NCBI GenBank assembly: GCA_037349105.1
Contig: JAYJMM010000064.1
Coordinates: 928,957 to 992,956 of the forward strand
Origin: Limnomonas spitsbergensis
Taxonomy: Eukaryota; Chlorophyta; Chlorophyceae; Chlamydomonadales
Reading direction: 5' to 3'
Length of the DNA: 64,000 nucleotides
A program made the position numbers and the translations under genes. Positions 1-64,000 of the stretch are shown in pieces. The notes under the pieces were generated by a model. That model did not search any database. It saw only the letters and a program-made list of their open reading frames with translations, and was not told the origin of the DNA. How positions within the stretch are numbered: the first letter of the stretch is position 1; each line of letters begins with the position of its first letter.

Positions 1-2135
1 ATCTAACCATGCTCTAATGTTTGCCTCCCTGACGGTACTCTGCATGGGCGGTTGCAGTAATCTTGTCAACACAGGCTGGGTGGCAGACAGCACCCTCCTC
101 TGACATCTAACCATACCCTAATGTTTGCCTCCCTGACGGTACTCTGCATGGGCGGTTGCAGTAATCTTGTCAACACAGGCTGGGTGGCAGACAACACCCT
201 CCTCTGACATCCGACCATGCCCTAATGTAAGCCTCCCTGACGGTACTCTGCATGGGCGGTTGCAGTAATCTTGTCAACACAGGCTGGGTGGCAGACAGCA
301 CCCTCCTCTGACATCTAACCATACCCTAATGTAAGCCTCCCTGACGGTACTCTGCATGGGCGGTTGCAGTAATCTTGTCAACACAGGCTGGGTGGCAGAC
401 AGCACCCTCCTCTGACATCCAACCATACCCTAATGTAAGCCTCCCTGACGGTACTCTGCATGGGCGGTTGCAGTAATCTTGTCAACACAGGCTGGGTGGC
501 AGACAGCACCCTCCTCTGACATCTAACTATGCTCTAATGTTTGCCTCCCTGACGGTACTCTGCATGGGCGGTTGCAGTAATCTTGTCAACACAGGCTGGG
601 TGGCAGACAGCACCCTCCTCTGACATCAAACCATACCCTAATGTTTGCCTCCCTGACGGTACTCTGCATGGGCGGTTGCAGTAATCTTGTCAACACAGGC
701 TGGGTGGTAGACAGCACCCTCCTCTGACATCTAACCATACCCTAATGTAAGCCTCCCTGACGGTACTATGCATGGGCGGTTGCAGTAATCTTGTCAACAC
801 AGGCTGGGTGGCAGACAGCACCCTCCTGTGACATCCAACCATACCCTAATGTAAGCCTCCCTGACGGTACTCTGCATGGGCGGTTGCAGTAATCTTGTCA
901 ACACAGGCTGGGTGGCAGACAGCACCCTCCTCTGACATCTAACTATACCCTAATGTTTGCCTCCCTGACGGTACTCTGCATGGGCGGTTGCAGTAATCTT
1001 GTCAACACAGGCTGGGTGGCAGACAGCACCTTCCTCTGACATCCAACCATGCCTTAATGTTTGCCTCCCTGACGGTACTCTGCATGGGCGGTTGCAGTAA
1101 TCTTGTCAACACAGGCTGGGTGGCAGACAGCACCCTCCTCTGACATCTAACCATGCTCTAATGTTTGCCTCCCTGACGGTACTCTGCATGGGCGGTTGCA
1201 GTAATCTTGTCAACACAGGCTGGGTGGCAGACAGCACCCTCCTCTGACATCTAACCATACCCTAATGTAAGCCTCCCTGACGGTACTCTGCATGGGTTGC
1301 GGCCCTTGCATAAAACAGGCTGGGTGGCAGACAGCACCCTCCTCTGACATCTAACCATGCTCTAATGTTTGCCTCCCTGACGGTACTCTGCATGGGCGGT
1401 TGCATTAATCTTGTCAACACAGGCTGGGTGGCAGACAGCACCCTCCTCTGACATCCAACCATACCCTAATGTTTGCCTCCCTGACGGTACTCTGCATGGG
1501 CGGTTGCAGTAATCTTGTCAACACAGGCTGGGTGGCAGACAGCACCCTCCTCTGACATCTAACCATACCCTAATGTTTGCCTCCCTGACGGTACTCTGCA
1601 TGGGTTGCGGCCCTTGCATAAAACAGGCTGGTTGGCAGACAGCACCCTCCTCTGACATCTAACCATGCTCTAATGTTTGCCTCCCTGACGGTACTCTGCA
1701 TGGGTTGCGGCCCTTGCATAAAACAGGCTGGGTGGCAGACAGCACCCTCCTCTGACATCTAACCATACCCTAATGTTTGCCTCCCTGACGGTACTCTGCA
1801 TGGGCGGTTGCAGTAATCTTGTTAACACAGGCTGGGTGGCAGACAGCACCCTCCTCTGACATCTAACCCTACCCTAATGTTTGCCTCCCTGACGGTACTC
1901 TGCATGGGCGGTTGCAGTAATCTTGTCAACACAGGCTGGGTGGCAGACAGCACCCTCCTCTGACATCTAACCATACCCTAATGTTTGCCTCCCTGACGGT
2001 ACTCTGCATGGGTTGCGGCCCTTGCATAAAACAGGCTGGGTGGCAGACAGCACCCTCCTCTGACATCTAACCATGCTCTAATGTTTGCCTCCCTGACGGT
2101 ACTCTGCATGGGTTGCGGCCCTTGCATAAAACAGG
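1..2135. repeat. 104-bp satellite, about 20 copies
   Basis: Head-to-tail units recur every 104 bases, for example at 102 and 206. They differ by scattered substitutions. Two versions of one segment alternate: ggcggttgcagtaatcttg and a shorter ggttgcggcccttgcataaa. The array is cut by the left edge. A single related segment recurs at 2510-2575, so the array probably grew from local sequence. Short open frames across it carry no recognisable protein. Confidence 0.95.
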
Positions 2136-2923
2136 GTGTCAGCGGTTGCGTTTATCTTGTCAAATGAAGTCATGGTGGCAGGCAGCTAATTCTAATTCTA
2201 ATTCCAATTCTAATTCTAATTCTAACTTTGTTTTTATTTTTATTTTTATTTTATGTATTACTAATTTTTTTTCCGGCACCCTCCCTTGAGCACTGGACCC
2301 TCCCCTTTATATTTCATCCTCCCAACCAACCCTTGAGCACCAGTCGAGCGAGCCAATACCCCTGTGGTGAGCCTCTGACTGACTGGAGAAATACGTAGAT
2401 GCCTTTCATGTCTGATGGACCTTCCAAGTACCGGTACCAGTATTTCATGGCTTTCATTTAGACCATCCCCTTTATATTTCAGCCTCCCTGCCAGTTTGCC
2501 CTGTCCGGGATGCGGCCCTTGGGTAAACAGGCTGCATGGGCGGTTGCGTTGATCTTGCGTACAAACAGCCGTCATGAGGGGTTTGTTGGCTGTGGGGTCT
2601 GGGGTCTGGGGTCTGGGGGGGTGGGGGGGGGGGGGGGGGGGGGGGGAGCTTTGTGGGCTTTGGGGTCTGGGGGGTCGAGCTGGTTTGTTAGGGTAAGAGA
2701 GGGCTTGATGGACGAATTATGGGTCAAATGTGTGAAACACAGGTTCTGTTAACACACGTCATACTGGTCACACAAGTTACACTTGTTATGCTGGACAGTG
2801 GCAACGATGTACCATTTCAGGTTGATGAGCACTTGTGAGTATTTCGCTGATTAGGAAGCAACAGCTTGGGAGTGGTTGCTTTGTGTGAAATCTGGTCACA
2901 CTTTCCACTCCCTATTTGGGCAG
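2136..2923. other. no gene seen; microsatellites and a long poly-G run
   Basis: The segment holds an attcta-type microsatellite (about 2187-2225), a ttttatt run (2228-2255), a stray copy of the 104-bp unit (about 2510-2575) and a G-homopolymer tract at about 2618-2647. Part of it may be the 5' region or an upstream intron of the P4H gene. No exon could be supported. Confidence 0.6.
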
Positions 2924-2967
2924 GCTCGTGATGCTACCCGGTATGTGCAGCATCCCCATCCCCGCTG
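2924..2967 (+). CDS. Candidate P4H exon upstream of the RTSS exon
   Basis: A 44-base segment lies between an acceptor ending in cag and a donor gtaaaa. Read in the phase the next exon requires, it gives LVMLPGMCSIPIPA. Two further 44-base copies follow at 2997-3040 (open; NAVLSGTGIPPITA) and 3090-3133 (in-frame stop), with a fragment from 3194. The equal lengths and preserved borders suggest an exon. The family match is too weak to be sure, and the first echo could be the one used. Confidence 0.35.
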
Positions 2968-5900
2968 GTAAAACTTGCATGTGAACATGTGGTCAGGAAT
3001 GCGGTGTTGTCAGGTACGGGCATCCCCCCAATTACCGCTGGTCACACTTAAAATGTGTGAAAATATGGTAACACTTCCATTTTAGTTAGGAATGCGGTGT
3101 TGTCCGGTTTGCGCATTCTCTGAATTACCGTTGGTCACACTTATAATGTGTGAAATGCCAATGGTCACTTTTCACATCACCCCTTTTGGCCAGGAACGCG
3201 GTGTTGTCGATTTTTGAACCCATAATTCATATTTCAAATCCCAATTGCCAGCAGACACCCAGATGTCCAGCCGCACTTCAAGCGACACCGTCTTCACCAG
3301 CGTAGCGTCTCGCCAACCACTGCTACTGGGAGCTGAAACACATTTCTTTGAGCCCATAATTCAAATTTCAAATCACAATTGCCCGCAGACACCCAGGCGC
3401 TGAACCGCACTTCAAAGTTACAAATCTGAACTGCCGACAGGTACCCAGGCGCCCAACCACACTTTAAATGACATCTTCTTCACCGGCGAAGGGTCTCGCC
3501 ACCCACTGCTGCTAGGTCTAGGACGCAGAATTGTAATCTGGAAATAAAAAAATCAAATCTCAACTGCTGGCAGGTACCCAGACGCCCAACCGCACTTCAA
3601 GCGACACCTTCTTTACTGGCGAAGCGTCTCGCCACCCACTGCTGCTGGAGTTGGAGCACAAGCTGGATCAGTTGGCCCAACTGCCGCAAGTAAGTGATGT
3701 TGGGTGTATGGCTGGTAGTGCTGCCCGGCTTAAGAACCAACTCAGTCTTGTGGCATAGGGTTTATTCGGGGTACTCGAAATGCTGGTCACCAGGCAGTTC
3801 CGCCCACACAACGTTTCTGAATAAATCATGGGCTGCATTAAATCATGGGCTGCATTAAATCATGGGCTGCATTAAATCATGGGCTGCATTAAATCATGGG
3901 CTGCATTAAATCATGGGCTGCATTAAATCATGGGCTGAATTAAATCATGGGCTGCATTAAATCATGGGCTGCATTAAATCATGGGCTGCATTAAATCATG
4001 GGCTGCATTAAATCATGGGCTGCATTAAATCATGGGCTGCATTAAATCATGGGCTGCATTAAATCATGAGCTGCATTAAATCATGGGCTGAATTAAATCA
4101 TGGGCTGAATTAAATCATGGGCTGCATTAAATCATGGGCTGCATTAAATCATGGGCTGAATTAAATCATGGGCTGAATTAAATCATGGGCTAAATTAAAT
4201 CATGGGCTGAATTAAATCATGGGCTGCATTAAATCATGGGCTGCATTAAATCATGGGCTGCATTAAATCATGGGCTGCATTAAATCATGGGCTGCATTAA
4301 ATCATGGGCTGAATTAAATCATGAGCTGCATTAAATCATGGGCTGAATTAAATCATGGGCTGAATTAAATCATGGGCTGCATTAAATCATGGGCTGCATT
4401 AAATCATGGGCTGCATTAAATCATGGGCTGAATTAAATCATGGGCTGAATTAAATCATGGGCTGAATTAAATCATGGGCTGAATTAAATCATGGGCTGAA
4501 TTAAATCATGGGCTGAATTAAATCATGGGCTGAATTAAATCATGGGCTGAATTAAATCATGTGCTGATTTAAATCATGGGCTGCATTAAATCATGGGCTG
4601 AATTAAATCACAGGCTGAATTAAATCATGGGCTGAATTAAATCATGGCCTGCATTAAATCATGGGCTGAATTAAATCATGGCCTGCATTAAATCATGGGC
4701 TGAATTAAATCACGGGCTGAATTAAATCATGGGCTGAATTAAATCATGGCCTGAATTAAATCATGGGCTGAATTAAATCATGGGCTGAATTAAATCACGG
4801 GCTGAATTAAATCATGGGCTGAATTAAATCATGGCCTGCATTAAATCATGGGCTGAATTAAATCATGGCCTGCATTAAATCATGGGCTGAATTGAATCAC
4901 GGGCTGAATTAAATCATGGGCTGAATTAAATCATGGCCTGCATTAAATCATGGGCTGAATTAAATCACGGGCTGAATTAAATCATGGGCTGCATTAAATC
5001 ATGGGCTGCATTAAATCATGGGCTGAAATAAATCACGGGCTGAATTAAATCATGGGCTGCATTAAATCATGGGCTGAATTAAATCATGGGCTGAATTAAA
5101 TCATGGGCTGAATTAAATCATGGGCTGAATTAAATCATGGGTTGAATTAAATCACGGGCTGAATTAAATCATGGGCTGAATTAAATCATGGGCTGAATTA
5201 AATCATGGGCTGAATTAAATCATGGGCTGAATTAAATCATGGGCTGAATTAAATCATGGGCTGAATTAAATGTTGGGACCGAGAATATATTGGAGGTTTG
5301 CGTCGAATCCAGAGAGTTTTGAAAAATTGTTTGTTGAATTGTGTTGACTTTTGTTGAGTTTTTTTTCTATGCTGTGTTATGCTACCGTAGGAGCCCTGCT
5401 GCGCCAGCTGGACCAGCTTGCGTAGCTGCCGACAGCTAGACCCTTTCCCCCCACTCCTTCTCTTTATGAAAGTTCCCACCATGGTTTTGTCAGGGGCCCT
5501 GCTGCATCAGCTAGACCAGCTTGAGCAGCTGTTGAAAGCTTGACCAGCTTGAGCAGTTGCCGACAGCTAGACCAGCTTGAGCAGCTGTTGAAAGCTTGAC
5601 CAGCTTGAGCAGTTGCCGACAGCTAGACCAGCTTGAGCAGCTGCCGACAGCTAGACCAGCCTGCGCAGCTGCTGCACATGAAATATGTGGAGGAAGTTAA
5701 GGAGAATCCGTTTCATAGCCTCTCGGACATGTATGCGGTGGCCTGTCGATGATGTTATGGGGGCGGCTGGATGCTGTGAGATTCAGGCACACATGAGACT
5801 ATGAGAGGTATTGGCTGGACTGCACTACCAAGGTAGCACGATAAGGTTAAGCTGGATTGCACCACGGACTGCCAAGATGTCACGACACGGCGCAGTCAGG

Positions 5901-8900
5901 GCCGGATTTAAGTACCTAAGGCGCACGATATGGCACAAAACAGCGCACGATATGGCACAAAACAGCGTACGATATGGCACAAAACAGCGTACGATATGGC
6001 ACAAAACAGCGTACGATATGGCACAAAACAGCGTACGATATGGCACAAAACAGCGCACGATATGGCACAAAACAGCGTACGATATGGCACAAAACAGCGT
6101 ACGATATGGCACAAAACAGCGCACGATATGGCACAAAACAGCGTACGATATGGCACAAAACAGCGTACGATATGGCACAAAACAGCGCACGATATGGCAC
6201 AAAACAGCGTACGATATGGCACAAAACAGCGTACGATATGGCACAAAACAGCGTACGATATGGCACAAAACAGCGTACGATATGGCACAAAAACAGCGTA
6301 CGATATGGCACAAAACAGCGCACGATATGGCACAAAACAGCGTACGATATGGCACAAAACAGCGTACGATATGGCACAAAACAGCGCACGATATGGCACA
6401 AAACAGCGCACGATATGGCACCAAACAGCGCACGATATGGCACAAAACAGCGCACGATATGGCACAAAACAGCGCACGATATGGCACAAAACAGCGCACG
6501 ATATGGCACAAAACAGCGCAGGTTTTGTCGGCTTGTACTACCTTGCGGAGTGCCAGGTAGAGAAGATTGCGTCGAGGAATGCAGAGATTAATTTGCCGAC
6601 CCCTTCTAGTTGTCTGTCATGTATTCTTTTACTACTCCGCCATTTGGTTGCAGCCAAGATTCCTCAACTTCAAGGCCTCTTGGCGCCCGTGTCGCCCTCT
6701 CCTTTCCTTATAAACCCGACTGACGTTTTGTTTTGAAATCGTGGATAAACTTTGGCATCAATGAAGTCACTATTTTGTACCTCGTCTGAGGATTTTCGGA
6801 GGCAGACAGCCGGTGGCCCCGTCCAAGTCCAGCCACGTAGTACACTGCAAAAAAAGGAAATATGAAGCCCCCCAGTACCTCGTCCGTTCTCACTCTTTCC
6901 CACACTTCCACCACCATGGCCATTTTTTATATATGCAGATTATCAGAGACAGGCGGCTGGTGACCCTGTCTGAGTCCGTCCACGTGGTAAACTACCAACA
7001 GGGGAAATATGAAGCCTCCCATTACCTCATCCGTTCTCACTCTTTCCCACACCGTTTACCACCATGGCCACTCTTTGTATATGCAGATTATCGGAGGCAG
7101 GGGGCCGGTGGCCCAGAGTCTATCCAGGCAGTTCATTACCAGCAGGGGAGAGTCCATTTGTTTAACGGTTGAACGGTTGAATGGTTGAACGGTTGAACAA
7201 TTCGGTTGAACGGTTGAACAGTTGAACAATTCTTACAAATCTTACAAATCTTACGCCTGCGTGATAGTCCCTTGGTACCTCGTGTTTTCACACTATTGTT
7301 CACTCCTTCCATGTACAGATTAACGGAGGCAGGCGGCCGGTGGCCAGTCAGAAGCCATTCACGCGGTGCACTACCAGAAGGGGGCTTCAATGCCACTGCT
7401 TTCACACTCTCTCACACTTCCACCACCCTTGCCACTCTTTCCGTGTACAGATTAACGGAGGCAGGTGGCCGGTGGCCCAGTCCGAAGCCATCCACGCGGT
7501 GCACTACCAGCAGGGGGATTCAATTTCACTGCTTTCACACTTTCTCACACGTCCACAACCCTTGTCCCTCTTTCCATACACAGATCATCGGAGGCAGGCG
7601 GCCGGTGGCCCAGTCCGAAGCCATCCACGCGGTGCACTACCAGCAAGGAGAGTTCTATTTGGAGCATTATGACAACCGTGCTCCAGTCCCTGGCAGTCCC
7701 GGCGTTGAGTAGGTTACCGGGGTTAGGGCTAAAGGGATATAGGGGTTATAACGGTTGAGGGTGTAGGGTTTAGGGTAAGAGTAAACATTGTTAAACATCA
7801 ATGTTGTTTAATTTCAAAAACTCATGGGGAGTTAAACCTGGAGCATAATGACAACAGAGCGCCAATCCCAGGCAGCCCCGGCATCGCGTAGGTTACTAGG
7901 TTTTGGGGTCTAGGATGTAAGGGGTAGGGTTAGGGGTAGGGTTAGGGGTAGGATTAGGGTTAGGGTTGGGGGTTGGGGGTTGGGGGTTGGGGGTTGGGGG
8001 TTGGGGGTTGGGGGTTGGGGGTTGGGGGTTGGGGGTAGGGGGTAGGGGGTAGGGGGTAGGGGGTAGGGGGTAGGGGGTAGGGGGTAGGGGGTAGGTAGGG
8101 GTCATCCTTGTTTGATGTAAATGTTGTATTTTTTAAAAAAATAATTCATACTTGGTTTCTGGTTTCGGGTTTCGGGTTAAGGGTTAAGGGTTTAGGGTGT
8201 TGGGTTTCGGGTTTCGGGTTTCGGGTTTAGGGTTTAGGGTCGGATTCATTGTTTAACGTCGATGTTCTTTAATTTCATGGAAAATCCATGATGGGTTCTA
8301 CTTCGAGCATTACGAGGAATATGCACCAGTCCCCGGCAGCCCCCGGATTCTCATTCGTTAGGGGTATTGGGATTAGGGGTTAGGGTTTGGGGGTAGGTTT
8401 GGTTCCGTAGCTCAATTGGTAGAGCATCCTTCGCGAAGAATGGGGATGTTGGTTCGAATTGGTAAAACCTCTCGGCGTGAAATGCCGTAGCTGGTCGTGA
8501 GGGAAATCGCAAAAGATTACTGAGGGACCGTCGAGTGATTGATCCACAATTGCAATCACACGGGGAAGGATGCGTGTATCCTGTATGGGTCTGTCCCTCG
8601 GGATCGCCTACACCCAGGGATTGGAAACCATACGTACTTCCTACTTCTTACTTGGGGGTTGGGGGTTGGGGGTTTGGGGTTGTTGAGGGTTGTAGGGGGT
8701 TGTTGAGGGTTGTAGGGGGTTGTTGGGGGTTGTTGGGGGTTGTTGGAGGTTGTTGGGGGTTGTTGGGGGTTGTTGGGGGTAGGGGGTAGGCTCAATGGTG
8801 AGGCTTTCACCTGTAGGTCATCGCACCCCAAAAGAGGATTTCAGCATGACGCATTATGATAACCACACACACCAACAACCCCGGCATCATATACTTTGTT

Positions 8901-11900
8901 TTCGTTGTGGCGAAAGGGTTTATGGGGTTCGGAGTCAATGGGACTCATACTTTCAGGTCGTACTTTCAGGTCATAGCCCCTCCTCGTTTACCTACACGAT
9001 CAAATTCAATGCCTGCAGGCCATCAGTCCGCGAGAAGTGTCATTCACCTACAATTTAATTTCAATGCATGCCGGCGATTCGCGATAATTATTAAATACTT
9101 GAATTTTGATTTCATAGTGCATGCAAGAGGTTAGGAACGATAATACCATTATTTAATTGAATTTAATTTAAATCTTAATGCTTTCAGGCGATCTGTGATG
9201 CGTAGTGTTCAGTTTTTTGAAATAACAGCGTGGATGCGGCCACAGCCCCAAGCTGCATTGTTTCCTGAACCTCCAAGCTTTATCCAGTCTTACCTTCGTC
9301 GATACCTTCGTCATACCTTCGTCATACCTTCGTCATACCTTCGTCAATACCTTCGTCATACCTTCGTCATTGTACCTTCGTCATACCTTCGTCATACCTT
9401 CGTCGATACCTTCGTCATACCTTCGTCATACCTTCGTCATACCTTCGTCATACCTTCGTCATACCTTCGTCATACCTTCGTCGATACCTTCGTCGATACC
9501 TTCGTCATACCTTCGTCGATACCTTCGTCGATACCTTCTTCGATACCTTCGTCGATACCTTCGTCGATACCTTTGTCGATACATGGACGTTGAACTTCAA
9601 AGTTTGATCAAAATAACGCCCTTGAACCAACCCAAAATTCCTTCAAGATTTCTCCTGTAAATTTCAAGCCGTGATTGTTTCCTGACCCCCCACGCCCAAG
9701 AAGGGCGTACCGTACCGTACATTTGAATAGCCTTCCCGCACCCCTATATTGTATATTAAGCCCGCCGGTTTATTTGATTGTTTATTAATGTCCGCAGGGA
9801 CTAGATCAATTCTTTATTAGACCACGCACAGCCCGATTCCGACCAATTCCGCCTGATTCCAACCGATTCTGCCCGTTGTCAATATTGCACACCCTGGATA
9901 TTCATGATTTGATACTCCGCGATGTGACACCTATTGCGCACCCCTCAAAAAATATCATTTTTGCACCACTGTAATCTGAAGGTAGCTTTCTTTGCTACCT
10001 TCTACCTGTTTCATTTATCTCAATCTTTGCAGGCGGTCCGCCACGTTGTTAATTTACGCTGTTAATTTACGGTTGCATCACAAACACGAACAGGGGACCC
10101 TGGTCGACTTAAGGGTTGAGGAATCACCACTCAAACATGTCATCATAATTCAAACATGTCATCATAATTCAAACATGTCATCATAATGCAAACATGTCGT
10201 CATAATTCAAACATGTCATCATAATTCAAACATGTCGTCACCATTCAAACATGTCATCATTCATATATATTTTGAATTTCAATGTGCTTTCGGGCGTTCC
10301 GCGATAATATGATTATCCGAATGATAGTAACGAATACGATTATCTGAGATAGTAAGATTGTAATTTACCTCTGCAGCACGGCCAAGGGACAGGCCAAGAT
10401 TTTAGAGGAAGGCTCATAAATTAAATATTTAAAATTTAAATCAAAAATGCAAAATTTCGATTCCAATGCCTGCAGGTGATCTGCAACAATGATCATTTAC
10501 CAGTACTTTTCTTTCCAATGCCTGCTGGCGACCCAATAATGAATAAATACCTGCAATCCAATTTGGAATGCGCTTGCAGGCGTCACGCGACAATCATCAT
10601 TTACAACACTGCAACGTGGCTAATGGCAGGGACACAGTCTCAGGGTTTGGGATTCATAAATTAAGAATTGTGTATATTTTAATGCTTGCAGGCGGTCCGT
10701 GGCCATGTCAATATTTACCCATGCACGACATAATGAAGGACTGGACTACTTTTTGTGTTTTGCGTTTATGAAATATTTTTTACTCACCATGCTTGCAGGC
10801 GTCGCGCGACAATCATCATTTACCTCTGTGACACGGCCAAGGGCGGGGGGACGCCATTTCAGGGTTTGGGGCTCATTAATTTAAAAATGAATTTAATGCT
10901 TGCAGGCGATAAGACACGAACAACATTTACCCGGCAACACAGCCAATGAAGCATCGATTTTAGGATTTAGGGATCCCAAATCGAAATTGAATTTAATGCT
11001 TGCAGGCGATCGGACACGAACAACATTTACCCGGCGACACATCCAAGGAAGTATCGATTTAGAATTTAGGGATCCCAAATCGAAATTTAATTTCAATGAT
11101 TGCAGGCGATCCGCGACGATTTCCTACGATACCTCTGCGACACGATACCTCTGCGACACGATACCTCTGCGACACGATACCTCTGCGACACGATTCCTCT
11201 GCGACACGATACCTCTGCGACACGATACCTCTGCGACACGATACCTCTGCGACACGATACCTCTGCGACACGATACCTCTGCAACACGATACCTCTGCGA
11301 CACGATACCTCTGCGACACGATACCTCCGCGACACGATACCTCTGCGACACGATACCTCTGCGACTCGATACCTCTGCGACACGATACCTCTGCGACACG
11401 ATACCTCTGCGACACGATACCTCTGCGACACGATACATCTGCGACACGATACCTCAGCGACACGATACCTCTGCGACTCGATACCTCTGCGACACGATAC
11501 ATCTGCGACACGATACCTCTGCGACACGATACATCTGCGACACGATACATCTGCGACACGACACCTCTGCGACACGATACATCTGCGACACGACACCTCT
11601 GCGACACGATACCTCTGCGACACGATACCTCTACGACACGATACCTCTGCGACACGATACATCTGCGACACGATACCTCTGCGACACGATACATCTGCGA
11701 CACGATACCTCTGCGACACGATACATCTGCGACACGATACCTCTGCCACACGATACATCTGCGACACGATACATCTGCGACACGACACCTCTGCGACACG
11801 ATACCTCTGCGACACGATACCTCTACGACACGATACCTCTGCGACACGATACATCTGCGACACGATACCTCTGCGACACGATACATCGGCGACAGGATAC

Positions 11901-14900
11901 CTCTGCGACACGATACATCTGCGACACGATACCTCTGCGACACGATACCTCTGCGACACGATACCTCTGCGACACGATACCTCTGCGACACGATACATCT
12001 GCGACACGACACCTCTGCGACACGATACCTCTGCGACACGATACCTCTACGACACGATACCTCTGCGACACGATACATCTGCGACACGATACCTCTGCGA
12101 CACGATACATCTGCGACACGATACCTCTGCGACACGATACATCTGCGACACGATACCTCTGCGACACGATACCTCTGCGACACGATACCTCTGCGACACG
12201 ATACCTCTGCGACACGATACCTCTGCGACACGATACCTCTGCGACACGATACCTCTGCGACACGATACACGATACCTCTGCGACACGATACCTCTGCGAC
12301 ACGATACCTCTGCGACACGATACCTCTGCGACACGATACCTCTGCGACACGATACCTCTGCGACACGATACCTCTGCGACACGATACCTCTGCGACACGA
12401 TACCTCTGCGACACGATACCTCTGCGACACGATACCTCTGCGACACGATACCTCTGCGGCACGATACCTCTGCGACACGATACCTCTGCGACACGATACC
12501 TCCGCGACACGATACCTCTGCGACACGATACCTCTGCGACACGACACCTCTGCGACACGATACATCTGCGACACGATACCTCTGCGACACAATACCTCTG
12601 CGACACGATACCTCCGCGACACGATACCTCTGCGACACGATACACGATACCTCTGCGACACGATACCTCTGCGACACGATACACGATACCTCTGCGACAC
12701 GATACCTCTGCGACACGATACCTCTGCGACACGATACCTCTGCGACACGATACCTCTGCGACACGATACCTCTGCGACACGATACCTCTGCGACACGATA
12801 CCTCTGCGACACGATACCTCTGCGACACGATACCTCTGCGACACGATACCTCTGCGACACGATACCTCTGCGACACGATACCTCCGCGACACGATACCTC
12901 TGCGACACGATACCTCTGCGACACGATACCTCTGCGACACGATACCTCTGCGACACGATACCTCTGCGACACGATACCTCTGCGACACGATACCTCTGCG
13001 ACACGATACCTCCGCGACACGATACCTCTGCGACACGATACCTCTGCGACACGATACCTCTGCGACACGATACATCTGCGACACGATACCTCTGCGACAC
13101 GATACCTCTGCGACACGATACCTCTGCGACACGATACCTCTGCGACACGATACCTCTGCGACACGATACCTCTGCGACACGATACACGATACCTCTGCGA
13201 CACGATACCTCTGCGACACGATACCTCTGCGACACGATACCTCTGCGACACGATACCTCTGCGACACGATACATCTGCGACACGATACCTCTGCGACACG
13301 ATACCTTTGCGACTCGATACCTCTGCGACACGATACCTCTGCGACACGATACCTCTGCGACACGATAACTCTGCGACACGATACCTCTGCGACACGATAC
13401 CTCTGCGACACGATACACGATACCTCTGCGACACGATACCTCTGCGACACGATACCTCTGCGACACGATACCTCTGCGACACGATACCTCTGCGACACGA
13501 TACCTCTGCGACACGATACCTCTGCGACACGATACCTCTGCGACACGATACCTCTGCGACACGATACCTCTGCGACACGATACCTCTGCGACACGATACC
13601 TCCGCGACACGATACCTCTGCGACACGATACCTCTGCGACTCGATACCTCTGCGACACGATACCTTTGCGACACGATACATCTGCGACACGATACCTCTG
13701 CGACACGATACCTCTGCGACACGATACCTCTGCGACACGATACCTCTGCGACACGATACCTCTGCGACACGATACCTCTGCGACACGATACCTCCGCGAC
13801 ACGATACCTCTGCGACACGATACACGATACCTCTGCGACACGATACCTCTGCGACACGATACACGATACCTCTGCGACACGATACCTCTGCGACACGATA
13901 CCTCTGCGACACGATACCTCTGCGACACGATACCTCTGCGACACGATACCTCTGCGACACGATACCTCTGCGACACGATACCTCTGCGACACGATACCTC
14001 CGCGACACGATACCTCTGCGACACGATACCTCTGCGACTCGATACCTCTGCGACACGATACCTCTGCGACACGATACCTCTGCGACACGATACCTCTGCG
14101 ACACGATACATCTGCGACACGATACCTCTGCCACTCGATACCTCTGCGACACGATACCTCTGCGACACGATACACGATACCTCTGCGACACGATACCTCT
14201 GCCACACGATACCTCTGCGACACGATACCTCTGCGACACGATACCTCCGCGACACGATACCTCTGCGACACGATACCTCTGCGACTCGATACCTCTGCGA
14301 CACGATACCTCTGCGACACGATACCTCTGCGACACGATACCTCTGCGACACGATACCTCTGCGACACGATACCTCTGCGACACGATACCTCTGCGACACG
14401 ATACCTCTGCGACACGATACCTCTGCGACACGATACCTCTGCGACACGATACCTCTGCGACTCGATACCTCTGCGACACGATACCTCTGCGACACGATAC
14501 CTCTGCGACTCGATACCTCTGCGACACGATACCTCTGCGACACGATACCTCTGCGACACGATACCTCTGCGACACGATACCTCTGCGACACGATACCTCT
14601 GCGACACGGACAATGGCAGGCCCACGTTTTGAGTGCCCAATTCCATAAAGCAAAATTTGGAATTCAATGCTTGCAGCTGATCATTTACCTAAAAATTATA
14701 TTCAATATATAAAGTGTACATATTCAACATAAAGTGTAATACTTGCAATCTATGCGCGACAATCATCATTTATCCGATCACAAATTAAGGGCTCGTCTTT
14801 TGTACCGGCATACAGTTTATTAACTATTTTTCTCAACTTCAATGCTTGCAGGCGATCCGCGACCGTCATCATTTACCTTTGCGACACAATGAAGGGCGGG

Positions 14901-17900
14901 ACCACGTTTTCAGGGCCCAGGTCGATAAATGAAATTCTGACTCAAATGCTTGCAGATTATCATGAACCTCTGCAACAGGACGGACAAGGGTTGATTTTTG
15001 TAAAGAGCATATATAAAGTATTTTAATTACCATGCTTGCAGGCGATCCGCGACCGTCATCATTTACCTCAGCGACACAGCCAGGGGCGGGGCCACGTTCT
15101 TCCCTCGGTCAACAGGTAAATCCGGGGTCCAGGTTTTAGGGCTTAGGGTTAAGAGATTAGAGTTTAAGGTTAAGGACTTAGGGTTTATGTTTCGGGGCCC
15201 AGAGTTTCGATTTTTTTATGTTTAGTTTTCATCCTTGCGACACAGCCAAGGGCGGGGCGACGTTTTTTCCTAGGTCTACAGGTAAATCCGGGTTCAGGTA
15301 TTAGTGTTTGGGGTTTAGGGTTTAGGGTTTAGGGTTTAGGGTTTAGGGTTTAGGGTTTAGGGTCCAGGTGCTAAGGTTTATGGTCCAGGTTTGAAGGTTA
15401 AGTTTCGTTTTTTTTTAGTTAAGATTTCATCTCTGCGACACAGCCAAGGGCGGGGCCACGTTCTTCTCTACTGGTAAATCTGGGGTCCAGGATTTAGTGT
15501 CTATGGTTCAAATTTAGGGCTAAGGGTTTTGGGGGTTTGGATTTTAGGTTTTGGGTTCATGGTATCGTGTCCAAGGGCGGGACGACGTTCCCCTTAGGGT
15601 TTAAAGGTAAAAAGAGAGAAAACTACACCCAACAGGGCGTGAGGGTTAAGGAAACAGTGCGGGATGGGCCTAGGCAGTGTCCGCGATGTTACAACTATAG
15701 GCGGGGCCACGTTCTTCCTGCCGTCTGAAGATAAAAGGAGAGAAAGCCATGCTCCGCAGGGGCGTGAGGGTTAAGGAGACAGTGCGGTCTGGGCCTAGGC
15801 AGCGTCCGCGCTGTTACAACCAAGGGCGGGGCCACATTCTTCCCGCTGTATAAAGATAAAAGGAGAGAAAGCCACCCTCCACAGGGGCGTGAGGGTTAAG
15901 GAAACAGTGCAGGATGGGCGTATGTAGCGTCCGCGCTGTTACAACCAAGGGCGGGGCCACATTCTTCCCGCTGTATAAAGATAAAAGGAGAGAAAGCCAC
16001 GCTCCACAGGGGCGTGAGGGTTAAGGAAACAGTGCGGTCTGGGCCTAGGCAGCGTCCGCGCTGTTACAACTAAGGGCGGGGCCACATTCTTCCCGCCGTC
16101 TGAAGATAAAAGGAGAGAAAGCCATGCTCCGCAGGGGCGTGAGGGTTAAGGAAACAGTGCAGGATGGGCCTAGGCAGCGTCCGCGCTGTTACAACCAAGG
16201 GCGGGGCCACGTTCTTCCCGCTGTCTGAAGATAAAAGGAGAGAAAGCCACGCTCCGCAGGGGCGTGAGGGTTAAGGAAACAGTGCAGGATGGGCCTAGGC
16301 AGCGTCCGCGCTGTTACAACTAAGGGCGGGGCCACATTCTTCCCGCCGTCTGAAGATAAAAGGAGAGAAAGCCATGCTCCACAGGGGCGTGAGGGTTAAG
16401 GAAACAGTGCGGGATGGGCGTATGTAGCGTCCGCGCTGTTACAACCAAGGGCGGGGCCACGTTCTTCCTGCTGTATAAAGATGAAAGGAGAGAAAGCCAT
16501 GCTCCACAGGGGCGTGAGGGTTAAGGAAACAGTGCGGGATGGGCCTAGGCAGCGTCCGCGCTGTTACAACCAAGGGCGGGGCCACATTCTTCCCGCTGTA
16601 TAAAGATAAAAGGAGAGAAAGCCTTGCTCCACAGGGGCGTGAGGGTTAAGGAAACAGTGCGGCATGGGCCTAGGCAGCGTCCGCGCTGTTACAACCAAGG
16701 GTGGGGCCACATTCTTCCCGCCGTCTGAAGATAAAAGGAGAGAAAGCCACGCTCCACAGGGGCGTGAGGGTTAAGGAAACAGTGCGGTATGGGCCTAGGC
16801 AGCGTCCGCGCTGTTACAACCAAGGGCGGGGCCACATTCTTCCCGCTGTATAAAGATAAAAGGAGAGAAAGCCACCCTCCACAGGGGCGTGAGGGTTAAG
16901 GAAACAGTGCAGGATGGGCGTATGTAGCGTCCGCGCTGTTACAACCAAGGGCGGGGCCACATTCTTCCCGCTGTATAAAGATAAAAGGAGAGAAAGCCAC
17001 GCTCCACAGGGGCGTGAGGGTTAAGGAAACAGTGCGGTCTGGGCCTAGGCAGCGTCCGCGCTGTTACAACTAAGGGCGGGGCCACATTCTTCCCGCCGTC
17101 TGAAGATAAAAGGAGAGAAAGCCATGCTCCGCAGGGGCGTGAGGGTTAAGGAAACAGTGCAGGATGGGCCTAGGCAGCGTCCGCGCTGTTACAACCAAGG
17201 GCGGGGCCACGTTCTTCCCGCTGTCTGAAGATAAAAGGAGAGAAAGCCACGCTCCGCAGGGGCGTGAGGGTTAAGGAAACAGTGCAGGATGGGCCTAGGC
17301 AGCGTCCGCGCTGTTACAACTAAGGGCGGGGCCACATTCTTCCCGCCGTCTGAAGATAAGAGGAGAGAAAGCCATGCTCCACAGGGGCGTGAGGGTTAAG
17401 GAAACAGTGCGGGATGGGCGTATGTAGCGTCCGCGCTGTTACAACCAAGGGCGGGGCCACGTTCTTCCTGCTGTATAAAGATGAAAGGAGAGAAAGCCAT
17501 GCTCCACAGGGGCGTAAGGGTTAAGGAAACAGTGCGGGATGGGCCTAGGCAGCGTCCGCGCTGTTACAACCAAGGGCGGGGCCACATTCTTCCCGCTGTA
17601 TAAAGATAAAAGGAGAGAAAGCCTTGCTCCACAGGGGCGTGAGGGTTAAGGAAACAGTGCGGCATGGGCCTAGGCAGCGTCCGCGCTGTTACAACCAAGG
17701 GTGGGGCCACATTCTTCCCGCCGTCTGAAGATAAAAGGAGAGAAAGCCACGCTCCACAGGGGCGTGAGGGTTAAGGAAACAGTGCGGTCTGGGCCTAGGC
17801 AGCGTCCGCGCTGTTACAACCAAGGGCGGGGCCACATTCTTCCCGCCGTCTGAAGATGAAAGGAGAGAAAGCCACGCTCCACAGGGGCGTGAGGGTTAAG

Positions 17901-20900
17901 GAAACAGTGCGGTCTGGGCCTAGGCAGCGTCCACGCTGTTACAACCAAGGGCGGGGCCACATTCTTCCCGCCGTCTGAAGATAAAAGGAGAGAAAGCCAT
18001 GCTCCGCAGGGGCGTGAGGGTTAAGGAAACAGTGCGGTCTGGGCCTAGGCAGCGTCCGCGCTGTTACAACCAAGGGCGGGGCCACATTCTTCCCGCTGTA
18101 TAAAGATAAAAGGAGAGAAAGCCACGCTCCACAGGGGCGTGAGGGTTAAGGAAACAGTGCGGTATGGGCCTAGGCAGCGTCCGCGCTGTTACAACCAAGG
18201 GCGGGGCCACATTCTTCCCGCTGTATAAAGATAAAAGGAGAGAAAGCCACGCTCCACAGGGGCGTGAGGGTTAAGGAAACAGTGCGGTCTGGGCCTAGGC
18301 AGCGTCCGCGCTGTTACAACCAAGGGTGGGGCCACATTCTTCCCGCCGTCTGAAGATAAAAGGAGAGAAAGCCACCCTCCACAGGGGCGTGAGGGTTAAG
18401 GAAACAGTGCGGTCTGGGCCTAGGCAGCGTCCGCGCTGTTACATCCAAGGGCAGGGCCACATTCTTCCCGTTGTATAAAGATAAAAGGAGAGAAAGCCAC
18501 GCTCCACAGGGGCGTGAGGGTTAAGGAAACAGTGCGGTCTGGGCCTAGGCAGCGTCCGCGCTGTTACAACCAAGGGCGGGGCCACATTCTTCCCGCCGTC
18601 TGAAGATAAAAGGAGAGAAAGCCACGCTCCACAGGGGCGTGAGGGTTAAGGAAACAGTGCGGTATGGGCCTAGGCAGCGTCCGCGCTGTTACAACCAAGG
18701 GCGGGGCCACATTCTTCCCGCTGTATAAAGATAAAAGGAGAGAAAGCCATGCTCCGCAGGGGCGTGAGGGTTAAGGAAACAGTGCGGTATGGGCCTAGGC
18801 AGCGTCCGCGCTGTTACAACGAAGGGCGGGGCCACGTTCTTCCCGCCGTCTGAAGATAAAAGGAGAGAAAGCCACGCTCCACAGGGGCGTGAGGGTTAAG
18901 GAAACAGTGCGGCCTGGGCCTAGGCAGCGTCCGCGCTGTTACAACCAAGGGTGCGGCCACATTCTTCCCGCCGTCTGAAGATAAAAGGAGAGAAAGCCAC
19001 CCTCCACAGGGGCGTGAGGGTTAAGGAAACAGTGCGGTCTGGGCCTAGGCAGCGTCCGCGCTGTTACAACCAAGGGCGGGGCCACATTCTTCCCGCTGTA
19101 TAAAGATAAAGGGAAAGAAAGCCACGCTCCGCAGGGGCGTGAGGGTTAAGGAAACAGTGCGGTCTGGGCCTATGCAGCGTCCGCGCTGTTACAACCAAGG
19201 GCGGGGCCACATTCTTCCCGCCGTCTGAAGATAAAAGGAGAGAAAGCCATGCTCCACAGGGGCGTGAGGGTTAAGGAAACAGTGCGGTATGGGCCTAGGC
19301 AGCGTCCGCGCTGTTACAACCAAGGGCGGGGCCACATTCTTCCCGCCGTCTGAAGATAAAAGGAGAGAAAGCCACGCTCCGCAGGGGCGTGAGGGTTAAG
19401 GAAACAGTGCGGTATGGGCCTAGGCAGCGTCCGCGCTGTTACAACCAAGGGTGGGGCCACATTCTTCCCGCCGTCTGAAGATAAAAGGAGAGAAAGCCAC
19501 CCTCCACAGGGGCGTGAGGGTTAAGGAAACAGTGCGGTCTGGGCCTAGGCAGCGTCCGCGCTGTTACAACCAAGGGCGGGGCCACATTCTTCCCGCTGTA
19601 TAAAGATAAAAGGAGAGAAAGCCATGCTCCGCAGGGGCGTGAGGGTTAAGGAAACAGTGCGGTCTGGGCCTAGGCAGCGTCCGCGCTGTTACAACCAAGG
19701 GCGGGGCCACATTCTTCCCGCTGTATAAAGATAAAAGGAGAGAAAGCCACGCTCCACAGGGGCTAGAGGGTTAAGGAAACAGTGCGGTCTGGGCCTAGGC
19801 AGCGTCCGCGCTGTTACAACCAAGGGCGGGGCCACGTTCTTCCTGCCGTCTGAAGATGAAAGGAGAGAAAGCCTTGCTCCGCAGGGGCGTGAGGGTTAAG
19901 GAAACAGTGCGGTATGGGCCTAGGCAGCGTCCGCGCTGTTACAACCAAGGGCGGGGCCACGTTCTTCCTGCCGTCTGAAGATGAAAGGAGAGAAAGCCAC
20001 GCTCCACAGGGGCGTGAGGGTTAAGGAAACAGTGCGGTATGGGCCTAGGCAGCGTCCGCGCTGTTACAACCAAGGGCGGGGCCACATTCTTCCCGCTGTA
20101 TAAAGATAAAAGGAGAGAAAGCCACGCTCCACAGGGGCGTGAGGGTTAAGGAAACAGTGCGGTATGGGCCTAGGCAGCGTCCGCGCTGTTACAACCAAGG
20201 GCGGGGCCACATTCTTCCCGCTGTATAAAGATAAAAGGAGAGAAAGCCACGCTCCACAGGGGCGTGAGGGTTAAGGAAACAGTGCGGTCTGGGCCTAGGC
20301 AGCGTCCGCGCTGTTACAACCAAGGGTGGGGCCACATTCTTCCCGCCGTCTGAAGATAAAAGGAGAGAAAGCCACCCTCCACAGGGGCGTGAGGGTTAAG
20401 GAAACAGTGCGGTATGGGCCTAGGCAGCGTCCGCGCTGTTACAACCAAGGGCGGGGCCACATTCTTCCCGTTGTATAAAGATAAAAGGAGAGAAAGCCAC
20501 GCTCCACAGGGGCGTGAGGGTTAAGGAAACAGTGCGGTATGGGCCTAGGCAGCGTCCGCGCTGTTACAACCAAGGGCGGGGCCACATTCTTCCCGCCGTC
20601 TGAAGATAAAAGGAGAGAAAGCCACGCTCCGCAGGGGCGTGAGGGTTAAGGAAACAGTGCGGTATGGGCCTAGGCAGCGTCCGCGCTGTTACAACCAAGG
20701 GTGGGGCCACATTCTTCCCGCCGTCTGAAGATAAAAGGAGAGAAAGCCACCCTCCACAGGGGCGTGAGGGTTAAGGAAACAGTGCGGGATGGGCCTAGGC
20801 AGCGTCCGCGCTGTTACAACCAAGGGCGGGGCCACATTCTTCCCGCTGTATAAAGATAAAAGGAGAGAAAGCCATGCTCCGCAGGGGCGTGAGGGTTAAG

Positions 20901-23900
20901 GAAACAGTGCGGTCTGGGCCTAGGCAGCGTCCGCGCTGTTACAACGAAGGGCGGGGCCACGTTCTTCCCGCCGTCTGAAGATAAAAGGATAGAAAGCCAC
21001 GCTCCACAGGGGCGTGAGGGTTAAGGAAACAGTGCGGTCTGGGCCTAGGCAGCGTCCGCGCTGTTACAACCAAGGGCGGGGCCACGTTCTTCCTGCCGTC
21101 TGAAGATGAAAGGAGAGAAAGCCTTGCTCCGCAGGGGCGTGAGGGTTAAGGAAACAGTGCGGTATGGGCCTAGGCAGCGTCCGCGCTGTTACAACCAAGG
21201 GCGGGGCCACGTTCTTCCTGCCGTCTGAAGATGAAAGGAGAGAAAGCCACGCTCCACAGGGGCGTGAGGGTTAAGGAAACAGTGCGGTATGGGCCTAGGC
21301 AGCGTCCGCGCTGTTACAACCAAGGGCGGGGCCACGTTCTTCCTGCCGTCTGAAGATGAAAGGAGAGAAAGCCTTGCTCCGCAGGGGCGTGAGGGTTAAG
21401 GAAACAGTGCGGTCTGGGCCTAGGCAGCGTCCGCGCTGTTACAACCAAGGGTAGGGCCACATTCTTCCTGCCGTCGGAAGATAAAAGAAGTGAAAGCCAC
21501 GCTCCGCAGGGGCGTGAGGGTTAAGGAAACAGTGCGGTCTGGGCCTATGCAGCGTCCGCGCTGTTACAACCAAGGGCGGGGCCACGTTCTTCCCGCCGTC
21601 TGAAGATAAAAGGAGAGAAAGCCACCCTCCACAGGGGCGTGAGGGTTAATGCAACAGTGCGGTCTGGGCCTAGGCAGCGTCCGCGCTGTTACAACCAAGG
21701 GCGGGGCCACATTCTTCCTGCCGTCTGAAGATAAAAGGAGAGAAAGCCTTGCTCCACAGGGGCGTGAGGGTTAAGGAAACAGTGCGGTATGGGCCTATGC
21801 AGCGTCCGCGCTGTTACAGCCAAGGGCAGGGCCACATTCTTCCCGCCGTCTAAAGATAAAGGAGAGAAAGCCATGCTCCGCAGGGGCGTAAGGGTTAAGG
21901 AAACAGTGCGGTCTGGGCCTAGGCAGCGTCCGCGCTGTTACAACCAAGGGCGGGGCCACATTCTTCCCGCTGTATAAAGATAAAAGGAGAGAAAGCCTTG
22001 CTCCGCAGGGGCGTGAGGGTTAAGGAAACAGTGCGGTCTGGGCCTAGGCAGCGTCCGCGCTGTTACAACCAAGGGTAGGGCCACATTCTTCCTGCCGTCG
22101 GAAGATAAAAGAAGTGAAAGCCACGCTCCGCAGGGGCGTGAGGGTTAAGGAAACAGTGCGGTCTGGGCCTATGCAGCGTCCGCGCTGTTACAACCAAGGG
22201 CGGGGCCACGTTCTTCCCGCCGTCTGAAGATAAAAGGAGAGAAAGCCATGCTCCACAGGGGCGTGAGGGTTAATGAAACAGTGCGGTCTGGGCCTAGGCA
22301 GCGTCCGCGCTGTTACAACCAAGGGCGGGGCCACATTCTTCCCGCTGTCTGAAGATAAAAGGAGAGAAAGCCTTGCTCCACAGGGGCGTGAGGGTTAAGG
22401 AAACAGTGCGGTATGGGCCTATGCAGCGTCCGCGCTGTTACAGCCAAGGGCAGGGCCACATTCTTCCCGCCGTCTAAAGATAAAGGAGAGAAAGCCATGC
22501 TCCGCAGGGGCGTAAGGGTTAAGGAAACAGTGCGGTCTGGGCCTAGGCAGCGTCCGCGCTGTTACAACCAAGGGCGGGGCCACATTCTTCCCGCTGTATA
22601 AAGATAAAAGGAGAGAAAGCCTTGCTCCGCAGGGGCGTGAGGGTTAAGGAAACAGTGCAGGATGGGCCTAGGCAGCGTCCGCGCTGTTACAACCAAGGGC
22701 AGGGCCTCATTTTTACGCTGTATAAAGATAAAAGGACAGAAAGCCACGCTCCGCAGGGGCGTGAGGGTTTAGGAAACAGTGCGGTATGGGCCTATGCAGC
22801 GTCCGCGCTGTTACAACCAAGGGCGGGGCCACATTCTTCCCGCCGTCTGAAGATAAAAGGAGAGAAAGCCACGCTCCACAGGGGCGTGAGGGTTAAGGAA
22901 ACAGTGCGGTATGGGCCTATGCAGCGTCCGCGCTGTTACAACCAAGGGCGGGGCCACATTCTTCCCGCCGTCTGAAGATAAAAGGAGAGAAAGTCACGCT
23001 CCACAGGGGCGTGAGGGTTAAGGAAACAGTGCGGTATGGGCCTAGGCAGCGTCCGCGCTGTTACAACCAAGGGCGGGGCCACATTCTTCCCGCCGTCTGA
23101 AGATAAAAGGAGAGAAAGCCATGCTCCGCAGGGGCGTGAGGGTTAAGGAAACAGTGCGGGAGACCTTAACCTTAAGAAGAATACCTGGATACCTGAATAC
23201 CCCTTTGAGGTATTCCTCACCCTGCAGGAATCCCTGGTGTCCTGTCCGCGGAAACTGCACCGAATTCTTTCCATCTGCTACTTTTATATATTTGTGCTTA
23301 ACCCTAAACCCTAGACCCTAAACCCTAAACCCTTCAATTTTAATCCTAAACATCTGGACCCTGAACCCTCAACCCCCAAACCCTAAATACTTAACCCCTT
23401 CCAGGTGTCCAGACCCTTAAAGACATCCCTGGTGTCCTGTCCCCCAAGACCGTCGCAGCCCGCCCCCTCCAGCTGAAGGATATCCTTTCTGCATGCTTAA
23501 AATATGTTATCCTAAACCCTCAACCCTAACCAGGTATTCCCACCTCTCAAGACATCCCTGGTGTCCTTTCCGCGGAGACCGTTGCGGCCCGTTCCCTCCA
23601 GCTGCACAATGACCCTCAAGTAGAGCGGCCAGGCTTACGCGTCTACCCCGTCAAGGGCCGGGCCATGTTGTTCTGGTAAGTGAAGGAGGCGCACAACTCA
23701 CTTCAAATAAACATTGAAATGTGTAGGTGAGCGGCTCCTCGGTCTCCCACCAGCTGCACAATGATTCCCATTTAGAGCGGCCAGGCTTACGCGTCTACCC
23801 CGCCAAGGCCCGGGCCATCCTGTTCTGGTGAGTTGAAGAGGCGGGCGAATCTAATCACTTCATGTAAACATTGAAATTGACAAGTGGGTGGCTCCTCGGT

Positions 23901-25954
23901 CTCCCACCAGTTGCACAGTGACACTCAAGTTGAGCGACCAGGCTTACGCGTCTTCCCTGCCAAGGGCCGACCCATCCTGTTCTGGTCAGTTGAAGAGGCG
24001 CATGACCCCAAAAAACTCGGCCCATGCCGCACTGTTTCCTGCCGCACCGTTACATGCCGTTCCCTTCACTTTGACACCCTGTCAGTCTGTAAGGCTCTCT
24101 CTCTAGAGAGATGTGCTGGTAAGGCCCATGGGGGCGTTAAACAAAGGTTACGGGGGTGGGGGCAGTTCAGGGTGGACCAAAACCCTAAAATCCTTAAATC
24201 GTAAAGTTTGGGGCCGGTGTGAAAAAACACGTTTCAAGAATACCCCTAAACAATGGGAATTGTGAATGAAGGCAATTCGAATATACTTCAATGCATTCGT
24301 GTATTCGTTCTTTTCTTTGGGCTCCCTTCTGTTGGTTCCGTTCTTTCCTCCCAACCCTCATATTCCACAATTTTTCAATTCCCCTGGGGATCCACGCATC
24401 CCGGTCGTATCGCGGGGCGCTCCAGAGATTCCTGTGCTACCACTGCCGGCAGGCCCAAGTCACTCCTAGCACCCTGCCTTACATTTCCCCCCTTTACTCC
24501 CCGCGCCCACGCGGCCGAGCCCTCTTGCACCGCAAAGCAGCTGGGTGTTTCGTGTATTCCGTCCAACCCTGTTGAGCAGGGCCCGGATGTGTTCCATCAA
24601 TGACTGGGATTGGCGTGTACTGAGCCAACAGCGACGCCAATGCAAAGCAGCTGGGTGTTTCGTGTATTCCGTCCAACCCTGTTGAGCAGGGCCCGGATGT
24701 GTTCCATCAATAACTGGGACTGGCGTGTACTGAGCCAACAGCGACGCCAATGCAAAGCAGCTGGGTGTTTCGTGTATTCCGTCCAACCCTGTTGAGCAGG
24801 GCCCGGATGTGTTGCATCAATGACTGGGACTGGCGTGTACTGAGCCAACAGCGACGCCAATGCAAAGCAACCGGGTGTTTTGTGTACTCCGTCCAACCCT
24901 GTTGAGCAGGGCCCGGATGTGTTCCATCAATGACTGGGATTGGCGTGTACTGAGCCAACAGCGACGCCAATGCAAAGCAACTGGGTGTTTCGTGTATTCC
25001 GTCCAACCCTGTTGAGCAGGGCCCGGATGTGTTCCATCAATGACTGGGACTGGCGTGTACTGAGCCAACAGCGACGCCAATGCAAAGCAACCAGGTGTTT
25101 CTTGTATTCCGTCCAACCCTGTTGAGCAGGTCCCGGATGTGTTACATCAATGACTGGGATTGGCGTGTACTGAGCCAACAGCGACGCCAATGCAAAGCAA
25201 CCGGGTGTTTCTTGTATTCCGTCCAACCCTGTTGAGCAGGGCCCGGATGTGTTACATCAATGACTGGGAATGGCGTGTACTGAGCCAACAGCGACGCCAA
25301 TTCAAAGCAACCGGGTGTTTCTTGTATTCCGTCCAACCCTGTTGAGCAGGGCCCGGATGTGTTACATCAATGACTGGGAATGGCGTGTACTGAGCCAACA
25401 GCGACGCCAATTCAAAGCAACCGGGTGTTTCTTGTATTCCGTCCAACCCTGTTGAGCAGGGCCCGGATGTGTTGCATCAATGACTGGGATTGGCGTGTAC
25501 TGAGCCAACAGCGACGCCAATGCAAAGCAGCCAGGTGTTTCGTGTCTTCTGTCCAACCCTGTTGAGCAGGGCCCGGATGTGTTCCATCAATGACTGGGAT
25601 TGGCGTGTACTGAGCCAACAGCGACGCCAATGCAAAGCAGCCAGGTGTTTTTTTGTATTTTGTCCAACCCCTTGCATTCGTGTATTTGACTATTTTATCC
25701 CAATTGCATGCCTCAGGTCCAGCCTGCACAATGGCTCGGAGGACCTCAGCTCACTGCATGCCCCAATACTTGGTTTCCCACTATATTATTTAATTAATCC
25801 ATGCATTCGTGTATTTGACTATTTTACCCCAATTGCATGCCACAGGTCCAGCCTGCCCAATGGCTCGGAGGACCTCAGCTCACTGCATGCCGCAGAGCCG
25901 GTGCTCGAGGGAGATAAGTGGATCGCGTCGCGGTGGTTTAAAGCGGAGGAATGA
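2924..25954 (+). CDS. Prolyl 4-hydroxylase (P4H)-family 2OG-Fe(II) dioxygenase, spliced, 5' end not found
   Basis: P4H enzymes hydroxylate peptidyl-proline using Fe(II), O2, 2-oxoglutarate and ascorbate, usually in the secretory pathway; in algae and plants they act on cell-wall glycoproteins. Exons supported here are 2924-2967 (weak), 3574-3689, 7584-7708, 15042-15115, 23534-23675 and 25846-25954. Neighbouring splice phases match at every junction (1/2, 0/0, 2/1, 1/2, 2/1). The joined product of about 200 residues covers a P4H catalytic domain in order: RTSS, HYD (iron His and Asp), AT.IIYL..T..GG.TFFP, PVKGRAMLFW, PNGSEDLSSLH (second iron His), EGDKW (2OG-binding Lys) and a stop. Signal peptide and start were not found. 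Introns of 0.6-8 kb are filled with decayed exon copies and satellites. Several exon copies compete at each position, so the transcript may differ. Confidence 0.78.
2997..3215 (+). pseudogene. Echo copies of the 44-bp P4H exon
   Basis: Copies lie at 2997-3040, 3090-3133 and from 3194. Each begins after an AG and starts gaatgcggtgttgtc or gaacgcggtgttgtc. The two complete copies end at gctg or gttg followed by gtcac. The second copy has an in-frame TGA. Intervening sequence rich in gtcacactt is also duplicated, so the repeated block was exon plus flanking intron, about 93 bp. Confidence 0.6.
3255..3520 (+). pseudogene. Echo copies of the RTSS exon of P4H
   Basis: Three degraded copies precede the intact exon: 3255-3334 (keeps RTSSDTVFTSVASRQPLLL), about 3388-3415 (truncated after NRTS) and 3441-3512 (FFTGEGSRHPLLL, with RTSS decayed to HTLN). 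Each follows a cag acceptor. They show tandem duplication followed by decay, leaving the last copy best preserved. Confidence 0.75.
3574..3689 (+). CDS. P4H exon with the RTSS motif
   Basis: Flanked by acceptor ggcag and donor gtaagt. The frame reads TQTPNRTSSDTFFTG, then EASRHPLLLELEHKLDQLAQ and LPQ. RTSS followed by an amphipathic helix ending in A..LP is a hallmark of P4H catalytic domains just before the HxD exon. It enters with two bases (phase 1) and leaves in phase 0, matching the next exon. Confidence 0.75.
3826..5268. repeat. 17-bp satellite, about 84 copies (P4H intron)
   Basis: The unit is aattaaatcatgggctg, with cattaaat or gaattaaat variants and occasional cgggctg or ggcctg substitutions. 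It lies between the RTSS and HYD exons of the P4H gene. Variant units cluster as short higher-order blocks (for example around 4660-4960), indicating repeated local duplication. Confidence 0.97.
5388..5690 (+). pseudogene. Echoes of the 3' end of the RTSS exon (QLDQLAQLP shards)
   Basis: Repeats of cagctagaccagcttgagc and a version with gttgaaagcttgacc translate as decayed QLDQL-Q-L segments with stops. They resemble the exon end encoding KLDQLAQLP at 3660-3689. The first, at about 5398, reads LLRQLDQLA then a stop. Units are about 34-60 bp. No intact splice donor was seen. Confidence 0.5.
5925..6520. repeat. 22-bp array, about 27 copies
   Basis: The core acgatatggcacaaaaca alternates with gcgc or gcgt. 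The unit is open in all frames, giving long spurious reading frames on both strands. The flanks (5820-5925, with cactaccaaggtagcacgat and gtcacgacacgg) match in reverse the dispersed repeat at 45540-45800, which also contains gccatatcgtgc. The array therefore probably expanded within a copy of that element. Confidence 0.95.
6784..7583 (+). pseudogene. Five echo copies of the P4H HYD exon (5' half)
   Basis: Segments starting after cag at about 6939, 7087, 7319 and 7451, plus a first one near 6784-6870, repeat the start of the exon at 7584 (..GGRRPVAQSEAIHAVHYQQG). They carry frameshifts, substitutions or stops and break off after the HYQQG codons. Intron text before each (cactctttcc, catatgcag or gtacag) is duplicated too. 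Minisatellite gaacggttgaac lies at 7165-7215. Confidence 0.75.
7584..7708 (+). CDS. P4H exon with the HYD iron-binding motif
   Basis: After acceptor cacag the exon reads IIGGRRPVAQSEAIHAVHYQ, then QGEFYLEHYDNRAPVPGSPG and V, ending at donor gtaggt in phase 2. The pattern VxxYxxGxxYxxHYD is the P4H segment carrying the first two iron ligands, the His and Asp of HxD. It is the only copy in the cluster with both halves intact and in frame. Confidence 0.8.
7840..8900 (+). pseudogene. Echo copies of the HYD exon 3' half, with G-rich minisatellites
   Basis: Three decayed copies of the EHYDNRAPVPGSPG segment lie at about 7847-7893 (EHNDNRAPIPGSPG, donor gtaggt kept), 8303-8360 (EHYEEYAPVPGSP) and 8845-8895 (THYDNHTHQQ). 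Between them are G-rich minisatellites: gttgggg/gtagggg at 7930-8100, ggtttcgggtt/tttaggg at 8160-8245, and gggggttgtt at 8655-8790. A SINE copy (8399-8655) is inserted. Confidence 0.7.
8399..8655 (+). mobile_element. tRNA-headed SINE, copy 1 (family A)
   Basis: The head at 8399-8460 is tRNA-like: gtagctcaattggtagagc fits a D-arm/box A and ggttcgaatt fits a T-arm/box B, both internal RNA polymerase III promoter elements. A body follows (gccgtagctggtcgtgaggg ... aaatcgcaaaaga ... accgtcgagtgattgatcc), then a 3' end ggattggaaaccatacgta and a ttcttact tail. The tRNA fold is imperfect in the anticodon arm, and the acceptor 3' half is missing. Three more copies occur at 27062-27240, 32104-32285 and 40728-40942. 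Confidence 0.72.
9290..9590. repeat. 12-bp minisatellite taccttcgtcga/t
   Basis: About 24 units of taccttcgtcat or taccttcgtcga in tandem. The open frames across it are a by-product of the repeat. Confidence 0.95.
9600..10020. other. no gene seen
   Basis: AT-leaning unique sequence with a short cgtaccgtaccgtac motif at about 9706 and a ccgattccg-type imperfect repeat at 9828-9875. It is presumably P4H intron. Nothing codes here. Confidence 0.5.
10130..10262. repeat. 19-bp tandem repeat, about 7 copies
   Basis: The unit is aattcaaacatgtcatcat, with a gtcgtca variant. It lies between echo copies of P4H exon 4. Confidence 0.9.
11099..14630. repeat. 16-bp satellite, about 217 copies, inside a P4H exon-4 echo
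   Basis: The unit gatacctctgcgacac repeats with single-base variants and half-unit deletions (cacgatacacgatacc). The left edge is an exon-4 echo with an intact acceptor (gattgcag then gcgatccgcgacgat). The right edge resumes exon-like sequence (gacacggacaatggcagg then cccacgtttt, compare gacacagccaagggcgggg then ccacgtt). The unit matches the exon's own tacctctgcgacaca (YLCDT). The array is open in every frame, which produces reading frames of 800-1200 codons that are artefacts. Confidence 0.95.
14640..15041 (+). pseudogene. Exon-4 echoes between the 16-bp array and the intact exon
   Basis: Copies begin at about 14672 (short), 14738 and 14851. The one at 14851 reads RSATVIIYLCDTMKGGTTFS before decaying. 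Another fragment starts near 14950. All follow tgcttgcag-type acceptors. Confidence 0.7.
15042..15115 (+). CDS. P4H exon 4 (AT.IIYL..T..GG.TFFP)
   Basis: Between acceptor tgcttgcag and donor gtaaat the exon reads RSATVIIYLSDTARGGAT, then FFPRST. R.AT..IYL.D...GG.T.FP is the conserved P4H strand-turn-strand between the two halves of the iron site. It enters with one base completing GAG after the HYD exon and leaves in phase 1, as the next exon needs. It is the only full-length, in-frame copy among roughly 18 in this gene. Confidence 0.75.
15225..15620 (+). pseudogene. Echoes of the 3' end of exon 4, with telomere-type repeats
   Basis: Copies of gacacagccaagggcgggg plus cacgtt and a gtaaat donor lie at about 15238-15285 (ATFFPRSTG then gtaaat), 15436-15476 and 15568-15610. 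A run of about 8 tttaggg units sits at 15305-15362, just downstream of one donor. The last echo grades into the 124-bp satellite. Confidence 0.75.
15640..23160. repeat. 124-bp satellite, about 60 copies: P4H exon tail fused to a SINE-like element
   Basis: Each unit has two parts. One is aagggcggggccac then attcttcccgcc, the exon-4 tail encoding KGGATFFP. The other is gaaagccacgctccgc, aggggcgtgagggttaag, gaaacagtgcggtctggg and cagcgtccgcgctgttac, matching the dispersed family-B element found alone at 33612, 36095, 44415 and 44835. The ggcggggccac core starts at 15700, 15825 and 15949. Variants recur in blocks several units long (for example 15700-16500 resembles 16690-17490), indicating higher-order amplification. 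The array occupies most of the intron between P4H exons 4 and 5. Confidence 0.95.
23200..23533 (+). pseudogene. Echoes of P4H exon 5 (5' half), with CCCTAAA repeats
   Basis: Copies of gacatccctggtgtcctgtc plus the following codons lie at about 23230-23270 and 23405-23485 (QTLKDIPGVLSPKTVAARPL, then stop or frameshift). They are separated by ccctaaaccc runs at 23298-23330 and 23365-23395. Each begins after a cag. Confidence 0.7.
23534..23675 (+). CDS. P4H exon 5 (PVKGRAMLFW strand)
   Basis: From acceptor accag to donor gtaagt the frame reads IPTSQDIPGVLSAETVAARS, then LQLHNDPQVERPGLRVYPVK and GRAMLF, with the split codon completing W. V.P.KG.A.LFW is the P4H strand preceding the distal histidine. 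It enters in phase 1 and leaves in phase 2, matching its neighbours. Confidence 0.8.
23749..24010 (+). pseudogene. Two echoes of P4H exon 5 (3' half) with splice sites kept
   Basis: Copies at 23751-23830 (LHNDSHLERPGLRVYPAKAR, then AILF and gtgagt) and 23911-23983 (LHSDTQVERPGLRVFPAKGR, then PILF and gtcagt) follow gtctcccaccag. The second is fully open across this segment. The first keeps frame and donor. Both could act as alternative versions of the second half of exon 5. Confidence 0.7.
24540..25670. repeat. 110-bp satellite, about 10 copies (last P4H intron)
   Basis: The unit contains gcaaagcagctgggtgtttc, ccaaccctgttgagcagggc and actgggattggcgtgtactg. Copies are spaced 110 bases apart, with a few drifting positions. 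No exon match was found in the unit. Confidence 0.95.
25716..25770 (+). pseudogene. Echo of the last P4H exon (5' part)
   Basis: After gcctcag the sequence reads SSLHNGSEDLSSLHAP and then diverges. It is preceded by the same gtatttgactattttaccc-type intron end as the intact exon. Confidence 0.75.
25846..25954 (+). CDS. P4H last exon: distal His, 2OG Lys and stop
   Basis: After acceptor ccacag the exon reads SSLPNGSEDLSSLHAAEPVL, then EGDKWIASRWFKAEE and TGA. LPNG.ED..SLHA..PV..GDKW carries the second iron-ligand histidine and, ten residues on, the lysine that binds the 2-oxoglutarate carboxylate. It joins exon 5 in phase 2, restoring LFW-SSLPNG. Confidence 0.82.
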
Positions 25955-26409
25955 TTTTAAAACTGGTTCAAAGACAAGGACTAAAGGCTTGTGTCAAAGC
26001 TGTTCCTCTATTGTCCGAAATGTGCCATGTGCTGTGCTCAAAGGAGAAAAGCGGATCGCAGCACGGTGGTTCAAAGAGGAGGAATAATTTCGAACCGGAA
26101 GTGCAGCGAGGTTGTTCAAAGAGGACGATTCAAGCATGGGATGGACGTTGTTGCTTGCAAAGAAGATGATTGATATTGCTATTCCTATTTTCCCGAACGC
26201 TCCATCAGCGTATGCTGTGCTCGTGGGAGGAAAGCGGATTGCGACGCGGTGGTTCAAAGAGGAGGATTAAATCCTTGTGTCAAAGTTGCTCTTCTATTGT
26301 TCTGAATGTGCCGTATGCTGTTCTTAAGGGAGAAAAGTGGATTGCGGCGCGGTGTTATAAAGAAGAGGATTAATTCCAAAACGGGATTGCGGCGTTGTTG
26401 TATGTCTAA

Positions 26410-26618
26410 AGGCCTGGGTTACACTGTACGACCGTATTGGCAAAATCCCGTGCCGTATCCCGTACTGTACCGTACCGTACCGTTTGACCGTACCGTACCG
26501 TTTGACCGTACCGTACCGTTCGGAACTACCGTATTGTCCATTTTCTGACTAGCCCATTCGAAAATCCTGTACCGTACCGTGTGACCGTACCGTATTTCCG
26601 TACTGGGTTACCCTGTGT
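26410..26618. mobile_element. CCGTACCGT element bounded by GGGTTAC motifs (family D)
   Basis: Starts ctgggttacactgtac and ends tactgggttaccctg, with repeated ccgtaccgtaccgt inside. Related blocks at 54012-54206 (opens gggtaacccggtacgg, ends ctgggtaaccc) and 58095-58330 share the termini and interior. Size and end motifs suggest a small non-autonomous element, but no transposase was seen. Confidence 0.5.
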
Positions 26619-26795
26619 TGCCTGCAAAGAAGACGATTGATATTATTTTCCCGGCTTTCCTGAATACACCATCAGCGTATGTTGCGCTCGAGGGAGGAAG
26701 GTGAATCACAGCGCTCTGTTACGAAGAAGAGGAGTACAGGCTTGTAGTGCAGCATTGCTTGGAGGGGGGGGGGGGGGGCCTTTTTTTGGATAACG

Positions 26796-26990
26796 GCGCT
26801 GATGTGGCTACGGCCCCAAGCTGCGTTGTTTCCTTAACCTCCATGGCCCAGTAGGGTGTAGCTTTCCTTCTTTCTTACAGCTGTGGATGGACGTTGATAT
26901 AGCTACTGCCCCAAACTGCGTGTTTGTTCCAAAACCTCCACGCCCCAGTATGTATATGGCGTATATATTTTTTTTTCTTACAGCCCTGGA
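26796..26990 (+). mobile_element. Dispersed family-B SINE-like element, two partial copies
   Basis: 26796-26880 reads taacggcgctgatgtggcta, cggccccaagctgcgttg, tttccttaacctcc, then gtagctttccttctttctta. A second decayed copy spans about 26890-26985. The family ends in a pyrimidine-rich (TTTC)n tail. Other plus copies lie at 9225-9280 (partial), 38050-38140, 60785-60945 and 62336-62430. Minus copies lie at 33612-33700, 35238-35300, 36095-36180, 44415-44495 and 44835-44925. Confidence 0.65.
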
Positions 26991-27061
26991 TGGACGTTGA
27001 TGGGCGCAAAGGGGAGCCTTAATTTCAGGTGTTTGTTTAGTTTGATTGATATTCCCCTGGA

Positions 27062-27240
27062 TGTAAGAACTACGTATGGTTTCTAATCCTTCGTGCTTAA
27101 TAACGAATCCTTAGGTGTAGGAATATTTTGCGATTTCCCTCACGACCAGCTACGGCATTTTACCAATCGTTCAGGTGACTCCTGTGGGATTCGGACCCAC
27201 ATCCCCATTCTTCGCAGAATGATGCTATACTACGAAACCC
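27062..27240 (-). mobile_element. tRNA-headed SINE, copy 2 (family A)
   Basis: On the minus strand the tRNA-like head ends with a perfect T-arm (gtgggtccgaatcccac), followed by aggagtcacc. The shared body follows (ttggtaaaatgccgtagctg, gtcgtgagggaaatcgcaaa), truncated in the middle, then gcacgaaggattagaaacc and atacgtagttcttac. This copy shows that tRNA head and body belong to one element. Confidence 0.72.
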
Positions 27241-27420
27241 CTGGATGTATATATGTGAATGACATTCACCTCTGCATGTAGGTATATGACATCAGTGTCA
27301 GTATGCTGTGCTCGAGGAATTTGCTGAGTACAAAGGGTACCATTTATTCCAGATGCTTTGTTTAGATTTCCCTGACTTAATGTACGATCATCGTTTGTTG
27401 TGCTTGAGGCATTGCTGGGT

Positions 27421-27550
27421 CAATAATGTTGCACCTCTGGGCCCGCTCAAAGCTCGGCCGCGTGGGCGCCCAACTGTTCAGAAGGGCGTAAAGAAGGAAC
27501 TAAAAGGAAGAGAGGGGGAAAGGAATAAAAGGAGAGGCCGGGAAGGCAAA
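27421..27550 (+). mobile_element. Dispersed family-C element (CTCGGCCGCGTGGGC)
   Basis: Contains cacctctgggcccgctcaaa, gctcggccgcgtgggcgccc, then an A/G-rich tail (gaaggaactaaaaggaagag). Other copies: 27700-27780 (plus), 29543-29650 (plus), 30405-30530 (minus, nearly identical inverted copy) and a fragment at about 24495-24530 (minus). A purine tail on one end suggests a retroposed origin. Confidence 0.6.
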
Positions 27551-27699
27551 GAAGACCAAGGCCAACACCTGAGTTCCACAAGAGACTAGCCCTCAACGAA
27601 GCCTCTAACTGAAGAAAAGATAAGTCCAGAAAAGCAAGCGAGGAATTGCTGGGTGCAAAGCGGACTATTTAAATTTTAAACAAACGCCTGAAATGTACG

Positions 27700-27780
27700 T
27701 CAATGACATTACACCCCTGGGCCCTGCTCAAAAAGGCTCGGCCGCGTTGGCGCCGAACAGTCCCGCTGGGGGAAATAGAG
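27700..27780 (+). mobile_element. Family-C element, short copy
   Basis: Reads cattacacccctgggccctg then ggctcggccgcgttggcgcc, followed by cccgctgggggaaatag. It is preceded by the same gtcaatgac context as the copy at 29543. Confidence 0.6.
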
Positions 27781-28074
27781 AAAACGAATTTCAGAATTAC
27801 ATACCCTGGATGTATGTACTATCAGCGTTTGCTGTGCTTAAAGAAGGGAAGCGGATCGCGGCGAGGCGGTTCAAAAAAGGGGGTTAAAGCGCTGGATTGA
27901 TGTTGATGTGGACAAATTGTTTGAAATATTTGTTTCTGTATCTACGAATGAACTTTAGCGTTTGCTTGTTCCGTTTGCTGTTGCCCTAGGGAGAAAAGTG
28001 GATTGCGACGATATGGTTCAAAGAGTAGAATTGAATGCTAGGATAAAAAGTCTTCGGTGGAAGCAAGGGAAGGT

Positions 28075-28908
28075 GGAAGTTGCTGGGTGCCAAGAAAACG
28101 CTGGTGGAAGCTGCTGGATGCCAAAAAGACGCTGGTGGAAGCTGCTGGATGCCAAGAAAACGCTGGTGGAAGCTGATGGGTGCCAAGAAGACGCTGGTGG
28201 AAGCTGCTGGTAGCCAAGAAGATGCTGGTGGAAGCTGCTGGTTGCCAAGAAGACGCTGGTGGAAGCTGCTGGATGCCAAGAAGACGCTGGTGGAAGCTGC
28301 TGGGTGCCAAGAAGATGCTAGTGGAAGCTGCTGGGTGCCAAGAAGACGCTGGTGGAAGCTGCTGGGTGCCAAGAAGACGCTGGTGGAAGCTGCTGGATGC
28401 CAAGAAGACGCTGGTGGAAGCTGCTGGGTGCCAAGAAGACGCTGGTGGAAGCTGATGGGTGCCTAGAAGACGCTGGTGGAGGCTACTGGATGCCAATAAG
28501 ACGTTGGTGGAAGCTACTGGGTGTCAAGAAGACGCTGGTGGTAGCTGCTGGGTGCCAAGAAGACGTTGGTGGAAGCTACTGGGTGCCAAGAAGACGCTGG
28601 TGGAAGCTGCTGGGTGCCAAGAAGACGCTGGTGGAAGCTGCTGGGTGCAAAGAAGACGCTGGTGGAAGCTGCTGGGTGCCAAGAAGATGCTGGTGGAAGC
28701 TGCTGGGTGCCAAGAAGACGCTGGTCGAAGCTGCTGGGTGCCAAGAAGACGCTGGTGGAGGCTACTGGATGCCAATAAGACAGTGGTGGAAGCTACTGGA
28801 TGCCAAGAAGACGTTGGTGGAGTCTACTGGATGCCAATAAGACGCTGGTGGAAGCTACTGGGTGCCAAGAAGACGCTGGTGGAAGCTGCTGGATGCCAAG
28901 AAGACGTT
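28075..28908. repeat. 31-bp array, about 27 copies
   Basis: The unit is built of tgccaagaagacgctggtgg plus aagctgctggg. The edges match sequence that precedes several last-exon echoes (ttgctgggtgcaaa at 27651 and 29238; gcaaagaagacgattgat at 26623), so the array seems to derive from that intron border. All frames are open, giving spurious 70-200 residue reading frames. Confidence 0.93.
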
Positions 28909-29215
28909 GCACTCCAAATGTTGTTTTTTCCTACTCCCCTGAATATTCAGGGAATTATGTACCGCACGTACACATCATCAGCACATGTTATGCTTGAGGG
29001 AGAAAGTGGGTTGCGGCGAGGTGGTGAAAAGAGAAGGGGTAAAGTCTTGGATGTAAGTTTTGGATGGGTGAAAAGAGGGTGACTGGATTAATTTTTACGT
29101 TTCTGTCTTGTATGATCCGTCCCCAATGTACTATCAGCGTTCGCTGTGCTCGAGGGAGAAAAAATGAATCGCCCCGACGTGGTTCAAAGAGAGGGGTTGA
29201 AGCCTTGGATTTTAA

Positions 29216-30560
29216 AAGCCTAAGCCTGTGTGGAAGTTGCTGGGTGCAAAACAGACGATGAATTACAGATGTTGTTCTTCCTATTCTCTGATTCAGGAAA
29301 ATACTTGGGCTGAAGCTTGCCCCAGTAAGCACCGTTGATGTCCACTGGTCGGCAGTGACACAGGGCAACTGATTTTTCTTAACCCAGATGCCATGACGGT
29401 CCCCAACCTTTATTTAAAAGACTTTGCCGGCCAGCGGTGAAGGACCTGTTTTCTGATAACGATATCGGCGCTATAACTCACTTGGATATTTTCATCTGCT
29501 GAGAGGCGCCGTCGGGCTGCAACCCTAGCCAGGGAATCGATGTGTTAGTTAATGACCTTACACCTCTGGGCCCTGCTTGAAAACGCTCGGCCGCGTGGGC
29601 GCCCAACTGTCCCGTTGGAAGAAAAGAAAATGAAGGTAAGGGGGGAAAGAAGGAGAAAAAAATACCCCACCCCAAAGTAAAAGGCAGCCCGATGTGTAAG
29701 TCAAGGGACCTCGCCCCTGGCTTAATTCTCGGGCCCGGTTCCAATCTACATCTGAGCTGTCCAAAATGTAACTTGGGATACAGTACCTGGCAATATCCCC
29801 AGGGTCGACTGTGAAGTCCTGGTATGAGGCAGCTCAACTGCTCCATACCAGGACTTCACTCTGATAAGACATCGATAGTACACTGATAGTACTGATAGTA
29901 CTCTGCTATACGAAATACGGCCATCTTTCTTACACAGATACACGGACAGCACTGACTGTACACAGACTTCACACTGATAGTACACTGACTTCACACTGAT
30001 AGTACACTGACTTCACACTGATAGTAGGATAGGAAGGGGCCTGACCCCAGGTTCGATGCACATCTGCTAGGGGCCTGGCTACTGGTGAAGGACGGTCTGA
30101 GATCGCAGTGCGGAAATATCCTCAGGGTCTGCTGTGAAGTTGTGTAAAGTTGTGTGAAGTTTTTACAGTCCAGCGGGGCATCACACTTGATGCATGGGGC
30201 TTGTACCCGTGCACCGGTTCCAGCACTAAATACTCTAGGACAGCGAGCGAAAACCGGCGACCCCCCTGCTGGGCAAGTAACCAACACACAACCACTGAGC
30301 AGTAGCGTGGGAAATTTCCGAGTGCCCGTTTCGACGGGACGTTATATCCCGAGTATGCCGATAGTCTTTCATTCGCATGGGTGGAATACGTTTTTCTGGA
30401 CTTTTCTTCCCGGTCTCTCCTTTTGTTCCTTTCCCCCTCTCTTCCTTTTAGTTCCTTCTTTACTCCCTTCTGAACAGTTGGGCACCCACGCGGCCGAGCT
30501 TTGAGCGGGCCCAAAGGTGTAACGTTATTGATATCCCGAGTATGTCGATAGTCTTTCATT
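29216..30560. other. convergent intergenic zone; no gene seen
   Basis: Lies between the 3' ends of the P4H (plus) and GNAT (minus) genes. It contains two family-C copies (29543-29650 plus; 30405-30530 minus), a perfect 13-bp inverted repeat around 29815-29857 and a ctgatagtacactga short repeat at 29870-30010. Possible polyadenylation sites for both genes could lie here, but none could be picked with confidence. Confidence 0.5.
30405..30530 (-). mobile_element. Family-C element, inverted copy
   Basis: Near-exact reverse complement of 27421-27550, including the purine tail (here ctcttccttttagttccttc). The two copies form a long inverted repeat about 3 kb apart. Confidence 0.65.
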
Positions 30561-30564
30561 CGTT

Positions 30565-31545
30565 TGCATGCCTAAGACCGTAACATCCTCGTCTTCCCAA
30601 GGCCCCCGCCCGGTTGCCTGGATGAGTAACCAGCCCCAAGGATGGGCGTGCGAGGAGAGGACAGCACCTTTCACCTGTTCATCAATGCCAGATGTGCCGC
30701 TGCCCAAGGCCCCCGCTGTCCTTCGTCTGCATGCCTAAAACCGTAGCAGTCTCAGCTGCCCCAGGCCCCCGCCTGGTTGCTCTGATGAGTAACCAGCCCC
30801 AAGGATGGGCGTGCGAGGAGAGGACAGCACCTTCCACCTGTTCATCACTGCCAGATGTGCCGCTGCCCAAGGCCCCCGCTGTCCTTCGTCTGCATGCCTA
30901 AAACCGTAGCAGTCTCAGCTGCCCAAGGCCCCCGCCTGGTTGCCCTGATGAGTAACCAGCCCCAAGGATGGGCGTGCGAGAAGAGGCCAGCACCTTCCAC
31001 CTGTTCATCAATGCCAGATGTGCCGCTGCCCAAAGACCCCGCTGTCCTTCGTTTGCATGCCTAAAACCGTAGCAGTCTCAGCTGCCCCAGGACCCCGCCT
31101 GGTTGCCCTGATGAGTAACCAGCCCCAAGGATGGGCGTGCGAGGAGAGGCCAGCACCTTCCACCTGTTCATCACTGCCAGATGTGCCGCTGCCCAAGGCC
31201 CCCGCTGTCCTTCGTCTGCATGCCTAAAACCGTAGCAGTCTCAGCTGCCCAAGGCCCCCGCCTGGTTGCCCTGATGAGTAACCAGCCCCAAGGATGGGCG
31301 TGCGAGAAGAGGCCAGCACCTTCCACCTGTTCACCACTGTCAGATGTGCCGCTGCTCAAGGCCCCCGCCCTGTCCTTCGTCTGTATGCCTAAAACCGTAG
31401 CAGTCTCGGCTGACCAGGGCCCCCGCCTGGTTGCCTGGATGCGAGGCCAGCCCCAAGGATGGGCGTGCAAGGAAAGTTCAGCAACTTTCGCGTGTTCACC
31501 ACTGCCAGATGTGCTGCTCCCGGGACCGCCCGCCAGCTGAAGCTG
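30565..31545 (-). repeat. 163-bp array, about 6 copies, possible echo of a coding exon
   Basis: Units repeat every 163 bases. On the minus strand each has an open frame ending in ..SHAHPWGWLLI and ..ETATVLGMQTKDS, and all start like the segment at 31505-31577. The plus strand is open as well, so strand cannot be decided from openness alone. Units may be echoes of the last GNAT exon or of an unknown gene. Confidence 0.6.
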
Positions 31546-31577
31546 CCAGCTTGAGGCGGTAACGGTCTCCTGCAAAC
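31386..31577 (-). CDS. Candidate 3'-terminal exon on the minus strand (GNAT tail or unknown)
   Basis: After a tgtttgcag acceptor two frames stay open. Frame 1 gives ETVTASSWQLQLAGGPGSST. Frame 2, the phase expected after the exon at 32577-32675, gives RPLPPQAGSFSWRAVPGA and ends at a TAG near 31389. A diverged copy at about 31905-31990 (ETVVASSWQLELAGGAGSDT in frame 1) differs mostly at third positions of frame 1, which favours that frame and so conflicts with the expected phase. Treat as coding candidate only. Confidence 0.3.
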
Positions 31578-31619
31578 ATGCATTGAAGGTGGGGTGGGAG
31601 AGGTCATAGGCAGCTTTTT

Positions 31620-31905
31620 CATCATGGTTTAGGGTTTAGGGTTTAGGGTTTAGGGACTTTTCATTAGGGGATCCCCATGCATTGAAGGTGGGGCAGGAGA
31701 GGTCATGGCCAGCTTGGGGTTTAGGGGAGTACTGATCTATGGTATGGGGCTAAGGGGTCCTGGTGTATGGTTTATGTTTTTTCTGGTGAATGGTGTAGGT
31801 TTACTGATGTATGGTTTAGGGTTACTGGTCTGTGGCTCAGGGTTTTAAGGTTACTGGTCGATGGGTTAAGGTTACTGGTATATGGTTTAGGTTAAAGCGC
31901 AACTT
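31620..31905. repeat. TTTAGGG-type and degenerate telomere-like repeats
   Basis: Three to four perfect gtttaggg units at 31627-31655, then loose ggtttagggttactggt repeats to about 31895. A catgcattgaaggtgggg segment at 31578-31605 is repeated at 31677-31700. Confidence 0.7.
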
Positions 31906-32103
31906 CCGCATGTTCATCACTGCCAGATGTGTCGCTCCCGGCGCCGCCCGCCAGCTCAAGCTGCCAGCTTGATGCAACAACTGTTTCCCGTAAACATGCA
32001 CTTAAATGCAGTTGAAATGCAGTTGAAATGCAGTTGGAATGCAGTTGAAATGCAGTTGAAATGCAGTTGAAATGCGGTTCAAATGCAGTTTTGATGCAGT
32101 TCA

Positions 32104-32285
32104 AGGTGGGGTATGCCGTAGCTGGTCGTGAGGGAAATCGCAAAAGATAACTGAGGTGCCGTCGAGTGATTGATCCATAATTGCAATGACACGGGGAAGA
32201 ATGCTGTCCCTACGGATCGCCTATACCTAGTAAGCACGAAGGATTGGTAACCATACGTAGTTCTTACTTCCTTAGTTCTTACTCT
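32104..32285 (+). mobile_element. tRNA-headed SINE, copy 3, 5'-truncated
   Basis: Begins within the body (atgccgtagctggtcgtgag) and runs to the 3' end (gcacgaaggattggtaacc, atacgtagttcttact). The head is missing, as expected for incomplete reverse transcription. It is preceded by an aatgcagttga 11-bp minisatellite (32003-32100). Confidence 0.72.
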
Positions 32286-32576
32286 CACCCTAGGCCATGC
32301 TTCATAATTGCATGACCCTTGCAACGGATATCTTACATCTGTCCGTTGTGTTAGATTCCCATGTCTGCAAAAAGTACTTCTTACTTGCAGTGCAGCTGGA
32401 TTAGGAGAGGTCATAGCTTGAGGACTCCCTGCCCTGCTGACCCTAAACCCTAAACTCACCTATCGATCCCTGCCTTGCTGACCAAAACCCCTTAACCCTT
32501 AACCCTAAACGCTAAGCCCTAAATCCACCTGTCTCTCCCTGCCCTGGTGACCCTACACCCTACACCCTAAACGCAC

Positions 32577-32675
32577 CTGTCGATCCGTGGATTGCTGAGT
32601 AGACATGCCTTAGGCGGGCCGAACCCGCGCCGGGGTCCTTTCCCGACAGCTTGCCCCTTGACCTTCTTGCCCTGC
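32577..32675 (-). CDS. GNAT exon 10, basic tail
   Basis: After an acaacag acceptor the frame reads QGKKVKGQAVGKGPRRGFGP, then PKACLLSNPRID, up to donor gtgcgt. It enters with one base completing CGG after exon 9. The strongly basic tail could bind nucleic acid or direct nuclear localisation; that is inference. Echoes of its end with donor-like sites lie at 32455-32480 and 32527-32560, followed by gtttaggg-type sequence. Confidence 0.55.
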
Positions 32676-35600
32676 CTGTTGTAAGGAAGAGGAGGAGGAG
32701 GGGTGTTGGTTGTCAGGAGGCATACTCCCATAGGCGGGCCGAACCCGCGCCGGGGTCCTTTCCCGGCAGCAGATCCCTTGACCTTCTTGCCCTGCCTGTT
32801 GTAAGGAAGAGGAGGAGGAGGGATGTTGGTTGGAAGGAGGCATACTCCCGGTAGGAATGACAAAGCCGCGCCTGGATCCCTTTCCCGGCAGCTTGCCCCT
32901 TGACCTTCTTGCCTTGTCTGTTGTGAGGAAGAGCAGGAGGAGGGATGTTGGTTGGAAGGAGGCATACTCCCGTAGGAAGGCTAACCCGCGCCTGGGTTCC
33001 TTTCCGTCAACGGGTCCCTTGACCTTCTTGCCCTGCCTGTTGTGAGGAAGAGGAGGAGGAGGGGTGTTGGTTGGAAGGAGGCATACTCCCGTAGGAAGGC
33101 TAAACCGCGCCTGGATCCTTTCCCGGCAGCGGATCTCTTGACCTTCTTGCCCTGCCTGTTGTGAGGAAGAGCAGGAGGAGGGATGTTGGTTGGAAGGAGG
33201 CATACTCCCGTAGGAAGGCTAAACCGCGCCTGGGTTCCTTTCCGGCAACGGGTCCCTTGACCTTCTTGCCCTGCCTGTTGTGAGGAAGAGCAGGAGGAGG
33301 GATGTTGGTTGGAAGGAGGCATACTCCCGTAGGAAGGCTAAACCGCGCCTGGGTTCCTTTCCGGCAACGGGTCCCTTGACCTTGTTGCCCTGCCTGTTGT
33401 GAGGAAGAGCAGGAGGAGGGATGTTGGTTGGAAGGAGGCATACTCCCGTAGGAAGGCCAAACCCGCGCCTGGGATCCTTTCCCGACAGATTGCCCCTTGA
33501 CCTTCTTGCCTTGTCTGTTGTAAGGACGAGGAGGAGGAGGAGGGATGTTGATTGGAAAGGGTTATATCGTTGTTATGAAGGAGGCAGATATTCTATAGAG
33601 GCAGGAGGAGGAAAGAAAGCTATGCCCCTTGGGAGGTGTGAGAGTTGAGGAAACAGCGCCAGCCTGGGCCGAAGCCACATCCGCGCCGTTACCATATAAT
33701 GACACAATTGATGTGGTCTTGTGTGCATGTTGTTTTTTCTCTCTGATTTTGCAATATCTGATCCGGTAGAAGGCGGAGGTCATGCCATGGGAGCGCCGCA
33801 GGTCTCCGGCCGGCAGCGAGCAGTGTCTCTTTTTGGCTACAAGACCACCTTGGGTTGGCCGCCCCACGGCCGCGAAGGCCCCGCTTGGGTCCAAAATTTT
33901 GGCCGGCCTACGACTGGTGGCCAAAGCAGCATTGCCGGCCACAAGAAGGCCCCCCGGCCAGAGGCCGCAGTGTACCTGACACGAAGCCTAGTCATGAAAA
34001 ACTTGACCCATGCATCATGTCCATTGTGGCCTTCTTGCTCAATTGCTTTTAGGAAATGGGCCGCGGGCACGAGCTTCCCTCTTGACGGCCGCTGCGATCC
34101 CTCTTGACGGGCACTGAAGTTCCTTGGATTCCCGGTTTTCCGTTGGGGTTAATGGTTAGGGTTGATGGGTGTTCCCCCGCTGCTGTTGTTGCTGTTGTTG
34201 TTGCAGGTAATGCTTGCTGGTGTTGCTGGTGGGTGCAAACACATCCGCTGGATCCTTACCGTCCACGCGACTTGCCCCGTTGTTGCTGTTGTTGCTTGTT
34301 GGTGTTGCCCGCTGCCAGGGGGTACACCAGCATGAAGTGATTACCGCGCTTGCCCTTTTTCACTTCCTGCAAGGCAGTTATCACACTTAATACACAAGTG
34401 GTTTAAGTGTGGAGGAACATGAAGTGATCAGCTCGCTTGCCTTCTTCACTTCCTGCAAGGCAGAAATCACACCATCACACTTTATGCACAAGTTGTTGAA
34501 GTGTGGAGGAACATGCAGAGATTGCCCCCCTTGCCCTTCATCGCTTCCTGTGATCACACCATACACTTAATACACGAGTGGTTGAAGTGTGGATGAGCAT
34601 GCAGAGATTGCCCCCCTTGCCCTTCATCGCTTCCTGTGATCACACCATACACTTAATACACGAGTGGTTGAAGTGTGGAGGAGCATGCAGAGATTGCCCC
34701 CCTTGTCCTTCTCCGCTTCCTGTCTATGAACCCTTTTCTTTCCTCCGGCCCTACCCTGCTATGGGGGCATGTCTATGTGGCCTATCTATAGGGGCATGCC
34801 TATGGGGGCATGTCTATGTGGCCTATCTAAAGGGGTATGTCTTTGAAGGCATGTCTATAAGGGCCTGCTTGGGACGCACCTCCGTTTTCCCGAAGCCGTA
34901 TTTTGTGTAGAACGCGAGCGCGTTGGGGTTGTAATCCGCCACCATGAGCCATAGCATGCGAGCCCTGAAGGGAGCAGGCGGGGGGGGGGGGGGGGGGGGG
35001 GGTACACCAAAATTAATCAAATGAATGGATTAAATCCGCCGTTTTCCCGAAGCCGTATTTTGTGTAGAAAGCGAGCGCGTTGGGGTTGTAGTCCGCCACC
35101 ATGAGCCATAGCATGCGAGCTCTGGAGGGTGCAGGCGCACGGGCGGGTGGGTGTACAGGTAAATGGATGAAATTCGCCACCATGAGTTGAAGCTTCCGAG
35201 CCCTTAATGCAGGGGATTATGACAATTCCAAAAATTAAAAAAACGCCCCGCAGGAGCGTGAGAGTTTTAAGGGAGCAGCGCGGCGTAGGCCAAGGGAGGT
35301 GTTTCACCGGATGTGCTTGAAGCGGCGAATGAATGGCTTAAACCCACAACATGAGGCACGTCAAACAATCTATAATGGGGGATGGCAAACCTCTGGGAGT
35401 CCCGGGTGCCAGCAAGCCGCACATGAAGCTATATGGTAGGTTACCCTAGCTACGCCCCGGCTTCATGGCTGCATGTCTACATGGCTGCATGGCTGCATGG
35501 CTACATGGCTACATATCTGCATGGCTACATATCTGCATGGCTGCATGGCGACAAGTCCCGGGTGCCAGCAAGCCGCACATGAAGCTAGATGGTTGGTTAC

Positions 35601-38600
35601 CCTAGCTACGCCCCGGCTGCATGGCTGCATGTCTACATGGCTGCATGGCTGCATGGCTTTTTATCTGCATGTCGACATGTCGACATGGCTGCATGTCGAC
35701 ATATCTGCATGGCTGCATGTCTACATGTCTGCATGGCTGCATGGCTACATATCTGCATGTCGACATGTCTGCATGTCGACATGTCTGCATGTCGACATGT
35801 CTGCATGTCGACATATCTGCATGGCTGCATATCTGCATGGCGACAAGTCCCGGGTGCCAGCTAGCCGCACGCGAAGCTAGATGGTACGTGACCTAATGCT
35901 ATGGCCAAACGGATGCCTTCCTCAATCCACGCCCCAGGGCGCATATCTTTATTTCTTTCTTTCCTAAATCCGCCAACATGAGGCACATCAAGCAATATAT
36001 ATACTTTGGTGGAGAATGTGGTCACAGACATGGCTCAGGGAAGGAGTGGGGTGGTAATTACAATGAACGAAAGAAAGAAAAAAAGAAAAAAAGAAAGAAA
36101 GCTACTCCCCGTGGGGGGCGTGAGAGTTACGGAAACAGCGCAGCCTGGGCCGAAGCCACATCCGCGCCGCTACCGTGAGAATAACACGTCACAGAAAAAC
36201 ATCATAATTGATTACGGCGGCTTGGGGTTCTAAAATTTGTTTCCCCACCGGTTCGCCCGATACATAAATTCCCAAAACATATGCATTGCATCCGCCAGCA
36301 TGAGCCAGATCACTCGAGCACTGTAGCCCTCCACCCCGCCCTCCCTCCCCCTCCCTCCCTCACAGCCCCCTCAAATAATCCGCGGCTGCCTCAGCTACCT
36401 TAAGAAGAAGAAGATGAAGACAAGTGCTTCAGCTACCTCAGTTTCCTCCCTTGCCCCCCCCCCCCTATCTTGCCCTCCTAATCCCCTCCCCCAGCACTGA
36501 CTCCTTCCCCCCCTCCTATATTGCCTCCCCCCCCCTCCCCCCCCCTACCTTGCCCTCACAGCCACCTCCCACCCCTCCTAATACCCCCCCCCCCTACCTT
36601 GCACTCACAGCCACCTCCCACCCCTCCTAATACCCCCCCCCCTACCTTGCTCTCACAGCCACCTCCCACCCCTCCTAATACCCCCAACCCCTACCTTGCA
36701 CTCACAGCCACCTCCCACCCCTCCTAATACCCTCCCCCTACCTTGCACTCACAGCCACCTCCCACCCCTCCTAATACCCCCCCCCCCCCCCTACCTTGCA
36801 CTCACAGCCACCTCCCACCCCTCCTAATACCCCCCCCCCTACCTTGCACTCACAGCCACCTCCCACCCCTCCTAATACCCCCAACCCCTACCTTGCACTC
36901 ACAGCCACCTCCCACCCTTCCTAATACCCCCCACCCCCTACCTTGCACTCACAGCCACCTCCCACCCCTCCTAATACCCCCAACCCCTACCTTGCACTCA
37001 CAGCCACCTCCCACCCCTCCTAATACCCCCCCCTACCTTGCACACACAGCCACCTCCCACCCCTCCTAATACCCCCCCCCCTACCTTGCACTCACAGCCA
37101 CCTCCCACCCTTCCTAATACCCCACCCCCCTACCTTGCACTCACAGCCACCTCCCCCCCCTCCTAATACCCCCCCCCCCTACCTTGCACTCACAGCCACC
37201 TCCCACCCCTCCTAATACCCCCACCCTACCTTGCACACACAGCCACCTCCCACCCCTCCTAATACCCCCCCCCCCTACCTTGCTCTCACAGCCACCTCCC
37301 ACCCCTCCTAATACCAGCCCCCCCCTACCTTGCACTCACAGCCACCTCCTTCACCAGGTCCAACAGCTGCTTGCCTATACCCTGTCTGCAGGGAGGGAGG
37401 GGGGGGGATATAGGGGAGGCGGGAAGAGGAAGGGGGGGGGGGATATAGGGGGGGCGGGAAGAGGAAGGGGGGGGGGGGGGCGATATAGGGGGGGCGGAAA
37501 GAGGGAGGGGGCAATTAAGGGGGGAGGGGGGGGCATGCATAAGAGGGGTCAAGGGTTTATGTTGCATGTCGTAGGGTTAAGGGATTGATACCCTGTCTGA
37601 AGGGGGGGATGGGGGGGCATGCAGAAGAGGGGTCAAGATAAAGTGTATACATGTAGGGCTTGCGTTTAGAGTTTAGGGTTTAGGGTTTTAGGTTTAGGGT
37701 TTAGGGTTCATTGGTGCATTTAGGGGGTCAGGGTGAATTCCTGTGTAGGGCTTAGGGTTACAGGTTCTTGTTGCAGGTTTCAGGGTAGAGGGATTAACAC
37801 CCTGCCCGAGGGGGGCACGGTGAAGAAGGTCAAGGTGTATGGGGTTAAGCTTATTTCGTTATTTCGCATTTATATTTCGTTCATGGTGGATGGTTTAGGG
37901 TGAATGGGTAAGTGTCAAGGGATCAGGGATCAGAATGTGTGGATCATGTGTGAATACCCTGTTGGCAGAGGGCAGGAATGAGGCTAGTCAAGGTCTTTCT
38001 GTTGATTAAGGGTTAACGTGTCAGGGTTTATGGTTGAGGTTTGGGGTTATGGTATCGGCGCGGATGTGGCTACGGCCCCAAGCTGAGTTGTTTCCTTAAC
38101 CTCCGCGCCCTAATAGGGGGTAGCTTTATTTCCTTCTTTTAAGGTTTGGGGTTTTACACCATGTCTGTGGGGGCAGGAGGAAGGAGGGTCAAGGGTCAAG
38201 GGTTGAGGTTAGAGGGTCAAGGGTTTCAGCTCACTATTGTAGGGTTTCGGTTAAGTGGTTTAGGGTTGACGATGAAGGTGTGTCTTCCCACTGGCAACTA
38301 CATATCTTGCATCTCAAGTTTCATACATATGGTGCTCCAATGAAGTTAAATAATGTAGTACACCAATGTAGTACATACATGCTGTACACACATGTCGTAC
38401 ACTTGCACATTGACATCAGCCAGGAGCCGTTCACCACCCTGCGACAATCGTTGCATGTCCACACTTCTCACCTGCGGTACTCAAAGTCCACACCTATGTA
38501 GTACACAGAAACAATGACGTCCGCAGGGCTCCAACCACCTGCTTGCAACAGCTGTTGCATCTCGGATCCAGCGTCACCTACGGCCTGCGCAACACAAGGA

Positions 38601-41600
38601 TGCAACACCCGCAACACCTGTCAGGGACGCCAGGTTGAAACATCCGTAAGCAACATTATAAGTATGTTCGTACGTTTGTACATTGTGCAACAGCTGTTGC
38701 ATCTCGGATCCAGCAACACCTAAGGGTTGCGCAATACAAGGAGGCAACACCAGATTTTTATTTATATGTTTTGTAACAACTGTTGCATACTTGCAATACA
38801 GCTTTATACCCCCGTCCTCCTCCTCCTCTCCCACCTTCATTCCCCGCCCCCCTCCTCTCCCCCCTCCTCCTCGTCCTCCTCACCCTCTTCTCCCTCCTAC
38901 TACCCTGTCCTCCCACTCTACCTACGCCCTCCTTCCCCTCCTCCCCTTCCTCCCCCTCCTCCCCCTCCTCCCCCTCCTCCCCCTCCTCCCCCTCCTCCCT
39001 CTCCTCCCTCTCCTCCCCCTCCCCCCTCCCCCTCCTCGCCATCCTCCCCCTCCTCCTCCTCCCCCCCCTCTTCCCCCTCCTCCCCTTCCTCGCCCTCCTC
39101 CCCCCCCCCTCCCCCTCCTCCCCCTCCTCCCCCTCCTCCCCTTCCTCCCCATCCTCCCCCTCCTTCCCTCCTCCCCCTCCTCCCCCTCCTCCCCGTCCTC
39201 CCCGTCCTCCCCCTCCTCCCCCTCCTCCCCCTCCCCCTCCTCGCCATCCTCCCCCTCCTCCTCCTCCCCCCCCTCTTCCCCCTCCTCCCCTTCCTCGCCC
39301 TCCTCCCCCCCCCCTCCCCCTCCTCCCCCTCCTCCCCTTCCTCCCCGTCCTCCCCCTCCTCCCCGTCCTCCCCCTCCTCCCCGTCCTCCCCGTCCTCCCC
39401 CTCCTTCCCCTCCTCCCCCTCCTCCCCCTCCTCCCCCTCCGCCTCCTCCCCCTCCTCCTCCTCCTCCTACCTCCCCTCCTCCCCCTCCTCCGCCTCCTCC
39501 CCCCCCCTCCGCTCCTCCCCCTCCTCCTCCTCCTACCTCCCCTCCTCCTACCTCCCCTACGCCTCCTCCCCTCCTCCCCCTCCACCTCCTCCCCCCTCCC
39601 CCCCCCTGCGCCTCCCACACCACCCGATTCCAGCTCCCTACTCCCTACCTCTTCTTCTTGCGCCTCAGCCAGTCCAGTAAAATGTGATCCCGATGCAACT
39701 TGTACCACTTCCGTGCTTGAGGCTACTTTGACCGCATCTGTCGCGGAGGTGGCATCTTGTACTGCCTCTGCGGTAAGGTCAGTTTCTACCGCTTCTGCTG
39801 CTGAAAATGTCACTTGGCCAGCGTCTGTCGATCCTGGGCCTGCCTCTGCCAGCCCAGGGCCTGCCTCTGCCGGTCCCGGGCCTGCCTCTCCCGATCCTGG
39901 GCTTGCCTCTGCTGATCCTGGGCCTGCCACACCAGCACGGTCCTCCTGCTCCCAGTAGTACTCCTGAGGATCAGGGTTCAGCGTCCAGGGTTAAAGGATC
40001 AAGGGTGAGGAGTTCAAAGTGTCGTTTCAGGGTTCAGGGTTTCAAGTTCTGGGTCTCAGGGAAAATGGGTAAGGAAAAAAATCAGGGTCTCGGATTAAGC
40101 CCCATCCCTAAACAACAAACCACAGCAAACATCATTCCTCTGCTTATTCCTTTAACCTAAAACCTTACAAAACCTCACCAAACCCCACATTCATGAATCT
40201 GATTTCTTAAGCATAAACATCAAACACATACATTTGTTCTTACTGTACCGTACTGTACAGTACAGTAAGTACAGTACAATACTGTAAGTACCGTACAGTA
40301 CAGTACATTACTGCATACGTTTACAGTACTGTATACAGTACGGTACGGTACAGTACGGTACGGTACAGTACAGTACAGCACAGTAAGTATAGTACAGTGC
40401 ACCATAAACATATACATCCGTTTTTTCTTAACCCTAAAACCTCATCCACAGACCCCACACAACATGAGCCTATTCCAGTGTTACCAGTGGGTTCTGGGTC
40501 TCAGTTTTTTCTGTCTCCTGCAACTCCATGTTCATGCTTGTGTCCCCTCCTTGTTCATACCTTTATCTGCCCAATGACAAAAACTCATTTCCTCCCAAGG
40601 TCGGACGGACGTACGTAACATCCGTCCACTCTTTCCCCCCGAGGTTCATACAATTTGCTGCCCCGCGTTCACACTAGCTGTCTGTACCAAGCCCGACAAA
40701 AAATGTCTCGCATCTCAGCCGCACCTGAATGATTGGTAAAACCTCTTGGCGTGAAATGCCATAGCTGGCCGTGAGGGAAATCGCAAAAGATAACTGAGTT
40801 ACCGTCGAGTCATTGATCCACAATTGCAATGACACGGGGAGAATGCGCGTATCCCGTACGGGCAGGTCAAATCGCTCATACCTGGGGATCCGTTAAACAT
40901 GACGAAGGATTGGAAACCACACATAGTTCTAACATCTTACTGATCTCAGCCGCATCATGCGCAAGAGTAGAGGGCCGACCCACGCATCCTTGACACCCCA
41001 AAGTCCACACTGCACTCGGCCCCATGTTCAAACTTGCTATCCCCCACGCAATTTTCACACATATGTCTCATCCAGCCACGGCATGTCAGAGGTGAAAAAC
41101 TGACAGCCACTTAGTCGCCACCCCCGTCGCCAAACTCTGGTCTGCCCCCTTTCCACACTTACTGTCTGCCCCACGGTCACACTATTAGTTTGTCCCATGT
41201 CCACACTTATTCACCGCCCCTCGTTCATACCTTTCTCTCATCCAGGTGGGGCTCCCCAGCGATGACATTCCCGACCAGCACCTCCCCCACATTCCAAACA
41301 CCCCCCCCCCCCCCCCCCTCCCCGCCGTTCACACCTTTCCTTCGGACAACTTCACATACCACGTGAACCCCGCATCCACACCTTCATCTAAAACACCCGT
41401 TGCACCCAAACGACGACAAAATCGACCACATCCTCACTATTCCACACTGTTCCCCCCTCGATGCTTTCACCTTTCCGTCTTCCAACTTCACACATTACAT
41501 CCACCCAGTGTTCACACCTTTGACTCATCCAGTCGCAACACGTCAGCGATGTCATACCCTACCAAAACCTCTTTGGGGAACCTTCTCACAGCTACACACT

Positions 41601-44600
41601 TTGTCCTCCCTTGTTCACACCTTTCCACCTGTCAAGTTCACAAATAATGTGGATCCTTTGTTCACACATTTTTTCATCCAGCCGTGACACCTCAGCAATG
41701 ACAAAGCAGACCGGCACCTCCTCACTGCCCCCCCCCCCTTGTTCGCATCTTTTCACCTGCCAGTTCACACATAATGTCCATCCCTTGTTCACACCTTTGT
41801 CTCATCCAGCCGCGACACCTCAGCGATGACAAAGCCGACCGGCACCTCCTCCCCACCCACCCTCTCATCAAAAACGCCCAAAGCAATGTACCTGCAAGTA
41901 ATTGTGAATCCAACGTGTTTAGGGTTAAGGGTTAGGGGTTCAGGGTTCAGGGTTCAAAGCAACGGCTACATGAGTACATACACCGGGACCTCCTCGCCAC
42001 CCACCCTCTCATCAAATACACCCAAAGCAATGTACCTGACAAACAAATGTACGTTTTGGGGTTAAGGGTACAGGGTTTAGGTATTTAGGTAGGTACAGGG
42101 TCTAGGTATTTTGAGGTATGGGAATCCTTTTTAGTGCCATGACGAAGCCATCCCATGGGTTATGATTTTACATACAGGGTACAAGATTTTGCATGGTCTG
42201 CTTGGTACCATTTTGCATGGTCTGCTTGATTTTACAAGATTTTACGCCGGCTCAATAAAACATAATTGCCGCCTTTATGACAGCGAAGAGTTAAACAAAA
42301 AATTATCGTTCCTCAACTATGTATTTCCATGGTGCACGGTCCACACCTAACATCGTCCACACCTAACATCGTCCACACCTAACATCATCCACACCTAACA
42401 TCGTCCACACCTAACATCGTCCACACCTAACATCGTCCACACCTAACATCGTCCACACCTAACATCGTCCACACCTAACATCGTCCACACCTAACATCGT
42501 CCACACTTGTCCGACACTCCAAACTCTTTCCACGTGACATCAGCACCCATATGCTTGAATATCCATGTTATTCAACATTCGGCGTCCACACTTACCCGGG
42601 GTTCTGTAGCTCCTCCCACGTGAAATCAACGTCCACACTCAATAGCCCAAACGCACTGTTCTCAGCCGTCCGAGCCTGCACAACAAGCCAACAGGGGGAG
42701 TTCCAATAAAACGGCCGTGTGAGTGCTTGTTGTTGAGACAAAGTTGACATGACCACCCACAGCTTCTTGCGGAAGGGCCAGGTAGAGCAAACCGGGAGGA
42801 AACCACAAACGAAATATGAAACAAGCAACAGAGAACAAACAGAAATGCCAGCAAAAGAGACAACAGACCGACCACGGGCAGCACCAAAGCAGAGACAACC
42901 ACCAACACCAACCGACATACATGCTTGTTGGTCGTGTGCCTTTCCTGTTCATGCTTGTATTTCTTAGCTTATGACGAGGGCCACATGCGCACCCAATATT
43001 GCAGCCATGCAGCCATGCAGCCATACATTCATGAAGCCATTCAGCTAGCCATTTACCCATGCAACCATGCAGCCAAACCCTCATGATGCCATTTTGCATG
43101 CAGCCATGCAGCTATGCAGCCATACAGCCATGCAGCTATGCAGCCATACAGCCATGCAGCCATGCAGCCATGTAGCCATGCAGTCATGCAGACATTTAGC
43201 CATGCAGCCATGTAGTCGGGTAACCATGCAGCCAGATCCTCTTGATGCCATCTTGCATGCAGCCATGCAGCCAGATCCTCCTGATGCCATCTTGCATGCA
43301 GCCATGCAGCCATGCAACCATGTAGCTATGTAGCCCTGTAGCCATGTAGACATGCAGCTATTTAGCCATGCAGCCATGTGGCCATGCAACAATGCAGCCA
43401 GATCCTCCTGATGCCATCTTGCATGCAGCCATGCATGCATGCAGTCATACAGGCATGCAGTCATGCAGTCATGCAGCCAGTCAGCCAGGCATCCATGCAT
43501 CCATGCATCCATGCATCCATGCAGCCATGCAGCCATGCAGCCGTGCAGCCATGCAGCCATGTAGCCCTGTAGCCATGCAGCCATGCAGCCCTTTAGCCAT
43601 GTAGCCATGCAACTATGCAGCCAAATCTTCCTGATGCCATATTGCATGCAGGCATGCAGGCATGCAGGCATGTAGCCATGTAGCCGTGCAGCCATGCAGC
43701 CATGCAGCCATGTAGCCATGCAGCCATGCAGCCATGCAGCCATGCAGCCTGATCCCCACTGCCATCATGCATGCAGACATACAGAGATGCAGACACACAG
43801 ACACGCAGACATCCATACACCCATTCAGCCATGCAGCCAGATACCCCCCGGCCATCACGCATACAGCCATGCAAACTGTCACACACACCTTAATGGTCGC
43901 CACATCTGTTTCGTTCAGCGCTCCAGCGCTAAGGCTGACCATCATGCATGCAGCCATGCGGCCAGATCCCCCCGATACCATGCAGCCATGCAACCATGCA
44001 AACTGTCACACACACCTTAATGGTCTCCACTCCTTCATGGTTTCCACACCTATATGGCCTCCACACCTTTATGGTCTCCACATCTGTTTCGTTCAGCGTT
44101 CGCACGCTGAGGTTGGCGGTGTCAATCAGTTTGTCCAGTAGGGCCTCGGCTGTCGCTTGGGGCATATCTGCCAACAGCTCCTGCAGGAGTTACAGTTGCG
44201 GTTACAAGCATTTGCGGTTACATGCATTTGATTTTGGCTGCCAGGAGCTCCTGCAGGAGTTACAGTTGCGGTTACAGGCATTTAATTGTGGATGCCAACA
44301 GTTCCAGCAGGAGTAACAGTTACGGTTACAAGCATTTGATCTTGGCCGCCGACAGCTCATGCAGGAGTTACAGGTGCGGTTACAAGCATTCGATTTAAGT
44401 GCAAAAGAAGATAGAAACAAAACTACGCCCCGCAGGGGCGTGAGGGTTAAGGAAGCAGCGCGCCTAGGCCGCGACTGCGCCATTACCATCATGACAAGAT
44501 AAAATCCATACAAGCTACGGTGGCGCTAGCTTCCGGCTGTGTCTGGCTGGCTGACTGGTGGATCCTGGTGTCGGGAAGTACTCTAACGTACGTCTGGTTT

Positions 44601-46219
44601 GCACACTACTTTGCAAGAAGTCTGTAACGTGCACATGCATTTTGTAATCGCACTTCCGGACCGTGGTATATGCTGCTGCCAAGGGATTGAATGTGCATGG
44701 GTTTAGGGTTTAGGGTTTAGGGTTTAGGGTTTAGGGTTTAGGGTTTAGGGTTTAGGGTTTAGGGTTTAGGGTTTAGGGTTTAGGGAATTCGTGAGCAAAC
44801 ATGCATGGCCTTGCCCATGTTCATGTAACTAAGAGAGAGAGCTACGCCCTATTGGGGCGTTGAAGTTGAGGAAACAACGCAGCTTGGGGCCCCGTAGCCA
44901 CATCCGCGCCGTTACCATGAGGCAAAAAGAAAGAAGCAACTTCCTCACGGTGGTTTTCTCCTATGGGTGTGTTAAGTTGGCCCAGTGACAGGCTGTATGG
45001 CGGAAACATATTCGAGTCTGCGTCTGGTTCGCACTACGCTATGCAAGAGTTTTATCGAATAGGAAAGTGGGGAAAAGGCGGAGGGGCAGTGACTGAGACG
45101 GCCCTTGGAGAATGCTGTTGATTGGACGTGGAGGGGAGTGGGGGGGGTACGTGCATAACATCTAAATGGGAGAAGAGGAGGACAAGGAGGAGGCGGAGGG
45201 GCAGTGAACGAGAAGGCCTTAAGAAAATGCTGTTAAATGGACGAGGGTGGGGGCAGGGAGAGGGGGGGGGAGGGGTGGTTTTCTCCTATGGGTGTGTTTA
45301 GTTGGCCCAGTGACAGGCTTTGTTTCCTGGGCGCAATCCCCCAGTAATGGCGCAATCAAGCCAAACATGTGCCACCATGCGTCATCCTGGTAGCTCCACA
45401 CAACTAACAAATGCTTGAAAACCGCAACTGTAAATCCTGCTGGAGCTGTTGGCGGCCAAATGCAATGCTTGTTACCGTCACTGTAATTCCGTATCATGCC
45501 ACCTTCGATGAATAATCAGGCTGAACCTGCGTCGTATCGTGATGTATCGAGCCATCTTAATCAAACAACCCGGTGAATCCTGTGTTGTATCGTGTTTTAT
45601 TGGTCTCGCAAGCTCGCTCGCAAGCCGGATTACCATGTGCCATATCGTGCCGTGTCGTGCCACCTTGGTAGCACAATCTGGCAAATCCTGTGCTGTATCG
45701 TGTTTATTGGTGGTTCAATCCGCGGCTAAACCTGTACCCAATCGTGCTGTGTCGTGCCACCTTGGTAGCTCAAGCCGGCCCAGATTTAGCCCTGCCATAG
45801 CACGCTACCCTACTGGATGGGTGTGACATGGATATTCCATAAACTGCAAGGATGCGTCCTCAATATATATATTATTGTTTAAGTGATGCTGTAACTACCA
45901 ACCAACGATTCTGCCATGCAGCTAGGCAGCCATGCAGTCATGCAGCTATGCAGCCATGCAGCCATGCAGCCATGCAGCCATGCAGCCATGCCATGTGGGT
46001 CTGCAGGCCCATACCACACTGCCCCCTCCCTCCTCACAGTTGCTTGGGAAACCATGGCATTCCTTATGGTAGAGTTGATGCCATGCAACAACGTGTCGAA
46101 CGTTATGCATCTGCAACCGATAGCACGCACCCAAGTTGCCGGGTATTGCGCACCTGCAGGTCGGCGGGTAGAAGCGCCAGGCGCTGCTCGAATGTGGCTG
46201 CGGCGCCGGGTTCAGCCAT
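32577..46219 (-). CDS. GNAT-family N-acetyltransferase, spliced, nearly complete
   Basis: GNAT enzymes move the acetyl group of acetyl-CoA to an amine; the acceptor here is unknown. Exons, 5' to 3' on the minus strand: 46219-46154, 44180-44067, 42675-42596, 41891-41795, 39963-39649, 38584-38472, 37385-37329, 34964-34880, 34366-34260 and 32675-32577. All ten fit in phase with no internal stop, giving about 377 residues. Landmarks: LSVRTLNETDVETIK (typical GNAT start), YIALGVFDER and VPVGFVIAEV (beta 2-3), VIVSVYYIGVDFEYRRQGIG then KQLLDLV (beta 4 and acetyl-CoA loop), NPNALAFYTKYGF (motif B), GNHFMLVYPL (last strand). A 105-residue low-complexity exon sits between beta 3 and beta 4. The tail is Gln-rich then basic. 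The start is the first ATG after an in-frame TAG. The true stop is uncertain. Confidence 0.8.
32600..33560 (-). repeat. 119-bp array: GNAT tail exon repeated about 8 times
   Basis: Every unit carries the cttgaccttcttgccctgcc segment, which on the minus strand is the acceptor plus QGKKVKG codons. Most then read GK.PRRG or similar. Minus-strand frames stay open through most units. Any copy could be spliced in, and some could be spliced together, changing the length of the basic tail. Confidence 0.85.
33560..34150. other. no exon seen; family-B copy and GGCC-rich palindromic stretch
   Basis: 33612-33700 is a minus-strand family-B element (gaggaaacagcgccagcctg, ccacatccgcgccgttac). 33790-33990 contains repeated ggccggc and tggtggcca motifs and is GC-rich. 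Open frames in it resemble nothing known to me. A related GGCC-rich stretch occurs at 51890-51950. Confidence 0.5.
34150..34235 (-). pseudogene. Echo of the Gln-rich end of GNAT exon 9
   Basis: Minus-strand caacaacaacagcaacaac and cagcagcgggggaacaccc repeat the segment encoding NTNKQQQQQRGK at 34270-34310, without a clear donor. Confidence 0.5.
34260..34366 (-). CDS. GNAT exon 9, last strand and poly-Gln
   Basis: From acceptor ccttgcag to donor gtaagg the frame reads EVKKGKRGNHFMLVYPLAAG, then NTNKQQQQQRGKSRG. It begins in phase 0 after exon 8, continuing ..YGFGKTE-EVKKGKRGNHFMLV, the usual final strand of a GNAT fold. Confidence 0.75.
34385..34735 (-). pseudogene. Echo copies of GNAT exon 9 start (about 89-bp units)
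   Basis: Four or so units repeat the minus-strand acceptor and first codons in decayed form: gcaggaagtgaagaaggcaa near 34450, then gaagcgatgaagggcaagg at about 34525, 34615 and 34700. Between them lies the conserved intron text cacttaatacacgagtggtt. Confidence 0.7.
34880..34964 (-). CDS. GNAT exon 8, motif B
   Basis: After cttcag and before donor gtgcgt the frame reads ARMLWLMVADYNPNALAFYT, then KYGFGKTE. L.V...N..A..FY.KYGF is the classic GNAT motif B (strand 5, helix 4). It enters after exon 7 in phase 2 and leaves in phase 0. A G/C homopolymer tract (34980-35002) lies just upstream. Confidence 0.85.
35030..36340 (-). pseudogene. Echo copies of GNAT exon 8 with family-B elements and 8-bp repeats
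   Basis: The copy 35121-35037 is almost perfect (SRMLWLMVADYNPNALAFYT, KYGFGKTA), keeps acceptor and phase, but lacks the donor. Shorter decayed copies (atgagccat or atgaggcac cores) lie near 35170-35205, 35330-35365, 35965-35995 and 36285-36335. Family-B elements occupy 35238-35300 and 36095-36180. Confidence 0.72.
35396..35900. repeat. Three gccgcacatgaagcta blocks with ATGGCTGC/ATGTCGAC repeats
   Basis: A block with cccgggtgccagcaagccgc and ggttaccctagctacgcc occurs at 35398, 35556 and, diverged, 35847. Between them are arrays of gcatggctgcatggctacat and catgtcgacatgtctg. The 8-bp gcagccat core is used again, in the opposite orientation, at 43005-43750 and 45915-45992. Confidence 0.9.
36420..37328 (-). 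repeat. About 43-bp array: end of GNAT exon 7 plus its splice donor, repeated about 18 times
   Basis: On the minus strand each unit is gaggtggctgtgagtgcaag followed by gtaggggggg and a short spacer. That is the last codons of exon 7 (EVAVSAR) with an intact GT donor. The unit is open in several frames. The left end (36320-36560) degenerates into C-rich sequence. Confidence 0.92.
37329..37385 (-). CDS. GNAT exon 7, acetyl-CoA loop
   Basis: Starts after ctgcag, reads QGIGKQLLDLVKEVAVSA and ends at donor gtaggg. Joined to exon 6 it restores EYRRQGIGKQLL, the R/Q-x-x-G-x-G pyrophosphate-binding loop that defines GNAT motif A. It is only 57 bp long. Its own donor is the first of the tandem series downstream. 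Confidence 0.85.
37386..38180 (-). pseudogene. Echoes of GNAT exon 7 start within G-rich intron
   Basis: Short decayed copies of the exon start (plus-strand ataccctgtctg, acaccctgcccg, ataccctgttgg, acaccatgtctg) lie near 37590, 37797, 37953 and 38155, about 160-200 bp apart, each next to tttaggg-like or gtcaaggg repeats. A family-B element sits at 38050-38140 and G-rich runs at 37398-37610. Confidence 0.6.
38472..38584 (-). CDS. GNAT exon 6, beta-4 strand
   Basis: Between tgcgcag and donor gtgaga the frame reads AVGDAGSEMQQLLQAGGWSP, then ADVIVSVYYIGVDFEYR. The hydrophobic strand followed by EYRR leads straight into the acetyl-CoA loop of exon 7. Phase is 0 in and 2 out. A decayed copy (QPLGVAGSEMQQLLH) lies at about 38695-38740. 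Confidence 0.8.
38695..38760 (-). pseudogene. Echo of GNAT exon 6
   Basis: Minus-strand gttgctggatccgagatgca then acagctgttgca repeats the start of exon 6, with a changed acceptor region. Confidence 0.7.
38815..39612. repeat. Polypyrimidine (CTCCTCCCC) array
   Basis: Nearly pure C/T on the plus strand for 800 bp, with ctcctcccc-type units and larger duplicated blocks (for example a cctcgccatcctccccctcc block at about 39025 and 39238). It lies in the GNAT intron after exon 5. The mirror-symmetric purine strand could form triplex or quadruplex DNA. Proline-rich and Gly/Arg-rich frames here are artefacts. Confidence 0.95.
39649..39963 (-). CDS. GNAT exon 5, 105-residue low-complexity insert
   Basis: Starts after cctcag with EYYWEQEDRAGVAGPGSAEA, continues with GSGEAGPGPAEAGPGLAEAG-like repeats and a milder acidic segment (VETDLTAEAVQDATSATDAV), and ends LAEAQEEE at donor gtaggg. 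Exactly 315 bases, phase 0 at both ends, so the domain stays in frame with or without it. In a GNAT fold it falls in the loop between beta 3 and beta 4. A disordered acidic insert is inferred from composition. Confidence 0.65.
39964..41235. other. GNAT intron: GTAC-rich block, SINE, otherwise nothing seen
   Basis: 40238-40395 is a dense tactgtac/ccgtac short repeat. 40728-40942 is a family-A SINE. The rest is unique C/A-rich sequence with ttcacacttactgtctgccc-type weak repeats from about 40640. Confidence 0.55.
40728..40942 (+). mobile_element. tRNA-headed SINE, copy 4, head lost
   Basis: Begins tgattggtaaaacctcttgg, then gccatagctggccgtgaggg and the full body, ending ggattggaaaccacacatag and a ttctaacatcttact tail. 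The tRNA head is absent. Confidence 0.72.
41240..41745 (-). pseudogene. Echo copies of GNAT exon 4 (3' half)
   Basis: Minus-strand copies of EVPVGFVIAEVSRLDETK lie at about 41300-41243 (EVLVGNVIAGEPHLDERK, donor gtatga), 41580-41520 (EVLVGYDIADVLRLDE) and 41735-41680. Each is preceded by repeated C/A-rich intron with ttcacacctttc. Confidence 0.72.
41795..41891 (-). CDS. GNAT exon 4, beta 2-3 strands
   Basis: After cttgcag and before donor gtgtga the frame reads YIALGVFDERVGGEEVPVGF, then VIAEVSRLDETK. ALGVFDE...VPVGFVIAEV is a typical GNAT pair of strands. It enters with one base completing GGG and leaves in phase 0. Confidence 0.8.
41983..42042 (-). pseudogene. Echo of GNAT exon 4 (5' half)
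   Basis: Reads YIALGVFDERVGGEEVPV after a tcag acceptor and then diverges. The identical first 17 residues indicate a recent duplication or use as an alternative exon start. Confidence 0.72.
42345..42510. repeat. 16-bp array gtccacacctaacatc, about 10 copies
   Basis: Perfect or near-perfect units in the GNAT intron after exon 3. The gtccacac core also occurs beside exon 3 itself and its echo (42506-42590). Confidence 0.95.
42596..42675 (-). CDS. GNAT exon 3
   Basis: Between ttgtgcag and donor gtaagt the frame reads ARTAENSAFGLLSVDVDFTW, then EELQNP plus two bases. Phase 0 in, 2 out. A decayed echo (plus-strand tttccacgtgacatcagc) lies at about 42527-42545. Confidence 0.72.
42760..43000. other. 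no gene seen
   Basis: Unique A/C-rich intron sequence between GNAT exons 2 and 3. Short open frames only. Confidence 0.5.
43005..43750. repeat. GCAGCCAT 8-bp array
   Basis: Long runs of catgcagccatgcagccatg are interrupted five times by blocks with ccagatcctcctgatgccat and cttgcatgcagcc. The 8-bp unit gives Met/Ala/Trp/His-rich frames on both strands, none of them genes. Same core at 35465-35840 (reverse) and 45915-45992. Confidence 0.95.
43885..43935 (-). pseudogene. Echo of GNAT exon 2 (3' end)
   Basis: Reads LSAGALNETDVATIK before a gtgtgt donor on the minus strand, matching LSVRTLNETDVETIK of the intact exon. Between the two lie copies of the border motif (ccttaatggtctcc, ctatatggcctccac, ctttatggtctccac) at 44010-44075. 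Confidence 0.72.
44067..44180 (-). CDS. GNAT exon 2, start of the acetyltransferase domain
   Basis: From ctgcag to donor gtgtgg the frame reads ELLADMPQATAEALLDKLID, then TANLSVRTLNETDVETIK. The VR.L...D...I pattern opens many GNAT domains. 114 bases, phase 0 at both ends, following exon 1 LALLPADLQ. Confidence 0.8.
44190..44395 (-). pseudogene. Echoes of GNAT exon 2 start
   Basis: Three to four units of about 60 bp repeat the minus-strand acceptor and first codons (ctgcaggagctcctggcagc) with an intron motif tgtaaccgcaactgtaactc. Confidence 0.72.
44415..44495 (-). mobile_element. Family-B element
   Basis: Reads aaactacgccccgcaggggc, gtgagggttaaggaagcagc and gcgccattaccat. It is close to the non-exonic part of the 124-bp satellite, including the hairpin gccccgcaggggc. 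Confidence 0.65.
44700..44786. repeat. Interstitial telomere-type array (TTTAGGG), about 12 copies
   Basis: Perfect gtttagggtttaggg units. Internal to the window and flanked by unrelated intron sequence, so not a chromosome end here. Confidence 0.95.
44835..44925 (-). mobile_element. Family-B element
   Basis: Reads gctacgccctattggggcgt, tgaggaaacaacgcagcttg and ccacatccgcgccgttac. It is followed by a direct duplication: cggtggttttctcctatggg plus flank at 44939 and 45272. Confidence 0.65.
45480..45835. repeat. Dispersed family-E repeat (gccatatcgtgc)
   Basis: Three internal subrepeats of about 90 bp contain gtgtcgtgccaccttggtag, tcctgtgctgtatcgtgttt and ccatatcgtgccgtg. The reverse complement of this text flanks and seeds the 22-bp array at 5820-6520. 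Confidence 0.65.
46154..46219 (-). CDS. GNAT exon 1 with start codon
   Basis: The ATG at 46219 opens MAEPGAAATFEQRLALLPAD and LQ, ending at donor gtgcgc after ctgcag. 66 bases, phase 0. Upstream in frame lies a TAG with no intervening ATG, which fixes this start. Exon 2 continues in frame. Confidence 0.75.
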
Positions 46220-46928
46220 CGGGGCGAGGCGGAATTCGGGATCCGATGTGGTACGTGAATCAAAGATGGATGGGAATCCCTCAAGTCTTGATGAGCGCTG
46301 CTACGATGGGGCTCCGAAGCGATCGACGGATGTCGTCGAGCGAGATGTGGATGGCGTAGCCTGACGAAACTTGTGATTAGCCTCAAACAAAAAGTGTGAC
46401 CAGCGCACCTAGCCAGAGGAAGCCGAGATAAATTGAGGCGGTCGATATAATGACAGATTAGGGTTCCGATGTGGGTTTTAAAACTCCAATTTGCTGCGAG
46501 GTATGCTAACAAAGCCTGGGCTCAGGCAATTAATGAGATGCGATTATGATGCACAGGCATCGATTACGACTGAAGCCAGTTCGCAACATTCACACTTCAA
46601 CGACATAGCCACGAGCCAGCAGGGCAAACCATGCCGCACCCCACACACCCTCCACGCTTCACTCCTTCAATTCAGAAGGACCCATCATTAGTAATTCCTA
46701 TATCTCGACCATCGTAAGCAATTCACACCGATACGAACTCGATTGCTCCCGCTGTAGCCCACAACCCGCCGACCTGAATTACTGATTCGATTCTTTCACA
46801 TCAGCAGCTTCAAAACACCCCGCGACCGATAAACCAGCAACAACAGCAACAAGGGAAACACTAGGAGCACGAGCAGCAGCAGGAGGAGCACCAGCGACAG
46901 CGGCAGCAGCAGGAACGAACGTACTCCG
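46220..46928. promoter_or_regulatory. Divergent (bidirectional) promoter region between GNAT and Rrp6-like genes
   Basis: 709 bp of unique, non-repetitive sequence separates the two start codons. A gatataatga stretch lies near 46445 and a ccaat near 46484. Close to the plus-strand gene the sequence becomes cagcaacaacagcaacaag and gagcagcagcaggaggag, probably 5' UTR. No motif is decisive. The promoter call rests on gene layout. Confidence 0.55.
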
Positions 46929-47051
46929 ATGGCGTCGTCATCGTCATCTTTTTTTGAGAGCAATCAACCGCAGGCCAAAGCGCAGCGCGCCTTAATGGCC
47001 CTCATTGACACTGCTGGGGAGAGCAAACTCCCCGTGGGCAGCGAGTTTTAC
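46929..47051 (+). CDS. Rrp6-like exon 1
   Basis: 41 codons from ATG to donor gtgagt: Ser-rich start, then [18 protein letters not shown] and [11 protein letters not shown]. The exon is followed by a 12.6-kb intron. Confidence 0.72.
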
Positions 47052-50000
47052 GTGAGTGACCGGCATGGGGGATTTTCCATGCAATGATTTTTAGGCCGGG
47101 TTTTCCCGGGACTTTCCATGTTGGAGTTATGACAGGCTTCAGCGCAGCTTGTACGGGCTGTTCTCGTTGACACCATGTTTCATGCCCGTGGCTGGCATGG
47201 GGTGTTTCCCCATGGGGGATTTCTGGGAATTTGCATGTGAGATTTGGGACAAGCACGGTCGCAGCGTGCCCTGGCTGTTCTCATTGACCCAATTTACCAT
47301 GCCCGTGGCAGGCATGGGTTGTTTTTAAGGTTTTCCATGGGGGAATCTCCATGTGAGCAGCCAACACTGACAGCACCCCATCCCAGTGCTTCTCTTAGTG
47401 GGCACCAGACCAGGGGGCCGCCGGGCAGCCAACACTGACAACACCCCATCCCAGTGCTTCTCTTAGTGGGCACCAGACCAGGGGGCCGCCAGGCAGCCAA
47501 CACTGACAGCAACCCATCCCAGTGCTTCTCTTAGTGGGCACCAGACCAGGGGGCTGCCAGGTGGCCAACACTGACAGCAACCCATCCCAGTGCTTCTCTT
47601 AGTGGGCACCAGACCAGCAGGCTGCCAGGTGGCCAACACTAACAGCAACCCATCCCAGTGCTTCTCTTAGTGGGCACCAGACCAGGGGGCCGCCAGGCAG
47701 CCAACACTGACAGCACCCCATCCCAGTGCTTCTCTTAGTGGGCACCAGACCTGGGGGCCGCCAGGCGGCCAACACTGACAGCACCCCATCCCAGTGCTCC
47801 TCTTAGTGGGCACCAGACCAGGGGGTCGCCAGGCGGCCAACACTGACAGCACCCCATCCCAGTGCTTCTCTTAGTGGGCACCAGACCAGGGGGCCGCCGG
47901 GCAGCCAACACTGACAGCAACCCATCCCAGTGTTCTCTCTTAGTGAGCACCAGACCAGGGGGCCGCCGGGCAGCCAACACTGACAGCACCCCATCCCAGT
48001 GCTTCTCTTAGTGGGCACCAGACCAGGGGGCCGCCGGGCAGCCAACACTGACAACACCCCATCCCAGTGCTTCTCTTAGTGAGCACCAGACCAGGGGGCC
48101 GCCAGGCGGCCAACACTGACAGCACCCCATCCCAGTGCTTCTCTTAGTGGGCACCAGACCAGGGGGCCGCCAGGCAGCCAACACTGACAGCACCCCATCC
48201 CAGTGCTTCTCTTAGTGGGCACCAGACCAGGGGGTCGCCAGGCGGCCAACACTGACAGCACCCCATCCCAGTGCTTCTCTTAGTGGGCACCAGACCAGGG
48301 GGCCGCCGGGCAGCCAACACTGACAGCAACCCATCCCAGTGCTTCTCTTAGTGAGCACCAGACCAGGGGGCCGCCAGGCAGCCAACACTGACAGCACCCC
48401 ATCCCAGTGCTTCTCTTAGTGAGCACCAGACCAGGGGGCCGCCAGGCAGCCAACACTGACAGCACCTCATCCCAGTGCTTCTCTTAGTGGGCACAAGACC
48501 AGGGGGCCGCCAGGTGGCCAACACTGACAGCACCCCATCCCAGTGCTTCTCTTAGTGAGCACCAGACCAGGGGGCCGCCAGGCAGCCAACACTGACAGCA
48601 CCCCATCCCAGTGCTTCTCTTAGTGGGCACCAGACCAGGGGGCCGCCAGGCAGCCAACACTGACAGCACCCCATCCCAGTGCTTCTCTTAGTGGGCACCA
48701 GACCAGGGGGTCGCCAGGCAGCCAACACTGACAGCACCCCATCCCAGTGCTTCTCTTAGTGGGCACCAGACCAGGGGGTCGCCAGGCGGCCAACACTGAC
48801 AGCACCCCATCCCAGTGCTTCTCTTAGTGGGCACCAGACCAGGGGGTCGCCAGGCGGCCAACACTGACAGCACCCCATCCCAGTGCTTCTCTTAGTGGGC
48901 ACCAGACCAGGGGGCCGCCGGGCAGCCAACACTGACAGCACCCCATCCCAGTGCTTCTCTTAGTGGGCACCAGACCAGGGGGTCGCCAGGCGGCCAACAC
49001 TGACAGCACCCCATCCCAGTGCTTCTCTTAGTGGGCACCAGACCAGGGGGCCGCCGGGCAGCCAACACTGACAGCACCCCATCCCAGTGCTTCTCTTAGT
49101 GGGCACCAGACCAGGGGGTCGCCAGGCGGCCAACACTGACAGCACCCCATCCCAGTGCTTCTCTTAGAGGCCACCAGACCTGGGGGCCGCCAGGCGGCCA
49201 ACACTGACAGCACCCCATCCCAGTGCTTCTCTTAGTGGGCACCAGACCAGGGGGCCGCCAGGCGGCCAACACTGACAGCACCCCATCCCAGTGCTTCTCT
49301 TAGTGGGCACCAGACCAGGGGGCCGCCGGGCAGCCAACACTGACAGCACCCCATCCCAGTGCTTCTCTTAGTGGGCACCAGACCAGGGGGTCGCCAGGCG
49401 GCCAACACTGACAGCACCCCATCCCAGTGCTTCTCTTAGAGGGCACCAGACCAGGGGGCCGCCAGGCAGCCAACACTGACAGCACCCCATCCCAGTGCTT
49501 CTCTTAGTGGGCACCAGACCTGGGGGCCGCCAGGCGGCCAACACTGACAGCACCCCATCCCAGTGCTTCTCTTAGTGGGCACCAGACCAGGGGGTCGCCA
49601 GGCGGCCAACACTGACAGCACCCCATCCCAGTGCTTCTCTTAGTGAGCACCAGACCAGGGGGCCGCCAGGCAGCCAACACTGACAGCACCCCATCCCAGT
49701 GCTTCTCTTAGTGGGCACCAGACCAGGGGGTCGCCAGGCGGCCAACACTGACAGCACCCCATCCCAGTGCTTCTCTTAGTGAGCACCAGACCAGGGGTCC
49801 GCCGGGCAGCCAACACTGACAGCAACCCATCCCAGTGTTCTCTCTTAGTGAGCACCAGACCAGGGGGGCGCCAGGCAGCCAACACTGACAGCAACCCATC
49901 CCAGTGCTTCTCTTAGAGGGCACCAGACCTGGGGGCCGCCAGGCGGCCAAAACTGACAGCACCCCATCCCAGTGCTTCTCTTAGTGGGCACCAGACCAGG

Positions 50001-53000
50001 GGGCCGCCGGGCAGCCAACACTGACAGCACCCCATCCCAGTGCTTCTCTTAGTGGGCACCAGACCAGGGGGTCGCCAGGCGGCCAACACTGACAGCACCC
50101 CATCCCAGTGCTTCTCTTAGAGGGCACCAGACCTGGGGGCCGCCAGGCGGCCAACACTGACAGCACCCCATCCCAGTGCTTCTCTTAGTGGGCACCAGAC
50201 CTGGGGGCCGCCGGGCAGCCAACACTGACAGCACCCCATCCCAGTGCTTCTCTTAGTGGGCACCAGACCAGGGGGCCGCCGGGCAGCCAACACTGACAGC
50301 ACCCCATCCCAGTGCTTCTCTTAGTGAGCACCAGACCAGGGGGCCGCCGGGCAGCCAACACTGACAGCACCCCATCCCAGTGCTTCTCTTAGTGGGCACC
50401 AGACCAGGGGGTCGCCAGGCGGCCAACACTGACAGCACCCCATCCCAGTGCTTCTCTTAGTGGGCACCAGACCAGGGGGCCGCCAGGCAGCCAACACTGA
50501 CAGCACCCCATCCCAGTGCTTCTCTTAGTGGGCACCAGACCAGGGGGCCGCCAGGTGGCCAACACTGACAGCACCCCATCCCAGTGCTTCTCTTAGTGAG
50601 CACCAGACCAGGGGGGCGCCAGGCAGCCAACACTGACAGCACCCCATCCCAGTGCTTCTCTTAGTGGGCACCAGACCAGGGGGCCGCCAGGCAGCCAACA
50701 CTGACAGCACCCCATCCCAGTGCTTCTCTTAGTGGGCACCAGACCAGGAGGCCGCCAGGCAGCCAACACTGACAGCACCCCATCCCAGTGCTTCTCTTAG
50801 TGGGCACCAGACCAGGAGGCCGCCAGGCAGCCAACACTGACAGCACCCCATCCCAGTGCTTCTCTTAGTGGGCACCAGACCAGGGGGTCGCCGGGCAGCC
50901 AACACTGACAGCACCCCATCCCAGTGCTTCTCTTAGTGGGCACCAGACCAGGGGGCCGCCGGGCAGCCAACACTGACAGCAACCCATCCCAGTGTTTTCT
51001 CTTAGTGAGCACCAGACCAGGGGGGCGCCAGGCAGCCAACACTGACAGCAACCCATCCCAGTGCTTCTCTTAGTGGGCACCAGACCAGGGGGCCGCCAGG
51101 CAGCCAACACTGACAGGACCCCATCCCAGTGCTTCTCTTAGTGGGCACCAGACCAGGGGGGCGCAAGGCAGCCAACACTGACAGCACCTCATCCCAGTGC
51201 TTCTCTTAGTGGGCACCAGACCAGGGGGCCGTCGGGCAGTCAACACTGACAGCACCCCATCCCAGTGCTTCTCTTAGTGGGCACCAGACCAGGGGGCCGC
51301 CGGGCAGCCAACACTGACAGCACCCCATCCCAGTGCTTCTCTTAGTGAGCACCAGACCAGGGGGCCGCCGGGCAGCCAACACTGACAACACCCCATCCCA
51401 GTGCTTCTCTTAGTGAGCACCAGACCAGGGGGCCGCCGGGCAGCCAACACTGACAACACAACACCCCATCCCAGTGCTTCTCTTAGTGAGCACCAGACCA
51501 GGGGGCCGCCAGGCGGCCAACACTGACAGCACCCCATCCCAGTGCTTCTCTTAGTGAGCACCAGACCAGGGGGGCGCCAGGCAGCCAACACTGACAGCAC
51601 CTCATCCCAGTGCTTCTCTTAGTGGGCACCAGACCAGGGGGCCGCCGGGCAGCCAACACTGACAGCACCCCATCCCAGTGCTTCTCTTAGTGGGCACCAG
51701 ACCAGGGGGCCGCCAGGCAGCCAACACTGACAGCACCCCATCCCAGTGCTTCTCTTAGTGGGCACCAGACCAGGGGGTCGCCAGGCAGCCAACACTGACA
51801 GCACCCCATCCCAGTGCTTCTCTTAGTGAGCACCAGACCAGGGGGCCGCCGGGCGGCCAACACTGGACCAGTTGTGACAAAATCTTGACCAACCTATGGC
51901 CGGTGGCCCGAGCAGCAGGACTCGCTACCCTAGGCCCCCACGGCCTTAGGCCGTGATGTAGCTGAATTGTAGCTTAAGATCGATAAAGTAAACACGGCCA
52001 CATCCCCCAAGCTGCTCGTGGCCACCAAACTCCCTGCGAGACTGGCAGGGCCATGACGGCACTGGGAGGGCCATGCAGAATAGGTCTAGGATATTTAGGT
52101 ATGTGGTGGATGATGTGGGTGTGGACATGGCCCTGTTAGTGTGGGCACGGCTATGTGGGTGTGGACATGGTCCTGTTAGTGTGGGCACGGCTATGTGGGT
52201 GTGGACATGGCCCTGTTAGTGTGGGCACGGCTATGTGGGTGTGGACATGGTCCTGTTGGTGTGGGACACGGCTATGTGGGTGTGGACATGGTCATGTGGG
52301 TGTGGACACGGCTATGTGGGTGTGGACATGGTCATGTGGGTGTGGACACGGCTATGTGGGTGTGGACATGGCTATGTGGGTGTGGACATGGCCATGTGGG
52401 TGTGGACATGGCTATGTGGGTGTGGACATGGTCATGTGGGTGTGGGACACGGCTATGTGGGTGTGGACATGGTCATGTGGGTGTGGACACGGCTATGTGG
52501 GTGTGGACATGGTCATGTGGGTGTGGACATGGTCATGTGGGTGTGGACATGGTCATGTGGGTGTGGACATGGTCATGTGGGTGTGGGACACGGCTATGTG
52601 GGTGTGGACATGGTCATGTGGGTGTGGACATGGTCATGTGGGTGTGGACATGGTCATGTGGGTGTGGGACACGGCTATGTGGGTGTGGACATGGTCCTGT
52701 TAGTGTGGGCACGGCTATGTGGGTGTGGACATGGCCCTGTTAGTGTGGGCACGGCTATGTGGGTGTGGACATGGTCCTGTTGGTGTGGGACACGGCTATG
52801 TGGGTGTGGACATGGTCATGTGGGTGTGGACACTGCTATGTGGGTGTGGACATGGTCATGTGGGTGTGGACACGGCTATGTGGGTGTGGACATGGCTATG
52901 TGGGTGTGGACATGGCCATGTGGGTGTGGACATGGCTATGTGGGTGTGGACATGGTCATGTGGGTGTGGGACACGGCTATGTGGGTGTGGGACACGGCTA

Positions 53001-56000
53001 TGTGGGTGTGGGACACGGCTATGTGGGTGTGGGACACGGCTATGTGGGTGTGGACACGGCTATGTGGGTGTGGACATGGTCATGTGGGTGTGGACATGGT
53101 CATGTGGGTGTGGGACACGGCTATGTGGGTGTGGACATGGTCATGTGGGTGTGGACATGGCCATGTGGGTGTGGACACGGCTATGTGGGTGTGGACATGG
53201 TCATGTGGGTGTGGACATGGTCATGTGGGTGTGGGACACGGCTATGTGGGTGTGGACATGGTCATGTGGGTGTGGACATGGCCATGTGGGTGTGGACACG
53301 GCTATGTGGGTGTGGACATGGCTATGTGGGTGTGGACATGGCTATGTGGGTGTGGACATGGTCATGTGGGTGTGGACACGGCCTTGTGGGTGTGGACATG
53401 GTCATGTGGGTGTGGACATGGTCATGTGGGTGTGGACATGGTCATGTGGGTGTGGACACGGCTATGTGGGTGTGGACATGGTCATGTGGGTGTGGACACG
53501 GCCTTGTGGGTGTGGACATGGTCATGTGGGTGTGGACATGGTCATGTGGGTGTGGACATGGTCATGTGGGTGTGGACACGGCTATGTGGGTGTGGACATG
53601 GTCATGTGGGTGTGGACACGGCCTTGTGGGTGTGGACATGGTCATGTGGGTGTGGACATGGTCCTCTGGGTGTGGGCGAGGGTTTGGGTGCAAGTGTGGG
53701 TATGGTAGGCATGCGAGTGTCCCATGCGCGTTGATCAGACTGCACCTGAAGCGCAATGCATGTCTTGAATACCGCTGTTATCCAGATCCGAAAGAAAAAT
53801 CATCCCCGAATCTGAAATGGGATGCGGAGATGGGCAGTGACGTGGTGTCATGGGGGGCTTGTGGCTTGTGGCATGGGCCTTGATCAGACTGCACCTGAAG
53901 CGCAACGCTTGTCTTCAATGCCGCTGATAATGAGCTCATAAAGAAGGAGTCGAAAATCTCAAATGGGATGCGGAGATGGGGTGTGAAGTAGTGACATGGG
54001 GGGGGGGGGGGGGGTAACCCGGTACGGAAGTACGGTATGGTCAAACGGTACGGTACTGATACGGTACGGTCCAGCCAAAATGGCCGGACAGGTAAGAAAT
54101 GGCCGATGCGGTGTTTAACACGGCAGGGTATTGTTAAACGGTGCGATACGATACGGAAACGAGCGTACGGGATTTGGACCCAAACGGTCGCACTGGGTAA
54201 CCCAGCATGGGGGGTGGGTTGTGGCTTGTTGCATGGAGCATAGGGGTGTGTGGAGAGGGGCATGGGGCATGGGGCATGGGGCATGGGGCATGGGGCATGG
54301 GGCATGGGGCATGGGGCTTGGGGCATGGGGCATGGGGCATGGGGCATGGGGCATGGGGCATGGGGCATGGGGCATGCGGCATGGGGCATGGGGCATGGGG
54401 CATGGGACATGGGGCATGGGGTATCGGGCATGCGGCATGGGGCATGGGGCATGGGGCTTGGGGCTTGGGGCATGAGGCATGAGGCATGGGGTATGTGGGG
54501 CATAGGGCATGGGGCATGTGGGGCATGGGGGTATGTGGGGTATGTGGGGAGGGGCATGGGGCATGGGGCATGGGGCATGGGTTTATGTGGCAGGAAAGGG
54601 GCATGGGGAGGGACATGGGGAGCTGAAGTGCTTGTGCAGTGCTTGTCGTCACTTCTGCTGTTCTGGGCGAACAAATCATGTGGTGTGAAAATCTCTCCCG
54701 GGTTGTGGGAACCCTGGGTACAGGGTTTGTGGCATGCAGGGAGGGGAGGGGCATGGGGAGGGGAGGGGCATGAAGAGGGGAGGGGCATGGGGAGGGGAGG
54801 GGCATGCAGGGAGGGGAGGGGCATGCAGGGAGGGGAGGGGCATGCAGGAGGGGAGGGGCATGCAGGGAGGGGAGGGGCATGCAGGGAGGGGAGGGGCAGG
54901 CAGGGAGGGGAGGGGCGTGGGGAGGGGTGGGGCATGCAGGGAGGGGAGGGGCATGAGGAGGGGAGGGGCATGCAGGGAGGGGAGGGACGTGGGGAAGGGC
55001 ATGGGGAGGGGAGGTGCAGCGCTTGTCGTCACTGCTGCTGTGATTGAGCTCCTTTGGGCGAAAAAATGTCACACAGGGCATAGGGGTATGTGGGGAGGGG
55101 GGGGGGCATGGGGGGGGGCATGGAGAGGGGCATGGGAAAGGCATGGGGAGGGGCATGGGAGGGGCATGGTGAGGGGCATGGGGAGGGGCATGGGGAGGAA
55201 CATGGGGAAGGGCATGGGGAGGGGCATGGGGAGGGGCATGGGGAGGGGCATGGGGAGGGGCATGGGGAGGGGCATGGGGAGGAGCATGGGGAGGGGCATG
55301 GGGAGGGGCATGGGGAGGAACATGGGGAGGGGCATGGGAGGGGCATGGGGAGGGGCATGGGGAGGGGCATGGGGAGGGGCATGGGGAGGGGCATGGGGAG
55401 GGGCATGGGAGGGGCATGGGGAGGGGCATGGGGAGGGGCATGGGGAGGACATGGGGAGGGGCATGGGGAGGGGCATGGGGAGGGGCATGGGGAGGATCAT
55501 GGGGAGGGGCATGGGGAGGAACATGGGGAGGGGCATGGGGAGGGGCATGGGGAGGTGCATGGGGAGGAGCATGGGGAGGAGCATGGGGAGGAACATGGGG
55601 AGGACCATGGGGAGGGGCATGGGGAGGGCCATGGGGAGGAACATGGGGAGGGGCATGGGGAGGAACATGGGGAGGGCCATGGGGAGGAACATGGGGAGGA
55701 ACATGGGGAGGAGCATGGGGAGGGGCATGGGGAGGGGCATGGGGAGGGGCATGGGGAGGGGCATGGGGAGGAACATGGGGAGGGGCATGGAGAGGGGCAT
55801 GGGGAGGAACATGGGGAGGGGCATGGAGAGGGGCATGGGGAGGAACATGGGGAGGGGCATGGAGAGGGGCATGGGGAGGAACATGGGGAGGGGCATGGGG
55901 ACGAACATGGGGAGGAACATGGGGAGGGGCATGGGGAGGAACATGGGGAGAAACATTGGGAGGAACATGGGGAGGAACATGGGGAGGGGCATGGGGAGGA

Positions 56001-59000
56001 ACATGGGGAGGAACATGGGGAGGAAGATGGGGAGGGGCATGGAGAGGGGCATGGGGATGAACATGGGGAGTGGCATGGGGAGGAACATGGGGAGGAACAT
56101 GGGGAGGAACATGGAGAGGGCCATGGGGAGGAACATGGGGAGGGGCATGGGGAGGAACATGAGGAGGGGCATGGGGAGGAACATGGGGAGGGGCATGGGG
56201 AGGAACATGGGGAGGGGCATGGGGAGGAACTTGGGGAGGGGCATGGGGAGGAACATGAGGAGGGGCATGGGGAGGGGCATGGGGAGGAACATGGGGAGGA
56301 ACATGGGGAGGGGCATGGGGAGGGGCATGGGGAGGAACATGGGGAGGAACATGGGGAGGGGCATGGGGAGGGGCATGGGGAGGAACATGGGGAGGGGCAT
56401 GGGGAGGGGCATGGGGAGGGGCATGGGGAGGGGCATGGGGTGGGGCATGGGGAGGGGCATGGGGAGGGGCATGGGGAGGGGCATGGGGAGGAACATGGGG
56501 AGGGGCATGGGGATGGGCATGGGGTGGGGCATGGGGAGGGGCATGGGGATGGGCATGGGGAGGGGCATGGGGAGGGGCATGGGAAGGGGCATGGGGAGGG
56601 GCATGGGGAGGAACATGGGGAGGGGCATGGGGAGGAACACGGGGAGGGGCATGGGGAGGGGCATGGGGAGGGGCATGGGGAGGGGCATGGGGAGGGGCAT
56701 GGGGAGGGGCATGGGGAGGGGCATGGGGAGGGGCATGGGGAGGGGCATGGGAGGGGCATGGGGAGGGGCATTAGGGGGGGGCATGGGGAGGGGCATGAGG
56801 AGGGGCATGAGGAGGGGCATTGGGGGGGGGCATGGGGAGGGGCATGAGGAGGGGCATGAGGAGGGGCATGGGGGGGGAATGGGGAGGGGCATGGGGAGGG
56901 CATGGGGAGGGGCATGGGGAGGAACATGGGGAGGAACATGGGGAGGGGCATGGGGAGGGGCATGGGGAGGGGCATGGGAAGGGGCATGGGGAGGGGCATG
57001 GGGAGGAACATGGGGAGGGGCATGGGGAGGAACACGGGGAGGGGCATGGGGAGGGGCATGGGGAGGGGCATGGGGAGGGGCATGGGGAGGAGCATGGGGA
57101 GGAGCATGGGGAGGGGCATGGGGAGGATCATGGGGAGGGGCATGGGGAGGGGCATGGGGAGGGGCATGGGGAGGGGCATGGGGAGGGGCATGGGGAGGGG
57201 CATGGGGAGGGGCATGGGGAGGGGCATGGGGAGGGGCATGGGGAGGAACATGGGGAGGGGCATGGGAGGGGCATGGGAAGGGGCATGGGGAGGGGCATGG
57301 GGAGGAACATGAGGAGGAACATGAGGAGGGGCATGGGGAGGGGCATGGGGAGGGGCATGGGGAGGGGCATGGGGAGGGGCATGGGGAGGGGCATGGGGAG
57401 GGGCATGGGAGGGGCATGGGGAGGGGCATGGGGAGGGGCATGGGGAGGGGCGTGGGGGGGGGCATGAGGAGGGGCATGGGGAGGGGCATGGGGAGGGGCA
57501 TGGGGAGGGGCATGGGGAGGGGCGTGGGGGGGGGCATGGGAGGGGCATGGGGAGGAGCATGGGGATGAGCATGGGAGGGGCATGGGGAGGGGCATGAGGA
57601 GGGGCATGGGGAGGGGCATGGGGAGGGGCATGGGGAGGGGCATGGGGAGGGGCATGGGGAGGGGCATGGGGAGGGGCATGGGAGGGGCATGGGGAGGGGC
57701 ATGGGGAGGGGCATGGGGAGGGGCGTGGGGGGGGGCATGAGGAGGGGCATGGGGAGGGGCATGGGGAGGGGCATGGGGAGGGGCATGGGGAGGGGCGTGG
57801 GGGGGGGCATGGGGAGGGGCATGGGGAGGAGCATGGGGATGAGCATGGGAGGGGCATGGGGAGGGGCATGAGGAGGGGCATGGGGAGGGGCATGGGGAGG
57901 GGCATGGGGAGGGGCATGGGGAGGGGCATGGGGAGGGGCATGGGGAGGGGCATGGGGAGGGGCATGGGGAGGGGCATGGGGAGGAACATGGGGAGGGGCA
58001 TGCGTTCACCCGAAACTTGTACCCTGAAGCCTCACAGTACAGCTGTACGTCTTCCACTCTTTCCAGGACACTTTCTTGCACTTCTTTTACGGCAGGGTTA
58101 CCCAGTACAGCCTATTGGGCCCAGACCCTGTACCTCACTGTACCGCGCTGTACTGCACTGTTTGCAGCAAAACGGTGCAATATGAAACCGTATCATTGAT
58201 CGGCTGTCTTCTAACCATTCCGTCCATTTATCCGTACCGTACTTTGTGTCCGTACCGTACGTGTGTCCGTACCGTACTTGTGTCCGTACCATACTTGTGT
58301 CCGTACCGTACTTTGTGTCTGTACCGTACTGTTTGGATGCAACGTTCCGGGTTGTGTGGAACCTATTTTGTGTGGAACCTTGCCGCCCAATCGCCCCTTT
58401 TTTTTCTGGGCTAAGATTATTATCTTGGGTAAGGAGGTGAACCAATCAATATTTTTCCCCTTGCATGGTCGGGGCCCATTCCCCCTTCCCCATTACAATA
58501 CCCGCTGTGCCTGTCTTTCAGTCTCTAGACCGCTACATAGAAGTTTGGCTGTTTAAATTACCGGCTGTTTGACTTACCAGCTAACTGAATTACCTGTTGT
58601 TTGAATTCCCAGCTGTTTGAATTACCTGTTGTTTGAATTCCCAGCTGTTTGAATTCCCAGCTGTTTGAATTCCCAGCTGTCTGAATTCCCAGCTGTCTGA
58701 ATTCCCAGCTGTCTGAATTCCCGGCTTTTTGACTTCCCAGCTGTTTGAATAACCTGCTGTTTGAATTACCTGCTGTTTGAATTCCCAGCGGTTTGAATTC
58801 CCAGCTGTTTGACTTCCCAGCTGTTTGACTTCCCAGCTGTCTGAATTACCTGTTGTTTGAATTCCCAGCTGTTTGAATTCCCAGCTGTTTGACTTCCCAG
58901 CTGTTTGACTTCCCAGCTGTCTGAATTACCTGTTGTTTGAATTCCCAGCTGTTTGAATTCCCAGCTGTTTGACTTCCCAGCTGTTTGACATCCCAGCTGT

Positions 59001-62000
59001 TTGACTTCCCAGCTGTTTGAATTCCCAGCTGATTGACTTCCCAGCTATTTGACTTTCCAGCTGTTCGACTTCCCAGCTGTTTGACTTTCCAGCTGTTTGA
59101 ATTCCCTACTCATCATCCCACACCTGGGCACTCTGCAGTGCAACACAAGCTCCTCCTCCTTCTCCCATCATGCTGTACATCATGTGTACATCTTCACACA
59201 TGGATTCATACATTTGCCCCTGCAGTACAACAGCAGGTCCCCCACCGTATCCCAACCACTGCATGGCAGTACACCATGTGTACATCTTCACAACTGGCGG
59301 TACCCTTTATGTCTATGCAGTGCAGCATAAGCTTCTCCGCCTTCACCCAACCGCAACATGGATGTACTTCAAGTGCACATCTTCACACAAGCATCCATAC
59401 AATGTGCACCTCTATGACAACCAGAGGTTCCCCACCTGATCCCAACTGCTGCATGGGAAAACATCATGTGTGCATCTTCACACCTGGCAGTAACACTTCA
59501 CACCTGGCTGCACCCGTTCACATCTGGCTGTGCCCCTTCACACCTGGCTGTACATCTTCACATCTGGCTGTACAAATTCACACCTGGCTGTACCCCTTAA
59601 AACCTGGCTGCACCCCTTCACACCTAGTTGCAATCCTTCTGCCTCTGCAGTACAACCAGAGCTTCCCTGCCTTCTCCCAACCGCTGCTTGAAGCGCGTCA
59701 GTCTCTGCAGTCTACGCTGGAGTCCTGCGCGGTGAGTGCTAACTGGCTAACCACCAGATTGGGATTCGAAATTCGAATTCGAATTTTAAATCGACCAGCA
59801 AACAGTTTCTCAACCGCTGCTTGACGTGTAGCAGTCTCTGCAGACCAGGCTGGATTTCTGATCAGTGAGAGCTAATAAGGCATATAAACAAGTTATATGT
59901 TCAATGCCCAGGACCCCCAAACCCTATGACCTAGTACCCCCTAAACCCTAGGACCTAGTACCCCCTAAACCCTAGGACCTAGTACCCCCTAAACCCTAGG
60001 ACCTAGTAACCCCTTCAACCCTAGGACCTAGTACCCCCTAAACCCTAGGACCTAGTACCCCCTAAACCCTAGGACCTAGTACCCCTAAACCCTAGGGACC
60101 TAGTTCCCCCTAAACCCTAGGACCTAGTAACCCCTAAACCCTAGGACCCAGTACCCCTTAACCCTAGGGATCTAGTACCCCCTAAACCCCAGGGACCTAG
60201 TACCCCCTTAACCCTAGGGACCTAGTACCCCCTAAACCCTAGGGATCTAGTACCCCCTAAACCCTAGGGACCTAGTACCCCCTTAACCCTAGGGACCTAG
60301 TACCCCCTAAACCCCAGGGACCTAGTACCCCCTAAAATTTAGGACCTAGTTCCCCCTAAACCCTAGGGACCTAGTACCCCCTAAACCATAGGGACCTAGT
60401 ACCCCCTTAACCCTAGGGACCTAGTACCCCCTAAACCCTATGACCTAGTACCCCCTAAAATCTATGACCTAGTACCCCCTAAACCCTATGACCTAGTACC
60501 CCCTAAACCCTAGGGACCTAGTACCCCCTAAACCCCAGGGACCTAGTACCCCCTAAACCCTAGGGACCTAGTACCCCTTAAACCCTAGGGACCCAAGTAC
60601 CCCCTAAACCCTAGGGACTCAGTTCCCCCAAACCCTAGGGACCCAGTACCCCCTAAACCCTAGGGACCTAGTACCCCGTAAACCCCAGGGACCCAGTACC
60701 CCTTAAACCCTATGACTCAGTTCCCCCAAATCCCTACACGCTATCATCTAGGGCAATCAACTGACTCTTTTTGTTTTCCTAACACGGTAACGGCGCGATG
60801 CGATGGGAAATAAAGCGCCTTGAGCGTCTGGACATGAACCATGGTTTCCTGGGACGGCAACGGCGCGGATGTGGCTTTGGCCCAGGCTGCGCTGTTTCTT
60901 AACTCTCACACCCCCCACAGGTAGTATTTTTTTTTCTTTCTCCGTGGTCCCAGCAGACCCTCATGGTACCCGGGATGGTGACCCAGTACCTCCTTCAGCC
61001 TTTGACCGAGTACCTATACATTACTCTTTATGTGTTTCATACATATACATTACTCTGTATGTGTTTCATACCTATACATTACTCTTTATGTGTTTCATAC
61101 ATATACATTACTCTGTATGTGTTTCATACCTATACATTACTCTTTATGTGTTTCATACCTATACATTACTCTTTATGTGTTCCATGTGGACTCAACAGAC
61201 CCTCATGCTACCGGACAGGCAGCCCAGTACCTCCTAAAACTCTACAACCCTGAAACCCTAAAACCTTCAACCTATGACCGAGTCCCTATAAATTACTCTT
61301 TGTGACTGGTTATTTTCAACGTTCTTTTGTTTTTTTGTGTTCCCAGCAGACCCTCATGCAGCCAGGCGGGCGGCCCAAGAGACAGCGGGCGGCAGCGGGT
61401 GTCAATGCACCGGACTGGGATGATGCGGAAGAGGTGAGCGGCGGGTGGTTGGTTGGTTAGTTGGTTGGGCTATCAAACCCAACTCCCTCTGACATGTGAC
61501 CAAGGCGGGTAACAATGCACCGGACTGGGATGATGCAGACGAGGTGAGAGATGGTTGGTTGGTTGGGTGGGTGGGTGGGTGGGTGGGCGAGCGGCCCAAG
61601 AGACAGCGGGCGGCAGCGGGTGTCAATGCACCGGACTGGGATGATGCGGAAGAGGTGAGCGGCGGGTGGTTGGTTGGTTAGTTGGTTGGGCTATCAAACC
61701 CAACTCCCTCTGACATGTGACCAAGGCGGGTAACAATGCACCGGACAGGGATGATGCAGACGAGGTGAGCGGCGGGTGGGTGGGTGGGTGGGTGGGTGGG
61801 TGGGCGAGCGGCCCAAGAAACATAGGGCGGCAGCGGGGATCAATGCACCGGACTGGGATGATGCATAGGTGGTGAGCAGCGGCTGGTTGGTTGGTTGGGT
61901 GGGTGGGTGGGCGGGCGGCCTAAGAGATATCGGGCGGCCAGCGGGTGTCAATGCCCCGGACTGGGCTGATGCGGAAGAGGTGAGCGGCGGTTGGCTGGGT

Positions 62001-63943
62001 GGGTGGTTGGGTGGGTGGTTGGGTGGGTGGTTGGGTGGGAGAATATCCTAACGGGTATCAATGCCCCAATTGATTTGGATGACGTGGAAGAGGTGATCAG
62101 CGGTTGGTTGTGCGGGTGCCTGGGTGGGTGGATAGTTCTCTAAGCCCCATTTCTTAACTGTACCTGTCATTTAGTCATAGCGGCGGAGTGACAGTTCGAG
62201 AGGCAATCTCAGCAGTCACAAGTGCATAATCCGGAAACCTAGGTTTTATTGTGCCGGCCAGCGTAGTTGTATCTCCGTTTCGTCGTGATTTGTGATATAT
62301 CGAGCGCCTTCAAATAGCCACTGCTGGTTGAATAACCACGGGGTGGGATATGTTGCTACGGCCCCAAGCCACGCTGTTTGCTGAACCTCCATGCCCTAGT
62401 AGGGCGTAGCTTTCTCCCTTTCTTTGTTCAGATGTGCAAACAAAAAACTGACTCACAAAGCTTCAAGGGAGGTCAGCAGCCCGATCTCGGTCGGAAGCTT
62501 CCGGATTCCATTGTTTGACAGCCACCTGTGAGACGCAGGGATGACACCGCAATGAGATGTTTGGTTGTATATCCACGGGGTGGGTTTGTTGGTTAGGCTA
62601 TCACACACACCTCCCTCTGAATGGTGTCAAAGGCCCGGACTGGGATGGTGCGGAAGAGGTGAGCGACGGGTGGGTGTGTGGTGGGTGGACGTCCTATGGT
62701 TGGTTGGTTGGGTGGGTGGGTGGGTGGGTGGGTGGTTGGATGTCATATGGTTGAGTGGGTGGGTGGGTGGGTGTCATATGGATGTTTGGGTGGGTGGGTG
62801 GGTGGGTGGGTGGGTAGATGTCACATGGTTGGGTGGGTGGGGGGTGGGTGGGTGGTTGGGTGCGTGGGTGGGTGGGTGGGTGGGTGGATCCTGATGATTT
62901 TGCTTGAATAATATAAATAATAAATAAAAACAAAGTAAGGAGGTATGAATGCATGGATTAAGCCAACTGCCTGTTAAAATAAAAGGTATAAAAACACACA
63001 TGCCCACAAACCCTAAACCCTAAGCCTAAAGCCTTGTCTCCAGGTTTTGGCATGGGCGACTTATTTGCTGGCAAGCTGCCCGTCCACTTGTAACAAAGCA
63101 AATGCTCATAAACCCTAGATCCTAAACCCTAAACCCTACACCCTTGCTCCCCAGGTTTTGGCGTTCGACTTCTTTGCTCGTCGATGTGGTGGACGGGGTG
63201 GAGCTTGTGCTGGTCGCGCATGATTATAATCATATAATAAATGTGTGAATCAAAGAAGTCGATTATCAATCCTTGTCCAACAAATGCCGGACCTGTCTCC
63301 CCAGGTGTTGGCCTGGACAACGTCTTTGCTGGACGATGTGGTGGACGGGGTGGAGCTTGTGCTGGTCGCGCATAATAATTATCATATAATAAATGTGTGA
63401 ATCAAAGAAGTCGATTATCAATCCTTGTCCAACAAATGCCGGACCTGTCTCCCCAGGTGTTGGCCTGGACAACCTCTTTGCAAGCAAGCTACCTGTCAAA
63501 TTGTATCAAAACAAAAAGTGCCTAACCCTCATCCCCAGGTATTGGCGTGGACAACGTCTTTGCTGGACGATGTGGTGGACGGGGTGGAGCTTGCGTTGGT
63601 CGCGCATAAAGAGCCGGCAGCAGCTGTTGTATCAAAACAAATGCCAAACCTGTGTCCCCAGGTGTTGGCGTGGACGGCTTTCTTGCAAGCAAGCTGTCCG
63701 TCAAAATGTATTAAAAACAAAATGCCCCTAAGCCCTAAACCTTATACCCTTACCCTAAACCCTCGCCCCCCCAGGTGTTGGCCTGGACAACGTCTTTGCT
63801 GGACGATGTGGTGGACGGGGTGGAGCTGGCGCTGGTCGCGCATAAAGAGTCGACAGCAGCTGCGGCGGCGGCGGCGGCAGCAGCGGCTGCTGCTGGGAAT
63901 TCGGATGGTGGCTTGGGCTCGCCTGCCCTGAAGGCACCTGGAG
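46929..63943 (+). CDS. Rrp6/EXOSC10-like nuclear exosome nuclease, N-terminal (PMC2NT-like) part, runs off window
   Basis: Rrp6/EXOSC10 is the 3'-5' exoribonuclease of the nuclear exosome. Its N-terminal PMC2NT domain binds the cofactor Rrp47/C1D. Exons: 46929-47051, 59651-59731, 61347-61433 and 63775-63943, all joined in phase 0. The product runs [20 protein letters not shown], ..[40 protein letters not shown], ..[14 protein letters not shown], ..[20 protein letters not shown]. The pattern A..AL..L...S..LP....FYY..SFPAF followed by helices fits PMC2NT as I know it. A KRQR basic cluster could be a nuclear signal. The nuclease (DEDD) and HRDC domains would lie beyond 64000, so the assignment is moderate. 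The start is the first ATG after an in-frame TAA. Confidence 0.6.
47085..47345 (+). pseudogene. Two echoes of Rrp6-like exon 1
   Basis: Decayed copies of caaagcgcagcgcgccttaa, tggccctcattgacactg appear at about 47139-47175 (cagcgcagcttgtacgggct, gttctcgttgacacc) and 47258-47295 (cgcagcgtgccctggctg, ttctcattgaccc). They are set in units of about 120 bp that also repeat the following intron (ggcatgggg, ttttccatgg). Confidence 0.7.
47350..51866. repeat. 68-bp satellite, about 66 copies
   Basis: The unit contains cagccaacactgacagcacc, ccatcccagtgcttctctta and gtgggcaccagaccaggggg. A few units carry 1-3 base insertions (47933, 49833, 50995, 51462). Diagnostic variants (ggtcgcc, ggccgccggg, gtgagcacc) recur in blocks. 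It lies in the first intron of the Rrp6-like gene. A reading frame of 61 codons recurs on the minus strand in most units but is a by-product. Confidence 0.97.
51867..52100. other. no gene seen
   Basis: Short unique stretch with a palindromic ggccttaggcc near 51942 and GGCC-rich text resembling 33790-33990. Confidence 0.5.
52101..53665. repeat. 20-bp satellite, about 78 copies
   Basis: The unit is tgtgggtgtggacatggtca, with gacacggcta and ggccttg variants and 21-base units (gtgggacacgg). Larger blocks are duplicated: 52160-52440 resembles 52680-52975, and a block around 53370-53460 is repeated three times. Confidence 0.97.
54012..54206. mobile_element. Family-D element with GGGTAACCC ends
   Basis: Opens gggtaacccggtacggaag and ends cactgggtaaccca. 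The interior holds repeated acggtacggt and cgatacgatacgg. The near-palindromic termini at both ends suggest a small DNA-type element. It is preceded by an 18-G run. Confidence 0.5.
54245..54600. repeat. 7-bp array ggggcat
   Basis: Runs of ggggcatggggcatggggc with occasional gcggcat, ggggctt and gaggcat variants. All frames are open on both strands. Confidence 0.95.
54725..55015. repeat. Approximately 19-bp G-rich array
   Basis: Units of catgcagggaggggagggg with gcatggggaggggagg variants. Strongly G-rich on the plus strand. Confidence 0.93.
55095..58010. repeat. 12-bp satellite catggggagggg, about 240 copies
   Basis: Nearly uninterrupted for 2.9 kb, with gaac, gagg and ggtg variants grouped in blocks (the gaac variant dominates 55500-56400). 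Every frame on both strands is open, producing spurious frames of up to about 940 codons. Dense G4-compatible runs lie on the plus (transcribed-sense) strand. Confidence 0.97.
58012..58095 (-). CDS. Candidate unidentified minus-strand exon
   Basis: On the minus strand, tacccctgccgtaaaag leads into [20 protein letters not shown] and YKFR before gtgaac. The segment is unique and amphipathic. It may belong with the S..DDK.C.S shards at 53.7-55.1 kb as a nested or transposed gene fragment. No family recognised. Confidence 0.25.
58095..58330. mobile_element. Family-D related block
   Basis: Starts gggttacccagtacagcc and continues with ctgtaccgcgctgtactgc and tgtccgtaccgtacttg units (16-18 bp, five copies). 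No matching right end was found. Confidence 0.4.
58575..59105. repeat. 16-bp array cagctgtttgaattcc, about 33 copies
   Basis: Units alternate between ttgaattcccagctgt and ttgacttcccagctgt. It is immediately upstream of the exon-2 echo series of the Rrp6-like gene, and contains a cag each unit that could act as a decoy acceptor. Confidence 0.95.
59120..59650 (+). pseudogene. Echo copies of Rrp6-like exon 2
   Basis: Copies begin after ctgcag or atgcag at about 59136, 59229 and 59319, plus one lacking the acceptor at about 59417. Each repeats decayed [13 protein letters not shown] codons (for example [14 protein letters not shown] at 59319). The tail of the block is a 14-bp tcacacctggctgtac array (59475-59630). 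Confidence 0.72.
59651..59731 (+). CDS. Rrp6-like exon 2 (SFPAF segment)
   Basis: Between tctgcag and gtgagt the frame reads [20 protein letters not shown], then STLESCA. Joined to exon 1 it gives [12 protein letters not shown], the most recognisable part of a PMC2NT domain. Phase 0 at both ends. A decayed copy of the 3' half follows at about 59812-59870. Confidence 0.72.
59920..60740. repeat. About 23-bp array with CCCTAAA cores, about 35 copies
   Basis: Units read ccctaaaccctagggaccta plus gtacc. The telomere-like ccctaaa is embedded in each. Variants (tatgacc, ccaggga) cluster locally. Confidence 0.95.
60785..60945 (+). mobile_element. Family-B element, full-length-like
   Basis: Reads acggcaacggcgcggatgtg, gctttggcccaggctgcgct, gtttcttaactctcac and a t-rich ttttttttctttctcc tail. 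It is preceded by another partial head (acggtaacggcgcgatgc). Confidence 0.65.
60955..61240 (+). pseudogene. Echo copies of Rrp6-like exon 3 start, with a 29-bp repeat
   Basis: Copies of cagaccctcatg lie at 60953 (QTLMVPGM) and about 61196 ([10 protein letters not shown]). Each is preceded by cccag or caacag and followed by cccagtacctcct. Between them six ~29-bp units of tacattactctttatgtg are found. Confidence 0.7.
61347..61433 (+). CDS. Rrp6-like exon 3
   Basis: After tcccag and before gtgagc the frame reads [20 protein letters not shown], then APDWDDAEE. 87 bases, phase 0 at both ends. The basic RPKRQR followed by an acidic DWDDAEE is kept in the downstream echoes. Confidence 0.68.
61480..62100 (+). 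pseudogene. Echoes of Rrp6-like exon 3 (3' part), six copies with splice donors
   Basis: Copies of [10 protein letters not shown] followed by gtgagc, gtgaga or gtgatc end at about 61541, 61655, 61767, 61870 (stop and altered donor), 61980 and 62093. Those at 61655 and 61980 also include the RPKR.RA part. After each donor the intron begins ggttggttgggtgggtggg, so donor and G-rich tract were copied together. A seventh lies near 62680. Confidence 0.75.
62100..63040. repeat. Intron with GGGT repeats, family-B copy and one exon-3 echo
   Basis: 62336-62430 is a family-B element. About 62626-62660 is an exon-3 echo (GPDWDGAEE then gtgagc). 62690-62886 is a ggtgggtgggtggttggg array. The remainder shows no coding signal. 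ccctaaaccctaa appears at 63010 and 63120. Confidence 0.75.
63044..63774 (+). pseudogene. Six echoes of Rrp6-like exon 4
   Basis: Copies begin after ccccag or ctccag at 63044, 63155, 63305, 63457, 63539 and 63662. Two versions occur. Long: [20 protein letters not shown], at 63155 (frameshifted), 63305 and 63539. Short: [16 protein letters not shown], at 63044, 63457 and 63662. The 63539 copy stays open through [10 protein letters not shown] caaagaagtcgattatcaat plus ccttgtcc block is also duplicated (63249 and 63403). Confidence 0.75.
63775..63943 (+). CDS. Rrp6-like exon 4 with poly-Ala run
   Basis: After ccccag the frame reads [26 protein letters not shown], a run of 14 alanines from gcg/gca triplets, then [16 protein letters not shown], with a likely donor gtgcgg at 63944. 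Frame continues exon 3 (DDAEE-VLAW). If unspliced it would stop at 63969. The helix would close the PMC2NT-like domain. Confidence 0.6.
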
Positions 63944-64000
63944 GTGCGGCTCGGTATTTTTTATCATAATTAACGGGATGGTATTAGTGTTATGATTGGT

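Follow-up and report, generated by a model that had tools for sequence, protein, structure and literature searches.

Exon-edge copies in the window

The 64-kb stretch of DNA analysed here (the window), from a green alga that is almost certainly Limnomonas spitsbergensis, raises the question of how exons come to be accompanied by diverged, partial copies of their own edges, and of whether duplication is aimed at exons. Eight exons were examined, P4H A, C, D, E and F on the plus strand, GNAT-like g1 and g2 on the minus strand and Rrp6-like R2, a choice that was not blind and was partly guided by the pointers of a preliminary description of this DNA. Diverged edge copies (echoes), which include the splice acceptor or donor together with a short piece of intron, adjoin seven of the eight exons, in all three regions for which they had been described; exon D is the one exon with whole copies instead. 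Phase is consistent across the joints of the P4H exons, as previously described (joints inspected by hand), and the joined exons match the PF13640 profile with 50.9 bits (cut-off 27; an earlier joining gave 51.9 bits), in agreement with the identification as P4H. The predicted C. eustigma protein P0002 spans the A/C/E joints, and the predicted homologues P0001 and P0003 span E/D/F, with additional residues between E and D. The P4H features are:

3574..3689 (+): exon A, TGGCAG on the acceptor side and GTAAGT on the donor side; P0002 matches across the A/C joint
3234..3513 (+): three exon A 5'-edge echoes, upstream (3234-3342, 3368-3415, 3421-3513), 81-87% identity
7584..7708 (+): exon C, ACACAG before and GTAGGT after; homologue match
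6796..7526 (+): five exon C 5'-edge echoes, upstream, 76-88%
7823..8343 (+): two exon C 3'-edge echoes, downstream (7823-7907, 8295-8343)
15042..15115 (+): exon E, TTGCAG before and GTAAAT after; homologue match
10572..14908 (+): exon E 5'-edge echoes, upstream, nine counted, flanking the 16-bp array on either side
15237..15497 (+): two exon E 3'-edge echoes besides the array, downstream (15237-15304, 15431-15497)
23930..23984 (+): exon D, taken as the last among three whole copies
23593..23843 (+): the two other whole-exon copies of D (23593-23693, 23743-23843), 83-85%
25846..25954 (+): exon F, last coding exon, including the stop codon
25687..25765 (+): one exon F 5'-edge echo, upstream, 95%
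26034..29189 (+): five exon F 3'-edge echoes, downstream (26034-26090, 26217-26266, 26327-26385, 27982-28034, 29146-29189)
11126..14608 (+): 16-bp array, ~214 copies; the unit holds 14 nt of exon E (13/14 identical, z 5.8)
15604..23159 (+): 125-bp array, ~60 copies; 45-nt alignment to the exon E 3' half and donor region (z 13.4)

The 16-bp array is entered from an exon E 5'-edge echo, and pieces of exon E were found in two of the 12 array units tested. Arrays of repeats in head-to-tail order, the period ranging from a few bases up to a few hundred, are present in the window and in all 19 genome stretches sampled at hand-chosen round coordinates, which were not a random draw.

Exons g1 and g2, which we take to be GNAT-like from a motif, give a short and incomplete joined product (65 aa) that matched no Pfam family, and the reading frames of the region returned none or noise; a Pfam search with the joined Rrp6-like pieces (87 aa, also short and incomplete) returned noise only. 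The Rrp6/PMC2NT name stems from the preliminary description alone, and both this and the GNAT gene name are putative and unconfirmed.

34880..34964 (-): GNAT-like exon g1 (putative name, from the motif)
35036..36326 (-): g1 copies, three, upstream (35036-35151, whole; 35165-35207; 36290-36326); reversed control not clean
34260..34366 (-): GNAT-like exon g2
34418..34722 (-): four g2 5'-edge echoes, upstream, spaced ~86 bp
63775..63935 (+): exon R2 of the putative Rrp6-like region, 3' end uncertain
63017..63675 (+): six R2 5'-edge echoes, upstream, 75-97%
61365..62682 (+): tandem or near-tandem copies of another putative Rrp6-like exon, in 221-bp and 110-bp units, outside the polarity count

The copies follow the order already noted in the preliminary description, with those of the 5' edge upstream and those of the 3' edge downstream. 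Among the 103 window copies, 30 are 5' edges upstream, 68 are 3' edges downstream and none has the opposite order (5' edge downstream or 3' edge upstream), the remainder being three whole-exon and two internal copies; the copies within arrays, which enter these 98 conforming cases, are not independent. Indeed, 61 of the 68 downstream copies come after exon E, the site of the ~60-copy 125-bp array, a number that exceeds the '1 to about 18' copies per exon proposed earlier. As expected of tandem units across an exon-intron boundary, the copies hold the exon edge, with adjacent intron where alignable, on the predicted side. Reversed exon queries gave no match for five of the eight exons and eight, one and two matches for g1, g2 and R2, respectively, and the short g1 matches are therefore the least secure.

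Copies elsewhere in the genome

The echoes are real and not limited to this contig. Two outside exon sets were compared, exons of chaperonin genes (nine of the 72 matches were left out, their genes not having been fetched) and exons recognised by codon usage (34 of 37 kept, three being low-complexity-like; of ten of the kept exons tested against Pfam, seven match at E 0.01 or better, two under the curated cut-off). Copies accompany 23 of these 97 exons, and the side and edge classes show the same order on other contigs (24 conforming, none contrary, one internal), as expected of a property of the genome and not of one gene. In 1,940 non-exonic intervals of the same loci, a rough null as intervals overlapping arrays are included, 276 classes conform, 531 are contrary and 506 are whole or internal. 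Copies are found in eight of the 11 chaperonin genes: the compact genes L031-L033 have none and in L034 they make up 2% of the non-exonic span, compared to 13-46% in the seven long genes, a contrast which links the copies with intron growth.

Exon-blind duplication as the most probable explanation

Most probably the echoes are remnants of ordinary small tandem duplications that are blind to exons and are tolerated only if one whole exon survives. Local tandem duplication would be frequent, the units mostly measuring between tens and a few hundred bases, and most events would land in introns or between genes, giving lengthening and at times satellites. Where a unit spans an acceptor, the downstream copy would provide the intact exon and a truncated 5' half would be left upstream; where a donor or the last exon's end lies within the unit, the upstream copy would stay intact and a truncated 3' half would be left downstream. 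Selection would act as the filter that purges duplications within exons, while the broken copies are kept, decay and may be pushed outward by later duplications. The molecular step may be replication slippage or another route using microhomology. The striking order of the copies would thus follow from the need for one whole exon to survive, and only edge-spanning events would be visible as echoes, since intron-intron events leave none and events within an exon break it.

An exon-blind simulation in which one intact exon was required reproduces this order, and the need for an unnamed process is not supported. At a copy coverage of 0.33 it gave 92 conforming classes and one contrary, with echoes at 10-28% of exons (observed, 24%), and at a coverage of 0.74 it gave 270 conforming and nine contrary, with echoes at 33-64% of exons. 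The window, where all eight exons have copies, lies above the latter range, its exons not having been chosen blindly.

A spacer matching neither flank (z 4 or more) occurs in 18 of 28 pairs, these 28 having been picked from 54 for having a spacer, and the ungapped analysis is ambiguous as small indels break diagonals; many echo pairs would seem to be no longer clean tandem pairs. Among 92 isolated two-copy duplications, array remnants included, 54 match three or more bases past one unit (chance, 0.7) and 24 match over less than one unit, which may be read as a weak hint of microhomology at duplications. The acceptor AG is retained in 29 of the 30 alignable upstream window echoes, local alignment being biased toward rows that retain it, and among 15 aligned chaperonin pairs about six upstream echoes lack the AG at its place as judged by eye, two having an AG one base off. 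The echoes of six exons were realigned with MAFFT after free-end-gap alignment had misplaced several rows. A constraint on echo acceptors was considered and rejected, given the loss of AG in about six of the 15 chaperonin pairs and the alignment bias.

Alternative explanations

The echoes may be less inert than remnants would be, exchanging sequence with their exon by conversion or competing as acceptors, and so form a self-renewing halo which yields satellites and occasionally introns or exons; this seems unlikely. It counts against plain exon-blind duplication that, in an echo common to two paralogues, the exon part follows its own exon at two of three sites, a pattern which suggests conversion or repeated events.

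That duplication instead targets exons or splice sites, through coupling to transcription or splicing for instance, and so starts inside exons, is decidedly improbable. The copies at all eight window exons speak for it, as do the window edges, where copy coverage is not depleted: in seven exons the first 20 nt inside are covered to 1.00 on the 5' side and 0.71 on the 3' side, at, near or above the bulk value of 0.74. Families of 5'-edge copies also outnumber those of the 3' edge, 23 to 10 or 11 in a hand tally, a borderline excess that exon-blind duplication does not predict; it is found in the chaperonin genes (13 versus 3 or 4) and is absent in the second exon set (3 versus 4). However, copies are not enriched at exons in the two outside sets, where coverage is 0.30-0.35 at distances over 400 nt from any known exon, falls to 0.05-0.18 at 10-60 nt beyond exon edges and to 0.03-0.10 at 40-60 nt within exons, although in the chaperonin genes the first 20 nt within the 5' edge are covered to 0.19, versus 0.13 at 10-60 nt outside. 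Furthermore, copies occur at 31% of the non-exonic intervals versus 24% of the exons, and arrays were found in every stretch sampled. With coverage and frequency lower at exons in these sets, the earlier suggestion that duplications repeatedly start inside the exon is not supported. The stop-codon end of the last exon F is likewise echoed: the copy at 26034-26090 crosses the place of the stop codon, and no splice site is therefore needed.

Very improbable, too, is that the copies are functional, as alternative or mutually exclusive exons or as decoy splice sites that regulate splicing. The high retention of AG in the window and the three whole copies of exon D, all of them open and phase-compatible, would fit such a role. 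The majority of the copies are truncated, though, only three of the 103 in the window being whole, unlike mutually exclusive exons, and each P4H exon is present once in the predicted homologous proteins. The AG retention is itself offset by the chaperonin echoes without AG at its place and by the bias of local alignment.

Equally hard to credit is a copying and pasting of exon pieces nearby, by templated repair insertion or element capture. It would account for the unmatched spacers and for L036 and L037, in which the exon part is similar and the intron part mostly is not, but unmatched spacers can also arise where the intron part has decayed and where later events overlap, and some units are cleanly tandem (chaperonin gene L035, period 102, alignment ~105). 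Free insertion would moreover place 5' pieces on both sides of an exon, against the one-sided order seen in and outside the window. An assembly artefact can practically be discounted, for although the window is the repeat-dense final 64 kb of its contig, the copies are mostly 70-95% identical and not identical, their order recurs on other contigs and the assembly was built from PacBio reads (read L50 near 33 kb) and polished with PacBio and Illumina data.

Implications and comparison with known systems

If about a quarter of all exons are scarred, as in the sample of outside exons, exon-blind tandem duplication filtered by selection would have left a fossil record, and its polarised scars would offer a measure of intron growth and of the frequency of splice-site duplication. 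The scars may also show how gene predictors err, as many echoes retain the acceptor AG. In the annotation paper of the species, two BRAKER pipelines gave a higher exon number per CDS and longer introns than full-length transcripts, a discrepancy that may be linked to the echoes.

No earlier description of one-sided exon-edge copies was found in searches of an open-licence literature library, which is not proof of absence, and several known systems share part of the pattern. Tandem exon duplication with mutually exclusive exons is matched by exon D with its three whole, phase-compatible copies, while nearly all other copies in the alga are partial, one-sided and diverged. The growth of minisatellites and satellites likewise produces head-to-tail arrays in introns and intergenic DNA, as in the alga, where at least two large arrays differ in containing recognisable pieces of a coding exon. 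In the Rogers model, introns are gained via duplicated AGGT exonic segments, with cases in Drosophila, and population data cited there indicate that local tandem duplications are common and selected against (PMC2891723). Both there and in the alga, gene structure is reshaped by tandem duplications that arise locally, in or at exons, but in the model duplicated exon sequence gives a new intron, whereas in the alga existing introns grow. The nearest published case found is the potato RdRp gene, in which a tandem duplication over an intron-exon boundary created a new intron and a second, 83-bp tandem duplication is intronic (PMC4974935). There, as in the alga, the tandem unit spans the boundary and copies the end of the intron together with the start of the exon; the outcome in potato is a new intron, whereas in the alga the events are many, the exon chain seems unaltered and the surplus copy decays within the intron.

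Exon echoes in the window

Diverged copies of exon edges ("echoes") were counted by listing similar sequence up to 5 kb upstream and up to 9 kb downstream of eight window exons: A, C, E, D and F of the P4H gene (forward strand), g1 and g2, which are GNAT-like (reverse strand), and R2 of an Rrp6-like region (forward strand). Upstream lie 30 copies of 5' edges, three whole copies (two of exon D, one of g1) and one internal copy; downstream lie 68 copies of 3' edges, 61 of which follow exon E, and one internal copy. Within these distances of the eight exons, no copy of a 3' edge only was found upstream and none of a 5' edge only downstream. The order proposed in the preliminary description, 5' copies upstream and 3' copies downstream, is thus borne out by 30 and 68 conforming copies and no contrary one. 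Reversed queries, used as a control, gave no match at five of the eight exons, eight matches at g1, one at g2 and two at R2. Downstream of the last P4H exon the echo runs through the place of the stop codon, so an echo needs no splicing signal.

Two large arrays carry pieces of exon E, each on the side that the rule predicts:

11126-14608, upstream of exon E: 16-bp array of about 214 copies, carrying 14 nt of E and starting beside a 5'-edge echo of E
15604-23159, downstream of exon E: 125-bp array of about 60 copies, its unit sharing a 45-nt alignment with the 3' half of E and the donor region

The ten other array units tested gave no clear link to a P4H exon.

That the P4H exons join in consistent phase also holds: the joints of all five were checked by hand, and the joined protein scores 50.9 bits against PF13640. 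An earlier joining matched solved prolyl 4-hydroxylases. The A/C/E joints are spanned by a predicted homologue from Chlamydomonas eustigma and the E/D/F joints by two further predicted homologues, which have additional residues between E and D, so a small exon may be absent from the gene model there. The GNAT-like exons possess splice sites and a reading frame; Pfam, given short peptides only, lends no backing to the GNAT or the Rrp6 label.

Repeat content

The window is the terminal 64 kb of its contig, in a genome of about 260.2 Mb and 124 contigs; an extract of the published account of this snow alga's assembly likewise gives 124 contigs, with 54.15% GC (PMC11228838). Tandem arrays (Tandem Repeats Finder) make up 62% of the window; for 71% of its bases a copy lies no more than 2 kb away. 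Array coverage ranges from 3% to 100% across nineteen 10-kb stretches chosen by us from other places in the genome. Interstitial arrays of TTTAGGG, the plant-type telomere repeat, lie at 44699-44785, 15290-15363 and 37664-37708, one being perfect across 12 copies. A dispersed repeat recurs at 8458-8652, 32113-32270 and 40732-40941 (77-79% identity), and a second dispersed piece, at 33.6, 36.1 and 44.8 kb, is similar by eye to part of the 125-bp unit. Degenerate 8-bp arrays (CATGCAGC-like; 35459-35845 and 43000-43749) give long low-complexity reading frames on both strands, and a long G-rich array at 54231-58002, with mostly 12-bp units and strong GC skew, holds several long open frames.

Exons elsewhere in the genome

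Two exon sets from elsewhere were compared. The chaperonin profile PF00118 gave 72 exon matches, 63 of them in the 11 genes fetched; codon-usage prediction trained on these exons yielded 37 from the 19 stretches, of which three were dropped as low-complexity. Nearby copies accompany 17 of the 63 chaperonin exons, in 8 of the 11 genes, and 6 of the 34 others. The suggestion that echoes are a genome-level property, beyond one gene or contig, is therefore upheld by 23 of 97 exons, with 25 side/edge classes: 16 upstream 5'-edge, eight downstream 3'-edge, one downstream internal and none contrary. One of the eight, beside the exon at 5718 of chaperonin locus L030, may instead derive from the next exon. 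In this locus the preceding exon match ends in a stretch (6131-6165) resembling the start of the next exon, and the protein profile seems to continue there, a possible trap for gene prediction. The compact chaperonin genes L031, L032 and L033 have no copies, and the compact L034 has one echo.

As a rough null, since some overlap arrays, 1,940 non-exonic intervals from the same loci were length-matched to the exons (capped at 200). Copies occur at 595 of them; 276 of the classes conform, 531 are contrary and 506 are whole or internal, whereas the exons have no contrary class; the order therefore belongs to real exons and not to duplications generally. The 97 exons are no richer in copies than other sequence. 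In the chaperonin gene spans, copies cover 7.4% of exon bases versus 23.4% of other bases. The coverage profile of both sets agrees with this: copies take up 0.30-0.35 of bases at distances above 400 nt from any known exon and 0.05-0.18 at 10-60 nt beyond exon edges; inside the exons the values are 0.06-0.19 for the first 20 nt and 0.03-0.10 at 40-60 nt. At the chaperonin 5' edge, coverage is higher over the first 20 nt of the exon (0.19) than just outside it (0.13). In the window (seven exons, approximate edges) coverage is 0.43-0.94 at 10-60 nt outside the edges and 1.00 (5') and 0.71 (3') in the first 20 nt inside, against a background of 0.74; exon ends there are thus near background or above it, not depleted.

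A proposed tandem-duplication model

A tandem unit spanning the acceptor would leave intron, truncated 5' half, intron end and intact exon; one spanning the donor would leave intact exon, intron start, truncated 3' half and intron. The order needs nothing beyond tandem duplication, if the gene must retain one intact exon. In a simulation with exon-blind events and exactly one intact copy kept per exon, coverage of 0.33 (240 exons per setting) gave an echo at 10-28% of exons, with 92 conforming classes and one contrary (two settings summed); coverage of 0.74 gave an echo at 33-64%, with 270 conforming and nine contrary. Slippage or a microhomology route as the molecular step is only hinted at: among 92 isolated two-copy duplications, 54 continue to match for at least 3 bases past one unit, but 24 do not reach a full unit and the set includes array remnants.

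By our tally, 5'-edge families number 23 and 3'-edge families 10 or 11, a borderline excess, and the spacer matches neither flank in 18 of 28 pairs, these being picked for having a spacer. In the paralogous chaperonin loci L035 and L036 (exon at 5559 in the former and 6705 in the latter, L036 turned), three sites differ and the common echo tracks its own exon at two of them, a hint of gene conversion. The exon part of this echo seems to change together with its own exon, and the intron part to diverge. In two other paralogous exon pairs the truncation points differ by eye, so those echoes look lineage-specific.

Comparison with known systems

No description of polarised exon-edge copies as a trait of a whole genome came up in the searches of open-licence literature. 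Extracts of published work record long introns and satellite DNA in Chlamydomonas relatives (PMC8226300) and discuss intron gain via duplication (PMC2891723). The potato RdRp gene, as described in part of PMC4974935, underwent the same kind of event as the one proposed for the echoes here, but the outcome there was a new intron.
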